Positions 1-64,000 of a stretch of DNA of 64,000 nt are shown in pieces. Source of the stretch: Bradyrhizobium sp. CCBAU 53338 (GTDB lineage Bacteria; Pseudomonadota; Alphaproteobacteria; Rhizobiales; Xanthobacteraceae); NCBI RefSeq assembly GCF_015291665.1, contig NZ_CP030048.1:2170001-2234000 (forward strand). The letters run 5' to 3'. Numbering within the stretch: position 1 is the stretch's first letter; every line of letters begins with the position of its first letter. The notes below the pieces were generated by a model that saw only the letters and a list, made by a program, of their open reading frames with translations, had not been told where the DNA came from and did no database searches. Made by a program: the position numbers and the translations under genes.

Positions 1-89
1 GCTTATGGCGCATGCGCATGATTTGAAATGCTGGGGCCGGAAGGGCGGCAAAAGCGATGGTCACCGACGAACTTCGCGGGCGGCCGCCG

Positions 90-821
90 TCAATGCACCG
101 CCATTGCTATGGCTGCCAGTGCGGCGGGAAGTGACCAGGCCCAATCTGCCATCAGCGAGACTGCTCCTGCAGCAAAGACGCATCCCAGGATAAAGCTGAG
201 CAGGCGATGCAGTGAGTGATTGAGCGGCGTGGAATCGCGCGGCCGCAGACGGTTGCGTGGGGCGAGGAGGTCCATCGTGGACAAGACTGCATTGGTTAAA
301 TTGCCAGTCATCACCGCGGTCGATATCGCGCCTGGCCACGCCAGGCGAAGGAGTGCGTATTGGCAGGCCATGGCCGACATGGCCATCGTCGCGGCAGCGT
401 TGGCGTTCAGTCCGGAGGGACCGGCTGACGGCTTGGTGATGACGATGAAGATCAACAGTGCGAGAAGCACCAGGAACTGAACCTGAAGCAACGGCCTGGC
501 CAGACTCGAGCCGTGTCGACCGGAAGCTTGGGCGATTAGCCAGACAGTCGCCAAAGCAATCATAAAGACGGGGATTGCCGACAACTGTGCCCAGCGAAAG
601 GCGCCGCCATCAACGGCAACGACGGTGGCCAGCACGATGTTGCCGGTCACGTGGGCCGTGAAGATGTGACCCAAGGTGAAGAAGCCGGTGAAATCGGCCA
701 TTCCGGCAATGAGACTGAGCAGCGGTGGTAGCCGCGCCTCCAGGCGCGACAGTTCCGCTGCTTCGTCTGCCGAATCCAGACCCCTCTGAGGCAGAGGACT
801 GTCTTGAGTAAGGAGAGACAT
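90..821 (-). CDS. DUF1275 (YoaK-like) membrane protein
   Basis: A 243-residue hydrophobic protein with about six membrane segments and the DUF1275 pattern (an early FTLGHIFTAHVTGN stretch and a later GxxTNxxL-type segment, here VMTGNLTNAVL). The family is of unknown function, sometimes proposed as a small-molecule transporter. It is the last gene of the minus-strand run and begins 35 bp after the SDR gene. I chose the ATG at 821; an in-frame TTG seven codons upstream is possible, but a GGAG lies about 10 bases before the ATG. Family assignment is firm, function is not known. Confidence 0.8.
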   Translation of the reverse strand: MSLLTQDSPLPQRGLDSADEAAELSRLEARLPPLLSLIAGMADFTGFFTLGHIFTAHVTGNIVLATVVAVDGGAFRWAQLSAIPVFMIALATVWLIAQASGRHGSSLARPLLQVQFLVLLALLIFIVITKPSAGPSGLNANAAATMAMSAMACQYALLRLAWPGAISTAVMTGNLTNAVLSTMDLLAPRNRLRPRDSTPLNHSLHRLLSFILGCVFAAGAVSLMADWAWSLPAALAAIAMAVH

Positions 822-856
822 CTCAAGCGGCTCCGGTTGCAAGCTTTGACAGATCT

Positions 857-1579
857 TCAGGAGCCCGCGCTTTGTCCGCCATCGACATGCAGGATTTCGC
901 CGGTGACGAATCCGGCACCTTCAAGGAAGAGCACGGCCTCGACGATCTCGTGGACCTCGCCCATACGCCCGATCGGGTGCTGCTTCGCGAGATGGTCATA
1001 CATTTCAGGCCTGTGCATCGACGTCTTGGTCGCCCCTGGTGCGACCGCGTTGACGCGGATTCCCCTGCTGGCGAATTCGACGGCAAGCGACTTTGTCGCC
1101 GCATTCAAACCGCCCTTGGTCAAAGCCGCTAACGCTGATGGCGCCGCGCTGCTGACGTTCTCGTCGAGGCTGCTCGTGATCTGCACGATGTGCCCGGACT
1201 CGCGCCTCAGCATTTCCGCCGCTGTGCGTCGCGTAATATGGAAAAAGCCATTCAGGTTGATCGCCAGCATTTTCGCATAGTCGTCGTTGGTGTACTCGAT
1301 GAACGGCTTTCCGATGAAGATGCCAGCATTGTTGACGAGCGTGTCGACGCGACCAAAGCGATCGATCGCTTGCGAAATGATTTGTTCGGCCGTTCGCGCG
1401 TCGCCGATGTCGCCGGCGACGGCGAGAATGTCCGGATCGGATGACGGTTCGATCGAACGGGCGTTCGCGATCACGCGGTAGTTTCTGCCGCGATACGCTT
1501 TGACCAAGGCTTCGCCGATGCCTCGTGACGCGCCGGTGATGATTGCAACTTTGCGTTCTTCGTCCATGCGGACCTCCAT
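857..1579 (-). CDS. Atypical short-chain dehydrogenase/reductase
   Basis: A 240-residue SDR-fold protein. It has the TGASRGIG dinucleotide motif near residue 17, the NNAG motif, a serine-rich segment (ITSS) and the C-terminal VDGG. The usual YxxxK is changed: at the place of the catalytic tyrosine the sequence reads SALAALTK, so the lysine is kept but position -4 is alanine. Some SDR subfamilies lack this tyrosine. Substrate is not evident. It starts 36 bp after the 3-hydroxybutyrate dehydrogenase gene, so it is very likely co-transcribed with it. Confidence 0.85.
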   Translation of the reverse strand: MEVRMDEERKVAIITGASRGIGEALVKAYRGRNYRVIANARSIEPSSDPDILAVAGDIGDARTAEQIISQAIDRFGRVDTLVNNAGIFIGKPFIEYTNDDYAKMLAINLNGFFHITRRTAAEMLRRESGHIVQITSSLDENVSSAAPSALAALTKGGLNAATKSLAVEFASRGIRVNAVAPGATKTSMHRPEMYDHLAKQHPIGRMGEVHEIVEAVLFLEGAGFVTGEILHVDGGQSAGS

Positions 1580-1615
1580 TCTTTCGCTCGTCGAGCGATT
1601 TCGCAGGTTGTTTTG

Positions 1616-2398
1616 CTATTGCGCGGTCCATCCGCCATCGACTGCGAGGGCGGTGCCCGTGATCTGGTCCGCCGCAGGCGAACACAGGAAGGCCACGGTG
1701 CCTCCAAGCTGCTCCGGAGAGACGAATTCGGAGGACGGTTGCTTTTCACCCAGCAGTGCCTTGGCGGCGTCTTGATGGCTGATCCTCTTTTGCGTCGCCA
1801 TGTCGCCGATTTGCTTTTCGACCAGAAGTGTCCGCACCCAGCCGGGACAGACCGCGTTGCAGGTCACGCCGCTGCCGGCGGTCTCTAGGCCGACCACCTT
1901 GGTCAAGCCAATCAAGCCGTGCTTTGCCGCGACGTAGGCCGCCTTGTGTGTCGAGGCAACGAGGCCGTGGGTCGAGGCGATGTTGATGATCCGGCCCCAG
2001 CGTTGCTTCTTCATCTGGGGGACTGCGGCGGCGATGCCGTGAAATGCGGCCGACAGATTGATGTCCAGGATCGCGTGCCACTTCGCGGGTGGAAATTCGT
2101 CCACCGGTGCCGTGAACTGGATGCCGGCATTGTTCACCAGAATGTCGAGGCGCCCGAACGTCTCGATCGTGGTCACTATCAGTCGGCGTACCGCATCGCC
2201 CTTCGACATATCGGCGCCGTCGTACACGACACGCACGTCGTGTTCGCGCTCGATCCCGCTGCGGATGGCTTCGATCTCGCCGGGGTCGCCGAAGCCGTTC
2301 AACACGATGTCAGTGCGGAGCCTGGCCAGCTCCTGGGCGATTCCGAGCCCGATGCCGCTGGTCGAGCCGGTGACGATCGCTACTCTATTCTTCAACAT
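1616..2398 (-). CDS. bdhA: D-3-hydroxybutyrate dehydrogenase
   Basis: A 260-residue classical SDR. It has GSTSGIGLGIA near the N-terminus, NNAG, the YVAAKHG catalytic motif and a C-terminal VDGGWTAQ, which is typical of 3-hydroxybutyrate dehydrogenases. The enzyme interconverts D-3-hydroxybutyrate and acetoacetate with NAD in the cytoplasm, usually in polyhydroxybutyrate turnover. The ATG at 2398 follows an AAGGA; an upstream in-frame ATG at 2446 would add 16 residues unlike the family. It sits in one run with acetoacetate decarboxylase and a patatin esterase. A paralogue lies at 25098-25922. Confidence 0.9.
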   Translation of the reverse strand: MLKNRVAIVTGSTSGIGLGIAQELARLRTDIVLNGFGDPGEIEAIRSGIEREHDVRVVYDGADMSKGDAVRRLIVTTIETFGRLDILVNNAGIQFTAPVDEFPPAKWHAILDINLSAAFHGIAAAVPQMKKQRWGRIINIASTHGLVASTHKAAYVAAKHGLIGLTKVVGLETAGSGVTCNAVCPGWVRTLLVEKQIGDMATQKRISHQDAAKALLGEKQPSSEFVSPEQLGGTVAFLCSPAADQITGTALAVDGGWTAQ

Positions 2399-2442
2399 GG
2401 GAGTTCCTTTCATGCTTCGTTGTGGTGTCGTTGCGGATGAAA

Positions 2443-4053
2443 TCAATGTCCGCCGCCAGCCTCGATGCGCTCGGGCCTTGTCAGCATGAGCGCAGCGAGG
2501 AGCGCGACGATCTGCGAGACGCCGAGCAGATAGAAGGTGTCGCTGAAGGCGAGAATGAAGGCCTGCTTCTGGATGATCTTGCCGATCGCGACATAGGCAT
2601 GGTGGATGGCATCGACGCGGTCGATCACGCCGTGGCTCATGAAATATTGCGTGAGCTGATCGAGCCGGGTGCGGGTTGCCTGCTCGAACATCGTCACCTG
2701 CTGCGAGAGCACGTTGGAATGATACTGCTCGCGCTTGGTCAGGAGCGTCTGAAGCGCGGCGATTCCGATCGCGCCGCCGAGGTTACGCATCATGTTGAAC
2801 AGGGCGGACGCGGTCCCGGCATTCTCCGCCTCGATGCCGGCGGTTGCGACTGCCGAGAGCGGCGCAAAGACGAGGGCTTGACCAAACGCGCGGATCACGT
2901 TCGGCCAGAAAAGCTGATCGGCCGCATAATCGTTGGTCATGTAGATGTTCAGGAAGTTGGAGCCGCCGAAGAGCACAAAGCCGACGCCGATCACGAGACG
3001 TGGATCGAGCCGCTGCATCAGGCGGGGCACCAGCGGGATCAGCACGAGCTGCGGCAGGCCGGTCCAGGCCAGCACCATGCCAATCTGCTCGGAGTTGTAG
3101 CCCTGGATGCGTGACAGGTAGACCGGCAGGACATAGACGGAGCCATACAGCGATACGCCCAGCAGAAAATTCGCCAGAACGCCGAAACCGAAATTGCGCC
3201 GGAACAGGATGCGCAGGTTCAGCAGTGGTTTCTTGACGGTCAGCTCGATCGCGAGGAACAGCGTCAAGGCGACGGCAGCGATCACGGTCAGCCGGACGAT
3301 GAAGGGTGAGCCGAACCAGTCGTCCTTGTTGCCTTCTTCCAGCACGGTCTGAAGCGCGGCGAGCCCGATCATCATGGTGGCGATGCCGGCCCAGTCACCT
3401 TCGCGCAGCAGCGTCAGTTTCATGGGCTCCGCCTCCAGCGAGACGTAGAGCATGGTGATCATGATCGAGCCTGGCACGATGTTGACGTAGAAGACGTATT
3501 CCCAGCCGAGATTCTCGGTGAGATAGCCTCCGATGGTCGGACCAATGGCCGGTGCGAATGTCGCGGATATCGCAAACATCGCGAGTCCGATCGGTTGCCT
3601 GGCCTTCGGCAACAGCGTGATGATCAGCGTGAACGCCATGGGGATCAACACGCCACCGGTAAATCCCTGCACCGCGCGCAGCGCGATCATCTGCGGCAGG
3701 TTCTGCGCAAGCGCGCAGGCCGCGGAAAACACCAGGAACAGGAAGGCATTGGTGAGCAGATAGAGGCGGACCGAGAACACCCGGGCGAGCCAGCCGCTCA
3801 GCGGGATCACGACGATTTCGGCGATCAGATACGAGGTCGAGATCCAGCCGCCGTCATCGATGCCCGCGCCGATCCCGCCCTGAATGTTGGCAAGGGAGGC
3901 GTTGACGATCTGGATGTTGAGCACCGCCATGAAGGCGCCCAGCGTGGCTCCGATGACGGCGAGCCAGGTCTTTGCCGAAACGGCGGGGGCCATGGCCGGT
4001 AACTGACGTTCGCCTCCGGTCCCGGCGCCAACAGCGGTTTGCAGTGTCGTCAT
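2443..4053 (-). CDS. DHA2 (EmrB/QacA) family MFS efflux transporter
   Basis: A 536-residue inner-membrane protein with 14 predicted segments. It carries the DHA2 signature: an early long helix followed by GWISTSYLIAE, then LRAVQGFTGG and a GPTIGGYL motif. It follows the HlyD/EmrA-like adaptor gene with 40 bp between them; such pairs form proton-driven tripartite pumps with an outer-membrane factor, which is not in this window. I chose the ATG at 4053 because a GAGAG lies just upstream and the added 34 residues from 4155 are low-complexity. Substrate is unknown. Confidence 0.9.
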   Translation of the reverse strand: MTTLQTAVGAGTGGERQLPAMAPAVSAKTWLAVIGATLGAFMAVLNIQIVNASLANIQGGIGAGIDDGGWISTSYLIAEIVVIPLSGWLARVFSVRLYLLTNAFLFLVFSAACALAQNLPQMIALRAVQGFTGGVLIPMAFTLIITLLPKARQPIGLAMFAISATFAPAIGPTIGGYLTENLGWEYVFYVNIVPGSIMITMLYVSLEAEPMKLTLLREGDWAGIATMMIGLAALQTVLEEGNKDDWFGSPFIVRLTVIAAVALTLFLAIELTVKKPLLNLRILFRRNFGFGVLANFLLGVSLYGSVYVLPVYLSRIQGYNSEQIGMVLAWTGLPQLVLIPLVPRLMQRLDPRLVIGVGFVLFGGSNFLNIYMTNDYAADQLFWPNVIRAFGQALVFAPLSAVATAGIEAENAGTASALFNMMRNLGGAIGIAALQTLLTKREQYHSNVLSQQVTMFEQATRTRLDQLTQYFMSHGVIDRVDAIHHAYVAIGKIIQKQAFILAFSDTFYLLGVSQIVALLAALMLTRPERIEAGGGH

Positions 4054-4093
4054 GGCGATCTGCTCTCTTGTGAGAGGGGGGGGGACGGTTTTG

Positions 4094-5242
4094 TCAGCTG
4101 CGGGGCTTGCCGCCGCGCGAGGCGAGCCGCTTCCCGGCGTCGCGCTCGGCGACAACAGCCGACTTGGTATCGACGGTCGGCTCGGCCGACATTCCGGGGC
4201 GCAGGAGGCCGTTCAGTCTCTGGTCGTCGAGCACGATCTTCACCGGCACGCGCTGCACGATCTTGGTGAAATTGCCGGTCGCGTTGTCAGGCGGTAGCAG
4301 GGCGAACTCCAGGCCGCTCGCCGGCGACAGGCTGTCGACATGGCCCTTCAGCTTCGTCGTATGGAAGCTGTCGACGCGCAGTTCGACCGGCTGTCCATTG
4401 CGTACGTGAGTGAGTTGGGTCTCCTTGAAATTCGCGACCACATAGACCGCATTGAGCGGGACCACTGCCATCAGCTGCGTACCCGCCTGGACATATTGGC
4501 CGACCCGCAATGTGCGCGCGCCGACGGTGCCGTCGACCGGCGCGGTAATCCGCGTATAGGAGACGTTCAGCGCCGCCTGCTGCTCCAGCGCACGCGCGCG
4601 ATCGAGCTGTGCGAGGGCCTGGGCGCGCTGGGTCGCGAGCACCTCGATCCTCTTTTTGGCGGCGATCAATCCCGCCTTGCCTTGCTGCAATTGTGCGATC
4701 TGCGAGCGCAACGCCGCGTCGGTCTGCTGGGCCCGTTGAAGGGTGCCCGCACCCGACTTCATGAGATCGTCGTAGCGGGCGCGCTCTTGCTGGGCGAATT
4801 TCAAGGTCGCCTCGATCGCGTCGACCTCAGCTGCCTGTTGCTGGATGAGCGGCTCCTGCAGTTCGATCTGCGCGTTCAGATTTTTGACCGCGGCCTCGGA
4901 TGCTGCGACATCCGCCTGGGCTTGCTTCAACGCGGTCCTGAAATCGCGGTCGTCGATCCGCGCCAGCACCTGGCCGGACTGTACCGGCTCGTTGTCGGCG
5001 ACGAGAACCTCCGCAATGTAGCCGGAGACTTTGGGTGCGACGATCGTGGAGTCCGCCTTCACGTAGGCGTCGTCGGTGGTCTCCAAATAGCGGCCAGCCG
5101 TGACATAGTTGTGGCCGTAGACTGTAGCCCCGGCTGCGGCCAGTGCGGCGGCGAACGCGAGTGCTCCGCGCCGGATCGCCTGACGCGAGGGCAAATGACG
5201 GGCTTTGGTCTTCGGTTCGGAGGCGTAAGAAAGGGTCGACAT
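4094..5242 (-). CDS. HlyD/EmrA family periplasmic adaptor
   Basis: A 382-residue membrane-fusion protein: one N-terminal membrane anchor (about residues 25-45), a lipoyl half-motif after TTDDAYVKAD, a long Ala/Gln-rich coiled-coil hairpin (about 100-230), and a second lipoyl/beta-barrel part with YTRITAPVDG. It links the DHA2 pump encoded next to an outer-membrane channel. The ATG at 5242 has GGAGAGAG upstream; the longer frame to 5371 would overlap the patatin gene. Confidence 0.9.
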   Translation of the reverse strand: MSTLSYASEPKTKARHLPSRQAIRRGALAFAAALAAAGATVYGHNYVTAGRYLETTDDAYVKADSTIVAPKVSGYIAEVLVADNEPVQSGQVLARIDDRDFRTALKQAQADVAASEAAVKNLNAQIELQEPLIQQQAAEVDAIEATLKFAQQERARYDDLMKSGAGTLQRAQQTDAALRSQIAQLQQGKAGLIAAKKRIEVLATQRAQALAQLDRARALEQQAALNVSYTRITAPVDGTVGARTLRVGQYVQAGTQLMAVVPLNAVYVVANFKETQLTHVRNGQPVELRVDSFHTTKLKGHVDSLSPASGLEFALLPPDNATGNFTKIVQRVPVKIVLDDQRLNGLLRPGMSAEPTVDTKSAVVAERDAGKRLASRGGKPRS

Positions 5243-5276
5243 GGCTCTCTCCGGAAGCTGCGGGGGACGCGTGATC

Positions 5277-6452
5277 TCAGTCACGACGATGGACGTCGTG
5301 GGTGACGATGCCGAGCTCGAGAGACGGCGGATCCAGGCGACGCGGATCGGCCAGCGTGCGGCGGATGTCATCGAGCCCGCTCTGCCAATGCGCGCGCATC
5401 GCGCTCAGCCCGAACTCGTAATCCCGCGAATGGCCTTCATGGATCTTGGTCTGATAGATCAGGTGCACGATATTGTAGGCGCGCTCGCGCGCCATCTCGG
5501 CGATATCGCGGATCTCAGGATCCCGCCTGTCGGCGTCCGATAGCTTCTCGATCGTGCGCTGCAAGGCCCGACGCATCTTCTGCATACGCAGCACCTGATC
5601 GGTTACGGTGCGGGTGCGGCTCGAATACTGGATGTCCTTCTGCCGGCTCGAAACCTCCATCATGTCGTAGGGAACGCGGCCCCTAGCCGACCACAGATCG
5701 ATCTGGAACGTCAGCGTGTCACGAGGCTCGCCGGACAGGACGCGGGAGAGGGGCGTGTTCGACACCACACCGCCGTCCCAATAGTGCTCGCCCTCGATTT
5801 CGACGGCGGGGAACCCCGGCGGCAGCGCGCCGGACGCCATGAAATGCTTCGGTCCCAGCCGGCGTTCGGCGGTGTCGAAATAGACCAGATTGCCGGTGCG
5901 GACGTTGACTGCACCGACGCTGACGCGCACCTCGCCCGAGTTCAGCCGGTCGAAGTCGACGAACCGCTCCAGCGTCTGGTGCAGAGGTGCCGTATCGTAA
6001 AAGCTCGTCGCGGAATTGCCCGAGAATGGCGACCACAGCGGCGAGGGGAAGCGCGGCTTGAAGAAGCCGGGCTGGCCCTGGACCAATGCTCTCGTTGCCG
6101 CCAGCGCGTTGCGGATCGAGGTGATGTCGAACGCAAAGGGCAGGGCATTGGCTAGTCCTTCGCCTGCGGGCCATTCGATCGAAAAGGCGCAGATGGTCTC
6201 CCAGAACGCGCGCAGCCGCTGCACGCGCTCGCCCTCCGGCGAGCCAGAGATGATGGCGGCGTTGAGAGCCCCGATCGAAATGCCGGCCAACCAGTTTGGC
6301 CGGATGCCGGCCTCGTGCAGGCCTTCATAGACTCCGGCCTGATAGGCGCCGAGTGCACCGCCACCCTGGAGGACGAGAGCAACCACGTCATAGGGCAGCG
6401 GCCTGGATTGTTTTGACACTGGAATGTTCAGTTCGCGCGTGACCTTAAGCAT
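5277..6452 (-). CDS. Patatin-like phospholipase/esterase (DUF3734 type)
   Basis: A 391-residue protein with the patatin catalytic dyad: oxyanion motif QGGGALGAYQAG near residue 29, nucleophile GISIG near 60 and the aspartate motif WDGG near 210. The C-terminal part resembles DUF3734, seen in predicted PHB-linked esterases. GGGAGA precedes the ATG. In the same run are 3-hydroxybutyrate dehydrogenase and acetoacetate decarboxylase, so a role in polyester or lipid turnover is inferred. A paralogue at 25993-27135 is likewise next to a 3-hydroxybutyrate dehydrogenase gene. Confidence 0.9.
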   Translation of the reverse strand: MLKVTRELNIPVSKQSRPLPYDVVALVLQGGGALGAYQAGVYEGLHEAGIRPNWLAGISIGALNAAIISGSPEGERVQRLRAFWETICAFSIEWPAGEGLANALPFAFDITSIRNALAATRALVQGQPGFFKPRFPSPLWSPFSGNSATSFYDTAPLHQTLERFVDFDRLNSGEVRVSVGAVNVRTGNLVYFDTAERRLGPKHFMASGALPPGFPAVEIEGEHYWDGGVVSNTPLSRVLSGEPRDTLTFQIDLWSARGRVPYDMMEVSSRQKDIQYSSRTRTVTDQVLRMQKMRRALQRTIEKLSDADRRDPEIRDIAEMARERAYNIVHLIYQTKIHEGHSRDYEFGLSAMRAHWQSGLDDIRRTLADPRRLDPPSLELGIVTHDVHRRD

Positions 6453-6483
6453 TTAGATTCTCCCGACGTTGCGACTGATCTGG

Positions 6484-7284
6484 TCAGCCGGCGTTTGCCT
6501 CAATGAGGATTTCGGATCTGGATCTGGGGTGCCGTGCGGTCGCTTCGGGCGACAAATAGTCGTGGACCACGGTGCCGAGACCGAGCGTCAGGTCGGCGAC
6601 GAGGTGTTTGGCCGACAACACTTGCAGGACCGGAAGTTCGGCGACGGGCGCCAGGGCATGCGAATACAGGTCCAGCGCCGCCGGCCCGGTCCAGGCGCCT
6701 TTCACGGTGATGTCTTCGAGGTGGTAACGGACCAGCTCGCAAATGCGCGCCGAGCCATCGACATGCGGCAGGATCTTGAGCAGGAAATTGGGTGCGGCGA
6801 GCTTCCTGGTCTCGGTCTCGATGTCGAGCGCACGGTGTTTGTAACCCATCGTGCCGGTCGCGATGCGCACCGAGCCGTAGTTCAAGGTGCCGACCAGCGT
6901 ATCGATCTCGACCGCGAGCTTCGGCTGCGCCAGCTTCTTCGGAAATCCCCACAGCTCCCGTCCGCCGGCGATGGGGGGATGATCATTGAGGAACATCTGA
7001 TGAGTAAAGCTGCCGGCCTGCCCCTGATAGGACACCGGGATGACCTGGCCGCTCTCGGTGTAGTCGCCGAACCCTGTCGAGTCAGGCATGCGGATGAATT
7101 CGTAATTCACCACCGGATCGGTCAGTTCGAGCGGCGCCGGTACGATCCGGCGCAGCGCCTCGGGATCCGTCCGGTACTGGATGATGAAGTATTCGCGGTT
7201 GACGAAGCGGTAGGGGCCCGGTGGAAAAGCCGGGTTGGTCAGCGGCATGGCGAACGCCGTCGTGCGCACGGTCTCGTGTTTCAT
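6484..7284 (-). CDS. adc: Acetoacetate decarboxylase
   Basis: A 266-residue protein of the acetoacetate decarboxylase family. It shows the [10 protein letters not shown] motif (about residues 108-117) holding the lysine pair in which one residue forms the Schiff base, and the arginine-rich N-terminal part around [13 protein letters not shown]. The enzyme turns acetoacetate into acetone and CO2. It lies 31 bp upstream of the patatin gene and is in the same transcription direction as the 3-hydroxybutyrate dehydrogenase that would supply acetoacetate. Confidence 0.9.
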
Positions 7285-7362
7285 CGGGGGCGGCTCCAGT
7301 TTGGTCGATTGCGAGGGAGCCGCGCTTCTGCGAGGGAAGCGCGGCCGTATCTCTTGAGGCTC

Positions 7363-8568
7363 TCAGACCTCGGTGACGTGCTCGGGATCGGCGGACGCGA
7401 GCGCGGCGGCGCGCTCGGCCCGGGGCGGGTAGATCCACACGGTGTTGATCTCGTGCTTGGTCTTCTTCGCGACGTCGCCGACCATCTCGACTTTCCGTTC
7501 CCAGCCGCGGGTGAAGACTGCGCCGGCTTCGCCAAGGTCGAGGCATGTGACGTAGGCTTTCTGGTGGTACGGCTTGGTCGGCACGCCAAGGAGCTCGGCG
7601 GCGGCATTGTTGCCGGCGAAGGCACCCATTCGGGTGGCGTGCTGGCAGGACATCAGCGCAAAGTTGCCCGCGTCGTCGCACGCTGCCTTCGCGGCATCGC
7701 CGGTTGCAAAGACGCCGGGCACCGATGCCACACGCAGATCCTGATCGACGAGGAGACGGCCGGAATTGTCGCGTTCGGCCGGGATCTGCTGGGTCAAGGG
7801 AGCCGCGCGAATGCCTGCTGCCCAGACCACGGTCTCCGTTTCGATGCGCTCACCGTTCGAAAGCGTGACACCGGTTTCGTCGAGCGAACTGACGCCGGCG
7901 CCGACCCTGGTCTCCACGCCGAGCTTGCGGAGTGCATCCTCGATGACGGGACGAGGGCCCGCGCCCATGTCGGGCGCGATCGCGCCGTTGCGCTCGACGA
8001 TGATCACCCGCGGCTTGGTCTCCTTGCCGAGGATGGCACGAAGTCGCGCGGGCATCTCGGTGGCGGCTTCGATGCCGGTGAAGCCGCCGCCGGCAACGAC
8101 GATGGTGTCGCGTCCGTTTCTGGCCGGCCTGTCGGCCAGGCTGTGCAGATGCCGGTCGAGGGCAACCGCATCATCGAGCGAGTCGACACTGAAGCCATGC
8201 TCGGCGAGGCCCGGAATATTCGGCCGGAACAGCCGGCTGCCGGTGGCGACGACCAGCCGGTCATAGGAGAGCGTCTTTCGTGTTCCCTCGGGGGTCGAGG
8301 CCTTCACCATGCGGGATTTGGTATCGATCGTTTCCGCGCTGCCCTGCACATAAACGACATCAATAGACTTGAGCACCTCAAGCAGAGGCGCGGTCAGCGT
8401 TTCCGGCTTCGCTTCGTAGAGCCGCGGGCGCACCACCAGTGTCGGCTCCGGTGCAATCAGCGCGATCTCGAGCTCGTCGGGCGAAACGCCCTGGATGTCG
8501 CGCAGGCGGGCAGCTGAAAGTGCGGCGTACATGCCGGCAAAGCCGGCGCCGATGATGACTAGTCGCAT
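7363..8568 (-). CDS. NDH-2-like NAD(P)/FAD-dependent oxidoreductase
   Basis: A 401-residue flavoprotein of the type II NADH dehydrogenase/sulfide:quinone reductase superfamily. The FAD-binding GAGFAGMYAAL is at the start, a second dinucleotide-binding GGGFTGIEAATE is near residue 150, and GVFATGDAA is near 280. No redox CxxC is seen. It probably passes electrons from NAD(P)H to quinone or another acceptor. AGGAG precedes the ATG. It is 78 bp upstream of the acetoacetate decarboxylase gene and may be a member of that operon. Confidence 0.85.
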   Translation of the reverse strand: MRLVIIGAGFAGMYAALSAARLRDIQGVSPDELEIALIAPEPTLVVRPRLYEAKPETLTAPLLEVLKSIDVVYVQGSAETIDTKSRMVKASTPEGTRKTLSYDRLVVATGSRLFRPNIPGLAEHGFSVDSLDDAVALDRHLHSLADRPARNGRDTIVVAGGGFTGIEAATEMPARLRAILGKETKPRVIIVERNGAIAPDMGAGPRPVIEDALRKLGVETRVGAGVSSLDETGVTLSNGERIETETVVWAAGIRAAPLTQQIPAERDNSGRLLVDQDLRVASVPGVFATGDAAKAACDDAGNFALMSCQHATRMGAFAGNNAAAELLGVPTKPYHQKAYVTCLDLGEAGAVFTRGWERKVEMVGDVAKKTKHEINTVWIYPPRAERAAALASADPEHVTEV

Positions 8569-8678
8569 GTGACGTTCTCCTGTGGTTGATCTTCGGGCAT
8601 AGGCACGCCGCCGCCGCCGCAGTGCTCGCGGTTTCGTGTGGTCGTCGACGCGAAGACGTGAAACGAAGTGGTCAGGCT

Positions 8679-8966
8679 TTACGGGGAGGGGCAGCTCGAC
8701 ATCGAGGCGGCCCAGCGCCGGCGAAAGAAGATCGGCTCGATGGCATTCGGGCCGCCCCAGCCGGCGTAGGGAAGGCTCGCGTCATCGTTGGCCATGATGG
8801 ACAGCGCCGGGTCGGTCCTTTGCAGGGACTGCGGAGGGATTTCCACTTCCTCGCCGGTTGCAGACGTGAAGCGAACCGCCAGGGAGAGCCCATACATGAT
8901 TGTCGTTGCGGCGAGCCTGCGCCGCGGAGGGAATGCGAGGAAGCTGACGAAGGTCTTCGAGGTCAT
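8679..8966 (-). CDS. Small hypothetical protein
   Basis: A 95-residue frame with GGAG about nine bases before its ATG. The N-terminus is basic with a short hydrophobic stretch (TTIMYGLSLAVRF). I recognise no family. It points the same way as the oxidoreductase downstream and ends 110 bp before it. It could be the first gene of the operon or a chance frame. Confidence 0.4.
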   Translation of the reverse strand: MTSKTFVSFLAFPPRRRLAATTIMYGLSLAVRFTSATGEEVEIPPQSLQRTDPALSIMANDDASLPYAGWGGPNAIEPIFFRRRWAASMSSCPSP

Positions 8967-9068
8967 CGTTTGTCTCCGTCTGTTGGGAGCGTTGGGGACC
9001 TTGACTGTCTAGCGGATCGAAGCTTGAGCTGCGCCAGCGCGATTGCGGTGCCTGTAGAGCAATTGCTG

Positions 9069-10019
9069 TTACCGCATGCGCCGTCGCCAATCGCTCGGGG
9101 TTTCTCCGGTTAGTTTCTTGAACGCCGCCGCGAACGCAGTTTGCGAAGCGTAGCCAAGCTGTGCTGCGATTGCCGCGATCGAGGCGTCGCTGTCGCGCAG
9201 CATGTTCATGGCTTGATCGAGCCGCTGCTGGCGCAACCAGGCATGAGGAGAAAGCCCGGTACTTTCCTTAAACGCACGACAGAAGTGGAAGCGCGAGAGC
9301 CCGGCATCCGACGCGAGAACCGCGAGAGAGACGTCGGTATCGCAGTCCGAGCGCAGGCGTTCGATCGCACGTCGCAGGGCATGCGGCGACAGTCCACCGA
9401 CGACCAGCTCGAAGGTGGATGATTGGCCGGTGTGCTCGGCCAGGATACGCGTGGCCAGAACATCCGTCAGTTGCTGCCTGAACAGATGATCCAACGCCGC
9501 GTTACCCTCCAGCACGTCCGCCGCACTCATCAGCAACCCGGAGACGACAGGGTCTGGATGTCCTGTCCGTTCAAGAAGATCGCCGGGAGCGGGCATGCTG
9601 GCTTCAGAGGCAATGCGTGCGAGTGCGGCTTGCGGAAGATAAAGTTGGATCACGTCGACAAAGCCGGGAATATCCCATCTCGAGCTTGAGCCTGCCGGAA
9701 TGATCGTCACGACTCCGGACCGCGCCGTCCCGATTGCAAGCGATTTCCCGTTGCGCCTTTCGAGGCGCTGAACCCCGGTGGGGTAAGTCATGATGACGTG
9801 GTCGGTCATGGGCTCGACCACGTCATGTAGGGCGCCATGTTTCCAGTGTGCGATGGCGCCGTTGGACGGGTCCGACGCCATTTGCAGCGGTGCGGTTTTG
9901 AGGACTCTCGCCATCTCCACGTCGGCGCGGCGCCGCCCGACGCTCGGAGCGCCATCGTGGTCCGCACCAGGTGCGACGAGCAAAGCCTCCAAAGGATCCC
10001 GTGGGACTGGTCTGGTCAT
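9069..10019 (-). CDS. AraC family transcriptional regulator (copy 1 of tandem pair)
   Basis: A 316-residue regulator with an N-terminal cupin-like sensing domain and a C-terminal double helix-turn-helix (about 215-315; SLAVLASDAGLSRFHFCRAFKESTGLSPHAWLRQQR, given in two parts as SLAVLASDAGLSRFHFCRAF and the following KESTGLSPHAW). Effector is not evident. It lies 50 bp downstream of a close paralogue in the same direction, with very similar C-termini (GYASQTAFAAAF, LTGETPSDWRRR), so the pair arose by tandem duplication. Confidence 0.9.
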   Translation of the reverse strand: MTRPVPRDPLEALLVAPGADHDGAPSVGRRRADVEMARVLKTAPLQMASDPSNGAIAHWKHGALHDVVEPMTDHVIMTYPTGVQRLERRNGKSLAIGTARSGVVTIIPAGSSSRWDIPGFVDVIQLYLPQAALARIASEASMPAPGDLLERTGHPDPVVSGLLMSAADVLEGNAALDHLFRQQLTDVLATRILAEHTGQSSTFELVVGGLSPHALRRAIERLRSDCDTDVSLAVLASDAGLSRFHFCRAFKESTGLSPHAWLRQQRLDQAMNMLRDSDASIAAIAAQLGYASQTAFAAAFKKLTGETPSDWRRRMR

Positions 10020-10069
10020 GGAGCTGTCCTCGCTTTCCGAGGCATTTCACAACAGCGGGAAGGTTGTCG

Positions 10070-11017
10070 CTAACGCACGCGTCGTCGCCAATCGCTCGGC
10101 GTCTCCCCGGTCAATCGCCTGAACGCCGCCGCGAATGCCGTTTGGGAAGCATAGCCAAGCTCCATCGCCACCGACACGACGGATGCGTCGGTGTCGCGCA
10201 GCATGTTCATGGCCAGTTCAAGCCGGTGTTGCCGCAACCAGGCAAGCGGCGAAAGTCCGGTGCTTTCCTTGAACGCGCGACAGAAGTGAAAGCGCGACAG
10301 CCCGGCGTCGGACGCCAGGTCGTCGAGAGAGACGTCCGTCTCGCTGTCCGAACGCAAACGTTCGATGGCACGCAGCAGGACTTTCGGCGAAAGCCCGCCG
10401 ACGGCCGGCTGGAATGTCGTCGGCGAACTGGTGTGCGCGGCCAGCAGGCGTGTCGCCAGGAGGTCGGTCAATTGATGCCTGAACAGTGCATCCAGGGTCC
10501 GGTTGCCCTCCAGCACGCTGGCTGCGCTCAGCAGCAATCGGGATGTAATGGGGTCTGGATGCGCCGTTCGCTCCAGCAGATTGGTGGATGTGCCGGCCGC
10601 GGCTTCGTCGGCAACGCGAATCAGCGTTGCGTGAGGAAGATAGAGCTGGACGACGTCGACGGGCTTCGGAATGTCCCAGCGGGAGCTTGATCCCTCCGGA
10701 ATGACGATCAGCACTCCGGGACGGAACGTGCCACTCGCAACCGATCTTCCGTTCCGCCGCTCCATGTGTTGGGTCACACCGTTGTAGGCCATGATGACGT
10801 GGTGGCTCATGGGTTCGACGACGTCGTGCAAGGGGTCATGCTTCCAGTGCGCGATCCCGGCGCCGGTGGTGTCCAAAGCCATTCGAAACGGCGTGGTCCC
10901 GAGAACGCGCGCCATCTCCACGTCTGCGTGACGTCGATCAGAGGCCGGCGCGTCAGGGCCGGACGTCGCGGGTGCGACTGGCGGGGTCTGGAGGGAATCG
11001 ATGTTCGGATGGCTCAT
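10070..11017 (-). CDS. AraC family transcriptional regulator (copy 2 of tandem pair)
   Basis: A 315-residue AraC regulator, paralogous along its whole length to the next gene at 9069-10019. The sensing domain holds the shared stretch MARVL...APFRMALD and HWKHD; the C-terminal 100 residues are the DNA-binding domain. An in-frame GTG at 11059 would add 14 residues; I prefer the ATG at 11017. Regulated genes are not evident; the divergent neighbour side is a two-component operon. Confidence 0.9.
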   Translation of the reverse strand: MSHPNIDSLQTPPVAPATSGPDAPASDRRHADVEMARVLGTTPFRMALDTTGAGIAHWKHDPLHDVVEPMSHHVIMAYNGVTQHMERRNGRSVASGTFRPGVLIVIPEGSSSRWDIPKPVDVVQLYLPHATLIRVADEAAAGTSTNLLERTAHPDPITSRLLLSAASVLEGNRTLDALFRHQLTDLLATRLLAAHTSSPTTFQPAVGGLSPKVLLRAIERLRSDSETDVSLDDLASDAGLSRFHFCRAFKESTGLSPLAWLRQHRLELAMNMLRDTDASVVSVAMELGYASQTAFAAAFRRLTGETPSDWRRRVR

Positions 11018-11243
11018 GAGTTGTGCTCGTACTGGAGAGGTCCTACGCTCACCTCTCACCGGCGGCTCAGGGGCCGATGGGCAGAGCGGTCACCTCGGCC
11101 TTGTTGGCGATGGTGATGGAAAGCAGCGGACTGCGGTATCGTTCGGTGGGTCTGATTTCGCTGGTTTCGCGGCTAGCTTCACCTGTACTTTGGGATAGGC
11201 TCGGGCGGAGCTTGGGCGATTGCGTCCAGTGAGATGCGCCGAG

Positions 11244-13328
11244 CTATGACGTTGCATGCCCTGGCTCGGAGCTGCTAACCCCCGGCACGGGGACCGTGAA
11301 GTGGAAATGGGCGCCGCCCTTCTGACGGTTTGCGCCGGCGATGCGGCCGCCATGCGCAGTGATGATCGACTGGCAGATGGTGAGGCCGATGCCAAGGCCC
11401 GCATCCTTGGTGCTGAAGAAGCTGTCGAAGACACGCGACAGGTCAGCGCCGGGCACGCCGGGCCCGTTGTCGAACACGGAGAGGGCGACCGAGCCTTCGT
11501 CATCGATCGACGTCTTGACATCGATCCGGCGTATCGGCTGGCCCGACTGCACGATCGCCTGGATGCTATTGACGAGGAGATTGATGATCACCTGCTGCAA
11601 CTGAATCCGGTCACCCAGGACCTTGGGGAGATCGGCGCCGAAGTTCGCGGACAGGATGATCGCCTTCGAGTCTATGTCGTGCCGGATGAACAAGAGCGCC
11701 TCTTCGAGCACCTCGTTCAAATCGATCAGGCGCTTCTCCGGCTCGTGCTTCGCGGCCATGCCGCGGATGCGATGAATGATATCGCTGGCGCGACGCGCGT
11801 TCGATACGATGCGCGATGTGAGCTGCGTGACCTTTTCGGTGTTTTGATCGGCGCGCGCGAGCCACCGCAGGCTGGTCTCGCCATTGGTCACGATGGCCGC
11901 AAGCGGCTGGTTGATCTCATGCGCGATTGAGGTCGCGAGCTCTCCGAGCGTCGCGATCCGCCCGGCGTGCGAGAGGTCGGCTTGCAGTTTCCGCAGCTGC
12001 TGTTCGGCGTTCAGGCGCTCGCTGATGTCCTGCATGGTGATGAAGGTGTTGTCGAGCTGCTCGGGAGGTACCGGATAGGTCACCGTGAACAGGACGTCGA
12101 TGATCGCTCCATCGAAGGCACGAATCCGGGTCTCCTCGATCAGGTTCCGCCGGCCTTCGAAATGTGCGACCATGACCCGTTCGGCAAGTCCGGGGGCGGC
12201 GGCGAAAATGTACCTGACAGGCTTGATGAGATCCGCGGGGTTGTGGGCGCGGAACAGCGATACGGCGTCCCGGTTGACGTCGGTGACTCGAACGACGTCC
12301 TTGGCGTGTTCGACGAGGTCCGGGTTGCGCTCGAGGTGACCGGCGATATCGCGCACACCATTGGCCTTCAACTGGTCGAAGGCCTCGCCGGCACGACGGG
12401 AATCGACCTGCCAGAGCGCAGTCGGCAGATACTGAACGAGCTGACGGTATCTCTCCTCGCTGGCCCGCAATTCCCATGTCGTCCGGTCATCATTCGATAC
12501 GCCATTGATGGTCACGAACACGGTACCGGGAGGCTTTGGTTCTGCGGAATGCCAGGCCTTGACGATGGGATTGCGCAAGCTTCCGCTCAGGATCATCCTG
12601 CCCATCTCGAGGCGCGTGCGGTCACTTGCGACGCGCTCGAGCAGCGAGGCCAGAAGTGAGCGGCTCTCCGCCGGCCAGAAGTCGCCGATAGGCTTGCCGA
12701 TCATCTGCTCGTAACCGGCATGGGCGCCGAACATGCGGACCGCGCGATCGTTGACGGCCGTGATGCGGGTTGCGGTCAGCAGCCTGTCGACCCAATCCGG
12801 GTGCTGGTTGAGGTCGACTCTGGCGCCGCCGCGCCGATGTTCGGCGATCGCATCGAGCAAAGGGTGCGCTGGCGTCGTATCGAGTTCCCAGGATGCGGCG
12901 AGGGAGGATTGCAGCTCGGCATCCATGCGCAGATACCCCGTTTCGGTGAGAGAGCCAGCGTTCCGGCCGAACTCGACGATATCGAGAAGCGCGCCGGTCG
13001 TGTCCCGGCGGACGATTTGCCTGACGGCCGCGACGACTGCCGCTCCGGTCAGACCACGGCGGTGAACCACGCCCTCCCATCGTCCTTCACGCAGCAGCGC
13101 GCTGAAATGGTCGGTGCCGCTGTGTGTAAGGGAGCCTATCGTCTGGACGCTCTGTCCCACCATCGCCATGGCAGGCCAGCCGTAGAGAGCCTCGGAAGCC
13201 GCGTTCCAGTAGCGGATGACGCCATGTGCGTCACTGACGATGATGCTTTCGGAGGCAAGATCGGCCAGTTCCATAGCGTGAGGGTAAACGTGATCAGCCG
13301 CCGTAGCCCGTTGGAATAGATTAGTCAT
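11244..13328 (-). CDS. Cytosolic PAS-domain sensor histidine kinase
   Basis: A 694-residue kinase without obvious membrane segments. It has at least three PAS domains (first around residues 20-120 with GVIRYWNAASEALYGW, others about 185-280 and 300-430), then a dimerisation helix with the phosphoacceptor histidine in SIAHEINQPLAAI (about 470), and a C-terminal ATPase domain with N-box LLVNSIQAI, G1 FDNGPGVPG and G2 GLGIGLTIC. The NQPLAAI type resembles FixL-like kinases, but no heme PAS residue can be claimed. The start overlaps the upstream receiver gene by eight bases, so they are translated together. Confidence 0.9.
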   Translation of the reverse strand: MTNLFQRATAADHVYPHAMELADLASESIIVSDAHGVIRYWNAASEALYGWPAMAMVGQSVQTIGSLTHSGTDHFSALLREGRWEGVVHRRGLTGAAVVAAVRQIVRRDTTGALLDIVEFGRNAGSLTETGYLRMDAELQSSLAASWELDTTPAHPLLDAIAEHRRGGARVDLNQHPDWVDRLLTATRITAVNDRAVRMFGAHAGYEQMIGKPIGDFWPAESRSLLASLLERVASDRTRLEMGRMILSGSLRNPIVKAWHSAEPKPPGTVFVTINGVSNDDRTTWELRASEERYRQLVQYLPTALWQVDSRRAGEAFDQLKANGVRDIAGHLERNPDLVEHAKDVVRVTDVNRDAVSLFRAHNPADLIKPVRYIFAAAPGLAERVMVAHFEGRRNLIEETRIRAFDGAIIDVLFTVTYPVPPEQLDNTFITMQDISERLNAEQQLRKLQADLSHAGRIATLGELATSIAHEINQPLAAIVTNGETSLRWLARADQNTEKVTQLTSRIVSNARRASDIIHRIRGMAAKHEPEKRLIDLNEVLEEALLFIRHDIDSKAIILSANFGADLPKVLGDRIQLQQVIINLLVNSIQAIVQSGQPIRRIDVKTSIDDEGSVALSVFDNGPGVPGADLSRVFDSFFSTKDAGLGIGLTICQSIITAHGGRIAGANRQKGGAHFHFTVPVPGVSSSEPGHATS

Positions 13329-13758
13329 CTGACGGCGTATCCCGTCGGTCGTCGCCGCGCGAGCCGCCTGCATGGTTCAGCGCGGACTGTAGATAGCGAA
13401 AGAGGACGTCGTCGTTGACCGGCTTTGTCAAACAGGCAAGAGCGCCGCCGCTGAGCGCGCGCGCGTGCGTGGCCGGACTTACGTCCGCGGTGATGACGAT
13501 GACCGGCATTGTCGAGCCCAATTCCCGCAATCTTTCCTGGAGTTCGAGGCCACTCCGGCCTGGCATGCTCACGTCCGTAATCAGGCAGTCGAAACGATCC
13601 GGAACATATTCGGCCATGAAAGATTCCGCTCGATCGAATGTCTGGCACGCAAGTTCCAGCACCAGGAGGAGATCGGAAAGCGCCTCTCGCACGGCTTCGT
13701 CGTCATCTACGACTGCAACGATGGGCATCTCTGGCGAATGGAGCATTTTCGCTGGCAT
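13321..13758 (-). CDS. Single-domain response regulator
   Basis: A 145-residue receiver with acidic DDDE at about 18-21, phosphoacceptor aspartate in CLITDVSMPG (about 61) and lysine in CLTKPV. There is no output domain. It is likely a phosphate relay or competing acceptor for the PAS kinase encoded next, whose start codon overlaps its end. Confidence 0.9.
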   Translation of the reverse strand: MPAKMLHSPEMPIVAVVDDDEAVREALSDLLLVLELACQTFDRAESFMAEYVPDRFDCLITDVSMPGRSGLELQERLRELGSTMPVIVITADVSPATHARALSGGALACLTKPVNDDVLFRYLQSALNHAGGSRGDDRRDTPSDD

Positions 13759-13797
13759 GGCCCGACGACCATCCGCCCATTGCCGGCTGGGTTGTAC

Positions 13798-14505
13798 CTA
13801 TCCTTTGGTGTAGGCCGATTGCTGCCCTTGAAGGGTGGCAGGCAGCGATTGCCATATCCGGATCAATTGGCCGACGGATCCGGCCTGTAGTTTCCGCATC
13901 GCGTTGCCACGGTGAAGCTTGACCGTGATCTCGGTGATACCAAGATCGAATGCGATCTGCTTGTTGAGGCGGCCCTTGACCACTTCGCGCAGCACCTCGC
14001 GCTCGCGCGGCGTCAATCTCGCGTAGCGGTCGGCGTGTTGCCTGACCTGATCGGCCGCGGCCCGTTGCGCGACGTCCTTCTCGATCGCGGCGGTGACCGC
14101 ATCAAGCAGCGCTTGATCCCTGACGGGCTTGGTCAGGAAGTCGATGGCTCCTGCTTTCATGGCCTGCACGGTCATTGCTATGTCGCCATGACCTGTCAGG
14201 AAAATGATCGGCCGCGTGTTGCCGTTCGCGACAAGACGCTGCTGGAGATCGAGGCCGCTGGTTCCGGGCATGCGAACGTCGAGGATCAGGCAGCCCGGTC
14301 GCTCCGGGAGATCGGCGTTCAACAACTCCTGAGTTGAACCGAAGCAGCACGCATCGAGTCCAACCGACAGGAGCAGTTCGCGAAGCGCAAGGCGGATCTC
14401 TTCGTCATCGTCCACGATCAGGACGAGCGGACGGTCTGTGGAATCAGTCTCCACGTTCATGGGATAGCGAGGTAAAGCATGAGCACCGGCGGTCGTTTCA
14501 AGCAT
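13798..14505 (-). CDS. FixJ/NarL-type response regulator
   Basis: A 235-residue regulator: receiver domain (VDDDEEIR, CLILDVRMPG with the phosphoacceptor aspartate, FLTKPV) followed by a LuxR-type helix-turn-helix (LTPREREVLREVVKGRLNKQ, then the IAFDLGITEITVK helix). This layout is that of FixJ-like regulators. The first gene of a three-gene operon with the lone receiver and the PAS kinase. Start is not certain: ATG at 14505 has AAGAGG upstream, ATG at 14460 is a shorter option. Confidence 0.9.
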   Translation of the reverse strand: MLETTAGAHALPRYPMNVETDSTDRPLVLIVDDDEEIRLALRELLLSVGLDACCFGSTQELLNADLPERPGCLILDVRMPGTSGLDLQQRLVANGNTRPIIFLTGHGDIAMTVQAMKAGAIDFLTKPVRDQALLDAVTAAIEKDVAQRAAADQVRQHADRYARLTPREREVLREVVKGRLNKQIAFDLGITEITVKLHRGNAMRKLQAGSVGQLIRIWQSLPATLQGQQSAYTKG

Positions 14506-14781
14506 GAGTGGCCTCTTGATCGCTTCCAGCTCCGCGTTTTCACGGGTCTTACTGGTGTACCGTCCGGCCGTCTTTCCCAAAACGAGCGTGTTTTGTCTAA
14601 TTGTGCCCGACGCCGCACCGGCCCACGCGGATGTGACTGAACTGACATCGAACGGCTGCGCCTGCCGACCGGCTTGTTCCCCTAGACCTGCGGACTAGAA
14701 ACACGAGCCCTGAGTACGGTAGTCCGCCCGGCCTCACGCGGCCCATCTTCATCGACGTTTCGTCAAGAGACGGAGAGAGCG

Positions 14782-15651
14782 ATGTCGATGACCGACGGAC
14801 GGCAACAAGCGGACACTGCAAAGTCGCATCGATCTCGGTTGAGGACGTCCTCATCGAGCCGCGCGCCGGACCGACCAGCCATCAACATTCCCAACGTCGG
14901 CGGCAGGCCGCCGCATGGTCCTTCCGGCCTATTGAGCGATGACACGCTGGTCTATGCCGTTTGCCTGTCGGCGGGGTCAGGGACGGTTCCCGCACGCCCC
15001 TCGCGCGATCGGAAAATGGACCGTCGCTTTGTGCAGGAAGATGTCAGCGACGAGATGCTGCTCAAGAATATTGCGGAAGGCGACAAGGCCGCCATGCACA
15101 TCATCTTCGCCCGTTACCGCGAAAGGGTGTCCCGATTCATCAAGCGCCTGGCTCGCAATCCAGCGGTCGTCGACGATCTCGTCAATCAGGTCTTTCTTGA
15201 CGTGTGGCGCTCGGCAAACAGGTTCGAGAACCGCGCGCGCGTGGCCACATGGCTGTTTTCGATCGCCCGATTCAAGGCCATCGGCTCGTGGCGAGAGCGA
15301 ACACACGAGGATATCGATCAAGACGATGCGCTAGGAATTGTCGACCCGCTGGATACGCCTGACGTCGCTCTGGAGCACAAGGATGCGAGCGGAATCCTGC
15401 GCGCCTGCATCGACAAGCTCGCGCCGGCGCACCGGGAGATCATCGACATGTACTATTTTCGCGAAAAGCCCGTCGCCGAAGTCAGTGGATTGATCGGTAT
15501 TCCGGAAGCCACCGTGAAGAGCAGGCTCTTTTACGCGCGCAAGCGGCTCGCCAGAATCCTCCTGGATGCGGGTTTCGATGCCGCTGCCGCCCGAACGAGT
15601 CTTGGAATTTCGCTCGTTCGCGCTACAGACGAACTGCCAGCGGCAAAGTGA
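14782..15651 (+). CDS. ECF-type RNA polymerase sigma factor
   Basis: A 289-residue sigma-70 family protein. Region 2 lies around residues 100-165 (YRERVSRFIKRLARN, VVDDLVNQVFLDVWR) and region 4 around 215-265 (LAPAHREIIDMYYF, IPEATVKSRLFYARKRL). An unusual N-terminal 85 residues rich in Ser/Arg/Pro have no clear domain; if the ATG at 15016 (MDRRFVQ) is the true start the protein would be of normal ECF length. GGAGAG precedes the ATG at 14782. No anti-sigma gene is adjacent. Divergent from the FixJ-like operon. Confidence 0.85.
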   Translation: MSMTDGRQQADTAKSHRSRLRTSSSSRAPDRPAINIPNVGGRPPHGPSGLLSDDTLVYAVCLSAGSGTVPARPSRDRKMDRRFVQEDVSDEMLLKNIAEGDKAAMHIIFARYRERVSRFIKRLARNPAVVDDLVNQVFLDVWRSANRFENRARVATWLFSIARFKAIGSWRERTHEDIDQDDALGIVDPLDTPDVALEHKDASGILRACIDKLAPAHREIIDMYYFREKPVAEVSGLIGIPEATVKSRLFYARKRLARILLDAGFDAAAARTSLGISLVRATDELPAAK

Positions 15652-15972
15652 GACGCTGGTCGTGCGCGCTGCCTGATTCTTTTCAACGTCGCCATTGCGG
15701 CAGAAATCTTGGCATACGCCGGGGCGACGGCAATCGGGCTTTCACAAACGCACGATGGAACCAAGACCGGGATTGTTCCCGTGCGGGGCATCAGGGCTCG
15801 ATCACCTTGGAATTGCTCCGGAAATCCTTTGTTGGGAATCTGATCGGGGGCGCTCGCTGCAATTGCCCATACCAGCGCAGGTCTGGACGGTTGTCTGCCG
15901 ATTTCCGATAGTGGGGTCGGTTTCGCGGGCGGATGATCTGCCCGGTCCAGCTCCAGGAATAGGCCGACTGAT
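15652..15972. other. Intergenic gap, no gene seen
   Basis: About 320 bp between the sigma factor and the AraC gene. Frames here have neither good ribosome sites nor protein-like composition; I see no repeat or clear terminator. Confidence 0.5.
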
Positions 15973-16902
15973 ATGTTGCGTGCGGGCGCCTTTGCAGAGA
16001 TGGTCAGGCGGCAGTTGCGCTTGCGGGATGCGCCGCCCTCGCTGGTCACGCGTTCATTGCGCGGCATCGACCTCGCGCTCACCGAAACCCAGGACGTGAA
16101 TCCCCAACCGGGCCGTTCCGGCTCCATGGCTGATGAAGCCTATCTCGTCAGCCTGAAACTTCACGACTACCCGGACTGCGAGCTCTGGGACCACGGCAAG
16201 TGTGTCATGAAGGCGGACGTCAGAGCCGGTACGACCTATCTGTACGACCTCAGGAGCGATCCCGGCTATGTCATCGACAAGCCGTTCCATTCGCTTCAGT
16301 TCTATCTTCCGCGTTCGGCCCTTGACGGTCTTGCCAAGGAATCTCGCACGCCCCCCGTGGGGGACCTCGCGTGTCAGTTTGGTTTTGGCCATGACGACAA
16401 GGTCATGCGTCATATCGGGGCGTGTCTGCTGGAAGCGCTCCGTCGTCCGGACGAGGCCAATCAGCTTTTCATCGATCACATGATGCTCGCATTTGCTGCG
16501 CACGTCGCCCAGGCTTATGGGGGATTCCAAAACGCTGCCGGATCGGTTCGCGGTGCTCTCGCCCCATGGCAGGTGAAACGAGCCTGCGAAAGGCTCGATG
16601 CGAATCTCGGCGGGACTCTATCGTTGCAACAGATCGCGGCGGAGTTCGATCTTTCGGTCAGCCATTTTTCGCGTGCGTTTCGCATTTCCACGGGCCTGCC
16701 ACCGCACCAATGGCTGTTGCGACAGCGCGTCAAAGCAGCCCAGCAGTTGATGACCGTCCGCGACTTGCCGCTGTCCGAGATCGCGATCTCGGTCGGGTTC
16801 GCCAACCAGAGCCACTTTACCAAGGTGTTCTCAGCGCAAGTCGGCGTCAGTCCGGCAACATGGCGTCGCGGATCGCTGGGCACCGGCGAAAGCGATATGT
16901 AA
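15973..16902 (+). CDS. AraC family regulator (pair B, first copy)
   Basis: A 309-residue AraC protein with a sensing N-terminal part (ISL-like AYLVSLKLHDYPDCELW) and a C-terminal double helix-turn-helix (LQQIAAEFDLSVSHFSRAF; PLSEIAISVGFANQSHFTKV). It has the same length as the next gene and is similar to it throughout. Effector and targets are unknown. The last 62 bases before its stop are identical to those of the next gene. Confidence 0.9.
   Translation: MLRAGAFAEMVRRQLRLRDAPPSLVTRSLRGIDLALTETQDVNPQPGRSGSMADEAYLVSLKLHDYPDCELWDHGKCVMKADVRAGTTYLYDLRSDPGYVIDKPFHSLQFYLPRSALDGLAKESRTPPVGDLACQFGFGHDDKVMRHIGACLLEALRRPDEANQLFIDHMMLAFAAHVAQAYGGFQNAAGSVRGALAPWQVKRACERLDANLGGTLSLQQIAAEFDLSVSHFSRAFRISTGLPPHQWLLRQRVKAAQQLMTVRDLPLSEIAISVGFANQSHFTKVFSAQVGVSPATWRRGSLGTGESDM
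16834..16895 (+). repeat. 62-bp exact direct repeat, copy 1
   Basis: Identical to 17865-17926. It covers the codons for the last residues of the AraC domain (QVGVSPATWRRGSLGTGES). The rest of the two genes differs at many positions, so this patch has probably been homogenised by gene conversion. Confidence 0.9.
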
Positions 16903-17003
16903 TCGTGCGGTCTGCCTCGGAGGGCCGCTTCATAGTTGTGGTTATCGCCTTCGGTCGATGAGGAGCACTCACTCCGTCCAATTCTACGCAAGGAGTGGCG
17001 CAT

Positions 17004-17933
17004 ATGAAGTTGACGGGTTTCTATGGCCAGACTGTCAAGCGGTTCTTGCACTTGGAGCACGAACCAGTCTCGTTAATCACGCGTTCGCTACGAAACGCTG
17101 AGATTGCAGTTACCGAGACCAGGGATGATGCGCCTGTGCCACGCTCGTCCGGCGAGATGGGCCTTCAGGATGCCTATGTCGTCAGTCTGAAACTCAACGA
17201 TTACCCGAATTGCGAGATCTGGGAACGCGGCAATACTATCAAGACCGACATCCGGGCGGGCGCAACATACGTATATGACATGAAGAAGGATCCGCGCTTC
17301 TTTATCAACAAGCCGTTCCACTCTCTTCATTTCTATCTTCCGCGCTCGTCGCTCGATGGTATCGCTGAGCAGTCGGCCGCGCCACGCGTCGCTGAGCTCC
17401 CCTCTCAGCTCGGCGTCGGCCATGATGACCCGGTTATCCGTCATATCGGTGGAGCGCTCCTGCAAGCTCTGCGTCGGCCGGCCGAGGCCAACCAGCTCTT
17501 CATCGACTACATGATGCTCGCATTTGCGACGCACGCCGCGCAGGCCTACGGCGGATTAAGGTGGGGCGTCAAAGTGTCGAGGGGCGGTCTGGCGCCATGG
17601 CAGTTGAAGCGGGCCTACGAAAAGCTCGACGCTGATCTCGGCGGAACACTTTCGTTGCAGCAGTTGGCCGCCGAGTTCGGTCTCTCGGCCAGTTACTTTT
17701 CGCGCGCGTTTCGTGCCTCCACCGGCCTGCTGCCGCACCAATGTCTGCTGCACCAGCGCGTGAAGGTGGCGATGCAGTTGATGACCCTGCGGGACCTGCC
17801 GCTGTCTGAAATTGCGATCGCTGTGGGATTCGCCAACCAAAGTCACTTCACTAAGGTGTTTTCGGCGCAAGTCGGCGTCAGTCCGGCAACATGGCGTCGC
17901 GGATCGCTGGGCACCGGCGAAAGCGAGAACTGA
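17004..17933 (+). CDS. AraC family regulator (pair B, second copy)
   Basis: A 309-residue AraC protein, tandem paralogue of 15973-16902. AAGGAG lies nine bases before the ATG at 17004; a GTG at 16995 overlaps this site and is not preferred. Same domain order: sensing domain with AYVVSLKLNDYPNCEIW and DNA-binding domain with LQQLAAEFGLSASYFSRAF. This pair is not closely related to the tandem AraC pair at 9-11 kb. Confidence 0.9.
   Translation: MKLTGFYGQTVKRFLHLEHEPVSLITRSLRNAEIAVTETRDDAPVPRSSGEMGLQDAYVVSLKLNDYPNCEIWERGNTIKTDIRAGATYVYDMKKDPRFFINKPFHSLHFYLPRSSLDGIAEQSAAPRVAELPSQLGVGHDDPVIRHIGGALLQALRRPAEANQLFIDYMMLAFATHAAQAYGGLRWGVKVSRGGLAPWQLKRAYEKLDADLGGTLSLQQLAAEFGLSASYFSRAFRASTGLLPHQCLLHQRVKVAMQLMTLRDLPLSEIAIAVGFANQSHFTKVFSAQVGVSPATWRRGSLGTGESEN
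17865..17926 (+). repeat. 62-bp exact direct repeat, copy 2
   Basis: Exact copy of 16834-16895 at the 3' end of the second AraC gene. Confidence 0.9.
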
Positions 17934-17950
17934 TCAGAGGATGCCCCCAC

Positions 17951-18886
17951 TCAGCGACGCTTTGCCAGCGAGATGGCATAGGCGGCGCTGCGCGCCGCGA
18001 AGATCTCATCGGGCGGATGGGCGATGCCTTCGGCGAGATTTGCCGGATCGAGGATGGAGACGTCGCACGTTTCGTCCGGCTCGAGGCCGGTGATCACGAT
18101 CGTTCCCAGCCGAACCTCTTCGCGATTGTCCTCGTCGGGCCATCGGATGGTCACATCAGTGGTGGGGTCGCCGGGACGATCGAGCAGCGCCATCACGCTG
18201 AAGCGGACGTCGCCGCTGGCGACGCGATGTTCGAGGTCGTCGTCCAGCACGTTGGCCGTAACGTCGCTCTTCGCCGGCGCGGCGTCTGCGCCGACGGGGG
18301 CAACCTTGAACTTGATGAACCGTGTTTCGCCGGCGGAGTTCGTGGCCGGAAATGAATGCACGCCCCAATAGGTCGTGCCGGCGAAATTCCGGGGCAGCGG
18401 ATGCGCGGCGATGTAACTGGCCTGATGCAGCGTTTCGGGATTGGCCACGGAAAATGCCCTGATCCTCTCAATATCCGGTTTGCCGTCCGGTCCTGGAACG
18501 CGCGCCTTGAGGAAAGCGAGCATCTGCTCGAGTGTCTTCGCGAAGTGCACCGGAGCGCTTTGCGTGAGAATGTCGGAGCGGTGATGAGTGTCTCCGAGCC
18601 TGAAGCTAAAGCCGCGCAACGCGAGGTTATCGGTATCTGCCACATTAAGATTGTTGCTGCCGATCGAGAAGCGCGCAAGCACGCGCGATGGCCGTGTGAA
18701 GCTTCGGGATCTCGTGATCTCCTCGGCTCGATCCGACGGAACGTAGGTTCCGCGGACACATCTGCCTTTGGCAAAGCTTGCGCGCCCCTGTGGCTGGTCG
18801 CCGGCGACCGCTTTCAGGGCATCGACGATCCCCGCGAGCGTGGCGGTCCGGGTTCGGGACGTTGGGGGCTTTGAGGGGGACACCAC
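17951..18886 (-). CDS. Catalase-related protein with altered distal site
   Basis: A 311-residue protein of the minimal catalase/SrpA-like fold: RFSIGSNNL and RGFSFRL stretches, and a C-terminal segment with a tyrosine in RSAAYAISLAKR at the place of the proximal heme ligand. The usual distal histidine in HAKG is replaced: the sequence reads RASFAKG, with TTT for phenylalanine. Canonical catalase activity is therefore doubtful. No signal peptide is seen. The start is unclear (GTG at 18886). It converges on the AraC gene upstream with 17 bp between stops. Confidence 0.8.
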   Translation of the reverse strand: MVSPSKPPTSRTRTATLAGIVDALKAVAGDQPQGRASFAKGRCVRGTYVPSDRAEEITRSRSFTRPSRVLARFSIGSNNLNVADTDNLALRGFSFRLGDTHHRSDILTQSAPVHFAKTLEQMLAFLKARVPGPDGKPDIERIRAFSVANPETLHQASYIAAHPLPRNFAGTTYWGVHSFPATNSAGETRFIKFKVAPVGADAAPAKSDVTANVLDDDLEHRVASGDVRFSVMALLDRPGDPTTDVTIRWPDEDNREEVRLGTIVITGLEPDETCDVSILDPANLAEGIAHPPDEIFAARSAAYAISLAKRR

Positions 18887-19219
18887 CGACGATCTACTGG
18901 ACCTGCCACCTCGTGACTCCAGAGCGATTGCTGCGATTCCAGAGCTATTGCTGCCAACAGGGATCGCGGCCCCAATATTGGACGATGGTTGGGGCCGGGG
19001 CTTCGACCGCGATCAGATCGGAACCCGAATCGAATGTCGGTGCCGGCAGCGCGCCTCCAAGGTTGGAACCTGTGGCGGGGGGCAGCGGGTCATTCGTTGC
19101 CGACGCGGCGTGACCTAGGTGTCTCCGGCCGTAGTGATCATCAGACAGCATAGCCGCATGTTTGAGCGATTATAGTTCTCGCGAAGAACGGACGTAGAGG
19201 CGATCGGAGTGGATATTCA
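18887..19219. other. Intergenic gap, no gene seen
   Basis: About 330 bp between the catalase-like gene start and the end of the MFS gene. It must hold the promoter of the catalase-like gene, but I see no clear motif or frame. Confidence 0.5.
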
Positions 19220-20428
19220 TCAATTCACACTCTTCAACTTGAAGGTCAAAAGCGCCGCTGAACCTAGCGCAACCGCGACGCCGATCGCGCACGCCGCCCA
19301 TCCCATCAGATCAAAGACCTGTCCAAGCACCGCGGTACCGGTCAAACCTCCGAGGAAATAGCAGGCAAGATAGGTCCCGCTGGCAACACCGCGGTTTTCG
19401 GTCGTGGCCTGCCCAACGAAGCTGGTCGTTGCCGCCTGAGCGAAGAACGTCCCAACGCCGACCAGGACCATGCCGGTCAACACCTCGGCAAGATGCCGGC
19501 CCAGCATCAAGAGCACGCCAAGCGCCGCGAGGCCGAGCGCGCCCCAGATCGCCGGTCGTGGTCCGATGCGCGCGGCGACCTTGCCGGCGAAAAGGGTGGT
19601 GACGATTGAGGGCAGGAAGACGAAATAGACGAAGCCAAGGTCCATCATGCCGAGCGAGAGTGGCGGCCGGACCAGTACGAAATTCACGAACGTGAAAGTG
19701 CCGATGAAGGCGAACAGGATGCAAAAGCCGATGCCGAAAGCTGCGCGAAGCCGTGGATTGCGCCAGTGGATCAACAGGGTGGCCAGTGGCGAGGCAGCCG
19801 TGGACATCGCATGCATCGGCTGCACGCGATTGATGGTGAAATAGACCAGAACGGCGCCCGTCAGATTGAGCGCGGCAAAGAAATAGAAATTCCAGGACAG
19901 TCCAAAACTGTCAGCGACGGCGGCCGAGATCAGCCGCCCGATCAGATTGCTCGCGACATTGCCGGTGATGTAGGCGGCAAAGGCACCGCCGGCATCCATC
20001 GCGCTGCATTGTTCGCCGAGGTAAGCGAGCGTCAGCGCAAACGCCGACGCCATGCACAGGCCTTGCGCGACGCGGAGAGCCGTGAAAACAGCGAGATTCG
20101 GCGCCACCGCAAGCAGACTGGTCGGGATCGCGAGCAGCGTGAGACTGAGAAGAATGCCAAGCCGCCGGTCGATATGCGGGCTGAGGAAGCCGACGACGAG
20201 GCTAGAAATCGCCATGCCAAAGGTAGAGGCGTTGACCGCAAAGCCCATGGCGGCCGGTGTCACGCCGTAGTGCCGCGTCAGCGATGGCAGGATGGCCTGG
20301 GTCGCGAAGAGATCGACGACCGTCAGGAACGCCGTCAAGCCGATGACGAGCGAGCGGAAGGCGACACCGGGCGAGGGTCCATGCATCGCCATGTTGGCCG
20401 TTCTGATGTGCGCGGACAGATCCGTCAT
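19220..20428 (-). CDS. MFS transporter (AraJ/YnfM-like)
   Basis: A 402-residue inner-membrane protein with 12 predicted segments and the MFS loop motif FLSPHIDRRLG between helices 2 and 3. It looks like the arabinose-efflux/YnfM group of drug or metabolite exporters. AGGAG stands upstream of the ATG at 20428; an in-frame upstream extension to 20533 is not supported. It follows the cupin gene by about 110 bp in the same direction. Confidence 0.9.
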   Translation of the reverse strand: MTDLSAHIRTANMAMHGPSPGVAFRSLVIGLTAFLTVVDLFATQAILPSLTRHYGVTPAAMGFAVNASTFGMAISSLVVGFLSPHIDRRLGILLSLTLLAIPTSLLAVAPNLAVFTALRVAQGLCMASAFALTLAYLGEQCSAMDAGGAFAAYITGNVASNLIGRLISAAVADSFGLSWNFYFFAALNLTGAVLVYFTINRVQPMHAMSTAASPLATLLIHWRNPRLRAAFGIGFCILFAFIGTFTFVNFVLVRPPLSLGMMDLGFVYFVFLPSIVTTLFAGKVAARIGPRPAIWGALGLAALGVLLMLGRHLAEVLTGMVLVGVGTFFAQAATTSFVGQATTENRGVASGTYLACYFLGGLTGTAVLGQVFDLMGWAACAIGVAVALGSAALLTFKLKSVN

Positions 20429-20536
20429 GACACGGTGTCTCCTGACGAGAAGGGAAATGTGACGTCCGGCATGCGGGGCAGCAGGGGGGTTCCGGGCGTC
20501 ACATCCGGTAACGAGAGCAGGGGTCTGATGCACTCG

Positions 20537-21019
20537 CTACATGTTGTGGTCGTGCTGATCCTTGCGGACGTCGCCGACGTAGAGAATGACGGTCTCCTTG
20601 CCGAGGTTCTTCCACCAGTGCGACGTACCGAAGACCTCAGCCCTGATCTCGCCGGCCTTGTGCACGATCGGGTCGACGCAGTTGGATGCATATTCGACGA
20701 TCTGGCCTTGCTGCACGAAGATCAGTGCCGGACGGTCGTCATGGCTGTGCCAGGGCACGATGCCACCGGGTTCGATCGTCAGCTTGCGGAAGCGCAGCTC
20801 GCGATCCTTGATGTTTGCGGGCTGCTTCTCGAGGTCGATCGAACCAAGCGTGACGTCGGTGACGCCGACAGGCTTGTAGTCTACCATCTGCCGGGCATTC
20901 GGCTTGATCTTGTCGGCCGGGCATTCGCCGGCGAAGGCCGGTTGCGCGGTGAGTGCGACGGCGCCGGCGAGGGCGACGGCCGACCAGATTGCGTGCGAGA
21001 GCTTGGGGTTCGTGGTCAT
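20537..21019 (-). CDS. Exported cupin-domain protein
   Basis: A 160-residue protein with a cleavable signal peptide (cut probably after AFA, residue 30) and a single cupin domain with metal-type residues WHSHDDRPALIFVQQG and a second half around IRAEVFGTSHWW. Function is unknown; it would act in the periplasm. A dyad of the type found before the peroxiredoxin and LysR genes lies about 100 bp upstream (21122-21136). Confidence 0.85.
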   Translation of the reverse strand: MTTNPKLSHAIWSAVALAGAVALTAQPAFAGECPADKIKPNARQMVDYKPVGVTDVTLGSIDLEKQPANIKDRELRFRKLTIEPGGIVPWHSHDDRPALIFVQQGQIVEYASNCVDPIVHKAGEIRAEVFGTSHWWKNLGKETVILYVGDVRKDQHDHNM

Positions 21020-21121
21020 TTCATGTGTCTCCTCTGTTGGCCGCGACCTTCGGTCACCGGCTATGGCATCAGCATCGTCGAAGTGGTGCGCTTGATGAAA
21101 TGCTGTCTGTCTCTTGAGACG

Positions 21122-21136
21122 ATAGCGTGCCGCTAT
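21122..21136. promoter_or_regulatory. LysR-type operator-like dyad (ATAG-N7-CTAT)
   Basis: Perfect ATAG and CTAT arms with a seven-base spacer, upstream of the cupin gene and at the 3' end of the flavoprotein gene. It is one of four similar dyads at 21-25 kb. Confidence 0.5.
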
Positions 21137-22494
21137 GCGTGCCCGAGCATGTGCTTGATGTCGGCCGAAAACGTCGGATAGGCGTAGACGCTGTCTCGGA
21201 GCTGGCTGGCCGTGATGCCGAACTTGATCGCGAGCCCGAAAATGTTGATCAGCTCCTGGCCGCCATGGCCGACGAAATGCGCCCCGAGGATACAGTCCGA
21301 GAGGCGGTCCACGATCACCTTCGACCAGGCGACGGTCTCGGCATAGGACCGAGCCGAGAACCAGTCGCGGATGTCGTTGACGTGAACGTCGATGGTGGCG
21401 CCGGCCTGTCGTGCCGTGGTTTCGGTGACGCCCACGGCGGCGAGTGCCGGCACGGTGTAAACCGATGTCGCCATGCCCGCATAATCGGGCATGTGTTTTG
21501 CTCCGGCAACGATGTTGCGTCCGACGATGTCGCCTTCATAGGTCGCGATTGGCGACAGTTGCGGCGAGATCGGGACCGCATCGCCGCAGACATAAACCCG
21601 GGGGTTTGATCTCGAGCGCAAATATTGATCGATCGCGATGCGGCTATTGTCATGCTCGACACCACCCGCGGCGAGATCGAGGCCGTCGATATTTGCCACG
21701 CGGCCGGCGCCATTGACGACGCGATCGGTCACAGCAGCGTACTCGACGCCGTCATGGGTGTAGATCACGCGAAGCTGCCCGCCGACGGCCTCTATGCACC
21801 GGACGCCGACGCCGGTTTCGATCTTCATTCCGATGCGCTCGCTCTCAGCTCGCAATTGGGCGACCGCGTCGGCGTCCATGGTAGGCAGAAGCTGCGGAAG
21901 CGCCTCCAGAATGGTTACGGCCGCGCCGGCCCGCGCATAGACGTGACCGAATTCCAGTGCAATCACGCCGCCGCCCACGAAGATCACCGAGGTCGGCAGC
22001 ACCCGGTCGCTCAGCATGTCGTCCGAGGTTATCATGTGCTCGGCACCGAGAATCGGCAGGGGCCGCGGCCTCGATCCCGTTGCGATCACGATATGGCGGC
22101 CCTCCAGCAGACGGTCGCCGACGCAAATGGTATTGGGCGAGACAAAGGTACCAAAGCCCTTGATCACCTCGACCTCGCGGCGTGCCATCGCGCGGGTGAG
22201 ATTGGCCGGAATGTCCTTGATGATGTCCTTCTCGCGGTCGATCAGTGCGGCCCAGTCGAGGCGGGGCCTGCCGACCGCGATGTGGTGCACCGCGGCGCGC
22301 TCGATGTCGTGCAGCGCCTGACCTGCGGCAACCAGCACTTTTTTCGGCGTGCAGCCGCGGTTGGGGCAGGTGCCGCCGAGATCGGATGCTTCGATCATGG
22401 CGACGGACTGGCCGGCCCGCCGGACCGGGCCGGTCACGCCGATCCCGGCATTGCCGCCGCCCAGGATCACCACGTCAAATGTCTCGCGTGCCAT
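21133..22494 (-). CDS. Class I pyridine nucleotide-disulfide oxidoreductase-like flavoprotein
   Basis: A 453-residue glutathione/mercuric/lipoamide reductase homologue. FAD-binding ILGGGNAGIG is at the start, the redox pair is CPNRGC (Cys43/Cys48), NAD(P)-binding VGGGVIALEFGHV is near 172, and CGDAVPISPQ is near 300. The C-terminal HPTxxE catalytic dyad is not conserved: here the segment reads YAYPTFSADIKHM. The disulfide can form but the usual proton relay is missing, so substrate and mechanism are open. Same direction as the cupin and DUF302 genes. Confidence 0.85.
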   Translation of the reverse strand: MARETFDVVILGGGNAGIGVTGPVRRAGQSVAMIEASDLGGTCPNRGCTPKKVLVAAGQALHDIERAAVHHIAVGRPRLDWAALIDREKDIIKDIPANLTRAMARREVEVIKGFGTFVSPNTICVGDRLLEGRHIVIATGSRPRPLPILGAEHMITSDDMLSDRVLPTSVIFVGGGVIALEFGHVYARAGAAVTILEALPQLLPTMDADAVAQLRAESERIGMKIETGVGVRCIEAVGGQLRVIYTHDGVEYAAVTDRVVNGAGRVANIDGLDLAAGGVEHDNSRIAIDQYLRSRSNPRVYVCGDAVPISPQLSPIATYEGDIVGRNIVAGAKHMPDYAGMATSVYTVPALAAVGVTETTARQAGATIDVHVNDIRDWFSARSYAETVAWSKVIVDRLSDCILGAHFVGHGGQELINIFGLAIKFGITASQLRDSVYAYPTFSADIKHMLGHA

Positions 22495-22505
22495 GGAAGC
22501 AGCAC

Positions 22506-23000
22506 CTATTTGCCGGTGATGGTAGACGTTATCGATCTAACGACCGTCGTCGCCATCTTGAACTGCGCTTCGCGATTTGTGATGTTGTGGCGCTTGGCGA
22601 TCCAGTCGAAATCGGTCCAGACTGCCCAGACGTCGCCGTTGTCGTCCTGCGTCAGCAACAGACGCACGGGCCAGTCGAGCCCGGCACTGGGATTAGCAGT
22701 GATGAACTGGATGCCGAGTGGCGGATTACCGAAGATGAGCAGCGTTGAGGGATGCAGCTTGATGCCAGCGTCAGCGGCAAGCTTCGATTGGTCCACCTCG
22801 AGGAAGAACTTGATGCCCTTGGCAGCGATGTCGGCCTTGATGCGGCTGATTGCCTCTGTCATCGGCACGGCACTTTTCACGCGAACGACGCCGTCATCGC
22901 TGTCGGCGCGGGCCGCCGGGGCGGCGCCCGACAGCAGGAGAAATATCAGTGCCAGCGGGGTGGCGAAATGGGAGAGACGCGAGGCGATTTGGCGATTCAT
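22506..23000 (-). CDS. Exported DUF302 protein
   Basis: A 164-residue protein with a signal peptide (hydrophobic LALIFLLLSGAAPAARA, cut near residue 32) and a DUF302 domain (AISRIKADIAAKGIKFF, LLIFGNPPLGI, PVRLLLTQDDNGDVW). The family is periplasmic or lipid-linked and of unknown function. It ends 11 bp before the flavoprotein gene, so the two are probably co-transcribed from the promoter region with the double dyad at 23088-23126. Confidence 0.85.
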   Translation of the reverse strand: MNRQIASRLSHFATPLALIFLLLSGAAPAARADSDDGVVRVKSAVPMTEAISRIKADIAAKGIKFFLEVDQSKLAADAGIKLHPSTLLIFGNPPLGIQFITANPSAGLDWPVRLLLTQDDNGDVWAVWTDFDWIAKRHNITNREAQFKMATTVVRSITSTITGK

Positions 23001-23087
23001 GACCGGCTCCTGACGGCTGCAGCTTCGACTGCGCTCAGGATGGACGCCGCACTGAACGGGGTGAAATGCGATCTCGCTCTCGATGCG

Positions 23088-23126
23088 ATAGCCCTGTGCT
23101 ATCGGGCTTCGATAGGCGACAGCTAT
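23088..23126. promoter_or_regulatory. Tandem ATAG-N7-CTAT dyads (OxyR/LysR-like operator)
   Basis: Two perfect dyads, 23088-23102 and 23112-23126, nine bases apart, in the divergent region between DUF302 and peroxiredoxin genes. The classical OxyR site is two ATAG-N7-CTAT dyads with seven bases between them, so this is OxyR-like but with longer spacing. A LysR gene lies 0.9 kb away. Confidence 0.6.
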
Positions 23127-23268
23127 CGAACCGATTGGGGATCGGCATTTCCGCCTTCAGAAAATCGGGCGTTCGATGCCACGGTGCCCAGTCGGCGTTG
23201 ACGGTGACCCTTGCAGGGGGGCCAGAACGCAAAATAATGTCCCTCGCACCATGTGCCGGAGCGGAAGA

Positions 23269-23985
23269 ATGACGTCCCTGACCCCATCCGATGCTGAGCA
23301 GTTGAAACTCGCCTTTCAGCGCTGCCGCGATATGGAGGGCACGCTGAACGAGCAGCTTCGTGCCTATGCGGATGCCGGCCGTGAGATATTTCCTGCTTAC
23401 GGGGACGCGGTCGATCGCCTGGTCGAGCGGCTGAGCCAAAACGGGGGCGGCGAGAACGCGCCGCGTCCGGGCGAGGTGATGCCGCCCTTCATGCTGCCCG
23501 ACGATAGGGGGCAACTCGTTGGGCTGCCATCATTGCTGGCATGCGGACCTGTGGCGGTGATGTTCTTTCGCGGGCACTGGTGTCCCTACTGCCGGTTGAA
23601 CGTCCGCGCCGTGATCCAAGCGCAGGACCGGATCCGTGCAGTAGGCGCACAGATCGTCGCGATCATGCCGGAGACGCAGGAATATACCGGGAAGTTCATC
23701 GCTGATTCGGGCGCACCGTTCCCGGTGCTCACCGATCTCGACAACGGCTATGCCCTGTCGCTCAACCTGGCGATCTGGCTTGGCACCGAGATCCAGCGGC
23801 TATTGTCATACCAGGACATGGCAAAATTCCACGGTAATGACGGCTGGATGCTGCCGATCCCGGCTGTGTTCGTTGTTGGTCGGGACGGCCTCGTCAAAGC
23901 CCGCTTCGTCGACCCCGATTTTCGCAAGCGCATGGAGATCGACGATTTGCTCGCGGCGCTGGAGAGCGGGGGCCGGGACAATTAG
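23269..23985 (+). CDS. Peroxiredoxin-like protein (AhpC/TSA)
   Basis: A 238-residue thioredoxin-fold protein. The centre holds FFRGHWCPYCRLN (about residues 102-114), a CxxC in the peroxidatic position region, and PAVFVVGRDGLVKARFVDP near the end. Family members reduce peroxides in the cytoplasm. The ATG at 23269 has GGAGCGGAAG upstream; the longer frame from 23176 is not protein-like. The double dyad lies about 150 bp upstream. Confidence 0.85.
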   Translation: MTSLTPSDAEQLKLAFQRCRDMEGTLNEQLRAYADAGREIFPAYGDAVDRLVERLSQNGGGENAPRPGEVMPPFMLPDDRGQLVGLPSLLACGPVAVMFFRGHWCPYCRLNVRAVIQAQDRIRAVGAQIVAIMPETQEYTGKFIADSGAPFPVLTDLDNGYALSLNLAIWLGTEIQRLLSYQDMAKFHGNDGWMLPIPAVFVVGRDGLVKARFVDPDFRKRMEIDDLLAALESGGRDN

Positions 23986-24023
23986 TTCTACCGTCGCCTA
24001 GTCCTCTCCGACAGGAGGAAAGA

Positions 24024-24911
24024 TCACCCCGCGATCGTCCGCCAATCCGCGCCGCGCAGCATCCGCATCACCGTGTTCGCGACGGCTGTGCGCTGACGGC
24101 CAGCGACGCCGTAGAGGCTAACGGTGCGGCGCGCGTCGAGGCCGCTAACAGCGGCACGCTTGAGGCTCCCGGGCACCGGTGAGGAGTGCGGCACCATCGC
24201 GATGCCGATGTCGGCCTCGACGAGCTCGATGAGGTCGCGCTCGCTGGATATCTCATGGCCATGATCGACATCGATGCCGTGCTCGCGCAAGCTCGACGAG
24301 ATCCGGCCGGCATGCTCGCAATAGTTTCGGCTCAGCATTTGCTCTGCGCGCAGATCGTCGAATTCGATCGTGCTTTGGCTCGCAAGCCGGTGGTCTTTTC
24401 CGATCACGAGGTCGAAATTCTCGGTGAATAGCGGCCAGACGTCGAGCCGCTCCCAGGTCCCGTCGATCTCGGCGGCAATGCCGAGCTCGGCTTCACCTTT
24501 CTTGAGATAGTCAGCGACTTCGCGGCTTGAACCACGCAAGAAGCGGAATTCGAGCCGGTTGAACTGCCGCCTGATCTGATTGAGGTGGGGGATGAGCAGT
24601 GAAAGATCGATTGCATGGGTCAGCGCGACACGAAGCGCGCCGACCTCACCGCTCTTGAAAGAGGAGGCGAGTGAGCGTGCGCCGGCGGCGGCCTCATAGC
24701 ACTGCTTCAACAGCGGATGCATCCGTTGGCCAAGCTCGGTCAGTTGTGCAGCCGGCCGCTCGCGGCGGAACAAGTCGCCGCCAAGCTCGGCCTCGAGCTG
24801 CTTGATGGCGCGCGTCAGCGAGGGTTGCGTCACGTTGCATTCCTCGGCGGCGCGCGTGAAGTTCAGGAGTTGCGCTACCGCGAGGAAATAGCGGACCTGG
24901 TGCATTTCCAT
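24024..24911 (-). CDS. LysR family transcriptional regulator
   Basis: A 295-residue LysR protein with an N-terminal winged helix-turn-helix (MHQVRYFLAV, FTRAAEECNVTQPSLTRAIK) and a periplasmic-binding-like effector domain. It is divergent from the second 3-hydroxybutyrate dehydrogenase gene and converges on the peroxiredoxin gene. A dyad at 24980-24994 stands in its promoter. It has several cysteines but I cannot assign an OxyR-type pair. Confidence 0.9.
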   Translation of the reverse strand: MEMHQVRYFLAVAQLLNFTRAAEECNVTQPSLTRAIKQLEAELGGDLFRRERPAAQLTELGQRMHPLLKQCYEAAAGARSLASSFKSGEVGALRVALTHAIDLSLLIPHLNQIRRQFNRLEFRFLRGSSREVADYLKKGEAELGIAAEIDGTWERLDVWPLFTENFDLVIGKDHRLASQSTIEFDDLRAEQMLSRNYCEHAGRISSSLREHGIDVDHGHEISSERDLIELVEADIGIAMVPHSSPVPGSLKRAAVSGLDARRTVSLYGVAGRQRTAVANTVMRMLRGADWRTIAG

Positions 24912-24979
24912 GGATCGGCTCCCGGCAGGATCGTGAAGGAACCTACCCGATCGGGGCGGGGAATGACATCCCAGGCCCG

Positions 24980-24994
24980 ATAGCGGGGGCGTAT
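24980..24994. promoter_or_regulatory. LysR-type operator-like dyad
   Basis: ATAG-N7-GTAT, one mismatch from the dyads at 21122 and 23088, and with the extended GATAG-N8-TATC shared with the 23-kb copies. It lies between the LysR gene and the divergent bdhA paralogue, about 70 bp from the LysR start, as expected for autoregulation. Confidence 0.5.
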
Positions 24995-25097
24995 CATTAC
25001 GGAAGCCAGCCGGCATTTCCGTTTGGGGAGGCGGTCGCTCACAGTCTGCGAAAGTCGGGGTCCGGTCGCCGGACCGCTTATCGCACGAGGATCGGCT

Positions 25098-25922
25098 ATG
25101 AACATTCCCGTAAAACCGCAAACGTCGCAAGCCATGCAGGCACTCGCCGGCAAGGTCGCCCTGGTCACGGGTTCGACCAGTGGCATCGGGCTCGGCATCG
25201 CGCGGGCACTCGCGGCGGCCGGCGCCGATGTCGTCCTGAACGGGCTCGGCGTCGCCGCAGAGATTGGCAAGGTTCGCGAGCAGATCGCGGCCGAGTTCAG
25301 TGTCAAGGCGAGCTTTTCACCGGCCGACATGACCAGGCCGAGTTCGATCGCCGAGATGATCGCGGCGACCGTTGCGCAATCCGGCCGGCTCGACATCCTC
25401 GTCAACAATGCCGGCATCCAGCACGTCGCGCCGTTGGATCAGTTTCCCGTCGACAAATGGGACCAGATCCTTGCGATCAACTTGACCTCAGCCTTCCACA
25501 CCACGCGGCTTGCACTACCCGTGATGCGCCAGAACGGGTTCGGCCGCATCATCAACATCGCTTCGGCCCACGGCCTTGTAGGCTCGCCCTTCAAGGCGGC
25601 CTATGTCACCGCCAAGCACGGTATCGTTGGCTTGACCAAGGTGACGGCACTGGAAACCGCGGAGGAGGCGATCACCTGTAACGCGATTTGCCCCGGCTAT
25701 GTCTACACGCCGCTGGTGGAGGCTCAGATCGACGGCCAAGCCAAGGCGCACGGCATTTCCCGCGATCAAGTGATCCGTGACGTCTTGCTCGCCCAGCAGC
25801 CCAACAAGCGGTTTGCGACCATCGACGAGCTCGGCGCGCTCGCGGTGTTTCTGTCGACTGAGGCCGCAGCCTCCATCACCGGCATCGCGCTTCCGGTGGA
25901 CGGCGGCTGGACCGCGCATTGA
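25098..25922 (+). CDS. bdhA: D-3-hydroxybutyrate dehydrogenase (second copy)
   Basis: A 274-residue classical SDR: GSTSGIGLGIA, NNAG, YVTAKHGIVGL and C-terminal VDGGWTAH. Paralogue of 1616-2398. GAGG precedes the ATG at 25098. It is followed after 70 bp by a patatin gene in the same direction, and preceded by a divergent LysR regulator that may control both. Confidence 0.9.
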   Translation: MNIPVKPQTSQAMQALAGKVALVTGSTSGIGLGIARALAAAGADVVLNGLGVAAEIGKVREQIAAEFSVKASFSPADMTRPSSIAEMIAATVAQSGRLDILVNNAGIQHVAPLDQFPVDKWDQILAINLTSAFHTTRLALPVMRQNGFGRIINIASAHGLVGSPFKAAYVTAKHGIVGLTKVTALETAEEAITCNAICPGYVYTPLVEAQIDGQAKAHGISRDQVIRDVLLAQQPNKRFATIDELGALAVFLSTEAAASITGIALPVDGGWTAH

Positions 25923-25992
25923 CATGAGCCGGCGCAACAAGCCGCGACGATTCGCGAACATCCAAACGGTGCAAGCTCACAGGGAGCGCGAC

Positions 25993-27135
25993 ATGAACCG
26001 CAATACACAGAGTATCGGGTCACAGGACCTGCCGGGCCAGATCGTGCTGGTGCTGCAGGGCGGCGGCGCGCTCGGCTCCTACCAGGCCGGCGTCTACCAG
26101 GCCCTGCATGAGGCCGCCATCGAGCCGGATTGGATCATCGGCACCTCGATCGGTGCAATCAATGCCAGCCTGATCGCTGGCAATGAGCCGCAGCATCGGC
26201 TTGAGCGCCTGAAAGTGTTTTGGAAGCGGATGGAGCAGAGCCCGGCCTGGAGCTTCCGCACCGCATTCCCAGGCTTCAACGAAAAGCTCACCTATTGGTC
26301 GACCGTCACGAGCGGCATTCCCGGCTTCTTCCGGCCCAATCCACTGGCGCATGCCGGCGATTCCTATCCGCTCGGCGCCGATCACGCAGGCTTCTATTCC
26401 ACTGCGCCGCTCGAGAAGACGCTGAACGAGCTTGTCGACTTCAGCCTGGTCAATCGCTGCACGCCGCGGCTCACGGTGGGCGCGGCCCATGTGCGCTCGA
26501 GTCGTATGCGCTATTTCGACAGCCGCGACGGCGAGCTGACGGTGAAGCATGTGATGGCGTCAGGTGCGCTGCCGCCGGCGTTTCCGGCCGTGCGCATCGA
26601 CGGCGAGCTTTACTGGGACGGCGGGATCCTGTCCAACACGCCGACGGAAGCAGTGTTCGACGACAATCCGCGCAAGAACTCGCTCATCTTTGCCGTGCAT
26701 CTCTGGAATCCCGTAGGTGGTGAGCCAACCACGATGGCCGAGGTCCTGAACCGCCACAAGGATGTCCAGTATTCCAGCCGCATTGCGAGCCAGATCACGC
26801 GCCAGCAGCAGGCGCATCGCTTGCGTCACGTCATCAACCAGTTGGCCGCAAGGCTCCCCGAGCACGAGCGCAGCAATCCGGCGGTCCGTGAGCTGACAAG
26901 CTATGGCTGTCCGACGCGAATGCACGTGGTGCGACTGCTCGCCCCGCAACTTGACCACGAGACGCACACCAAGGATATCGACTTCAGCCCGACGGGCATC
27001 ATGCGGCGGTGGGAGGCTGGCTATGCTCACACCCGGGCAGCATTGGCAAGCAAGCCATGGGAGGGAGAGTTCGACCCTCTGGCGGGCGTGATCCTGCATG
27101 ATCAGCGGGAGATGATGCCGATGGCGGCCGAATGA
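25993..27135 (+). CDS. Patatin-like phospholipase/esterase (second copy)
   Basis: A 380-residue patatin protein: QGGGALGSYQAG, GTSIG nucleophile elbow, WDGGILSN and a DUF3734-like C-terminus. Paralogue of 5277-6452. AGGGAG lies before the ATG at 25993; ATG at 25924 just after the bdhA stop would add 23 residues. The 3' end overlaps the frame of the degraded methyltransferase on the other strand. Confidence 0.9.
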   Translation: MNRNTQSIGSQDLPGQIVLVLQGGGALGSYQAGVYQALHEAAIEPDWIIGTSIGAINASLIAGNEPQHRLERLKVFWKRMEQSPAWSFRTAFPGFNEKLTYWSTVTSGIPGFFRPNPLAHAGDSYPLGADHAGFYSTAPLEKTLNELVDFSLVNRCTPRLTVGAAHVRSSRMRYFDSRDGELTVKHVMASGALPPAFPAVRIDGELYWDGGILSNTPTEAVFDDNPRKNSLIFAVHLWNPVGGEPTTMAEVLNRHKDVQYSSRIASQITRQQQAHRLRHVINQLAARLPEHERSNPAVRELTSYGCPTRMHVVRLLAPQLDHETHTKDIDFSPTGIMRRWEAGYAHTRAALASKPWEGEFDPLAGVILHDQREMMPMAAE

Positions 27136-27202
27136 GACATGCCATCGGACTGTTGTCGGTTCGTCTTGACCGTGACGAGCCCGCCGCGAGCGGTCCAACG
27201 AG

Positions 27203-27236
27203 AGGATGTCCGTGGCGATATGACCACGGACATCCT
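27203..27236. terminator. 13-bp perfect inverted repeat after the patatin gene
   Basis: AGGATGTCCGTGG and its exact complement flank an eight-base loop, 68 bp after the patatin stop. There is no T run, so it may be a terminator needing Rho or a remnant of an element. It lies right beside the point where the methyltransferase pseudogene loses homology. Confidence 0.55.
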
Positions 27237-27245
27237 GTTATGTCT

Positions 27246-27729
27246 TGGGAGCCAATCCTGGACCAGATAATGCTTATAGCTGGTACGGAAGAAGCGCGCT
27301 GTTCCGCAGAACAGGCTCTCGCTGCGCTTGTTCCAGCCAACGCCCTTGTCGGTCCTGAAGGCGTCCGCGATCTTGGGTTCGTCGAGGAAAGTCGCTGAGA
27401 CGAGGTTGCCGACGGCGCCGAGGAAGACTGGGCTGTCCTCGTCTGCCAGCGCCAAAATCTGCTCCGGCAGCATCGAGAATTTGCCTGAGGTGCAGTCGTA
27501 CTCAACATAGCCTGAAGCGGCCTGTGCTGCGACCCATTCGCGGATGTAGCGCTCGGCGGTGCCGGTCGCCTTGGCCAGAGCGGCGGCATCCATCGGACTG
27601 TCTTTTGCAAGAGCCGTGTAGAGACCGAGCTTGCCGCCGAGCAGCAAGAGCGACGCGGCTCATCGCTGCGCCGACATCGCCGATCATCTTGCCCATGAAA
27701 GAATTGAAGCGGTCTTCGTTGACTTCCAT
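27246..27729 (-). pseudogene. Degraded SAM-dependent methyltransferase (N-terminal domain only)
   Basis: The first 24 codons (from the ATG at 27729, MEVNEDRFNSFMGKM...) and the next about 130 residues (LLLLGGKLGLYTALAKDSPM... FLGAVGNLVSATFLDEP... CGTARFFRTSYKHYLVQDWLP) belong together but are in different frames; one extra base near 27655-27660 explains it. They form the winged-helix dimerisation part of class I methyltransferases of the Rv2258c type. Homology stops at about 27246, before any SAM-binding glycine motif, so the gene is both frameshifted and truncated. Confidence 0.75.
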
Positions 27730-27801
27730 GACGTTCCTCCATGGCGTTCGAGTTGAGCTTGAGGGCTTCGCGCACGGACGGTCACAACTATCCGGGTGTT
27801 A

Positions 27802-28311
27802 TCAGTCGGGATGCATCACAAACCTGCAAAACAAATGATCGAGCGAGACGCGCCCAGGTCCATAGGCCATGATCGCCAGCGCCATCGCGGCCCAGGTGAT
27901 GTGGACCGGCCAGCCGTCCGGCACGGTGAGCTCGACGATGACGGTCATGAACAGCAGCCCAAGCGCGGCAAAGCGCGTGCCGAGGCCGAGCACGAGCAGA
28001 ACCGGGAACATGATCTCGCCGCAGCCGGACAGGAAAGCCATCGTCGCAGGGATCGGGTAGTGATAGGGGCCACCGGGCAGATGCAGCATGAATTCGTCGG
28101 TAAACAGCGTCACCGCAACGTCGCTTAGCTTGAGAAAGCCGGTCCATTTGAGGATCCCGGAGCGCCAGAATGGGACCGCCAACGCCAGGCGCAGTGCGAG
28201 CTGCACCATGGATGGAGTCGCGATCGTCTGGACAAGACCATTGGCCCGGTCGATGAGCGCTCCGAAAGAGGGCAGGATGTTCGAAGGCACGATCCGTTGT
28301 TCCGAGATCAT
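27802..28311 (-). CDS. bufD1: DoxX-family membrane protein of the bufferin operon
   Basis: A 169-residue protein with four membrane segments and the DoxX pattern (FWRSGILKWTGF near residue 50, PVLLVLGLGTRFAALGLL). In known bufferin operons a DoxX protein is the fourth gene; its exact task is not settled. The start overlaps the stop of the DUF2063 gene by four bases, so the genes are translationally coupled. Confidence 0.85.
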   Translation of the reverse strand: MISEQRIVPSNILPSFGALIDRANGLVQTIATPSMVQLALRLALAVPFWRSGILKWTGFLKLSDVAVTLFTDEFMLHLPGGPYHYPIPATMAFLSGCGEIMFPVLLVLGLGTRFAALGLLFMTVIVELTVPDGWPVHITWAAMALAIMAYGPGRVSLDHLFCRFVMHPD

Positions 28312-29090
28312 CTTGCGTCTCCAGACGTCAGCGAGGCGAAGGCGCCCGCCTCGAACAGGCCGGCTATGTTGGTGGCGAGATCGAATTCAGGTGCGTCGTC
28401 CAGCGCCGCTGCGGCGGCTTCTGCCAGCATGCATCCCGACATCAGGCAGGCCAGGAACGCCGCGCCGCCGGGTGGCAATAGTCGCACCACGACATCGGCG
28501 TCCGGCCGAGTGATCAGGGCGTCTTCCGGTACAGATGCGTCGATGGTGTTCGCAGCCTCCGTGCCGCGGTTAGCGGCGAAGATGGTTACCGCCGCGTAAG
28601 GCGACCGCACCACGCAGGCCGCCGGATGTAGTGTGAAGACAAGGCTTGCCAGACGATCGGGCGCGACTGTTGCAAGCGAAGATGGCAACAGCGGCGCGGT
28701 GTCGGCGGCGTGATAGGCGTCAAGCCATGCCCGCTCAATCCGCGCGACATCGGCGAGCCAGGGCAGCGATCGAGCATGTTCATAGCCCTCGATGAAGGCC
28801 GGAAAATCGCGACCGTAGTCGAACAGCAGCGGGGACGTCGGCGGGGTTTCGCGGATATGGAAACGCGCCATGGCGCGAAAAAAATCCGTACCCGTCAGGC
28901 GCTGCACCGCCGGGTAGATCGACGCGAGCGCGTCGATCAGGCTGACCGTGACGTTGTTGCGATAGACGTTGTAGCACGTGGCGGCCGATTTGCCGCACGG
29001 CCCGGTCACGATGCTCGGTACCTCGCTGCCAGGATCGAGCAAGGCAGGCGCGAACGCGGCCGCGTAGGAGGCAGTCGGTTCAGGCTGCAC
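28308..29090 (-). CDS. bufC1: DUF2063 partner protein of the bufferin-modifying enzyme
   Basis: A 260-residue protein of the DUF2063 (HvfC/BufC) family: N-terminal segment [21 protein letters not shown] and [15 protein letters not shown] are typical. In studied systems this protein works with the DUF692 multinuclear iron oxygenase, binding the precursor peptide. It overlaps the DUF692 gene by 11 bases and the DoxX gene by four. Confidence 0.85.
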
Positions 29091-29985
29091 GACGAACCCT
29101 CCCGATATGGCGATCCAGGATCGCCTGTGCGGCCGCGGCTTCGGCCTGCAGGACGGGCCAATCCGGAATATTGCTGTCCCATTCGATCAGCGTCGGAACG
29201 GGACCGCAGCGCGCGATTACGATCTCGAACAGCTTCCACACTGCGTCCGCGACCGGACCGTCATGGCTGTCGATCAGCAACAGCTTGCCTTCGTCATCGC
29301 CCTGCTCGGCGTGGCCAGCAAGGTGAATTTCACCGACACCTGCCAAGGGGAAGTCAGCAAGATATTGCAGTGCCGAGAAGCAGTGGTTGGCCGCGGATAC
29401 GAAGACGTTGTTGATGTCAAGCAACAGGCCGCAGCCGGTCCGCTCGGCGACGGTGCGGATGAAGTCGGTCTCGCACATCGTGGAGTTGCGGAGCGCCACG
29501 TAGGTCGAGGGGTTTTCCAGCAGGATCGGCCGCCGGATTGCCTCCTGCACCTCGTCGATGTGGTCGCAGACGCGAGTAAGGGTTTCCTTGTTGTAGGGCA
29601 GTGGCAGAAGATCGTTGAAGAAGCTGGTCCCGTGTGTCGACCATGCCAGATGCTCGGAGACGAGCGCTGGTTGATAGCGCGCGACAAGGCCGCGAAAGCG
29701 TGCCAGGTGCGCACGGTCGAGCGGCGCGGGTCCGCCGATCGACAGGCAGACGCCGTGCAGCGAGAGCGGATGATCGCGGCGCAATCGTTCCAGCATCCGA
29801 TGGGGCGGTCCGCCCGCGCCCATGTAATTCTCGGCGTGGACCTCGAAGAAACCACGGTGCGGGCATTCCTCGAGAATTGCGGTCAGGTGCTCCGGCTTGA
29901 AACTCGTCCCGGCGACGCCGCCGACGGGAGGCGAAAAGCGGAGGGGGACGGCCGCGGACGTCCGGGGCCTGATCGTTGCGTCCAT
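29080..29985 (-). CDS. bufB1: DUF692 multinuclear non-heme iron oxygenase (bufferin maturation)
   Basis: A 301-residue TIM-barrel protein of the DUF692/MNIO family. Metal-ligand segments can be seen: [11 protein letters not shown] (about residue 50), [35 protein letters not shown], and [11 protein letters not shown]. Members of the family modify cysteines of peptide substrates; with DUF2282 peptides they make copper-binding bufferins. The start lies 40 bp after the DUF2282 gene. Confidence 0.88.
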
Positions 29986-30025
29986 GTCGCTCCTCCGCGC
30001 TGGTTTGCCTTGATGTCGCCTTAGC

Positions 30026-30331
30026 TCAGACCGGCTTGAGCGAGCCCTTCTTGCCGCCAGGCAAATCGATGCTGGTGCAGGTGCCGCCCTGGACGAACTT
30101 CCATGCGTTGCCCTGGAAATCGACCGTTGAGGTGCCCTGGCAGGTTGTGCCCGGTCCGGCAGCGCAGTCGTTCTGGCCCTTCAGCGCGACGCCGAAGCAC
30201 TTTTCCTTCTTGGCAGCGATGGCGGCATCGGCCTCGGCCTTGGTCAGCGGAGCGGCGGAAGCGAGGGTTGCGAGTGCGGTTGAGACGGCGCCGGCGACTA
30301 CAAGCGAACTGATGGTGGTCTTGGCAGACAT
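30026..30331 (-). CDS. bufA1: DUF2282 bufferin precursor peptide
   Basis: A 101-residue protein with a signal peptide (cut near residue 26, after ASA) and a short core with four cysteines at 45, 56, 64 and 85 ([25 protein letters not shown]). This matches the BufA1 family, whose cysteines are modified by the DUF692 enzyme to bind copper in the periplasm. GAGGAGAG precedes the ATG at 30331. First gene of the bufABCD operon, behind an ECF-type promoter at 30374-30399. Confidence 0.88.
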
Positions 30332-30373
30332 GAGATCTCTCCTCTGGAGTAGGGCGATGGGCCCAGTGTCTCG

Positions 30374-30399
30374 ATCGTCCTCGCCGCAGCCGCCGTTAC
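30374..30399 (-). promoter_or_regulatory. ECF (SigF/EcfF-type) promoter of the buf operon
   Basis: On the minus strand GTAACG (30394-30399), then 16 bases, then CGAT (30374-30377). This is close to the GTAACC-N16-CGAA promoter described for Caulobacter SigF, which drives bufferin operons. It lies 43 bp upstream of the bufA start. Confidence 0.6.
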
Positions 30400-30629
30400 C
30401 GAAAGCCCGCTCACGAGTTGGTGAGACCGTTGGGTAAAGCGCACGACGTCGTGCGCTTGGGGGGCGAATTAGCGGCAGGCGGGGAGACAATTCCAATGCC
30501 TGGTGTCTATGGAGACACTAGCCGGCGGGCATTGGCCGGCATTGCCGGCATCTGCAAGATGTAACGAACGGCTGCGGGCCTGCGAAGAAGGCTACCAGTT
30601 GCGCCTCGCCAACCCGTTGGATCAAAGCC

Positions 30630-32723
30630 ATGAACGCCGACCCCGGACGCGTGATATCGAGCCAGGCGCTGCGGCGGCTCACGGTCAGCATCCGTCTCGC
30701 AGTGTCGGCGCTGGTCCTGACCGCGATCCTTTTGACCGCAGCCCTGTCCAGCCTCCTATGGTGGCGCACGGCGGAGGCAACCAGCCGGCAACTTGCCTCG
30801 ACCATCAATGAGCAGATCGTCGCGGCCGTCCGCAAGGAAGTCGGCGCGATCGTCGACGAAGCGCGCGCGGCGCACACTGCGATCCGCACACTTTTCCTGC
30901 AGAACGTCCTCGATACCCGCGAGGCCGACAAGCGCGAATTCGTGTTCCTGTCTCAACTGCAGTCGCAGGCGACGATTTCCTGGGTCGCGTTCGGCTGGCC
31001 CGACGGCGCGTTCTTTGCAGCTCACAAACTCGGCGATGGCCGCCTGGAAATGATGGAGATCTCGCTCACCGATCATGCCGGCCAGCGCCGCGTCGACGAA
31101 TACGATGTCGTGCCCGGCGATATCGAATTCGCCAACCGCCGTTTCGAGCCGACGGATTTCCGCGTTGCCGATCGCACCTGGTTCAAGACCGGACTGAAGG
31201 CCGAAGAGCCCGAATGGTTCAAGGTCACGGACCATCCGATCGGGCAGCGTCCATCGATCGCCTTTGCGGGGCCGATCGACGTCTATCAGGAGCGCCAGGG
31301 CGTCCTGGCGATCATGATCGAATACACGCGCCTTGCACGCTTCCTCGCCCAGCTCGAGGTCGGGCGCACCGGAACGGCCTTCATCTTCGACGGCAACGGC
31401 GAACTCGTCGCCGCGCCCGACAAGGACGCAGACGAATTGCACCCCGCGCGCGGTGACCAGAAGCTGTTGCCGCTGGCGCAGAAGGCGCTGGCCCAGGCCG
31501 GCACTGCCAAGGACAGCTGGCGGAGCCGGCTCACCTCAGACGGTGCCGCCTACGAGTTTGCACTCACGCCGCTGCCGTTTCCCGGCTGGCGGATCGCAAC
31601 CATCATTCCAGAGGCCGAGTTTCTCGGCCCAGTCGAGGCAACGCTACGGCACTTGATCCTCGGCCTCGCCGTCGGCGCGGTGCTTGCGGCGCTCGCTTCC
31701 GCCTTGCTCGCCCGCACGGTGATTGCGGCACCGCTCTCCCGTGTCGTTGGTGAGATCCGCCACGTCGAGACCTTTGCACTGGAGCTGGTGCGCCGCCATC
31801 CCTCGCGACTGAAGGAAATCGCAAGCTTGTCGGGCGCCATCGCAGAGATGGCAGCCGGCCTCTCGGCATTCCGAAAGTTCATTCCGGCGGATCTCGTCCG
31901 GGCGCTGTTGCGCCAGGGCGTCGAGGCAAAACCCGGTGGCGCAATCCAGGAATTGAGCGTGATGTTCGTGGATGTGGCGGGCTTTACCGGCCTTTCGGAG
32001 CGGATGGGCGACCGTGTCGTACCCTTGCTGTCGCGCTATCTCGACCTTGCCTCGGAAGTCGTCGTCGCCAATGGCGGGACGATCGACAAATTCATCGGCG
32101 ATGCCGTGATGGCCTTCTGGGGCGCACCGCAGCCGCAAGCCGATCACGCGGAGCGCTGCTGCCGTGCCGCGCTGGACATCCGCCGCGCCATCGTCGAGTC
32201 CGGCCTCACCGACGATCTCGGCGATCCCCTTCAAATCCGCATCGGCATCAATTCCGGCCGCATGCTGGTCGGCAATATCGGCTCCGAGTTGCGGCTGAAC
32301 TACACGGTGATCGGCGACGCCGTGAACGTTGCAAGCCGCCTGGAAAGCGCCAACAAGAGCTATGGCACGCAAGTCCTGATCGGTGAGGCAACCGAGCGCC
32401 TTGCCCGTGGTGCCATTATCACGCGCGAGATCGACAGCATCGCAGTCTACGGCCGCGAGGAGGGGGTCGCGATCCATGAGTTGATCGGTTTGGCGGGCGA
32501 GGTCGACGCAGAGCGCCACGCCGCAACGTGGATCGCGCGCTATGAGCGCGGTCTTGCCAAATATCGCAGCCGCGACCTCGAGGGCGCGGTCGTTGATTTC
32601 GAGAAGGTGTTGTTGGATCGACCCGAGGATGTCGCGGCGAAGGCAATGCTAGCGCGGTGCGAAGAGCTTCTGAAAGGCCACCACGAATTTTGGCGTCCGG
32701 TCACGATCCTAAATTCAAAATAG
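30630..32723 (+). CDS. Membrane adenylate/guanylate cyclase with extracytoplasmic sensor
   Basis: A 697-residue protein: membrane segment at about 20-45, a large periplasmic Cache-like sensor (about 50-330), a second membrane segment (about 335-360), a short linker and a class III cyclase domain (about 430-600; MFVDVAGFTGLSERMG with the metal aspartate, FIGDAVMAFWGAP with the second, INSGRMLVGNIGS, and VNVASRLESANK). It makes cAMP (or cGMP) in response to an outside signal. Not in an operon; about 300 bp from the buf promoter side. Confidence 0.9.
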   Translation: MNADPGRVISSQALRRLTVSIRLAVSALVLTAILLTAALSSLLWWRTAEATSRQLASTINEQIVAAVRKEVGAIVDEARAAHTAIRTLFLQNVLDTREADKREFVFLSQLQSQATISWVAFGWPDGAFFAAHKLGDGRLEMMEISLTDHAGQRRVDEYDVVPGDIEFANRRFEPTDFRVADRTWFKTGLKAEEPEWFKVTDHPIGQRPSIAFAGPIDVYQERQGVLAIMIEYTRLARFLAQLEVGRTGTAFIFDGNGELVAAPDKDADELHPARGDQKLLPLAQKALAQAGTAKDSWRSRLTSDGAAYEFALTPLPFPGWRIATIIPEAEFLGPVEATLRHLILGLAVGAVLAALASALLARTVIAAPLSRVVGEIRHVETFALELVRRHPSRLKEIASLSGAIAEMAAGLSAFRKFIPADLVRALLRQGVEAKPGGAIQELSVMFVDVAGFTGLSERMGDRVVPLLSRYLDLASEVVVANGGTIDKFIGDAVMAFWGAPQPQADHAERCCRAALDIRRAIVESGLTDDLGDPLQIRIGINSGRMLVGNIGSELRLNYTVIGDAVNVASRLESANKSYGTQVLIGEATERLARGAIITREIDSIAVYGREEGVAIHELIGLAGEVDAERHAATWIARYERGLAKYRSRDLEGAVVDFEKVLLDRPEDVAAKAMLARCEELLKGHHEFWRPVTILNSK

Positions 32724-33075
32724 GTCGTACGACACATCGCAACTGCATCGATGGACGGATAGTCTCGCCACTGCGGAGCACTTCTCCGCCGGCGACAGCC
32801 CTCCGCGGATGGGTCTTGGCGCAAGTCCGCATTTTCGCTGAGGCCGTCTCCGTTAGACAGCTGCGGAGAGAATGAATGATCGAGGAGCGCCCCAGTCAGC
32901 CCGGCAGTCCCGAACTGAAAAGATTGAGAGGCTGGCAATCATCCGGCGGATTGCGCTGGACTACCCTTGGCCTACCGCAAGCGTGGCCTGTGATGAGGTA
33001 CTGCCGCCATGGCGTAGCTGTAGTCGAACTAACGCATGCTTCCGAGCGTTCTTCGTCCTAAACCTGGGAAGCATT
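32724..33075. other. Intergenic gap, no gene seen
   Basis: About 350 bp between the cyclase and the DUF4396 gene. An open frame crosses it (from 32872) but has no protein-like features before the ATG at 33076. Confidence 0.5.
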
Positions 33076-33795
33076 ATGGTTTCGGCTTGGCTTCACGACC
33101 TAGCGTTAGCGTTCCTTTCACTCGGAATTGTCTGCGCCGTCGTCATTGCAATTGACCTCATTCGCCATCCGCAGCACATGTGGATCATGAACGTAGTCTG
33201 GCCAGTCAACGCTCTGTTCGGTACCGTACCAACGTTGTAGTTCTATTTTCGCTTCGGACGACTAGCCGTACGCGACGTCGAGACATCGAGCGATAAATCG
33301 ACCAACGATTCGACGCCGTATTCGGCGATGGTCGCCAAGGGTGCAATGCACTGCGGTGCCGGATGTACGGTAGGGGACATTATCGCCGAGAGTCTCGCTC
33401 TGGCGTCTCCGGTGATTGCCGTCTGGGCCGGATGGCACAGCTTGTTTTCGGAGAAGATTTTTGCGATCTGGATCGTGGACTACATCTTCGCTTTTGTACT
33501 GGGCGTCGCCTTTCAGTACTTCACGATTAAACCGACGCGGCAGTTGTCGCCTGGCGAGGGAATTCGACACGCAATGAAGGCAGATGCGCTCTCGCTCACC
33601 GCGTGGCAAGTCGGCATGTACGGCTTCATGGCGATTGCGCAATTCGTTTTGTTCCCAAAGCTCCTGGGGCAGAAGCTCGAGGGTTCAATGCCGGAGTTCT
33701 GGTTCATGATGCAGATTGCCATGATGGCCGGCTTACTGACGAGCTATCCGGTGAACTGGTGGTTGATCAAGGCCGGTGTTAAGGAGAGAATGTGA
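33076..33795 (+). pseudogene. DUF4396 membrane protein gene with an in-frame TAG
   Basis: The frame from ATG 33076 (GGGAAG upstream) to 33795 would give a 239-residue multi-membrane DUF4396 protein. The first part (LIRHPQHMWIMNVVWPVNALFG) and the second (AMHCGAGCTVGDIIAE, then GVAFQYFTIKPTRQL) are both typical of the family and in the same frame. They are parted by a single TAG at 33238-33240, where the family has LW before YFRFGR, so a TGG to TAG change is the simplest reading. It is nonfunctional, recently broken, or a sequencing error. Confidence 0.75.
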
Positions 33796-35006
33796 CAACG
33801 GTCCTGATCTCGGGCGCAGGCATCGCTGGACCGACGCTTGCTTTTTGGCTTAAAGCTGCGGGGTTTGAGCCCACGCTCGTCGAGCGCGCACCTGCCTTGC
33901 GTAGTGGCGGTTACGTTATCGACTTCTGGGGACTTGGCTACACGATCGCCGAACGGATGGGACTGCTCCCGGAGATCAACCGCGTTGGCTATCGCGCGCA
34001 GGAACTGCGCATCGTCGATGACAGCGGTTGTCGTTTGGCCGGCTTTGGCACTCGGGTGTTTTCCGAATTGACGAACGGGCGCTTCGTCACCCTCCAGCGC
34101 AGCGATCTTTCGCGTCTCTTGTTCGACAGGATCGCCGGCCAAGTCGAAACCATTTTCGGCGACGAAATCGTTGCTGTCGAAGAGCAGGCAGAGTGCGTCA
34201 AGGTCGAACTGAAACATGGCGGCCAACGTCGGTTCGATCTCCTCGTCGGTGCCGACGGGCTCCATTCAGTCGTCCGGAAGCTGTCTTTTGGACCCGAGGC
34301 GCGGTTCGTACGAAATCTAGGCTACGTCGTCGCGGCTTTTGAGGCTCGTGGTTATCGTCCCCGCGATGAGGATGTGTATTTGATCTATGGCCAGCCTGGC
34401 CGCATGGTCGGCCGCTTCACGCTGCGCGACGATCGCACGTTGTTCCTACTGGTGTTCACCGCAGGAGTTGCGACATTGCCGGATGTACCGGGCGCACAAA
34501 AGGCGGTCTTGCGTGAAGTCTATGGCGGCGACGGTTGGGAATGCGATCAGATGCTCAGGGAGCTAGGGCCAACCGGCGATCTCTACTTCGACAGCGTGAG
34601 CCAGATCAGAATGCCGAGCTGGTCGCAAGGTCGGGTGATCCTTGTCGGTGATGCCGCCTTCTGCGTCTCGCTCCTGGCCGGCCAAGGGTCGGCACTTGCG
34701 ATGATATCAGCCTACGTACTGGCAGGCGAACTTGCCGCAGCTGGTGGACGACATCGGGAGGCGTTTGCCAGATGTGAGGCGCGGCTGATGAGCTATATCC
34801 AGAAAAAGCAACAGGCGGCCGAGCGCTTTGCCGGCGCGCTCGCGCCGAAGACACGCTCGGGAATGCTTTTTCGCAATCTCGTGACCAGAACGTTTGCCAT
34901 ACCTGGCGTCGCGAGGCTCGCAATAGGACGCGATATCGCGGACGAACTGGAGCTTCCCGACTACAGCTGGCCCTCCCTCGACCGATTGACGTCGGCCGCC
35001 CAATGA
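33792..35006 (+). CDS. FAD-dependent monooxygenase
   Basis: A 404-residue PheA/TetX-like flavin hydroxylase: FAD-binding ISGAGIAGPTLAFWL at the N-terminus, the DG motif LLVGADGLHSVVRK near 155, and GRVILVGDAAFCVSLLAGQG near 280. It probably hydroxylates an aromatic or polyketide-like compound with NAD(P)H and O2. The GTG start overlaps the stop of the DUF4396 frame by four bases. Confidence 0.88.
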   Translation: MTTVLISGAGIAGPTLAFWLKAAGFEPTLVERAPALRSGGYVIDFWGLGYTIAERMGLLPEINRVGYRAQELRIVDDSGCRLAGFGTRVFSELTNGRFVTLQRSDLSRLLFDRIAGQVETIFGDEIVAVEEQAECVKVELKHGGQRRFDLLVGADGLHSVVRKLSFGPEARFVRNLGYVVAAFEARGYRPRDEDVYLIYGQPGRMVGRFTLRDDRTLFLLVFTAGVATLPDVPGAQKAVLREVYGGDGWECDQMLRELGPTGDLYFDSVSQIRMPSWSQGRVILVGDAAFCVSLLAGQGSALAMISAYVLAGELAAAGGRHREAFARCEARLMSYIQKKQQAAERFAGALAPKTRSGMLFRNLVTRTFAIPGVARLAIGRDIADELELPDYSWPSLDRLTSAAQ

Positions 35007-35140
35007 TGCCCGAATTGAAGCACGCTGATTGGGACCACCAGCTTGATGTGACGTCTTACGGCGGCACTCGGTCGGCGCCGTTCCAGCACAAGGCGTTCAT
35101 TCCATGACATGTCCGTTCCTGTATCGATCTTGAAAACCAA

Positions 35141-36958
35141 ATGCCCGCAGCCCTGACGTCCAGCGAAAGCAAAGCATTGATCGGTACGATCCCCAAGCCG
35201 CTCGCCGAAGAGCGAAGGGTCAGCCTGCTCGTACTCTGCGGTCTAGCACTGGTGATCGGCGGCATGACCGGGCTTGGCGCCGTTGCCTTTCGCGTTTTGA
35301 TCGCCTTCGTGCACAATCTATTTTACAGCGGGGCACTCAGCTTCGTTTACAACGCGAACGTCAGCGAGGGGCCGAGCCGTTTTGGCGACCTCTTGCTGTT
35401 CTCGCCGGTGATCGGCGGCCTCGTCGTCGTTTTCCTCGTCCGGCGCTTCGCGCCCGAAGCGAAGGGCCATGGCGTGCCTGAAGTCATGGACGCAATATTC
35501 TATAAGCACGGAAATATCCGCGGCACTGTCGCCTTGATCAAGGCTTTGGCTTCAGCCGTATCGATCGGCACCGGCGCCGCTGTCGGACGGGAAGGGCCCA
35601 TCATTCAGATCGGCTCGGCGCTCGGGTCGGCCTTTGCCCAATTCATCGGGCTCTCGACCCGGCAAAAGATCACGCTCCTCTCGGCAGGTGCCGGCGCCGG
35701 CATTGCCGCAACGTTCAACACGCCGCTCGGCGGGGTGCTGTTCGCTCTCGAAATTCTCCTGCCCGAAGTCTCGAACCGGACATTTCTCCCCGTGGTTGTG
35801 GCCACGGGCGCTGCGACCACGATCGGCCGAATATTGATCGGTCCTGACCCAGCTTTTGCGGTTCCGGACATTCAGTTCAACATGGTTGCGTCATTCAACG
35901 TGCAGGAAGCGATAGCCTTTACTTTGCTGGGCCTGCTCTGTGGCGCGGCAGCATGGGCATTTATTCGCCTGCTCGTCTTCATGGAGGACGGGTTTCCGAA
36001 GCTGTCCGGCAATGAATACATCCAGAATATCATCGGCATGTCGATAGTCGGCTTGATGATGGTGATTCTCACCCATACCTTCGGTCATTCTTACGTCGAT
36101 GGCGTCGGCTATTCGGTGATCCAGGACATCCTCGACCACAAGATGACGACCGCGGGGCTGCTTGCGCTGCTGTTTGTCCTGAAGCTAACTGCCACAACGG
36201 TGAGCCTCGGCTGTGGGGCTTCGGGCGGGATATTCTCGCCCTCGCTCTATCTCGGCGCCACATTGGGCGCAGCTTTTGCCGCGGCGAGCAGCTCCATTCT
36301 CCCTCATTCCGGACTGACGCCATCCTCGGCGGCTATCGTCGGGATGGCTGCGATCGTCGGCGCGGGCACGGGTGGTGTCATGACGGCCATCGTCATGGTG
36401 TTCGAGATGACGCGGGACTATGCAATCATTGTTCCGGTAATCGTCGCGGTTGCGCTGGCCGCAGGCGTGAGACGCGCGCTCGTCAACGAGACGATTTACA
36501 CGGTGAAGCTGCGCCATCGCGGTCACCGCATCCCGAAGGAGCGACATATTAACCTCTATCTGGTGAAGCAGGCTCAGGACATCATGGAACGCCGCTTCAT
36601 CGTTGCCAAAGCAGGCACGACGCTGAAGGAGGCCATGGCCGCGGAGGACGTCGATGACGCCCGTGCCATTGTGGTTGAGCGCGATGGCCGGATCGTCGGA
36701 CTCATTCCGCCACGTTCCGGCCTTTGGGTCGAATCGCATACCAATCCCGGGCTTCTGGTTGAGACATTTGCCGAAAGGCGGCTGGTGATATGCCGGGACC
36801 AGGACCTGTTGAGCCTGGTATTTGCAAGGTTGAAGCGCCACCGCGCGGGCGCGGCAATCGTGTTCCGTGGCGGCTCACGTCCCCGCGTGGCTGACATCGT
36901 CGGTATCGTCACAAAGCGCGTTATCGCTGACGCGGTGATCAATAGCTACGAGGACTGA
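35141..36958 (+). CDS. ClC-family chloride channel/antiporter with CBS domains
   Basis: A 605-residue protein. The membrane part (about 20-445) has the ClC selectivity motifs GTGAAVGREGPI, CGASGGIFSPSLYLGA (GxFxP) and GAGTGGVMTA. A cytoplasmic C-terminal part (about 470-600) forms paired CBS-like domains. The usual gating glutamate is present in GREGP. It moves chloride, perhaps in acid tolerance. It stands alone. Confidence 0.92.
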   Translation: MPAALTSSESKALIGTIPKPLAEERRVSLLVLCGLALVIGGMTGLGAVAFRVLIAFVHNLFYSGALSFVYNANVSEGPSRFGDLLLFSPVIGGLVVVFLVRRFAPEAKGHGVPEVMDAIFYKHGNIRGTVALIKALASAVSIGTGAAVGREGPIIQIGSALGSAFAQFIGLSTRQKITLLSAGAGAGIAATFNTPLGGVLFALEILLPEVSNRTFLPVVVATGAATTIGRILIGPDPAFAVPDIQFNMVASFNVQEAIAFTLLGLLCGAAAWAFIRLLVFMEDGFPKLSGNEYIQNIIGMSIVGLMMVILTHTFGHSYVDGVGYSVIQDILDHKMTTAGLLALLFVLKLTATTVSLGCGASGGIFSPSLYLGATLGAAFAAASSSILPHSGLTPSSAAIVGMAAIVGAGTGGVMTAIVMVFEMTRDYAIIVPVIVAVALAAGVRRALVNETIYTVKLRHRGHRIPKERHINLYLVKQAQDIMERRFIVAKAGTTLKEAMAAEDVDDARAIVVERDGRIVGLIPPRSGLWVESHTNPGLLVETFAERRLVICRDQDLLSLVFARLKRHRAGAAIVFRGGSRPRVADIVGIVTKRVIADAVINSYED

Positions 36959-36985
36959 TCGTCTGCGCGAGGGGCTGCCACTGGC

Positions 36986-39379
36986 TCATTCGCAGCGGCC
37001 CTCGACGTCCATGGAAATACAGAGACGTGCATCAGCTGTTTTGCGCTCGCCAGGCGCTACTGGTAGCGGCGAGATCCGGTCAATTCCAGTTGGGTTCGCT
37101 GATGCGATGCGCTGGCGCTGTCGAAGGCGCGCTGCATCCAGCAGCATCTGGGCTGCCCATCGATAGACGTTGCGCTCTCGCACGAGTTCGCGCATCAGGC
37201 GCATGCGGTCACGCTGTTCCGCAACCGACATGCGCAACGCTTGCAGGAACGCTTCCGCCATTCCGTGTGTGTCGTAAGGGTTGACAATCAGCGCTTCAGA
37301 CAGCTCGCGCGAGGCACCGGCGAAGCTCGACAGCATCAGCACCCCCTGTTCGTCGTCGCGCGCGGCGACGAATTCCTTGGCAACGAGGTTCATGCCGTCG
37401 TGCAGGCTTGAGACTATGCACATATCGGAGGCCCTGAAGAGTTCGAAGACCTCAGTGGGTTCGTGATGACGAACCACGAGGCGGACCGGTTCGAAGCCAT
37501 CTCGGCCGTGCCGCGCATTGACCTTTGAGACGAGTTGCTCGGCCTCCGCCTGTAGGGCGCTGTAGGGGCCTAGCTTGCTGCGCGTCGGTGCAGCAGCCTG
37601 AATCAAAACGAAACGTCCGACCCATTCAGGATGTCGGGTCAGCAGATCATCAACCGCGCGAATGCGATCGAGGATGCCCTTGGTATAGTCGAAGCGCTCA
37701 ATGCCGATGGCAATTCGCATGTCGGACGGCAGATCAAACCGCCTCCGGACCGCGTCACGACATTCGCGTACCGGAGCTTGTTGGGCAAGCGCGGCCGGTG
37801 GCCACTCAATCGAGATCGGATAGGGCCTGATCAGCGTTTCCTGACCGCCGAACGTGATGGATGCATGCTCCCGGTCGATGCGGCTCTCCATGAACCGATC
37901 CGCCGCCTCGATAAAATTGTTGCAGTGGAATTGCGTGTGGAAACCGAGAATGCTGCTCCCCAGCAAGCCGTCGATGATTTCCCGGCGCCAGGGACAGATT
38001 CCGAAGGTTTCGGCGTTCGGCCAGGGGATGTGCCAAAATGTGATAATCGTCGCTTTGGGTAACCGGTCGCGGATCATCCGGGGCAGCAGCGCGAAGTGGT
38101 AATCCTGCACCAGCACGACGGGATCATCGCAACTCGCCTCCCGAACGACCACATCGGCAAAGCGCTCGTTCACTCTGCGGTATTGCGTCCAATCCTCCTC
38201 TCGAAAAATCGGCCGGACGAATGCGATATGGCAGAGAGGCCAAAGCCCCTCGTTCGCGAGGCCGTAGTAATATCCATTTTGCTCTTGTTCTGAGAGCCAT
38301 ACCCTACGGAGCAAATAAGCAGGATCGGCGGGAGGCACGCGCACTCTATCCGTGGCATCGACGGTGTCTCGGTCGGCTGAACCCGAGCCGTGCGCTATCC
38401 ATGTGCCTCCGCAGGCTCGCATCACCGGCTCGAGCGCGGCGACCAAGCCGCTCGCCGGGATCTGCAATGCGATGCCGTTGTCGGAATGGTTGTGGATGTA
38501 AGGCTCGCGATTGGAAACGACCATGACTTGAGCGCGCGGTAGCTCTTCGACGAGCACGCGGTGCAGCGTCCTGGGCGACCATTCGATGTGAATGCCATAT
38601 GCAAAGCGCCGCTCCATGCGCAACTCGGAAAGCGCCGCGTGGACCTCGCGATTGAGAGGAAAGTTGCTGCGTTGCGGCGGCCCGGTAGCGTTACCCTGCT
38701 GTACCTCGACGAGTGCACCGCGGATCGAGCGGCTCCAGGCACGCATCAGTGTCAGTACGATTGCCGTCCCAAGCAGGCCCAGGCCTGCCGTTACCCCTAC
38801 GAGCGCGAGCACGGTATAGAGGCGCGCCTCGCTTGCGCGCTCCTCGATGAACGCCAGATCGTGCAGCACCAGGAGATGGCCCGTCGAAACGCCTCCGGTG
38901 ATCGGAAAGGAGCTTATATGGATTCGCCGTCCGGAATCCGTAACAGTCGCGAAGGCGCTGGACTTGTCCCGCTTGACGCTGTCACAGGTGACCGCTTTCG
39001 GAAAAGCCTTGGTTGCGTAGCGCAATTGCCCAGGTTCGGTGCAGAAGCCGAGCGCCAGAATGCGTTCGTCCTCGGTAATCCGCTCGAACACGGGAACGAG
39101 ATCGATCTCGGGTCTGGCCGTCATCGCCGTCGCCACCTGATCCCGGATCGATCGAAAGACAAGGCGCGAACGAAGGTCGATGTCGCGCTGCGACCAGTCC
39201 TCGACCATGACCGATGCGAGGAGCGTGAGAGCGGCAATCACAAGACCAATCGCGGCAAGCCCAAGAATGACGTACCGCGTGACAGGACTTCCGAACAACC
39301 GGTCAGCACCAATGCGGTGCATCAGGCGGCCATAGCCTCGCATGATTCCGCCATGTTCGACGTTTGCTCGATGGGCCAT
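36986..39379 (-). CDS. otsA: Membrane-anchored trehalose-6-phosphate synthase
   Basis: A 797-residue protein in two parts. The first 270 residues hold two membrane segments (about 35-60 and 190-215) around a periplasmic loop and a HAMP-like helix, as in sensor proteins. Residues 280-760 are a GT20 domain: [39 protein letters not shown], and [16 protein letters not shown]. The GT20 enzyme joins UDP-glucose and glucose-6-phosphate. The sensor-like half suggests regulation from outside the cell or membrane location. No trehalose phosphatase gene is beside it. Confidence 0.88.
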
Positions 39380-39444
39380 CGTCAGGAAATCCGGTTCGAC
39401 GGGATTTCAGCATGGTGCATCATAGGGATCATGTCGGCGCCTCC

Positions 39445-40365
39445 CTAGTACTCCGGTTCGGATGTTCGTGTCTTCCCATTCGCCTGGCCGGATACACCGA
39501 CCTTCTGCAGGTAGGCGATAATATCGTGACGAGAGGGAGCATCGAGTACACGAACCGGCATGCGCGCTCCAGGCACCGCCTTCTTGGGATCGGCCAGCCA
39601 TTGGTCGAGTTTGTCCACCGACCAGACAAGGCCAGCGTTCCGCAGCGCTGCTGAATAATTGTAGCGGGCAACCGAGCCGGCGGTGCGTCCGACCACCCCT
39701 CCAAGCATCGGTCCGATCTTGTTGCGATCCAAGGCGTGGCACGCTGTACACCGCTGGGTGAAGAGCTCGCGGCCGTGGATCGCGTCCGGTGCGGCATCGG
39801 CAAGAAAGCGCGCGAGATCCTTTGCTTGCGACGGACTTGCCGAGCGGCCGAACGTGTAGCTTAGTGTGATCGTATCAACGTGATCCATGTCCGAGTCTTT
39901 CGAAAAGGCCGGATCGACATAGAAAACGACGGGCATGTCGACCCTTTGATGTGGATCGAGACGCTCCTCGTTGAAGCAGAAGCACTGAATCTTGTTGAAG
40001 TAGATGCCGCTCGTTGGTGGCGTGACATTGAAGGTCGCATGTCCCACCGTCGCCTGATCGCTCAGGTTCTCGGCGCTGAAGAATACGAGCTTTTGTTCGC
40101 CGAGGTGAACGGTCACGGAGCGCTGTTCCGGCTCGAACCGCCACGGCAGGCCGGGTGATACGTTGCTATCGAAGGCAACCGTTACAGTTTTCTGTGACGT
40201 GCTTGCGGGATCGCCATAGGCTCTTTGCGTCGTTCCTCCGTAACCGGTTGCGCCGCAGAACGCTCGATACAATTCCGGCGAGTAGGCCACCAGGCCGCAC
40301 ATGATTGCCAAGGTGATGAAGCATGGTACGAGAACGTTCAGGTTCTTCCGACGGCGTGATTGCAT
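39445..40365 (-). CDS. Cox11/CtaG copper chaperone fused to a class I cytochrome c
   Basis: A 306-residue fusion. Residues 10-30 are a membrane anchor, 55-175 a Cox11 domain with the copper motif CFCF (Cys128/Cys130) and the membrane-proximal Cys37. Residues 190-290 are a class I cytochrome c with CTACH at 206-210, KIGPMLGG, and a likely Met ligand in GARMP (about 269). Cox11 delivers copper to the CuB site of heme-copper oxidases. No oxidase genes are adjacent; the next gene is the trehalose-6-phosphate synthase. Confidence 0.88.
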   Translation of the reverse strand: MQSRRRKNLNVLVPCFITLAIMCGLVAYSPELYRAFCGATGYGGTTQRAYGDPASTSQKTVTVAFDSNVSPGLPWRFEPEQRSVTVHLGEQKLVFFSAENLSDQATVGHATFNVTPPTSGIYFNKIQCFCFNEERLDPHQRVDMPVVFYVDPAFSKDSDMDHVDTITLSYTFGRSASPSQAKDLARFLADAAPDAIHGRELFTQRCTACHALDRNKIGPMLGGVVGRTAGSVARYNYSAALRNAGLVWSVDKLDQWLADPKKAVPGARMPVRVLDAPSRHDIIAYLQKVGVSGQANGKTRTSEPEY

Positions 40366-40470
40366 TGTCGTCTCGCAGAAGTCGGGCGCCAGTCAACTAC
40401 TGGCACTTCTCGACGATCTTGTGATTGTTACTGTTGGTGGTGAAGTAGAGATTCCGAGTTTCTCGGGAAT

Positions 40471-41274
40471 TTAGCCAGAAGTGCGGCTCGGTGCGCGCGC
40501 GCTCGTTGTTGGAAGGATCGGAGCAGATGTAGACGTGATTGTCGCACCCGTTTCCCGATGCGACGCATGATCGGCCAGGAGCAGATGGCGGCGATACTCG
40601 TATTCGATCAAGCTGAAGCAGTCGCAGCTCAACTTCGACAGTCCGACGGCGTCTTCAACTGTTATGCAGCCTCGTCTGGTCGACAGGGTTCCTTCCTTCT
40701 GCAGGCCTTCAAGGCACTCCGTCACGCTGGCGCGCCGCACCCCTAGCAGTTCCGCCAACATCATGTGGGTGAGCGGCATGTTATCCGTGCCCAGCGAGCT
40801 GCGAGCGACGAGCAACCAGCGGACAAGCCTCTGTCTGAGATCGTGATAGGAATTGCAAGCTCCCGATTGCGAGGTCTGCACGAGGACGGCGGCCAGATAT
40901 CGCTCCACGACTGAGCGCAAATACGGGAGATTCTCAAGAATCTTCGAGAAATCACTGGTTTTGACTCGTAACGCTTCCCCGTCCACCTGAACGGTCCTGC
41001 GGTGCAGAGGCGCCGACTTGGCTGCAAGCAGAACTGGCGCGCCAACCAGGCCTTCCGACCCAATCAGCCAGACTTCGACAAATTTGTCCTGATCGACGCG
41101 AGCGGCCACCGAGACGAGTCCGCTTTCGACGAAATAGACGTACTCCATCGGCAGCCGGTAATGATGGAGGACCTGATGGCGACGGAGCTGAATGCGCTCG
41201 CAAACGCCGACAATGCCCGCGAGCTCCTCAGCCGGGATCAGACGAAGCAGCTTGTTCCGAACCTCTTCCACCAT
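40471..41274 (-). CDS. Crp/Fnr family regulator without Fe-S cysteines
   Basis: A 267-residue protein with a cyclic-nucleotide-like beta barrel (about 20-130) and a winged helix (about 165-225; LAELLGVRRASVTECLEGLQ). No Fnr-type cysteine group is visible near the start. I chose the ATG at 41274, which follows GAAAGAG; the longer frame from 41352 is less likely. The C-terminal tail is Ser/Thr-rich and of unknown role. Upstream of the Cox11 fusion but on the same strand with 105 bp between. Confidence 0.82.
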   Translation of the reverse strand: MVEEVRNKLLRLIPAEELAGIVGVCERIQLRRHQVLHHYRLPMEYVYFVESGLVSVAARVDQDKFVEVWLIGSEGLVGAPVLLAAKSAPLHRRTVQVDGEALRVKTSDFSKILENLPYLRSVVERYLAAVLVQTSQSGACNSYHDLRQRLVRWLLVARSSLGTDNMPLTHMMLAELLGVRRASVTECLEGLQKEGTLSTRRGCITVEDAVGLSKLSCDCFSLIEYEYRRHLLLADHASHRETGATITSTSAPILPTTSARAPSRTSG

Positions 41275-41650
41275 TCGCTCTTTCGGTTGTCGTGCATAGC
41301 AACCATTGTGCTGGAGCGCCATCCGAGCGTATTGGCAGTTGCATAGACACACAAGTTTTGCCCCGACGCAGCATGTTGTCGCATGGGGATCTCAAATCTC
41401 GAAGTTCCTCTCGACCGACTAAAGTATGAAAAATGTGGGAGGGTCAGAGGCAATTGTTCGTTACGGTCGCTTTTCCGGAACGCGTCAGTACGCTAGCGTA
41501 CAGTTCCTTCAGCGACGGGTCGGGGTCATTCGCTTTGCCGGCATTGTTGGATTCGTCGAGACGTGGGATGTAGAGCCGGCTGTTTCGGTGCTGCTATGAA
41601 CTTTATGCTTGGCGTCACCGCTCTGCCGCACCTGCCGTCCGAGATCGTCG

Positions 41651-42022
41651 ATGTCCGAAGAGCTGCTATCCGAGGAGGTCCGCGACTTGATTCTGCGGCA
41701 TATCGATACAGTGGCTCAGCTGGAAGCCCTTCTGTTCTTGCGCGAGCGGCCGGCCGAGGAATGGAACGCGATTGCCGTTGCAAAACGCCTGTACGCACCA
41801 CCCGCAGAAATGGGCGCTGCTCTCGCCGGACTTGCCAGCGCCGGATTCTTGAGGCGGCAGAATCAGCTTTATCGCTACGCTCCGACATCCAGCGACGGAG
41901 CGACGGTGGACGCGCTGGCGAAAGCCTATGCGCGTCAGCTGATTACCATTACCAATCTCATCCATTCGAAGCCGCGCGGTATCCGGGCGTTCTCGGATGC
42001 CTTTAAGTTTCGGAAGGACTAG
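41651..42022 (+). CDS. Small winged-helix-like protein
   Basis: A 123-residue soluble protein with helices that look like a winged helix (LEALLFLRERPAEEWNAIAV, ALAGLASAGFLRR, LYRYAP). Such proteins sit before pairs of small DUF5985 membrane proteins in Bradyrhizobium-like genomes; the exact family is not certain. First of three close genes (7 and 2 bp gaps) that are surely co-transcribed. Confidence 0.7.
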   Translation: MSEELLSEEVRDLILRHIDTVAQLEALLFLRERPAEEWNAIAVAKRLYAPPAEMGAALAGLASAGFLRRQNQLYRYAPTSSDGATVDALAKAYARQLITITNLIHSKPRGIRAFSDAFKFRKD

Positions 42023-42029
42023 GTCGCCC

Positions 42030-42284
42030 ATGGCCGCGGCGATCTACAGTCTCTGTGCGATCACCAGCGCTTTGTGCGCGTGGTTACTCATTCGCGCTTA
42101 TCGCGCGACCACCTCCCGCTTGTTGTTATGGAGTTCGATCTGCTTTGCCGGGCTTGTATTGAACAATGTGGCGCTCTGGATGGACAAGCTGGTGTTCCCT
42201 GCGACAGACCTCTCGATACTCAGGACGAGCATCGCGCTGTTGTCGACGCTGGTTCTTCTGTACGGCCTGATCTGGGAGGATTAG
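42030..42284 (+). CDS. Small membrane protein (DUF5985-like), first copy
   Basis: An 84-residue protein with three membrane segments (IYSLCAITSALCAWLLIRAY, LLLWSSICFAGLVLNNVALW, ILRTSIALLSTLVLLYGLIW). AAGGA stands upstream. Function unknown. Paired with the next gene, of similar size and topology. Confidence 0.75.
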   Translation: MAAAIYSLCAITSALCAWLLIRAYRATTSRLLLWSSICFAGLVLNNVALWMDKLVFPATDLSILRTSIALLSTLVLLYGLIWED

Positions 42285-42286
42285 AG

Positions 42287-42559
42287 ATGGAGCACGTCGC
42301 TGACATCTTGGCCGGCGCCGCAGCGACGGCATCGCTTGCGGTTGCCGGGTTCTTCGCAAAGTTCTGGCGCCGGACGCGGGATTCTCTCTTTCTGTTGTTT
42401 GCAGCAGCATTCACGATCGATGCGTTGGCACGTCTTGTGTTGAGTGCGGTTCAGGTCTCCGATACGGCCGAGCCCATCTATTATCTGCCGCGTCTCGTAA
42501 TGTTTGGCCTGATCGCCGTTGCGATCGCCCGCAAGAATGCGCCAGGTAAAGGCGGATAG
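42287..42559 (+). CDS. Small membrane protein (DUF5985-like), second copy
   Basis: A 90-residue protein with three membrane segments and a basic loop (FFAKFWRRTRDSLFLLFAAA). GGGAGG lies before the ATG. It starts two bases after the previous stop. The two are likely to be partner subunits. Confidence 0.75.
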   Translation: MEHVADILAGAAATASLAVAGFFAKFWRRTRDSLFLLFAAAFTIDALARLVLSAVQVSDTAEPIYYLPRLVMFGLIAVAIARKNAPGKGG

Positions 42560-42713
42560 TTGAAGGCGCTGCCGAGCCCCGATTATCGGCGTGGCCGCAC
42601 GCGAGAATTCTAGCCACAAACCCTGTACGATCCCGTACCGATTGAGACTTCAGTCTGCTTTAGCGATTGCTCCATGCCAAACCATTAAGGAATATCGCGG
42701 ATTGGGGGGGCTC

Positions 42714-42884
42714 ATGAACGAATCAAATCAATCCGTATTGCAATTTCCGCAAAGCCATTGCGTATTCTGCACGAATAAAACGCCGCATGTACATGAGCGG
42801 CTGGCAGTCAATGGAAAGCAGGTCGTGCGCTCGCTCTGTCTCATGTGCAAAAGAGAGCAGCCCAAAGAAAGATATGAAGCCTGA
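42714..42884 (+). CDS. Small zinc-ribbon-like protein
   Basis: A 56-residue protein with two CxxC pairs (CVFC at about 17 and CLMC at about 42), which would bind zinc. The gene region is less GC-rich than its neighbours. A G-rich site precedes the ATG. No family recognised; such size and layout fit a small regulatory or accessory protein. Confidence 0.5.
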   Translation: MNESNQSVLQFPQSHCVFCTNKTPHVHERLAVNGKQVVRSLCLMCKREQPKERYEA

Positions 42885-42928
42885 TCCAGCTACGAAAGAT
42901 CTCAGGGCAGGCGGAAAGAAGCGGCGGT

Positions 42929-43168
42929 ATGAGCGCTATTGGAAATGTTCTGGACGAGCACGAACGTCGCGTAGCGGCGATTACCGCGATAGCGATCGAA
43001 GTCGGAGCCCTCGTTTTGAGTGAGAGCGCGGGCGAGCCAACGTCAACAGTCAATCCGAACGCTGAGAAGTTAGTTTATGCCAAGGCTTTCCGGGCCTGGG
43101 CAGATGGCGCAATTGAAGGAATTGCAGAAGATATATTCGAGACAGTGGGAGAGGTTCTGGATGCCTAG
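42929..43168 (+). CDS. Small hypothetical protein
   Basis: A 79-residue, mostly helical, acidic protein (ERRVAAITAIAIEVGALVLS ... IAEDIFETVGEVLDA). Begins 44 bp after the CxxC protein in the same direction. No family recognised. Confidence 0.4.
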   Translation: MSAIGNVLDEHERRVAAITAIAIEVGALVLSESAGEPTSTVNPNAEKLVYAKAFRAWADGAIEGIAEDIFETVGEVLDA

Positions 43169-43460
43169 AGTGGGACCAGCTAACGTGGGAAGGGCTGACT
43201 GACCATCAGCGGATGGCGATCCAGGAGTGGCGTTGCGGCTTGTCCAATGATGGACTGGACCGACCGACGTGTCGCGGCGAGAAAGCGGCAGTCTACAACG
43301 CGCGGTGCTTGAAGCAGACCCCTCGCGCGAAGACCACGCGTCCGACCTTGCTGCGCCAGGCGACATGGTCACGAATGCATTGGACCGGCTGATCGATAGG
43401 GTCTCGATCGCAAGCTAGGAGCCAAGAGGCAAAGCATCCTATTGATTGTATTGGAAAATA
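43169..43460. other. Gap without recognisable genes
   Basis: Nearly 300 bp before the tRNA remnant. Frames are short and unlike proteins. It may be debris of an integrated element. Confidence 0.4.
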
Positions 43461-43510
43461 GCTGATGCCCAATCAGCGGGTCCCAGGTTCGAGCCCTGGT
43501 GCGCCGACCA
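43461..43510 (+). tRNA. tRNA 3' half remnant, probably tRNA-Lys
   Basis: The 3' end of a tRNA without its 5' half: anticodon-stem-like GCTGA/TCAGC (43461-43477), then GGGTC, a perfect T-arm CCAGG-TTCGAGC-CCTGG (43483-43499), acceptor strand TGCGCCG, discriminator A and CCA (43508-43510). No matching 5' acceptor strand (CGGCGCA) is near upstream. It resembles the end of alphaproteobacterial tRNA-Lys genes, from memory. Such partial tRNAs mark the far end of elements that integrated into a tRNA gene. Confidence 0.7.
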
Positions 43511-43751
43511 AATAATGGGTTGAAGCCTGTTCGTTTCTTCTCGCGCGCGGCCGGATCCGAGCCGAGGCGAGAAAACCTGCGAAGTCGAGTCGGCACGCTC
43601 CGACAATCAAATAAAAGCAACTGAAGTCGTTCGCGAGCTGAAAAGGGAAGCCGGCAAGCGCCGGCGCCTCGATCGCTGCGACATCGTAGCGCGCGAACGG
43701 AAGGCGGCCGGGATTGTTCCGCGCCAGCCAGTTGTTGGTGAGCCGGCGTAC

Positions 43752-43759
43752 GATTGTGC
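43752..43759. repeat. IS66 target duplication, left copy
   Basis: GATTGTGC, identical to 46300-46307. Confidence 0.85.
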
Positions 43760-43792
43760 GTAAGCATCCGGTGAGTACCGCGGAGCGGTTAT

Positions 43793-45421
43793 TCAGGCGG
43801 CTTGGTTGACTTGGTTGTTTCGGTTGCGCCAATTCCAGGGCAGAAGTTCGTCGAGCTGTTGGAGCGGATGTGCAGCGATGCGCGCCAGGACGTCGGCGAG
43901 CCAGGCTTGTGGATCGACGTCGTTCATTTTGGCTGTGACGATGAGGCTGTACATCATCGCGGCCCGGTCGCCGCCGCGGTCGGAGCCACAGAACAGCCAA
44001 GACTTCCGCCCCAAAGCGATGCCGCGCAGGGCTCGTTCGGCGGCGTTGTTCGACAGGCAGATGCGGCCGTCCTCAAGGAAGCGGGTGAACGAGCCCCAGC
44101 GCTTGAGCATGTAGTCCATCGCCTTGGCAACGTCGTTGCGCCGAGAGAGCTTGGCGCGTTGCTCACGCATCCATCCTTCCAAATCGGCGGCGAGCGGCGC
44201 GCTGAGCTCCTGGCGCACGGCCCGGCGCCGCTCGGGCTTCTCGCCGTTGATGCCGCGCTCGATCTCGAACAAGGCATCGATCCGGCGGACTGCTTCCAGC
44301 GCCAGCGGCGAGATCACCGCAGGCTTTCTGCCCTGTACCTTGCGGCGCGCATTTTCCGCCAGATCAGCCATTACGAAGAACGGTCGCCGGGCATGGACCC
44401 AACACGCGGCTTCCAGGATCGGACCTGCGTTGCGGCCCGCCTCGTAAAGCTTGCCATAGCCGCTATAGGCATCGGCCTGGAAGATGCCGCTGTAGCCGGC
44501 TAGATGGGCTTGGGGATGCTCGCCGGCGCGATCGCGCGAGTAATAAAACACTGTCCCCGGCGGGGCTTGGCCGCCAAACGGCTTGTCGTCGCGCACATAG
44601 ACCCAGATTCGACCGGTATCGGTCTTGCCTTTGGCCAGGACCGGCACCGTCGTGTCATCTCCGTGCAATCGCTCGGCGCTCAGCACGTGGGCCTCGAGGC
44701 GCTTGAACAAAGGCATCAGCGCCGCCGTGCAGCCACCAACCTGGTCGGCCAGGGTCGACAGGCTGAGCGGCACGCCCTCTTTAGCATAGCGCTCGGCCTG
44801 CCGGTTTAGCGGCTGGTGCTGACCGAACTTCTCGAACAGCACCATTGCCAGCAAGCTGGGGCCGGCCCAACCACGAGCGATGACGTGGAACGGCGCCGGG
44901 GCCTGGCTGATTTTCTCGCAATCACGGCAGCTGAACTTCTCCCGGACGTGCTGGATCACCTTCCAGGATTTCGGGATCACCTCCAGCGTCTCGGTGATGT
45001 CCTCGCCAAGCTTGGACAGCCGCAAACCGCCGCAGCAGATGCACGACGTCGGTCCCGGCACGAGCACCCGCTCGCGAGGCAGATGCTCCGGGAACGGCTG
45101 GCGCGACGGCCGCTTGCGCGTGAACGAGGCCACCTTTGTCGTCTTGGCCGCGGCCATTTCGGCAGCGAGTTCGTCCTCAGTCGCTGAAGCCTCGAGCTCC
45201 TCCAACGTCAGTTCGAGCTGATCCAGCAGCCTTGCGGTACGCTCCGAGCGAGGGCCATGGCGATCACGGTTCAGCTTTTTGATCTGCAGCTTCAGGTGAG
45301 CGATCAGCGCATGGTCGTCGGACTGCTGGGCGCGAACGCTGGCGAGTTCGGCACGCGTCGCCAGCAACGCCGCTTGGAGCGCCTCAATATCTTCCGGCAG
45401 CTTCTCGGGACCGTCACCCAT
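43793..45421 (-). CDS. tnpC: IS66 transposase TnpC
   Basis: A 542-residue DDE transposase: an N-terminal leucine-rich helix, a zinc-binding part (CICCGG, CRDC), then catalytic segments HGDDTTVPV, FQADAYSGY and NNAAERALRGIALGRK. Full length for the family and without frameshift. Confidence 0.95.
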   Translation of the reverse strand: MGDGPEKLPEDIEALQAALLATRAELASVRAQQSDDHALIAHLKLQIKKLNRDRHGPRSERTARLLDQLELTLEELEASATEDELAAEMAAAKTTKVASFTRKRPSRQPFPEHLPRERVLVPGPTSCICCGGLRLSKLGEDITETLEVIPKSWKVIQHVREKFSCRDCEKISQAPAPFHVIARGWAGPSLLAMVLFEKFGQHQPLNRQAERYAKEGVPLSLSTLADQVGGCTAALMPLFKRLEAHVLSAERLHGDDTTVPVLAKGKTDTGRIWVYVRDDKPFGGQAPPGTVFYYSRDRAGEHPQAHLAGYSGIFQADAYSGYGKLYEAGRNAGPILEAACWVHARRPFFVMADLAENARRKVQGRKPAVISPLALEAVRRIDALFEIERGINGEKPERRRAVRQELSAPLAADLEGWMREQRAKLSRRNDVAKAMDYMLKRWGSFTRFLEDGRICLSNNAAERALRGIALGRKSWLFCGSDRGGDRAAMMYSLIVTAKMNDVDPQAWLADVLARIAAHPLQQLDELLPWNWRNRNNQVNQAA

Positions 45422-45491
45422 GCATCGATGGAATCACAAAAACCGCGATTTGGCGCGCGCTTTTTGCAATCTCACGGGACTATTGCGCAAC

Positions 45492-45839
45492 CTATCCGGC
45501 GCTCTGCGGCCGCCAGCTGTGTTGCGGATTGCGCCAGTCGATCGCCTCCAGCAAATAGCCCATCTGAGCTGCCGTCAGCGACACCACCCCATCCACCGTC
45601 GCGGGCCAGATGAAGCGCCCATGGTCCAGCCGTTTGGCGTAGAGCGATAGCCCGATCCCGTCGTGCCAAAGCGCCTTGATCAGTGTGCCAGCACGACCAC
45701 GGAACACGAAGACGTCGCCGGCAAAAGGATCTCGCCCCAGCCCCTCCTGCACCAGCAATGCCAGACCCTGCATGCCTTTGCGCATGTCAGTGTGACCGGT
45801 CGCGATCCAGATTCTTGCCCCTGCCGCGATCGGGATCAT
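45492..45839 (-). CDS. tnpB: IS66 accessory protein TnpB
   Basis: A 115-residue protein of the IS66 Orf2 family (ATGHTDMRKGMQGLALLVQE, DVFVFRGRAGTLIKALWHD). Start overlaps the stop of tnpA by four bases. Confidence 0.95.
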   Translation of the reverse strand: MIPIAAGARIWIATGHTDMRKGMQGLALLVQEGLGRDPFAGDVFVFRGRAGTLIKALWHDGIGLSLYAKRLDHGRFIWPATVDGVVSLTAAQMGYLLEAIDWRNPQHSWRPQSAG

Positions 45840-46240
45840 CGCCGCTCCAGCAGATCCAACACGCGAGACAACGCGGTCATATCAACGCCGGCGTCCACGA
45901 TCACCCGACAGCCCTTGCCGATGACAATCTCCATGCGTCCGCTCGCTGGCCCCGCCAAAGCTATTGGCGGCACCGGCGGTTGGTCCGCCATCACCGTCGC
46001 AGGCACAAAGGCTGGCTGAGGCTGTTCAATGTCGTTCGTCCGCGCCCCAAACGATCGTCGCCAAGTCAACAAGAGCGAGCGAGAGATGCCATACCGTCGT
46101 GCCGTCGACGAGACCGCGCGCGGTGCTTGCAAACTCTCCAGGACGATTTTGAGCTTCTCATCATCGGTCCAGCGCCGGCGGCGGCCGGTCTCGACAACCT
46201 CGAACCGTTCGATCTGAGTACTGAATTTATTGCTGTCCAT
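45836..46240 (-). CDS. tnpA: IS66 accessory protein TnpA
   Basis: A 134-residue protein with the N-terminal helix-turn-helix of IS66 Orf1 (RRRWTDDEKLKIVLES, ARRYGISRSLLLTWRR). Confidence 0.95.
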   Translation of the reverse strand: MDSNKFSTQIERFEVVETGRRRRWTDDEKLKIVLESLQAPRAVSSTARRYGISRSLLLTWRRSFGARTNDIEQPQPAFVPATVMADQPPVPPIALAGPASGRMEIVIGKGCRVIVDAGVDMTALSRVLDLLERR

Positions 46241-46299
46241 AAGGGCTGTTACACAGCACCTGCATCAACCCGACAAGGCGGCCCTCACCGGAGGGAGAC

Positions 46300-46307
46300 G
46301 ATTGTGC
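46300..46307. repeat. IS66 target duplication, right copy
   Basis: GATTGTGC, identical to 43752-43759. Confidence 0.85.
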
Positions 46308-46657
46308 CGCCGATCCACGACATCAGCACGTTATCGCGTGGCGGTCGCGATGCAGATTGCGCCAGTTCCGGCCGGCGACGATCTTGCGCACGGCGACAGC
46401 GCGAGCGTCGAGAGGAAGGTGCCGTCAGCGATCGTCGCAGGCGCGTGAGGAATTGTGCGGGAGAAAAAGATCGCGATCTGTTCTGAGAGCGGGGCGAAGC
46501 CACTGCTGGTCAGGGCTGTTGTCGCGCATGGCTCTCGCCCACCGCTTCGCCTGCTTCGGCGACGATGTCCGGCAAAATGGCAAGGGAGTTTGCGCTGCCA
46601 CAAACATGAAAGAAGCGGGTGGAGCGATAGTACATTTGCAAAACGGGAAAGTCTCGG
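46308..46657. other. Region without clear genes between IS66 and DUF1858
   Basis: About 350 bp. If the IS and one copy of the duplication are removed, a minus-strand frame reads MSWIGGTIV from the right flank into VRRLTNNWLARNN on the left flank, so the element may have interrupted a small gene. The rest is not protein-like. Confidence 0.4.
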
Positions 46658-46873
46658 ATGCCGCCCGGGCCGGACGATTTGGTGGATGAGGTGATGAGGA
46701 GCCATCCGGCGACGATACGAGCGTTCCTGGATTTCAGAATGAGTTGCGTCGGCTGTCCGATCGCCTGTTTCCACACGGTCCTCGATGCGTGCGTCGAGCA
46801 TGACGTCGATTGCGAAGAGTTCCTGCGGGCCTTGCGCAAAGCGGCTCTTGGTCAGGCGGGTGGACGCCTCTGA
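46658..46873 (+). CDS. DUF1858 domain protein
   Basis: A 71-residue protein with the DUF1858 pattern: FLDFRMSCVGCPIACFHTV and later HDVDCEEFLRAL. The CxxC (about 29-32) is the conserved disulfide-type pair. Such proteins often accompany nitrogen-oxide and hybrid-cluster genes. It lies 110 bp upstream of the Crp/Fnr regulator of the denitrification island. Confidence 0.85.
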   Translation: MPPGPDDLVDEVMRSHPATIRAFLDFRMSCVGCPIACFHTVLDACVEHDVDCEEFLRALRKAALGQAGGRL

Positions 46874-46905
46874 CGGGAAAAATCAGGGCGAAGGTTGAGC
46901 CCGAT

Positions 46906-46919
46906 TTGATCAAGGTCAA
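46906..46919. promoter_or_regulatory. Fnr/Dnr-like box before the Crp/Fnr gene
   Basis: TTGAT-CAAG-GTCAA, one base from the TTGAT-N4-ATCAA palindrome. It is 66 bp before the start codon of the regulator, which may control itself or be controlled by Fnr/FixK. Confidence 0.65.
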
Positions 46920-46984
46920 AAAGGCGCGACGGCGGATGATGAAGAATTGAGCAACGAGATCATAATCATTTCAGGGACGAAACC

Positions 46985-47773
46985 ATGGCAGCGCCGACCC
47001 CGGTCGATCTCGACATCGTCGCCCAGATACCGGTCTTCAGCGGACTGAAGCCCGGGACGCTGGCGGTGCTTCTGGGCGAGGCCACCGTCCTCAACCTGCG
47101 GCAAGGGCGCGCATTGTTTCGGCAGGGTGAGCAGGCGCAGGCGTTCTTCGTCATCATGGAGGGCTGGATCAAGCTCTATCGCGTTACGCCTGCCGGCGAT
47201 GAGGCCGTCCTCAACGTGCTGACTCGGGGCGAGAGCTTCGCCGAAGCGGTTACGTTCACGTCCGGCCGCTATCCCGCAACGGCCAGCGCTGTTACTCTGG
47301 CCAGGGTGATGATGATCCCTGCGGATCACGTCGTGAACTGCATTCGAGAGATGCCCGACGTCGCGATCGCGATGATCGCCTCGACCTCGCAGCATCTGCA
47401 ACGGATGGTCCAGCAAATCGAGCAGCTGATGGCGCACAGCGCAACGCAGCGGGTCGCCGAGTTCCTGGTCTCGCTCGCGCCCCGTGCCAAGGGGCCGTGC
47501 CGGATCACGCTACCTTACGATAAGTCATTGATTGCCGGCAGGCTCGGCCTCAAGCCGGAATCGCTGTCGCGCGTGTTCGCCAAGTTGCGCGCCGCCGGCG
47601 TCGACGTGCACGCTTCCACCGTGGAGGTGCGCGACATGGCGCAACTCTGCAAGCTGGTGGCATGCGATCGGACCATGGCGCGTTGTCCCGTCAAGCCGAG
47701 GCCGATCTGCGCCCAGCCGCCGCGCCCGCTCGATCTTGACTCTAAATCGATGCTTGCCGGAGCAGGCTCCTGA
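46985..47773 (+). CDS. Crp/Fnr regulator, likely NnrR/Dnr of the denitrification genes
   Basis: A 262-residue protein: cyclic-nucleotide-like barrel (about 10-125; FSGLKPGTLAVLL, EGWIKLYRVTPAGDEAVL), dimer helix, and winged helix with DKSLIAGRLGLKPESLSRVF (E and SR residues that read TTGA-type half-sites). No N-terminal cysteine cluster, so no Fe-S sensing of the Fnr type; NO sensing through heme, as in DNR, is possible. The C-terminal tail has three cysteines. Place and the two identical boxes downstream suggest it controls the nor and nir genes. Confidence 0.85.
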   Translation: MAAPTPVDLDIVAQIPVFSGLKPGTLAVLLGEATVLNLRQGRALFRQGEQAQAFFVIMEGWIKLYRVTPAGDEAVLNVLTRGESFAEAVTFTSGRYPATASAVTLARVMMIPADHVVNCIREMPDVAIAMIASTSQHLQRMVQQIEQLMAHSATQRVAEFLVSLAPRAKGPCRITLPYDKSLIAGRLGLKPESLSRVFAKLRAAGVDVHASTVEVRDMAQLCKLVACDRTMARCPVKPRPICAQPPRPLDLDSKSMLAGAGS

Positions 47774-48218
47774 TCCTCGGCAGGATGCTCTCGCGCCAGG
47801 CCGCGGTGCCGAATTTCCGTTCGACGATCTCGTGGTCGGACACCACCAGCCACAGCGGTACGCCATCGCTGCGCTTTAGTTCGCCGCGATAGCTGCGCAG
47901 CTCGTCCGGCCAGTTCTCGTCGGCCAGCACGTCGGCGAGATGCGGTGACTTGACCTCGCGATAGCGGACGCGATGAAACTCCGCCGACGCGAGAAAGCTG
48001 GCGCCGTCTCCCATCTGCCAGGCGCGGCAGGGTGCGCAATCCTCGGCGCCGACATAAAGCAGCATGATGTCATGCGCGCGCGCCGGTCGGCCGAAATAGT
48101 CACCCCAGGCGACCACCATTGCGCCTGCGATGACCGCGATCAGCACGCTGGCGCCCACAAGCCGACGGCCGCGTTGCAGCAAATTGCGATCGGGCTCGGC
48201 GTCGGTCGGTGGCTCCAT
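47742..48218 (-). CDS. Membrane-anchored thioredoxin-like protein
   Basis: A 158-residue protein: one N-terminal membrane segment (VLIAVIAGAMVVAWGDYF) and a periplasmic thioredoxin fold with CAPC in GAEDCAPCRAW. It may reduce disulfides on copper or heme proteins during assembly of the nitric oxide reductase. I chose the ATG at 48218, since the alternative TTG at 48266 lies inside the regulatory palindrome. The 3' end overlaps that of the regulator gene by 32 bases. Confidence 0.75.
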   Translation of the reverse strand: MEPPTDAEPDRNLLQRGRRLVGASVLIAVIAGAMVVAWGDYFGRPARAHDIMLLYVGAEDCAPCRAWQMGDGASFLASAEFHRVRYREVKSPHLADVLADENWPDELRSYRGELKRSDGVPLWLVVSDHEIVERKFGTAAWRESILPRIRSLLRQASI

Positions 48219-48250
48219 GACGCCATTATTTCTGTTGCGCGCTGCGCCAT

Positions 48251-48268
48251 CCTTAACCGCGGTCAAGG
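48251..48268. promoter_or_regulatory. NnrR/Dnr-type palindrome in the nor promoter region
   Basis: TTAACCGCGGTCAA at 48253-48266 within CTTAACCGCGGTCAAGG. The same 17 bases occur at 58698-58714 between nirI and nirS. It fits the Fnr/NnrR layout (TTGAC-N4-GTTAA on the other strand) and stands in the divergent region of the thioredoxin-like and nor genes. Confidence 0.75.
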
Positions 48269-48322
48269 ATCGCTGCGGCGGAGCACGTAAATTTGGTGCG
48301 ACATCTCCGATGGAGTCTGCCG

Positions 48323-48496
48323 ATGCCGCCCATTGAAACCGATGCGCCGAAGCAGGACCGCGCCGAGCGCGTCCCGGTGATGCAGCGCATTCTAGATAAT
48401 CCGTTCCTGCTGCTGTTCCTGGGGATCACGCTGCCGACCGTGCTCTACGTCATCTGGGGGGTCATGGAAGTCGCTTCCATTCCGCTGGCCAAATAA
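48323..48496 (+). CDS. Small single-span membrane protein of the nor operon
   Basis: A 57-residue protein with one membrane segment (PFLLLFLGITLPTVLYVIWG). It begins about 60 bp after the palindrome and is followed by the CuA subunit 59 bp later. Probably a small subunit or assembly factor of the reductase. No named family. Confidence 0.65.
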   Translation: MPPIETDAPKQDRAERVPVMQRILDNPFLLLFLGITLPTVLYVIWGVMEVASIPLAK

Positions 48497-48555
48497 AGCG
48501 GCAGCCGAGTGTCGCGGCGCGCGTCGCCCTATCGTCAACACAGGAAACATCGATC

Positions 48556-49131
48556 ATGGCTGCCACACCTCCCGAGCAACGGATCTGGTGGAATGAACCC
48601 ATCGAACGGGTCGAACTGATCTGGATCTTCATAGCCTTCCTGTGGGGGCTGTTCATGTTCGGCTTCATGATCGCCTGGCACTTCATCGGCCAGCAGAACC
48701 TGAGCAAGGAAGCCTATCGTATCGCGCCGACCGCCTACGAGCAGAAGGTCGAGAACTTCGCCAAGCAGTTTCAGGTGCGCGAGGAGCAGGGCATCCCTGT
48801 GGTCAAACCGAAACCGGGAGCCGACGTCTACCTGCTTGCCCGTCTTTGGCAGTGGTGGCCGATCCTCGAGCTGGAGAAGGGCCAGAGCTACCGCATCCAT
48901 CTCTCCTCGATCGACTGGCAGCACGGCTTCTCGCTGCAACCGACCAACATCAACATCCAGGTTCATCCCGGCTACGAGCACGTCATCTCGCTGACGCCGA
49001 CCGAGAGCGGCGCCTTCGGAATCGTGTGCAACGAGTTCTGCGGGATCGGTCACCACACCATGACCGGCAAGATTTACGTCACCGACAAGAAGCAGGCCGC
49101 GGCCGATCAGCGCCTGGCCGAGCAGAGGTAG
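48556..49131 (+). CDS. norS: CuA-containing subunit II of a nitric oxide reductase (NorS-like)
   Basis: A 191-residue protein: a single membrane segment (about 20-45) and a periplasmic cupredoxin with a complete CuA site, His in SSIDWQHGFSLQ and CNEFCGIGHHTM near the C-terminus. The short form with one membrane helix is unlike standard oxidase subunit II (two helices), but like CuA subunits of non-canonical NO reductases. It takes electrons from cytochrome c and gives them to subunit I, encoded four bases further. Confidence 0.85.
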   Translation: MAATPPEQRIWWNEPIERVELIWIFIAFLWGLFMFGFMIAWHFIGQQNLSKEAYRIAPTAYEQKVENFAKQFQVREEQGIPVVKPKPGADVYLLARLWQWWPILELEKGQSYRIHLSSIDWQHGFSLQPTNINIQVHPGYEHVISLTPTESGAFGIVCNEFCGIGHHTMTGKIYVTDKKQAAADQRLAEQR

Positions 49132-49135
49132 CAAC

Positions 49136-50857
49136 ATGACCGCTGAAACCGTCATCGGAGCCGTCGGCCGCCAGGCCGAATTCCGCACCTGCCAGTACAC
49201 CGGGCTGAAGGTCGATACGGCGGCGCAGACCCTGATCAAGGCCAACGCCGTCGCCGCGGTCGTCTTCCTGGCGATCGGCGGCCTGATGGGCCTCCTGGTC
49301 GCGCTGACTCGCTGGCCGGCCGTGCATCTGTTGCCGGCTGACTGGTTCTACCTGATCCTGACCGGGCACGGCGCCAACGTGCTGCTGTTCTGGATCATCT
49401 TCTTCGAGATCGCGGTGCTCTACTTCGCTTCCGCGGTCCTGCTCAATTGCCGTCTGGCGACGCCGAAGCTCGCCTGGCTGGGCTTCGTGCTGATGGTGGT
49501 CGGCGCGCTCATGACCAACGTGACGGTGCTGCAAGGCGATTCCAGCGTGATGTTCACCTCCTACCCGCCGATGCAGGCCAAGCCGAACTTCTATCTCGGT
49601 ATCGTCCTGTTCGCGGTCGGCGCGCTGATCGGCTGCATCATCTTCTTTGCGACGCTGGTGATCGCGAAAGAGGAGGGGACCTATGAGGGCTCGATTCCGC
49701 TGGTGACCTTCGGCGCGCTGACGGCTGCGATCATCGCGGTGTTCACCATCGCCACGGGCGCGATCATCCTGATCCCGACCTGGCTGTGGTCGCTTGGCCT
49801 GATCTCAGACATCGATCCGCTGATGTACAAGGTCGTGTGGTGGGCGATGGGCCATTCCTCGCAGCAGATCAACGTCTCGGCCCATGTCTCGCTGTGGTAC
49901 CTGATCGGCGCTCTGCTGGTCGGCGCCAAGCCGCTGAGCGAGAAGGTCAGTCGTACCGCGTTCCTCATGTACATCCTATTCCTGCAGCTCGCCTCGGCGC
50001 ACCACCTCCTCGCCGAGCCCGGCCTCGACGCGAGCTGGAAGATCGTCAACACCAGCTACATGATGTACCTGGCGGTGATGGGCTCGATGATCCACGGCCT
50101 GACCGTACCGGGCTCGATCGAGGCGGCGCAGCGCCGCAACGGCTTCAACCGCGGCGTGTTCGAATGGCTGCGCAAGGCGCCGTGGGGCAATCCGGCGTTT
50201 TCAGGCATGTTCCTGTCGCTGATCTTCTTCGGCTTCATCGGCGGCATCTCCGGCGTCGTGCTCGGCACCGAGCAACTCAACGTGCTCATGCACAACACCA
50301 TCTACGTCCCCGGCCATTTCCATGGCACGGTGGTGGCCGGCACCACGCTGGCCTTCATGGCGGCGACCTATCTCGTGCTGCCGCTGATCTTCCAGCGCGA
50401 GATTGTCTGGCCGAAGCTTGCCAAGATCCAGCCCTATCTGTTCGGGATCGGTGCCGCAGGTATCTCGCTGTTCATGATGGGCGCCGGCACGCTGGGCGTG
50501 GCGCGGCGGCACTGGGACATCACCTTCAGCGACGCCAACCTGTCCTTCGCCTATTCAGCGGGGGCCTTCCTGATGATGGGGCTGAACGGCATCTTTGCGG
50601 TGATCGCGGCGATCGGCGGCATCATCTTCGTCCTGGTCGTCGTCGGCACCGTGCTGTTCGGCGAGAAGATCGAGAGCGGGCACAAGCTGACCTTTCCGCT
50701 GCATTCGGGCGGCGGCGCCGTCGCTTCGCATTACGGCAGCGAGGGCACGGTCAAGCTTCCGGGCACCATCATCCTGGTCGGGATCTTCTTCGTCTGCTTC
50801 GTCCTCTACTACTTCATCAACTGGAAATATCTTTCGGAGCTGTGGCTGTTCCGGTGA
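49136..50857 (+). CDS. norY: Heme-copper subunit I, NorY-type nitric oxide reductase
   Basis: A 573-residue membrane protein with at least 12 segments. The heme-copper ligands are seen: His78 (LTGHGANVLLFW), His240 (WWAMGHSSQQ), His289 and His290 (SAHHLLAEPG), His394 and His396 (YVPGHFHG). The oxidase motif HPEVY is HSSQQ here, so the cross-linked tyrosine is glutamine. Loss of that tyrosine is the mark of NO reductases in this superfamily. With a CuA subunit, SenC and a farnesyltransferase it fits the NorSY (sNOR) type described in ammonia oxidisers. A high-affinity oxidase is less likely. Confidence 0.82.
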   Translation: MTAETVIGAVGRQAEFRTCQYTGLKVDTAAQTLIKANAVAAVVFLAIGGLMGLLVALTRWPAVHLLPADWFYLILTGHGANVLLFWIIFFEIAVLYFASAVLLNCRLATPKLAWLGFVLMVVGALMTNVTVLQGDSSVMFTSYPPMQAKPNFYLGIVLFAVGALIGCIIFFATLVIAKEEGTYEGSIPLVTFGALTAAIIAVFTIATGAIILIPTWLWSLGLISDIDPLMYKVVWWAMGHSSQQINVSAHVSLWYLIGALLVGAKPLSEKVSRTAFLMYILFLQLASAHHLLAEPGLDASWKIVNTSYMMYLAVMGSMIHGLTVPGSIEAAQRRNGFNRGVFEWLRKAPWGNPAFSGMFLSLIFFGFIGGISGVVLGTEQLNVLMHNTIYVPGHFHGTVVAGTTLAFMAATYLVLPLIFQREIVWPKLAKIQPYLFGIGAAGISLFMMGAGTLGVARRHWDITFSDANLSFAYSAGAFLMMGLNGIFAVIAAIGGIIFVLVVVGTVLFGEKIESGHKLTFPLHSGGGAVASHYGSEGTVKLPGTIILVGIFFVCFVLYYFINWKYLSELWLFR

Positions 50858-50886
50858 TGGCCGTGGTCATGCGAGAGGGTAACAAC

Positions 50887-51759
50887 ATGCGTGCGACGGC
50901 GGCGACGGCGGTCTCGCTCCTCAAGCTCAGGATCGGCGTCGCCATCGCGGCCAGCGCGCTGGCCGGGGTCGCGGTCGCGAGCGGGCCGGCATTGTCCTGG
51001 TGGCAGGTTCTCGCCCTGTCGCTTTCGATCCTCGGCGCATCCGGTGCTGCGGGCGCCTTCAATCACTACTACGACCGCGACCTCGATCGCCTGATGGCGC
51101 GCACCCGCAACCGCCCGTTCGCCAGCGGCGCGTTCGGAGAGAGCATATGGTGGCCGGTGGCGTTCGTCGGCCTGCTTGCCGTGTCCCTCGGTCTTGCCTC
51201 GCTCACGGTCGGCCACATCGCTGCGGCCTACGTCTTCCTCGGCGCCTTTACTTACGGCATCGTCTACACCGTGTGGCTGAAGCGGCGCAGCACCTGGAAC
51301 ATCGTGGTCGGGGGGCTTGCCGGGAGCTTCGCCGTGCTGGCAGGAGCGGCCGCGGTCGATCCGTCGCCGCAGGTGGTGCCGACTGTGCTGGCGATCGTGC
51401 TGTTCCTGTGGACGCCGCCGCATTTCTGGAGTCTCGCGGCCGCCAAGGGGCAGGACTACGCCCGGGCGGGGATTCCGATGCTGCCGGTGGTGACGCCCGC
51501 GCGCGCCTGGACCATGGCGATCCTCGCCCATTCCGTGGCGCTGGCGCTGATTGCGTTGTTGCCGCTCTGGTTCGGCGAGGGGATTCTCTACGGCATCGGC
51601 GCGGCCGCTGGCGGCTCCTACTTCGTCTGGACCAGCATCCGGCTCTATAGCGACCCGTCGAAGGCCAACGCGATGGCCAATTTCTTCGCTTCGCTGCTGC
51701 AGCTTGGCCTGCTGGTCGCGGGCGCGTTGCTGGCCGGCGCGGCCGGGTATTGGTCATGA
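50887..51759 (+). CDS. ctaB: Protoheme IX farnesyltransferase (heme o synthase)
   Basis: A 290-residue UbiA-type enzyme with nine membrane segments. The prenyl-binding motif is NHYYDRDLDRLMARTRNRP (residues about 59-77) and a second motif YTVWLKRRSTWNIVVGGLAG is in place. It farnesylates heme b to heme o. Its position after norY implies that the reductase carries a farnesylated heme. The frame starts as early as ATG 50857, overlapping the norY stop; ATG 50887 with GAGAGGG upstream is preferred. Confidence 0.88.
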   Translation: MRATAATAVSLLKLRIGVAIAASALAGVAVASGPALSWWQVLALSLSILGASGAAGAFNHYYDRDLDRLMARTRNRPFASGAFGESIWWPVAFVGLLAVSLGLASLTVGHIAAAYVFLGAFTYGIVYTVWLKRRSTWNIVVGGLAGSFAVLAGAAAVDPSPQVVPTVLAIVLFLWTPPHFWSLAAAKGQDYARAGIPMLPVVTPARAWTMAILAHSVALALIALLPLWFGEGILYGIGAAAGGSYFVWTSIRLYSDPSKANAMANFFASLLQLGLLVAGALLAGAAGYWS

Positions 51760-52559
51760 CTCGCGGGTGTGCCGCGCTGGGGCTGGTCGCGATGCTGACC
51801 TGCTTGTCGGTCGCATCCGCTCGAGGCGCGCCCGCCTCGCCGGCACTCGATCCGGGCGCGGCGATCACCGCCGGCGAACGGGCGCTCGGACGCGTGATCG
51901 GTGACCATCGTCTCGTGGACACGACCGGTGCCCCGCTCTCCTTGCGCGACTATCGCGGCAAGCCGCTCGTCATCAGTCTGGTCTATTCGTCCTGCAGCTC
52001 GGTCTGTCCGCCGACAACCCAGCATCTGATCGACGCGGTCAACGAGGCGGGCCGCGTCTTCGGGCTGGGGCGCTTCGCCGTGCTGACCGTGGGCTTCGAT
52101 GCGCGCAACGACACCGTCGTGCGCATGGCGCAATTCGCCTCGATGCAGGGCATCAAGCTCCCGAACTGGCGCACCGCCAGCGGCGATGCCGCGACCATCG
52201 AGGCGCTGCTGAACGATCTCGGCTTCAGCTACCGGGCCGTCGCCGGCGGCTTCGACCATCCGACCCAGACCACGATCGTGGACAGGGACGGCAAGGTCTA
52301 CCGGCACGTCTACGGCGACGACTTTCCCTTCACGATGTTCATGGAGCCGATGAAGGACGTGGTCTACGGCACCATGACGCCGTTTTCGTTTGAGGGGCTG
52401 CTCGACCGCATCCGCTTCATCTGCACCGCCTACGATCCCGGGTCGCGCCGCTACCGCTTCGACTACGGGCTGGTGTTCGGTGGCGCCATCGCCGCGTTCT
52501 CCCTGCTCGCCATGGGCGGTCTGATCTTGAGGGAATGGATGCGTTCGGCGCAGGCATGA
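51756..52559 (+). CDS. senC: SCO1/SenC copper chaperone
   Basis: A 267-residue protein: signal or anchor at the N-terminus, SCO domain with CSSVC (about 89-93) and a later copper His in GGFDHPTQT, and a C-terminal membrane segment (VFGGAIAAFSLLAMGGLIL). SCO proteins load the CuA site, here that of NorS. The ATG overlaps the ctaB stop. Confidence 0.9.
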   Translation: MTRGCAALGLVAMLTCLSVASARGAPASPALDPGAAITAGERALGRVIGDHRLVDTTGAPLSLRDYRGKPLVISLVYSSCSSVCPPTTQHLIDAVNEAGRVFGLGRFAVLTVGFDARNDTVVRMAQFASMQGIKLPNWRTASGDAATIEALLNDLGFSYRAVAGGFDHPTQTTIVDRDGKVYRHVYGDDFPFTMFMEPMKDVVYGTMTPFSFEGLLDRIRFICTAYDPGSRRYRFDYGLVFGGAIAAFSLLAMGGLILREWMRSAQA

Positions 52560-52589
52560 GCGGCGGGGTCGGATGAAACGGGTGATCTT

Positions 52590-54185
52590 GTGATTGGCGC
52601 GATCCGCAGCGCTCTCCGCACGGGCTTCGGCCTGATCGAACGTCCGTTCGATCGGCTGTTCTCGCCTGCGCTCAATCCTCTGGCGCAGCTCGGCGCGCTC
52701 GGCTTCTTCTTCTTCTGGATCGTCGCCGTCAGCGGCATCTACCTTTTCATCTTCTTCGACACCGGCATCGAGCGCGCCTATCAGTCCGTGGAATATCTCA
52801 GCCGGGACCACTGGTTCCATGCGGGGGTGATGCGCAGCTTCCACCGCTACGCCTCCGACCTCTTGGTGGTCATGGTCGCGGTCCACCTGCTGCGCGAATT
52901 CGCCTACGACCATTACCGCGGCGTCCGCTGGTTCTCCTGGTTCACCGGGCTGCCGATCATCTGGCTGCTCTATGCCTCGGGCATCACCGGGTACTGGCTG
53001 GTCTGGGACAAGCTCGCGCAATATGTCGCACTGGTCTCCTCCGAATTGCTGGACTGGCTGCCGGTGTTCGGCGAGCCGATCGCGCGCAACTTCATCGCCA
53101 CGGGAACGCTGACCAGTCGCTTCTTCTCGCTGATGGTGTTCATGCACGTCGCGGTGCCGTTGTTCCTGCTGTTCATCATGTGGGTGCACATCCTGCGAAT
53201 CTCGCGACCGAAGGTGAACCCGCCGCGTGCGCTCGCGCTGTTGTCGCTCGCCGCGCTGCTGGCGGTCTCGATCTGGAGACCCGCACTCTCGCAGGGCCAC
53301 GCCGACCTCGCGAAAGTGCCGGCGGCGGTCGGCATCGACTGGCTGTACCTGCCGCTCTATCCCTTGACCACGCTTTGGGGCAACGGCGCGGTATGGGCGT
53401 TCCTCGGCGCATTCTCGCTGATGATCGCGCTGATGCCGTGGCTGCCGCCGCTGCGGCGCGCCAGGGCGGTCGAGGTTCATCTCGACCATTGCAACGGCTG
53501 CGCGCGCTGCGCGGAGGATTGTCCTTATGAGGCGATCCGCATGGTCAACAGGACCGACGGGCTGCCGTTTCCGACGCAGGCGCAGGTCAATCCCTCGCTC
53601 TGCGTATCCTGCGGCATCTGTGTCGGCTCCTGCCCGTCGTCGACGCCATTCCGGCGCACCGCGGATCTGCAAACCGGGATCGACTTGCCCGAATATCCGT
53701 TGAAGAATCTGCGCGAGAAGGTCGCGGCGACCGCCACCGGCCTGTCCGGGGCAGGTCGTGTGCTGGTGCTGGCGTGCGAACACGGGGCCGCCGCCGGGCG
53801 GTTGGATGGAACCGTGGTGCTGCCATGCGTGGCCATGGCGCCGCCGTCCCTGATCGACTTCATCCTCAGCCGAGATCTTGCCGACGGCGTGGTCGTGGCC
53901 GGCTGCGCCGAGAGCGCCTGCTACAACCGGCTCGGGGTCAAATGGACCGAGGAGCGTTTTGCCGCGCAACGCGATCCCTATTTGCGTGCCCGCGTGCCGC
54001 GCGACCGGATCGCGACGATCTGGGCTTCTGCGCTGGAGGTGCGCAGGGCGGAAGTGGAGATCGCGGCCTTTGTCGCAGAAATGGCCGGAAAGCCTCCGCT
54101 GCGCATGCGTTCTCCGCTGCCAGCCAGCGCCGCCGCGAAATCCGGTGAGACGCGCGAGCCGGCCGAGGCGAGGACCAAGTCATGA
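52590..54185 (+). CDS. Fusion of di-heme cytochrome b, two 4Fe-4S ferredoxin motifs and an MvhD-like domain
   Basis: A 531-residue protein. Residues 30-210 are a cytochrome b N-terminal domain with His85/His99 and His186/His200, the two pairs that bind two b hemes. Residues 215-290 add membrane segments. Residues 297-350 carry two complete CxxCxxCxxxC clusters (301-311; 338-348). Residues 388-490 resemble the MvhD/FrhD subunit, with cysteines at 396, 413, 439 and 444. This would pass electrons between quinone or periplasm and a soluble partner. GTG start with no better ATG. I know no named family with this layout. Confidence 0.8.
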   Translation: MIGAIRSALRTGFGLIERPFDRLFSPALNPLAQLGALGFFFFWIVAVSGIYLFIFFDTGIERAYQSVEYLSRDHWFHAGVMRSFHRYASDLLVVMVAVHLLREFAYDHYRGVRWFSWFTGLPIIWLLYASGITGYWLVWDKLAQYVALVSSELLDWLPVFGEPIARNFIATGTLTSRFFSLMVFMHVAVPLFLLFIMWVHILRISRPKVNPPRALALLSLAALLAVSIWRPALSQGHADLAKVPAAVGIDWLYLPLYPLTTLWGNGAVWAFLGAFSLMIALMPWLPPLRRARAVEVHLDHCNGCARCAEDCPYEAIRMVNRTDGLPFPTQAQVNPSLCVSCGICVGSCPSSTPFRRTADLQTGIDLPEYPLKNLREKVAATATGLSGAGRVLVLACEHGAAAGRLDGTVVLPCVAMAPPSLIDFILSRDLADGVVVAGCAESACYNRLGVKWTEERFAAQRDPYLRARVPRDRIATIWASALEVRRAEVEIAAFVAEMAGKPPLRMRSPLPASAAAKSGETREPAEARTKS

Positions 54186-54685
54186 GCGGGGCGCTGCGCA
54201 CGGCCGGTCGGTTCGTGGTCATCCTGGCGCTGTTCGCCGGCGTCGCCGTGTTGTCGAACTGGCCAGTCTACCACCAGATCTCCGACAATTCGGGCGCGGT
54301 GCTCCTGACCTTCGTGCACGGCGCCGACCGCAGGGGTGAGTGCCGCAGGCTCAGCCCCGAGGAGATCGCGAAGCTGCCGCCGAACATGCGGCGGGTGCAG
54401 GACTGTCCGCGCGTTCGCCGCGCGATCCATGTCGAACTCGACGTCGACGGCCGCAGCATCTTCCGGGCCGACCTGCCGCCCACGGGGATCGCGGGCGACG
54501 GACCGTCCAAGGTCTATCAGCGCTTCGTGCTGCCGGCCGGAAAGTACGACGTCGACGTGCGGATGCGCGATACCGCGCGCGCCGAGGGCTTCGACCACGA
54601 GCATCGCGAGACTGTGACGGTGGCGCCGTCGCAGCTCCTCGTCATCGACTACCGGCCTGAAAGCGGCGATTTCATCTTTCGGTGA
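54182..54685 (+). CDS. Unknown membrane-anchored protein of the nor operon
   Basis: A 167-residue protein with one N-terminal membrane segment (FVVILALFAGVAVLSNW) and a periplasmic part with a cysteine pair (Cys in GECRRLS and in VQDCPRVRR) and a beta-rich end. The start overlaps the stop of the cytochrome b fusion, so it is translated with it. No family recognised; perhaps an assembly or accessory subunit. Confidence 0.75.
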   Translation: MSGALRTAGRFVVILALFAGVAVLSNWPVYHQISDNSGAVLLTFVHGADRRGECRRLSPEEIAKLPPNMRRVQDCPRVRRAIHVELDVDGRSIFRADLPPTGIAGDGPSKVYQRFVLPAGKYDVDVRMRDTARAEGFDHEHRETVTVAPSQLLVIDYRPESGDFIFR

Positions 54686-54695
54686 GGAGAGCGTC

Positions 54696-55094
54696 ATGGG
54701 CCTGTTGCACTGGGAAGACCGCTACAGCGTCGGCGTTGCGGCCGTGGACCACGAGCACCGGGAGCTGATCGAGCTGATCAACCGCCTCCATGCCGAGGCG
54801 ACCGCGCAGCGTTCCAAGGACGCGGTGATCGGCTTCTTCGGCGACCTGTTCAAGGCGATCTCGTCGCATTTCGCGCTGGAGGAGCGCTTCATGCGCGAGC
54901 ACGGCTACGACCAGCTCGTCCAGCACAAGAACGACCATGAGCGCCTGCTGGACGAGATCCGCGACCTCATGGAGGACTACGAAGCCAGCTCCAGGTTCGA
55001 CGACCGCCTGCTCGCGAACGCGCTGGATGCCTGGTTCTCCCGGCATTTCGAAACCCATGATGCCCGATTGCACAAGGCGCTTGGCGCGCATTAG
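54696..55094 (+). CDS. Bacteriohemerythrin
   Basis: A 132-residue four-helix protein with di-iron ligands in DHEHRELI, HFALEERFMREHGY, HKNDHERLL and HFETHDARLH. Hemerythrins bind O2 and, in denitrifiers, can bind or guard against NO. GAGGAGAG precedes the ATG. Ten bases after the previous gene. Confidence 0.9.
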   Translation: MGLLHWEDRYSVGVAAVDHEHRELIELINRLHAEATAQRSKDAVIGFFGDLFKAISSHFALEERFMREHGYDQLVQHKNDHERLLDEIRDLMEDYEASSRFDDRLLANALDAWFSRHFETHDARLHKALGAH

Positions 55095-55131
55095 GGACCA
55101 CGCAACCAGGTTCAACCCCGGAGATGAAGAC

Positions 55132-55515
55132 ATGAAACGGATATTGACCGCCATCGCCGTCGTCGCTGCGTCAGTGAGCGCAGCGGCCGCGGAGGACGTC
55201 GCTGCCGGTGCCACCGCGTTCAAGAAATGCGTGAGTTGCCACGACGTCGGCCCGACCGCGAAGAACAAGGTTGGGCCCGTCCTCAACGGCCTCGACGGCC
55301 GCAAATCGGGATCGATCGCGGGCTACAGCTATTCCGATGCGAACAAGAACTCGGGCATCACCTGGGACGAGGCGAACTTCCTGGACTACATCAAGGACCC
55401 CAAGGCCAAGGTGCCCGGCACCAAGATGGTGTTCGCCGGCATCAAGACCGAGGCTGAGGCCAAGAATCTCTGGGCTTACCTCAAGCAATACGACGCCGAG
55501 GGCAAGACCAAGTAG
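55132..55515 (+). CDS. Class I soluble cytochrome c
   Basis: A 127-residue protein with signal peptide (cut after AAAA-E, near 20), heme motif CVSCH, KVGPVLNGLDGR and a Met ligand in GTKMVFAG. It is the likely electron donor to NorS and NirS in the periplasm. Last gene of the plus-strand nor run; convergent with apbE. Confidence 0.9.
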   Translation: MKRILTAIAVVAASVSAAAAEDVAAGATAFKKCVSCHDVGPTAKNKVGPVLNGLDGRKSGSIAGYSYSDANKNSGITWDEANFLDYIKDPKAKVPGTKMVFAGIKTEAEAKNLWAYLKQYDAEGKTK

Positions 55516-55519
55516 TCGT

Positions 55520-55540
55520 CGCGGACGCAGCCGCGGCGGA
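55520..55540. terminator. GC-rich hairpin between cytochrome c and apbE
   Basis: CGCGG-ACGCAG-CCGCG between the two convergent stops. A weak bidirectional terminator candidate; no T run. Confidence 0.35.
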
Positions 55541-55548
55541 ATCGTCGT

Positions 55549-56538
55549 TCAACCGGCGATGCCGTCATACGGTGCTTTGGACCAGCGCAGCCTGCGGCCA
55601 TCCATGTCGACGGCCCAGATGGTGACATCCTCAAGTCTGGGCAGCAACGTCCGAATCTCGTCTGCCGACGCAATGGAGAGCGCGGTCGACAGCGCGTCGG
55701 CGACGGCTGCGGATGCGTGGTGCACGGTGATCGTGCGCCAATGCGCCGCGCTGCGGCCGCTGCGCGGGTCGAACAGATGATGCGCGGCGCCGTCGGCTCC
55801 CAGCACGCAGCCCGAGCCTTCCGACGTCGCCAGCGCGCCCCGCGCGAGCCGGATGGGCGCGGCATCCCGGCGTGCGACCAGCCAGGGCGATCCGTCGCGC
55901 CGCGGCGTCAGGGCGCGCTGCTCGCCAAGGTCGACCAGGATGTTGGTGAGGCCCTTCGCAGCGAGCAGTTCTACCACGCGATCGGTGACATAGCCCTGGC
56001 CGAGGCCGTTGAGCGTGAGACGCTGGCCGTCGCCGAGACGCAACGCGTCCCGCGCGAGCCGGATCCTGCGCCAGTCCACCGTCTGCCGAGCCAGCGCAAT
56101 CACGTCATCGGGCGGCAGACCGGTGTGGTTGCGATTTCCGAACCAATCGACATGCGCTTCCCAGAGTGCCTGAACGGTCGGATCGAACAGCCCATTCGTG
56201 AAGTCGGCGACGCCCAGCGCCAGCGCAAGCGCGCGGTGCAGGTCGCCGCTCGGCTCCTCCAGCCGGCCCTCGCGGTTGAGGCGTCGCAACTCCGAGGCGT
56301 CGCGGAACAGGCTTAGCGCATTCTCCAGGCGTTCGATCTCCGCCTCGACCAGATCGACCACCTCGCGGGCGGTCTCGGCCGCTATCCCGTTGAACAGGAT
56401 GCGCGCATCGGCGCCCATCGCCGTCCCTCGCCATTCGTAGTCGGCGGTCGCGGGACGGGCATGGCCCGCGACCGCACCGGCGGCTGCGGCTGCGAAGATG
56501 GTGATGGCGCGGCGGCGTGTCGGATGAACAGGAAGCAT
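55549..56538 (-). CDS. apbE: ApbE-type FAD:protein FMN transferase
   Basis: A 329-residue ApbE/NosX protein with a twin-arginine-like or Sec signal (TRRRAITIFAAAAAG), GTAMGADARI and the catalytic segments NGLGQGYVTDRVV, LVDLGEQ and HLFDPRSG. It attaches FMN covalently to a threonine of the FMN-binding domain of the neighbouring NirI-type protein, nine bases upstream. GGGAGG precedes the ATG. Confidence 0.92.
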   Translation of the reverse strand: MLPVHPTRRRAITIFAAAAAGAVAGHARPATADYEWRGTAMGADARILFNGIAAETAREVVDLVEAEIERLENALSLFRDASELRRLNREGRLEEPSGDLHRALALALGVADFTNGLFDPTVQALWEAHVDWFGNRNHTGLPPDDVIALARQTVDWRRIRLARDALRLGDGQRLTLNGLGQGYVTDRVVELLAAKGLTNILVDLGEQRALTPRRDGSPWLVARRDAAPIRLARGALATSEGSGCVLGADGAAHHLFDPRSGRSAAHWRTITVHHASAAVADALSTALSIASADEIRTLLPRLEDVTIWAVDMDGRRLRWSKAPYDGIAG

Positions 56539-56547
56539 CGTCCTCCC

Positions 56548-58641
56548 TCACGAATTCCAGGGCGGCGCGGGCTGCGACGGCGGCTGGCGCCGCTGCGCGC
56601 GTTTCTTCAGGTGCAGGCAGACGTCCTGGTCGAAATAATTGGCCTGGCATTTCAGGCAATAGATGCATTCATTGGGGTTGATCTGGCCGAGCGGATGGAT
56701 CGCCTGCACGGTGCAGCGCCGCGCGCAGATATGGCATTCGCTGCCGCATTCCCGGTAGCGCTTGAGCCATTCGAACATGCGCATGCGCGCGGGAATCGCC
56801 AGCGCCGCGCCGAGCGGGCAGAGATAGCGGCAATAAAAGCGCTCGACGAACAGGCCGGCGAGCAGCAGCAGTCCTGCGTAGAGCCCGAACGGCCACTCCC
56901 GCAGGAACTTCATCGTGATCGCGGTCTTGAAAGGCTCGATCTCGGCAAGCTGGAACGCCGCCAGGATCGAGCGCAGCGAGATAGCCAGAATACCGAGGAA
57001 CACGACATATTTGATCATCCACAGCCGCTCGTGCAGCCCGAACGGAATTTCGATCTGCTTGATGCCGAGGCGCCGCGCGACCTGGTTGGTCAGCTCCTGT
57101 AGCGTGCCGAACGGACAAAGCCAGCCGCAGAATACGCCGCGTCCCCAGAACAGGATGCTGAGCGCGACGAAGCTCCAGAGCATGAACACCAGGGGGTCGA
57201 GCAGGAACAATTCCCAGCGGAAGCCGGAGAGCAATGCGTGGATGAAGGTCAGGACGTTGACGACCGAAAGCTGGGCGTTGGCGATGAAGCCGAGGAAGAT
57301 CAGCGTCAGCAGCATGTAGCCGGTGCGCAGCCGATAGTAGAAGACGCCGTGCGCCGTCACCGTATCCTGGAAGATCAGGATCGCCGCAAGCACCGTGAGC
57401 ATGGCGCCGAGCAGACCGATCTCGTAGCGGCGCGCCCACCAGATGTCCTGCCACAGGGTTTGCGTCGACGCGGGCGCGGCTGCAGCTGTTGCGACCTTGC
57501 CCGCCGCTGCCGGCGGCGCGGCGGCGATGAGATAGCGCTCCGGAATCCGGTACGCCAGCGAGACCACCGCGGGCCCGTGCGGCACCGAACCGGCGCCGAG
57601 GTCGAGATCGAGACGGAACGGTCTTGTCGAATCGAAGCCGCCGGCTTGCGGAATCCGGAATACCGCGATCTCGCGCAATTCCGGCGCGCCGGCGGCATGC
57701 AGGGACTCGACCGCAGTATGATCGGACGGCTTCAGACGGAACGTGCGGTTGTCCTGGACGAGTTCGATGCGGGTGAATGTTCCGGTCTGGCGCCACTCGG
57801 TGCCCTTGAACGAATAGAGCCCGCTGGCGCCGATCAGGATGAGGTCGTCCTCCGGCCCGATCTTGCCGAGCTCGCTCTCGTAGATGCGCTGGCCGAGCAG
57901 GCTCTCGCCGATCGGCGGCGGCGTCGCCAGCGCAAGCCATAGGTCGATGAACGGCTTTTCGGGCTCGCTGTCCTGCGTGGCCAGCAGCTTGGCTGCTTCG
58001 CCGCGCGACACCAGCCGGTGCTGCACCGCGCCTTCGGCGAGCAGCGATGGCCACGGCGACCGCCGCAGCGTCTCACGATCGAGACGCACGGCGCGGTCGG
58101 GCGCCATGCTGCGACTACGCAGCACGCTACGTGCCGAGCGCACGATTGCGTCCCGGATGACGGTGCTGGTGATGGTGGCGCCTGCGACTGCGTGCGGGCC
58201 GCGGGCGAGCTCGTCGGAAGGCTTCAACGCGGCGCCGGCGCGCACGTCGAAGCCGCGGAAGCCGGCGACATAGGCCGCGAGCGCGTCGCGTGGAATGCCG
58301 ATCACCAGGATCGGCTCCTCGTGAGCGACGATCTCCGCGCCGACGATGATCCCCTCCGGGGTGACGGCGGCGACGATGTCGAGTGGGCGGCCCGCGTAGC
58401 CGACCGATCCGGACACGTCGAGGCTCGAGAAGGCATAGCCGAGCACGCGTCCATCCTTGGCCCTCACGCTTGCGGCGGGTGGGGTGCCTTCGGCGCGCTC
58501 GACGGTGGCAGGCTCGGCGAAGAACGTCTCGGCACGGCCGAGATCGGCCGCCTGTGTGCTGCACATTGCGAGCAGAAGCATCGCCATTGCGCGCAGGCCT
58601 TGCAAGGCAACAGGACCGATGGTGACGATCGACGTTCGCAT
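56548..58641 (-). CDS. nirI: NirI/NosR-type membrane flavo-iron-sulfur protein
   Basis: A 697-residue protein: signal or first membrane segment, periplasmic FMN-binding domain (about 60-175, flavinylation motif GATITST near 154-160), membrane segments between 405 and 600, CGWLCP (505-510) and CRYLCP (604-609) motifs, and a C-terminal part with two 4Fe-4S groups (632-643 and 659-675). NosR serves nitrous oxide reductase; the homologue beside nirS is NirI, needed for nirS expression or NirS activity. No nosZ is in the window, and it is divergent from nirS, so NirI is the better name. Confidence 0.85.
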   Translation of the reverse strand: MRTSIVTIGPVALQGLRAMAMLLLAMCSTQAADLGRAETFFAEPATVERAEGTPPAASVRAKDGRVLGYAFSSLDVSGSVGYAGRPLDIVAAVTPEGIIVGAEIVAHEEPILVIGIPRDALAAYVAGFRGFDVRAGAALKPSDELARGPHAVAGATITSTVIRDAIVRSARSVLRSRSMAPDRAVRLDRETLRRSPWPSLLAEGAVQHRLVSRGEAAKLLATQDSEPEKPFIDLWLALATPPPIGESLLGQRIYESELGKIGPEDDLILIGASGLYSFKGTEWRQTGTFTRIELVQDNRTFRLKPSDHTAVESLHAAGAPELREIAVFRIPQAGGFDSTRPFRLDLDLGAGSVPHGPAVVSLAYRIPERYLIAAAPPAAAGKVATAAAAPASTQTLWQDIWWARRYEIGLLGAMLTVLAAILIFQDTVTAHGVFYYRLRTGYMLLTLIFLGFIANAQLSVVNVLTFIHALLSGFRWELFLLDPLVFMLWSFVALSILFWGRGVFCGWLCPFGTLQELTNQVARRLGIKQIEIPFGLHERLWMIKYVVFLGILAISLRSILAAFQLAEIEPFKTAITMKFLREWPFGLYAGLLLLAGLFVERFYCRYLCPLGAALAIPARMRMFEWLKRYRECGSECHICARRCTVQAIHPLGQINPNECIYCLKCQANYFDQDVCLHLKKRAQRRQPPSQPAPPWNS

Positions 58642-58697
58642 GGCTCGGGATCAGGCAGGGTTCGGCCATCACCGCATTGAGGTATGTCAATCCCGGT

Positions 58698-60556
<1,859 letters not shown>

Positions 60557-60566
60557 TGGGTCACGA

Positions 60567-60598
60567 GAGGACGCGGCGACCTTGGTCGCCGCATCCTC
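60567..60598. terminator. Strong hairpin between nirS and nirE
   Basis: Stem GAGGA-C-GCGGCGACC and its complement GGTCGCCGC-A-TCCTC around TT: 14 of 15 pairs. No T run. It begins 10 bp after the nirS stop and could stop part of the transcripts or protect the nirS mRNA. Confidence 0.65.
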
Positions 60599-60632
60599 CC
60601 ACTCTGTGAAAGCGACCAAAGCGGAGCGCCTC

Positions 60633-61412
60633 ATGGCTGTCGGGAAGGTCTATCTGGTCGGCGCCGGTCCCGGCGATCCGGAGCTGCTCACGCTGAAGGC
60701 GGTGCGCGCCATCGGCGAGGCAGATGTCGTCGTCTACGACCGGCTGGTGCCGCCGGCGATCCTCGACACCATCGCCGACGGCGTTCTCCGGATCAGTGTC
60801 GGCAAGCAGCCTGCGCACCACCCGGTGCCGCAGGACGAGATCAACGGAATTCTCGTGCGGCTCGCGCGCGCCGGCCGCACGGTGGTGCGACTGAAGGGCG
60901 GCGATCCTTTCATCTTCGGACGCGGCTCGGAGGAGGCCGCGGAATTGGAGGCCGCCGGGATTCCCTATGAGGTGGTTCCGGGCATCACCGCCGCGCAAGG
61001 CTGCGCCGCGGCGGTGCGGGTCCCGCTGACCCATCGCGGGCTCGCCTCGGGCGTGCGCTTTGTAACTGGCCATCGCAAGGCCAACGAGCCGCTCGACCTG
61101 GATTGGCGGAGCCTCGCTGACCCCGAGACCACGCTCGTGGTCTATATGGGCCTCGCCAATCTCGAGGAGATCGTCAGGAAGTTGGTGGCTGAAGGCTTGC
61201 CGGCAAACACTCCGGCGCTTGCGATTTGTCAAGGAACGACTCCCCAGGAGCGGCGAGTATGCACGCATCTGGAGACCCTTCCGATGGCGTTGAAGGAAGC
61301 TTCCTTCAACGGGCCGGTTCTCTTCATTATCGGAAGAGTCGCCGCGATCGCCATGAAGCGTAGCGAGCGGAGCGATGCAAGAACGACCGAGGCGATTTCA
61401 GTTGTGGCCTAG
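60633..61412 (+). CDS. nirE: Uroporphyrinogen-III C-methyltransferase
   Basis: A 259-residue SAM-dependent methyltransferase of the CobA/NirE family: VYLVGAGPGDPELLTLKA at the start, VVRLKGGDPFIFGRG near 80, and GITAAQGCAA. It makes precorrin-2, the first step from uroporphyrinogen III to heme d1. ATG at 60633 is chosen over the TTG at 60582. Confidence 0.93.
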   Translation: MAVGKVYLVGAGPGDPELLTLKAVRAIGEADVVVYDRLVPPAILDTIADGVLRISVGKQPAHHPVPQDEINGILVRLARAGRTVVRLKGGDPFIFGRGSEEAAELEAAGIPYEVVPGITAAQGCAAAVRVPLTHRGLASGVRFVTGHRKANEPLDLDWRSLADPETTLVVYMGLANLEEIVRKLVAEGLPANTPALAICQGTTPQERRVCTHLETLPMALKEASFNGPVLFIIGRVAAIAMKRSERSDARTTEAISVVA

Positions 61413-61713
61413 CCTCGCATTGGCCTCGGTCGCTGCGATCGTGCCTGCGGTCGCGGCGAGGGCGGGCGGTGACGCCGCGCGGCTGGCGAGCCTGGTACGG
61501 CAGGATTGCGGCTCGTGCCATGGATTGACGCTCAAGGGCGGTCTCGGCAAGCCGCTCACCCCCGAGCATCTGCAATCCTGGAGCCGTGACCAACTCGTCG
61601 GCATCATTCTCGACGGCGTGCCGGGCACGCCGATGCCGCCCTGGCGTCCGCTGCTCAGCGAGCCCGACGCGCGATGGATCGCGGAAAGGCTGCAGCAAGG
61701 AGATCTGCCGTGA
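61375..61713 (+). CDS. nirC: Small periplasmic cytochrome c NirC
   Basis: A 112-residue monoheme protein with signal peptide (to about residue 30) and CGSCHG (about 45-50). NirC is linked to d1 heme insertion or electron supply for NirS. It overlaps nirE by 38 bases. Confidence 0.88.
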   Translation: MQERPRRFQLWPSLALASVAAIVPAVAARAGGDAARLASLVRQDCGSCHGLTLKGGLGKPLTPEHLQSWSRDQLVGIILDGVPGTPMPPWRPLLSEPDARWIAERLQQGDLP

Positions 61714-62879
61714 CCCTGAGGCTCGTTCTGACCTTGTTGCTGATGATGCCCGCCTTCGCCCGCGCCGACGGGCTGCGCGGCACCGGCAATCTCGGACTCG
61801 TCATCGAGCGCGCGACCGGATCGGCGCTGATCGTCGATACCGGGGAGCGCAAGGCGATCGGCCGCGTCGAGGGGCTCGGCGATCTCTCGCATGCCTCCGC
61901 AGTGTTCTCGCCGGACCAGCGTTACGCCTACGTGTTCGGCCGCGACGGCGGCCTGTCCAAGGTCGATCTGCTCACCGCCACGATCGCCCGGCGGATCGTG
62001 CAGGCGGGAAATTCGATCGGCGGCGCCATCTCCGACGACGGCGCGCTGATCGCGGTGTCGAACTATGAGCCGGGCGGCGTGCGGGTATTCGACGCCAGGA
62101 CGCTCGATCCGATCGCCAGCATTCCCGCCGTCGGCGCCGACGGCAGGACGTCGAAGACGATCGGGCTGGTCGATCTGCCGGGGCGGCGTTTCGCTTGGGC
62201 ACTTTATGACGCCGGCGAGATCTGGATTGCGGATCTGACCAACGTCGAGGTACCCGCGGTCACGCGGCTGACCGATGTCGGCAAGCTGCCCTATGACGGC
62301 AACGTCACGCCCGACGGACGGCACTATCTCGCCGGCCTGTTCGGAGAGGACGGCGTTGTTCACGTCGATACCTGGCAGCAGCCGCTCAAGGCCGAGCGCA
62401 TCCTCGACGGCTACGGCCGCGGCGAACAGCAATTGCCGGTCTACAAGATGCCGCACCTGGAGGGCTGGGCCGCGGTCGGCGACAAGCTGCTGCTGCCGGC
62501 GGTCGGGCATCACGAACTGATCGCCGTCGATCTGCGCAAGTTCACCGAAGTGGGCAGGGTGGCGACGCATGGCCAGCCGGTGTTCGCGGTGGCGCGGCCT
62601 GACGGCCGCCATGTCTGGGTCAACTTCGCCCATCCGCTCAACGACACCATCGAGGTCGTCGACACTGAGAGCCTCGAGGTGATCCATCGCCTGACGCCCG
62701 GGCCGGCCGTGCTGCACATGGAGTTCACGCCACGTGGTAACGAGGTCTGGGTCTCCGTGCGCGATGCCGACCGCATCGACGTCTATGACGCCGCCTCCTT
62801 TGCCAAGAAGGCGGAGATTCCGGCGCAGAAGCCGTCCGGCATCTTCTTCACCGCACGCGCGACGAGGATCGGACAATGA
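61710..62879 (+). CDS. nirF: NirF, heme d1 biosynthesis dehydrogenase
   Basis: A 389-residue propeller protein related to the d1 domain of NirS, with a signal peptide (LRLVLTLLLMMPAFARA). It is thought to oxidise the last heme d1 precursor in the periplasm. GTG at 61710 overlaps the nirC stop and has AAGGAG seven bases upstream, so it is preferred to the ATG at 61674. Confidence 0.92.
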   Translation: MTLRLVLTLLLMMPAFARADGLRGTGNLGLVIERATGSALIVDTGERKAIGRVEGLGDLSHASAVFSPDQRYAYVFGRDGGLSKVDLLTATIARRIVQAGNSIGGAISDDGALIAVSNYEPGGVRVFDARTLDPIASIPAVGADGRTSKTIGLVDLPGRRFAWALYDAGEIWIADLTNVEVPAVTRLTDVGKLPYDGNVTPDGRHYLAGLFGEDGVVHVDTWQQPLKAERILDGYGRGEQQLPVYKMPHLEGWAAVGDKLLLPAVGHHELIAVDLRKFTEVGRVATHGQPVFAVARPDGRHVWVNFAHPLNDTIEVVDTESLEVIHRLTPGPAVLHMEFTPRGNEVWVSVRDADRIDVYDAASFAKKAEIPAQKPSGIFFTARATRIGQ

Positions 62880-63862
62880 CGCCGACGCCCACCGAGCTCA
62901 GCTTGATCGATCGCTGGCAGCATGATTTCCCGCTGGTCGAGAAGCCCTTCACGGTGGTCGGCCGCTCGGCGGCCCTGGACGCGCAGGAGACCATCGACGT
63001 ATTCCGCCGCATGCAGCGCGGAGATCTGATCTCGCGCATCGGCGCGGTGGTTCGCCCGAACACGGTGGGTGCCAGCACGCTTGCCGCCATGCAGGTGCCG
63101 ACGGATCGGCTGGAGGAGGTGGCGGCCATCGTCAGCCGGGAGGCGCTGGTCACCCACAATTACGAGCGAGAGCACGACCTGAATCTGTGGTTCGTCGTCG
63201 CCGGTATCGACCCCTACGCGGTCGCGGCCACGATTCAGAGCATCGAGGAGCGGTGCGGTGTTGCCGCGATCGCACTGCCGATGCTCCAAGCCTATCATCT
63301 CGGCCTCGGCTTTCCACTCGGCGGGCCGCGGCGGCAAAAGAACGGGGCCGCAACCTCGGCCGGGGAGTATCATCCCGATCCACGCGATCGCAGCATCCTT
63401 GCCGCAATCGAGAACGGGCTGCCGCTCGTCGAGCAACCCTATCATGCAGTCGCGGATCGGCTTGCGCTCGATCAGGCCGTGGTGATCTCTCGCCTCGAGC
63501 ATCTCGTGGCTGCGGGTGTCGTGACGCGGTTCGGCTGCGTCGTCCGGCATGACAAGCTCGGCTTCAGAGCCAACGCAATGGCCGTGTGGGATATTCCCGA
63601 CGAGGCCATCGACGGCGTCGCCGCGACGTTCGCACGACATCCCGCCGTGACGCTGTGCTACCTTCGTCCGCGCCGGCTTCCGCTCTGGCCCTACAATCTC
63701 TTCTGCATGGTGCATGCGAAGTCGCGGCCCGATGCGTATGCCGCCATCGACGAGCTCAATCTGCTGGCTGACACCGGCCTGAAGCGGCAGGCCGTTCTGT
63801 TCTCGAAACGCTGTTTCAAGCAGCGCGGGGCGGTGTTCTCCCGGGGCGAGGGAGCAAACTGA
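62876..63862 (+). CDS. nirDL: NirD-NirL fusion, siroheme decarboxylase
   Basis: A 328-residue protein with two AsnC/Lrp-like halves: the first (1-160; LIDRWQHDFPLVEKPF, ISRIGAVVRPN) resembles NirD and the second (165-325; ILAAIENGLPLVEQPY, VTRFGCVVRHDKLGF) NirL. Each half is made of a helix-turn-helix part and a ferredoxin-like fold. Siroheme decarboxylase turns siroheme into didecarboxysiroheme. The start overlaps nirF by four bases and the stop touches nirG. Confidence 0.9.
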   Translation: MTPTPTELSLIDRWQHDFPLVEKPFTVVGRSAALDAQETIDVFRRMQRGDLISRIGAVVRPNTVGASTLAAMQVPTDRLEEVAAIVSREALVTHNYEREHDLNLWFVVAGIDPYAVAATIQSIEERCGVAAIALPMLQAYHLGLGFPLGGPRRQKNGAATSAGEYHPDPRDRSILAAIENGLPLVEQPYHAVADRLALDQAVVISRLEHLVAAGVVTRFGCVVRHDKLGFRANAMAVWDIPDEAIDGVAATFARHPAVTLCYLRPRRLPLWPYNLFCMVHAKSRPDAYAAIDELNLLADTGLKRQAVLFSKRCFKQRGAVFSRGEGAN

Positions 63863-64000
63863 TGCGTTCTCTGGATCCGACCGAACGCGCTGTCGTCAAC
63901 GGCCTGCAAGGCGGCTTTCCGCTGACCGAGCGGCCATTTCGCGATGCCGGCGCCGAGTTGGGCCTCAGCGAAGGCGAACTGATCGATTGTCTCGGCGGCC
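63862..64000 (+). CDS. nirG: NirG/NirH-type siroheme decarboxylase subunit, cut by the window edge
   Basis: The first 46 residues (LDPTERAVVNGLQGGFPLTE, then RPFRDAGAELGLSEGELIDC) match the N-terminal helix-turn-helix of the NirD/G/H/L family. The ATG overlaps the nirDL stop. The rest, and the expected nirH and nirJ, lie outside the window. Confidence 0.85.
   Translation, partial: MRSLDPTERAVVNGLQGGFPLTERPFRDAGAELGLSEGELIDCLGG

Follow-up and report, generated by a model that had tools for sequence, protein, structure and literature searches.

Based on gene content, active-site residues, repeats, synteny, co-occurrence and tree conflict, we consider it likely that the block at the right of the window (the whole 64,000-nt stretch of Bradyrhizobium sp. 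CCBAU 53338 DNA that was analyzed) is a mobile composite denitrification island, acquired horizontally, in which a nirS part is joined to an eNOR-type cassette in place of cNOR. The block lies in a complete Bradyrhizobium genome (G000 in our comparisons, with contig C1) and runs from the Crp/Fnr gene at 46985 to nirN and a cbiX-like gene at about 68385 (C1:2238385), beyond the window end; the end at 64000 given in the initial annotation is merely the window edge. The gene content for the path from nitrite to N2O is indeed found within a single block, as that annotation had it, but not as “one module”: the block is two modules, a 7-kb NOR cassette and a nir cluster. These are separable; in other genera, and also on a plasmid of Defluviimonas, the cassette occurs with no nirS in the DNA read around it. 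The NOR genes and those that follow them, up to the nir cluster, are:

48323..48496, + strand: 57-aa one-helix protein, like the B-family small subunit (translation; matches at the same place in compared cassettes)
48556..49131, + strand: norS-like CuA subunit II (CNEFCGIGHHTM motif)
49136..50857, + strand: catalytic subunit I, apparently eNOR type, GHSSQQIN, Gln244 at the Tyr position (Pfam COX1, alignments, model)
50869..51759, + strand: heme o synthase, CtaB/CyoE (TIGR01473, 238.7 bits, above cut-off; start uncertain)
51750..52559, + strand: SCO1/SenC copper chaperone (Pfam SCO1-SenC)
52590..54185, + strand: cytochrome b - 2x[4Fe-4S] ferredoxin - FlpD/MvhD fusion, 531 aa (Pfam, model)
54182..54685, + strand: conserved 167-aa protein, N-terminal hydrophobic stretch by eye (in 70/80 cassette loci; no family above cut-off in the Pfam scan)
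54696..55094, + strand: bacteriohemerythrin (NF033749, above cut-off; in 69/80 loci)
55132..55515, + strand: monoheme cytochrome c, CVSCH (Pfam Cytochrom_C, motif)

Judged by its sequence, the CuA NO reductase appears to be of the eNOR type, not sNOR/NorSY. According to the available parts of PMC8879329 and PMC8756737, eNOR is marked by Gln in place of the cross-linking Tyr of oxidases. At this Tyr position (HxxxY), Gln is present in 80 of 80 relatives in an alignment of contig homologues (10 of which are without the QQ-containing pattern used by the scan), in all 13 rows of a separate alignment from whole-genome protein searches, and in the Thermus and Thermomicrobium homologues; the five B-family oxidase controls all keep Tyr. 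The nearest PDB structures, both by sequence and by the fold of our model, are ba3-type, and the enzyme combines this B-family fold with an upstream CuA subunit II, the two features expected of an eNOR. The CuA motif was counted in 79 of 79 subunit II homologues found across 80 loci, and the similarity of the norS-like subunit to CoxB and NosZ is weak, under the cut-offs. An alphaproteobacterial MAG, BS150m-G9, is described in the available part of PMC8879329 as having ba3-a1/eNOR plus a cd1 nitrite reductase; its homologue (L154) is 72% identical to subunit I.

The initial annotation had named the enzyme a Nitrosomonas-type NorSY, and the order of CuA subunit, COX1-type subunit and SenC/SCO does recall norSY-senC-orf1 as given in the accessible text of PMC4940428. 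However, Asn is reported at the Tyr position for sNOR and for Bacillus qCuANOR (parts of PMC3475470 and of PMC8756737, Table A4), against Gln throughout the sequences here. We rejected the name NorSY because the residue found in place of the active-site Tyr is Gln and not the Asn reported for sNOR, and an sNOR of the Nitrosomonas kind is highly improbable. The enzyme could instead be a high-affinity or NO-tolerant terminal oxidase standing beside nirS by chance, a role argued for the N. europaea sNOR in the part of PMC6967387 available to us. Its fold, closest to ba3-type oxidases, and the heme o synthase within the cassette would fit such a role, but the Gln at the oxidase Tyr position, the confinement of the enzyme to nirS-bearing genomes in our genus sample, the absence of norB from most enzyme-bearing genomes and the six other COX1-family genes already present in this genome all argue against it, and we regard an oxidase as rather improbable.

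Within this genome, the eNOR-type enzyme appears to be the sole recognisable heme-copper NOR. The seven COX1-family genes comprise five with HxxxY, one of cbb3 type and one with Gln. When we looked for a cNOR by its NorB-type catalytic subunit, the search at 1e-60 was negative in this genome; of the 242 genomes sampled, 97 gave a NorB match with this query. The genome has nirK (C1:1246904) and nosZ besides nirS. Of the nirK and norCB pair that the initial annotation proposed to look up elsewhere in the genome, nirK is thus present and norB, which the search covered, is absent; its statement that the block differs from other bradyrhizobia in both enzymes is borne out for the NO reductase but not for the nitrite reductase.

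Among the 242 genomes of the genus sample, NirS was found in 16 and subunit I in 10, every one of them among those 16; the remaining six nirS-bearing genomes are cleanly without the 7-kb cassette. NorB is present in five of the six nirS-only genomes, G217 being one with nirS and norB and no cassette, versus one of the ten cassette-bearing genomes (G007) (Fisher p = 0.008, ignoring shared descent). The nirS-only genomes keep crp, and five of the six also keep the cytochrome c gene that elsewhere adjoins the cassette; the cassette was probably lost in these genomes rather than gained in the others. The cNOR belongs to the C family and has a heme c subunit. In other bradyrhizobia cNOR (NorCB) likewise takes NO to N2O, and the eNOR-type enzyme may stand in for it in this genome. 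Elsewhere in the family the enzyme occurs as well: a search of 296 genomes gave 14 that match, of which 12 belong to genera other than Bradyrhizobium.

The nir cluster and the genes facing it are:

55549..56538, - strand: ApbE-like FAD:protein FMN transferase (NF007774, 49.6 bits, under the cut-off of 498)
56548..58641, - strand: NirI, NosR/NirI family (NF046105 (NosR), 669.5 bits, under the cut-off of 1000)
58677..58690, + strand: FNR/NNR-like box TTGAGGTATGTCAA between nirI and nirS (pattern match to consensus)
58772..60556, + strand: nirS, cytochrome cd1 nitrite reductase (Pfam Cytochrom_D1, 493.5 bits; CAGCH)
60633..61412, + strand: nirE-like uroporphyrinogen methyltransferase (by eye from sequence and place; syntenic in relatives)
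61375..61713, + strand: nirC-like cytochrome c, CGSCH (motif; named by place)
61674..62879, + strand: nirF (Cytochrom_D1 family match, 344.9 bits)
62876..63862, + strand: nirDL (Pfam NirdL-like HTH, AsnC_trans_reg2)
outside the window, to C1:2238385: nirG, nirH, nirJ, nirN and a cbiX-like gene (Pfam Radical_SAM, Cytochrom_D1, CbiX)

NirS has both the c-heme and the d1 domains and is accompanied by d1 biosynthesis genes; the gene at 56548..58641 is named NirI because it adjoins nirS. The genes that the initial annotation had named were all recovered as open frames: the crp/fnr gene, CuA and COX1-family subunits, heme o synthase, SCO, and the hemerythrin, cytochrome c, ApbE-like, NosR/NirI-type, NirS and first d1-heme genes; it had omitted the 531-aa fusion and the 57-aa protein preceding the CuA subunit. 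In the scheme we propose, nirI, nirS and the d1-heme genes would convert nitrite to NO in the periplasm, and the CuA B-family enzyme, taking its electrons from cytochrome c, would reduce NO to N2O. The modified heme of the NOR would come from CtaB, and SCO would load CuA.

The borders of the island are marked by:

43475..43505, + strand: repeat B, att-like 3' end of tRNA-Lys(CTT) (31/31 nt identical to the intact tRNA-Lys)
43793..46240, - strand: IS66 element (tnpC 43793-45421, tnpB-size frame 45492-45839, HTH transposase 45836-46240; Pfam DDE_Tnp_IS66, HTH_Tnp_1 from a scan of tnpC and the HTH transposase; tnpB-size frame assigned from the frame alone)
C1:2238496 (window-equivalent 68496), outside the window, same strand as B: repeat C (27/31 nt, 4 mismatches)

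Both the tRNA remnant and the IS66 set adjoining the block, on its left, are where the initial annotation had pointed. The remnant was confirmed by BLAST against flanking DNA and is unreported by ARAGORN and Rfam; a T-loop pattern gave 14 matches, not above shuffles, of which two are perfect, one leading to the remnant. The intact tRNA-Lys lies 192 kb to the left of repeat B (C1:2021506-2021576), and a further copy of its 3' end, with 1 mismatch, is on the same strand at C1:2169672. Repeats B and the degenerate C thus form tRNA 3'-end direct repeats on both borders, bracketing 25 kb of IS66 plus block at no more than about 0.35 kb from its two ends, and repeat C sits where a shared 13.6-kb neighbor segment joins. 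This 25-kb unit lies inside a larger tRNA-Lys island and was probably acquired horizontally, with a tRNA-targeting recombinase as the putative agent of integration; no integrase was found in the small set of ORFs scanned or read next to the copies of tRNA-Lys, part of a 217-kb island. An ORF adjoining tRNA-Lys matches a Tle1-like phospholipase domain. GC content, considered as a sign of foreign origin, gave no anomaly: the block (0.62-0.67 per 2 kb, with steps of 0.57-0.64 immediately to the left) is not foreign-looking.

In relatives the block is not at one site, and neighborhoods vary by species. We compared left flanks in 17 genomes and right flanks in 8 (1.7-25 kb read); matches above 4 kb were seen only for G206/G234, G063/G236, G016/G029/G202 and two side-switched pairs, in which neighbor DNA common to the genomes changes side of the block. 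No tRNA-Lys repeat or border was found in relatives' flanks in the loci scanned, where only G000 stretches match. In approximately unbiased (AU) tests, grouping G000 with five nirS-only genomes was rejected for the nir tree (p 0.017) and G000+G007+G030 was rejected for rpoB (p 0.0018), with groups picked after the trees were seen and rpoB alone as the species tree. The alternative is that the block is ancestral in Bradyrhizobium with many losses, the tRNA repeats coming from other elements and flanking it by accident. The nir and rpoB trees do agree in good part (G206 with G234; G230 near the base), so that old vertical descent and loss explains part of the pattern, G206 and G234 have common flanks on both sides, and the enzyme is carried by other genera of the family; but the AU conflicts for G000 in both directions, the closeness of the repeats to both ends, the segment junction at repeat C and G009, the rpoB sister of G000 with no match for NirS or the eNOR-type enzyme, make an ancestral block unlikely. 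The repeats, differing neighborhoods, side-switched DNA and nir/rpoB conflict support the horizontal transfer suggested by the initial annotation, with the nir tree departing from rpoB for G000 and following it on other branches. In G829, the cassette nests among Bradyrhizobium; as the rpoB test did not clearly reject the grouping (p 0.055), we make no claim of transfer there.

The cytochrome b/Fe-S/FlpD fusion is the usual partner of the cassette's eNOR, though not a universal one: in three of six more distant neighborhoods (L208, L211, L212) the DNA read contains the NOR genes but no fusion, and the annotation shows none next to the homologues in Thermus and Thermomicrobium. Four His and 8 + 3 Cys are invariant across 23 fusion sequences. 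As a speculation that we hold with considerable doubt, the fusion, the small conserved protein and the hemerythrin could be a dedicated eNOR partner in many proteobacteria, linking the enzyme, or the maturation of CuA, both to the quinone pool and to a low-potential partner in the cytoplasm. The NOR would then work in an energy-converting supercomplex unlike those described for NO reductases, and the cassette would travel by way of circular intermediates as an exchangeable module for NO reduction.

That bradyrhizobia can carry nirS, and alphaproteobacteria eNOR, is already published. In the available part of PMC6167111 (2018), nirS is reported in B. nitroreducens TSA1 and B. oligotrophicum S58 alongside nirK, with transfer suspected, as here; norB is reported for TSA1, whereas the NOR here is of the apparent eNOR type, and mobile-element evidence around nirS was sought without success, whereas tRNA repeats are found here, so that the island offers a physical route for nirS transfer. 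Known eNORs (earlier label ba3-a1; MAG BS150m-G9, Chloroflexi, Thermus) are alike in the B-family heme-copper enzyme, CuA subunit and Gln, and are accompanied in some genomes by a cd1 nitrite reductase, as far as the available parts of PMC8879329 and PMC8756737 go. The present enzyme differs in its physical linkage to a full nirS cluster within an island bounded by tRNA-Lys repeats, in apparently being the sole recognisable heme-copper NOR of its genome, and in its fusion partner, whose description was not found in the portions of the eNOR literature covered. For the joint island, the cNOR/eNOR swap and the fusion partner we found no report in literature searches and in parts of PMC8756737, PMC8879329, PMC10734462, PMC3475470, PMC4940428, PMC6967387, PMC11388526, PMC12569097 and PMC6167111; Murali et al. 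2024, the main paper on eNOR and outside this coverage, may already describe the fusion. Subunit I-type genes carry labels like “cbb3-type cytochrome c oxidase subunit I” and “cytochrome c oxidase subunit 1,” and going by these alone, a nirS-bearing soil bradyrhizobium with this island would appear to lack NO reductase. Some surveys include eNOR in the reference set (e.g., PMC12569097, in its available part). As the genus is cultivable and the eNOR is apparently the sole recognisable heme-copper NOR of this genome, the part that it plays in N2O formation is directly testable.

The left end of the block contains:

46658..46873, + strand: small ORF with CxxC and further Cys (translation)
46906..46919, + strand: FNR/NNR-like box TTGATCAAGGTCAA upstream of crp (pattern match to consensus)
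46985..47773, + strand: Crp/Fnr-family regulator (Pfam cNMP_binding, HTH_Crp_2; none of the NCBIfam models above cut-off)
47742..48266, - strand: thioredoxin-like protein, CAPC motif (translation, named by eye; no match in the Pfam scan)

Position 46906, where the initial annotation began the block, is the first base of this FNR-type box. The box scan, made with an FNR/NNR-like consensus, gave 9 matches in 22 kb, each a consensus match only; the block may be regulated by NO or low O2. Seven cassette-bearing genomes (G000, G006, G007, G023, G030, G206, G234) share the sequence that lies some 150-330 bp before crp, for which G230 and the nirS-only genomes gave no match, G073 and G096 being outside the comparison. 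By eye, the small ORF may resemble DUF1858-type proteins. The thioredoxin-like gene is kept in the Xanthobacteraceae cassettes compared.

The block in Bradyrhizobium sp. CCBAU 53338 (G000; two contigs totalling 8.28 Mb, completeness 100) is real and mobile, and in part as the initial annotation described it. On the NO reductase side, open reading frames and family matches give the order crp, a thioredoxin-like gene on the opposite strand, a 57-aa one-helix protein, a CuA subunit (norS), a COX1-type subunit (norY), heme o synthase, SCO, a cytochrome b/2x[4Fe-4S]/FlpD fusion, a 167-aa conserved protein, bacteriohemerythrin and cytochrome c. On the nir side, they give an apbE-like gene and nirI on the opposite strand, then nirS, nirE, nirC, nirF and nirDL; past the window end follow nirG, nirH, nirJ, nirN and a cbiX-like gene, with the block ending at C1:2238385. 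FNR-type boxes at 46906 (before crp) and 58677 (nirI/nirS gap) are consensus matches only, among nine in 22 kb. Upstream of crp lies a small Cys-containing ORF (46658-46873), whose region has matches among seven cassette-bearing genomes and none in the nirS-only genomes or G230.

We call the CuA enzyme an eNOR type on the basis of its sequence. In an alignment with the Thermus ba3 oxidase, the H-x-x-x-Y oxidase motif reads H240-S-S-Q-Q244 in subunit I (norY product, 49136-50857), and the histidines are kept at what we take to be the CuB and heme ligand positions of the Thermus enzyme. The motif GHxxQQ[IVM]N occurs in all 80 relatives from genome contigs (best 80 of 419 confirmed), a count biased towards Gln because relatives were scanned with two patterns, one containing QQ[IV]N (10 of the 80 are without the QQ[IV]N pattern). 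It is also found in plasmid homologues of Thermus thermophilus and Thermomicrobium roseum, while five controls (Geobacillus, three haloarchaea and the genome's own ba3) have Tyr. Gln244 is invariant in all 13 rows of an alignment from whole-genome protein searches that used no QQ pattern, and a quick tree, flagged for long branches, sets Gln rows apart from Tyr rows (SH-aLRT 100). An AlphaFold model of subunit I (pLDDT 68.6) is nearest to B-family oxidases. The naming follows because PMC8756737 defines eNOR by Gln at the Tyr position, with Asn there in sNOR, and because the homologue L154 is 72% identical to subunit I; L154 comes from MAG BS150m-G9, to which eNOR is assigned in PMC8879329. The earlier name NorSY is therefore replaced, the residue being Gln, not Asn. 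Close homologues of subunit I also occur in two MAGs labelled Saprospiraceae (L152, 73%) and Acetobacteraceae (L100, 83%), where either transfer or mis-binned contigs could account for them.

In the fusion protein (52590-54185), His 85, 99, 186 and 200, Cys396, 413 and 439, and the eight Cys that make up two ferredoxin motifs do not vary across 23 fusion sequences. The first part of its predicted model (pLDDT 72.2) resembles cytochrome b/b6 and the last part MvhD, although the model has no PDB match under E 0.001. The protein therefore has the look of a functional electron-transfer chain, starting at a diheme cytochrome b and ending in a cytoplasmic Fe-S module. Within the DNA read, the fusion was not found in three of six more distant neighbourhoods.

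Across the genus sample, subunit I (~90% identity or more) occurs in 10 of 242 genomes, all among the 16 with NirS; NorB occurs in 97 of the 242. Further afield, the enzyme is found in 14 of 296 genomes and 11 of 47 genera of the family, and in 30 of 398 genomes of the phylum. NorB is present in one of the 10 cassette-bearing genomes (G007) versus five of the six that carry NirS but no cassette, of which the remaining one, G016, is 89% complete (Fisher p 0.008, or 0.005 without three genomes <90% complete, neither corrected for descent). NosZ is over the cut-off in 11 of the 16 (5/10 with the cassette, 6/6 without). Two cassette-bearing genomes have a second NirS, 56-63% identical, at G230:C41:126791-128380 and, as two pieces on two contigs, at G096:C216 and C356.

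As far as their contigs extend (those of G073 and G096 are truncated), the nine other cassette-bearing genomes share this gene order, except that nirE of G206 and G230 and nirC of G006 are each matched as two pieces, and the match to nirI in G023 covers 72% of its length. In five NirS-only genomes, a run of cytochrome c, apbE, nirI and nirS begins within ~100 bp after crp, and in the NirS-only G217 apbE lies within 30 bp of crp; in all six, no cassette match lies in between. G664, from another genus, has the same cassette bracketed by crp and cytochrome c, and the 20 kb read there hold no nirS; in G665 the cassette comes after crp. This points to loss of the cassette in the NirS-only genomes, a direction that we infer. 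Among the best 80 of 419 subunit I loci, norS is found in 79, norY in 80, ctaB in 67, sco in 78, the fusion in 72, orf in 70 and hemerythrin in 69; in the eight fusion-less loci the sequence ends <=0.7 kb from sco or norY. Only 20 of these 80 loci contain nirS. The proposal that everything was transferred as one module is supported as to transfer but not as to the single module, since the NOR cassette and the nir cluster are separable in the NirS-only genomes and G664. The eNOR cassette is also carried by a 164.7-kb plasmid of Defluviimonas sp. SAOS-178_SWC (L213, 13852-20598), with integrase and partition genes ~10 kb away. The Thermus thermophilus plasmid pTthSNM6-6b (L214, 8444-12052) has eNOR-type genes at 44% identity, annotated as cytochrome oxidase, near genes for an Rrf2 regulator, a DUF542 protein, a multicopper oxidase and cytochrome P460.

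The intact tRNA-Lys(CTT) gene lies at C1:2021506-2021576, and copies of its 3' end occur on the same strand at C1:2169672, 2213475 and 2238496, with 1, 0 and 4 mismatches in a 31-nt core; no further copies at up to 6 mismatches were found in 520 kb. The last two enclose IS66 and the block (25.0 kb). The four tRNA-Lys 3' ends mark C1:2021506-2238545 (217 kb, including window 1-64000) as a composite island, of which the left 43 kb of the window is another segment (C1:2169672-2213475). At L291:11765-13297 (minus strand), an ORF with a T6SS Tle1-like phospholipase domain match lies beside the intact tRNA-Lys. A 13.6-kb segment directly right of the G000 block is directly left of the block in G007 (79% identity), and another, of 4.6 kb, lies to the right of the block in G007 but on the left side of the G217 nir cluster (77%). 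Circular forms would be expected to give such side-switching, but so would tandem duplication and deletion. Flank matches >4 kb otherwise occur only within G206/G234, G063/G236 and G016/G029/G202; short ones (0.4-0.8 kb) lie beside crp, among G006, G023, G206 and G234 as well as in the pair G000/G030, and a 0.5-kb right-flank match joins G007 and G063. The rpoB tree pairs G000 with G009, a genome without a NirS match, and sets the two inside a clade that includes five NirS-only genomes; in the nir-gene tree, G000 groups with G030 and G007. In AU tests on groups picked after the trees were seen, each data set rejects the arrangement given by the other (p 0.017 and 0.0018). Taking together the repeats, the side-switched segments and the tree conflict, horizontal transfer of the block has stronger support than when first proposed.

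From family knowledge, we infer the most likely working of the block. Low O2 and NO would signal via the Crp/Fnr protein; NirS would produce NO, and the CuA enzyme would take electrons from cytochrome c to convert NO to N2O. CtaB, SCO and the thioredoxin-like protein would serve assembly of the CuA enzyme, NirI and ApbE would support the nir branch, and hemerythrin may bind O2 or NO. The end product of the block itself would be N2O, not N2. Elsewhere, G000 has nirK (C1:1246904, 537 bits, over the cut-off) and nosZ (C1:6709033, 1132 bits); a route to N2 is thus in principle open to the genome. A NorB query verified against PDB cNOR structures had no G000 match at 1e-60. Both enzymes, NirS and eNOR, and their hosts are already known, each singly. 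The seven COX1-family genes of G000 comprise five with HxxxY, one cbb3-type and the eNOR-type subunit I. Outside the window, within C1:6676823-6710922, a frame of 724 aa gives a NirK-like match of 321 bits, above the cut-off; it adjoins a ba3-type and an aa3-type oxidase and lies ~31 kb from nosZ. Within the window, one minus-strand frame (39445-40365) combines a CtaG/Cox11 copper-assembly domain with a cytochrome c domain.
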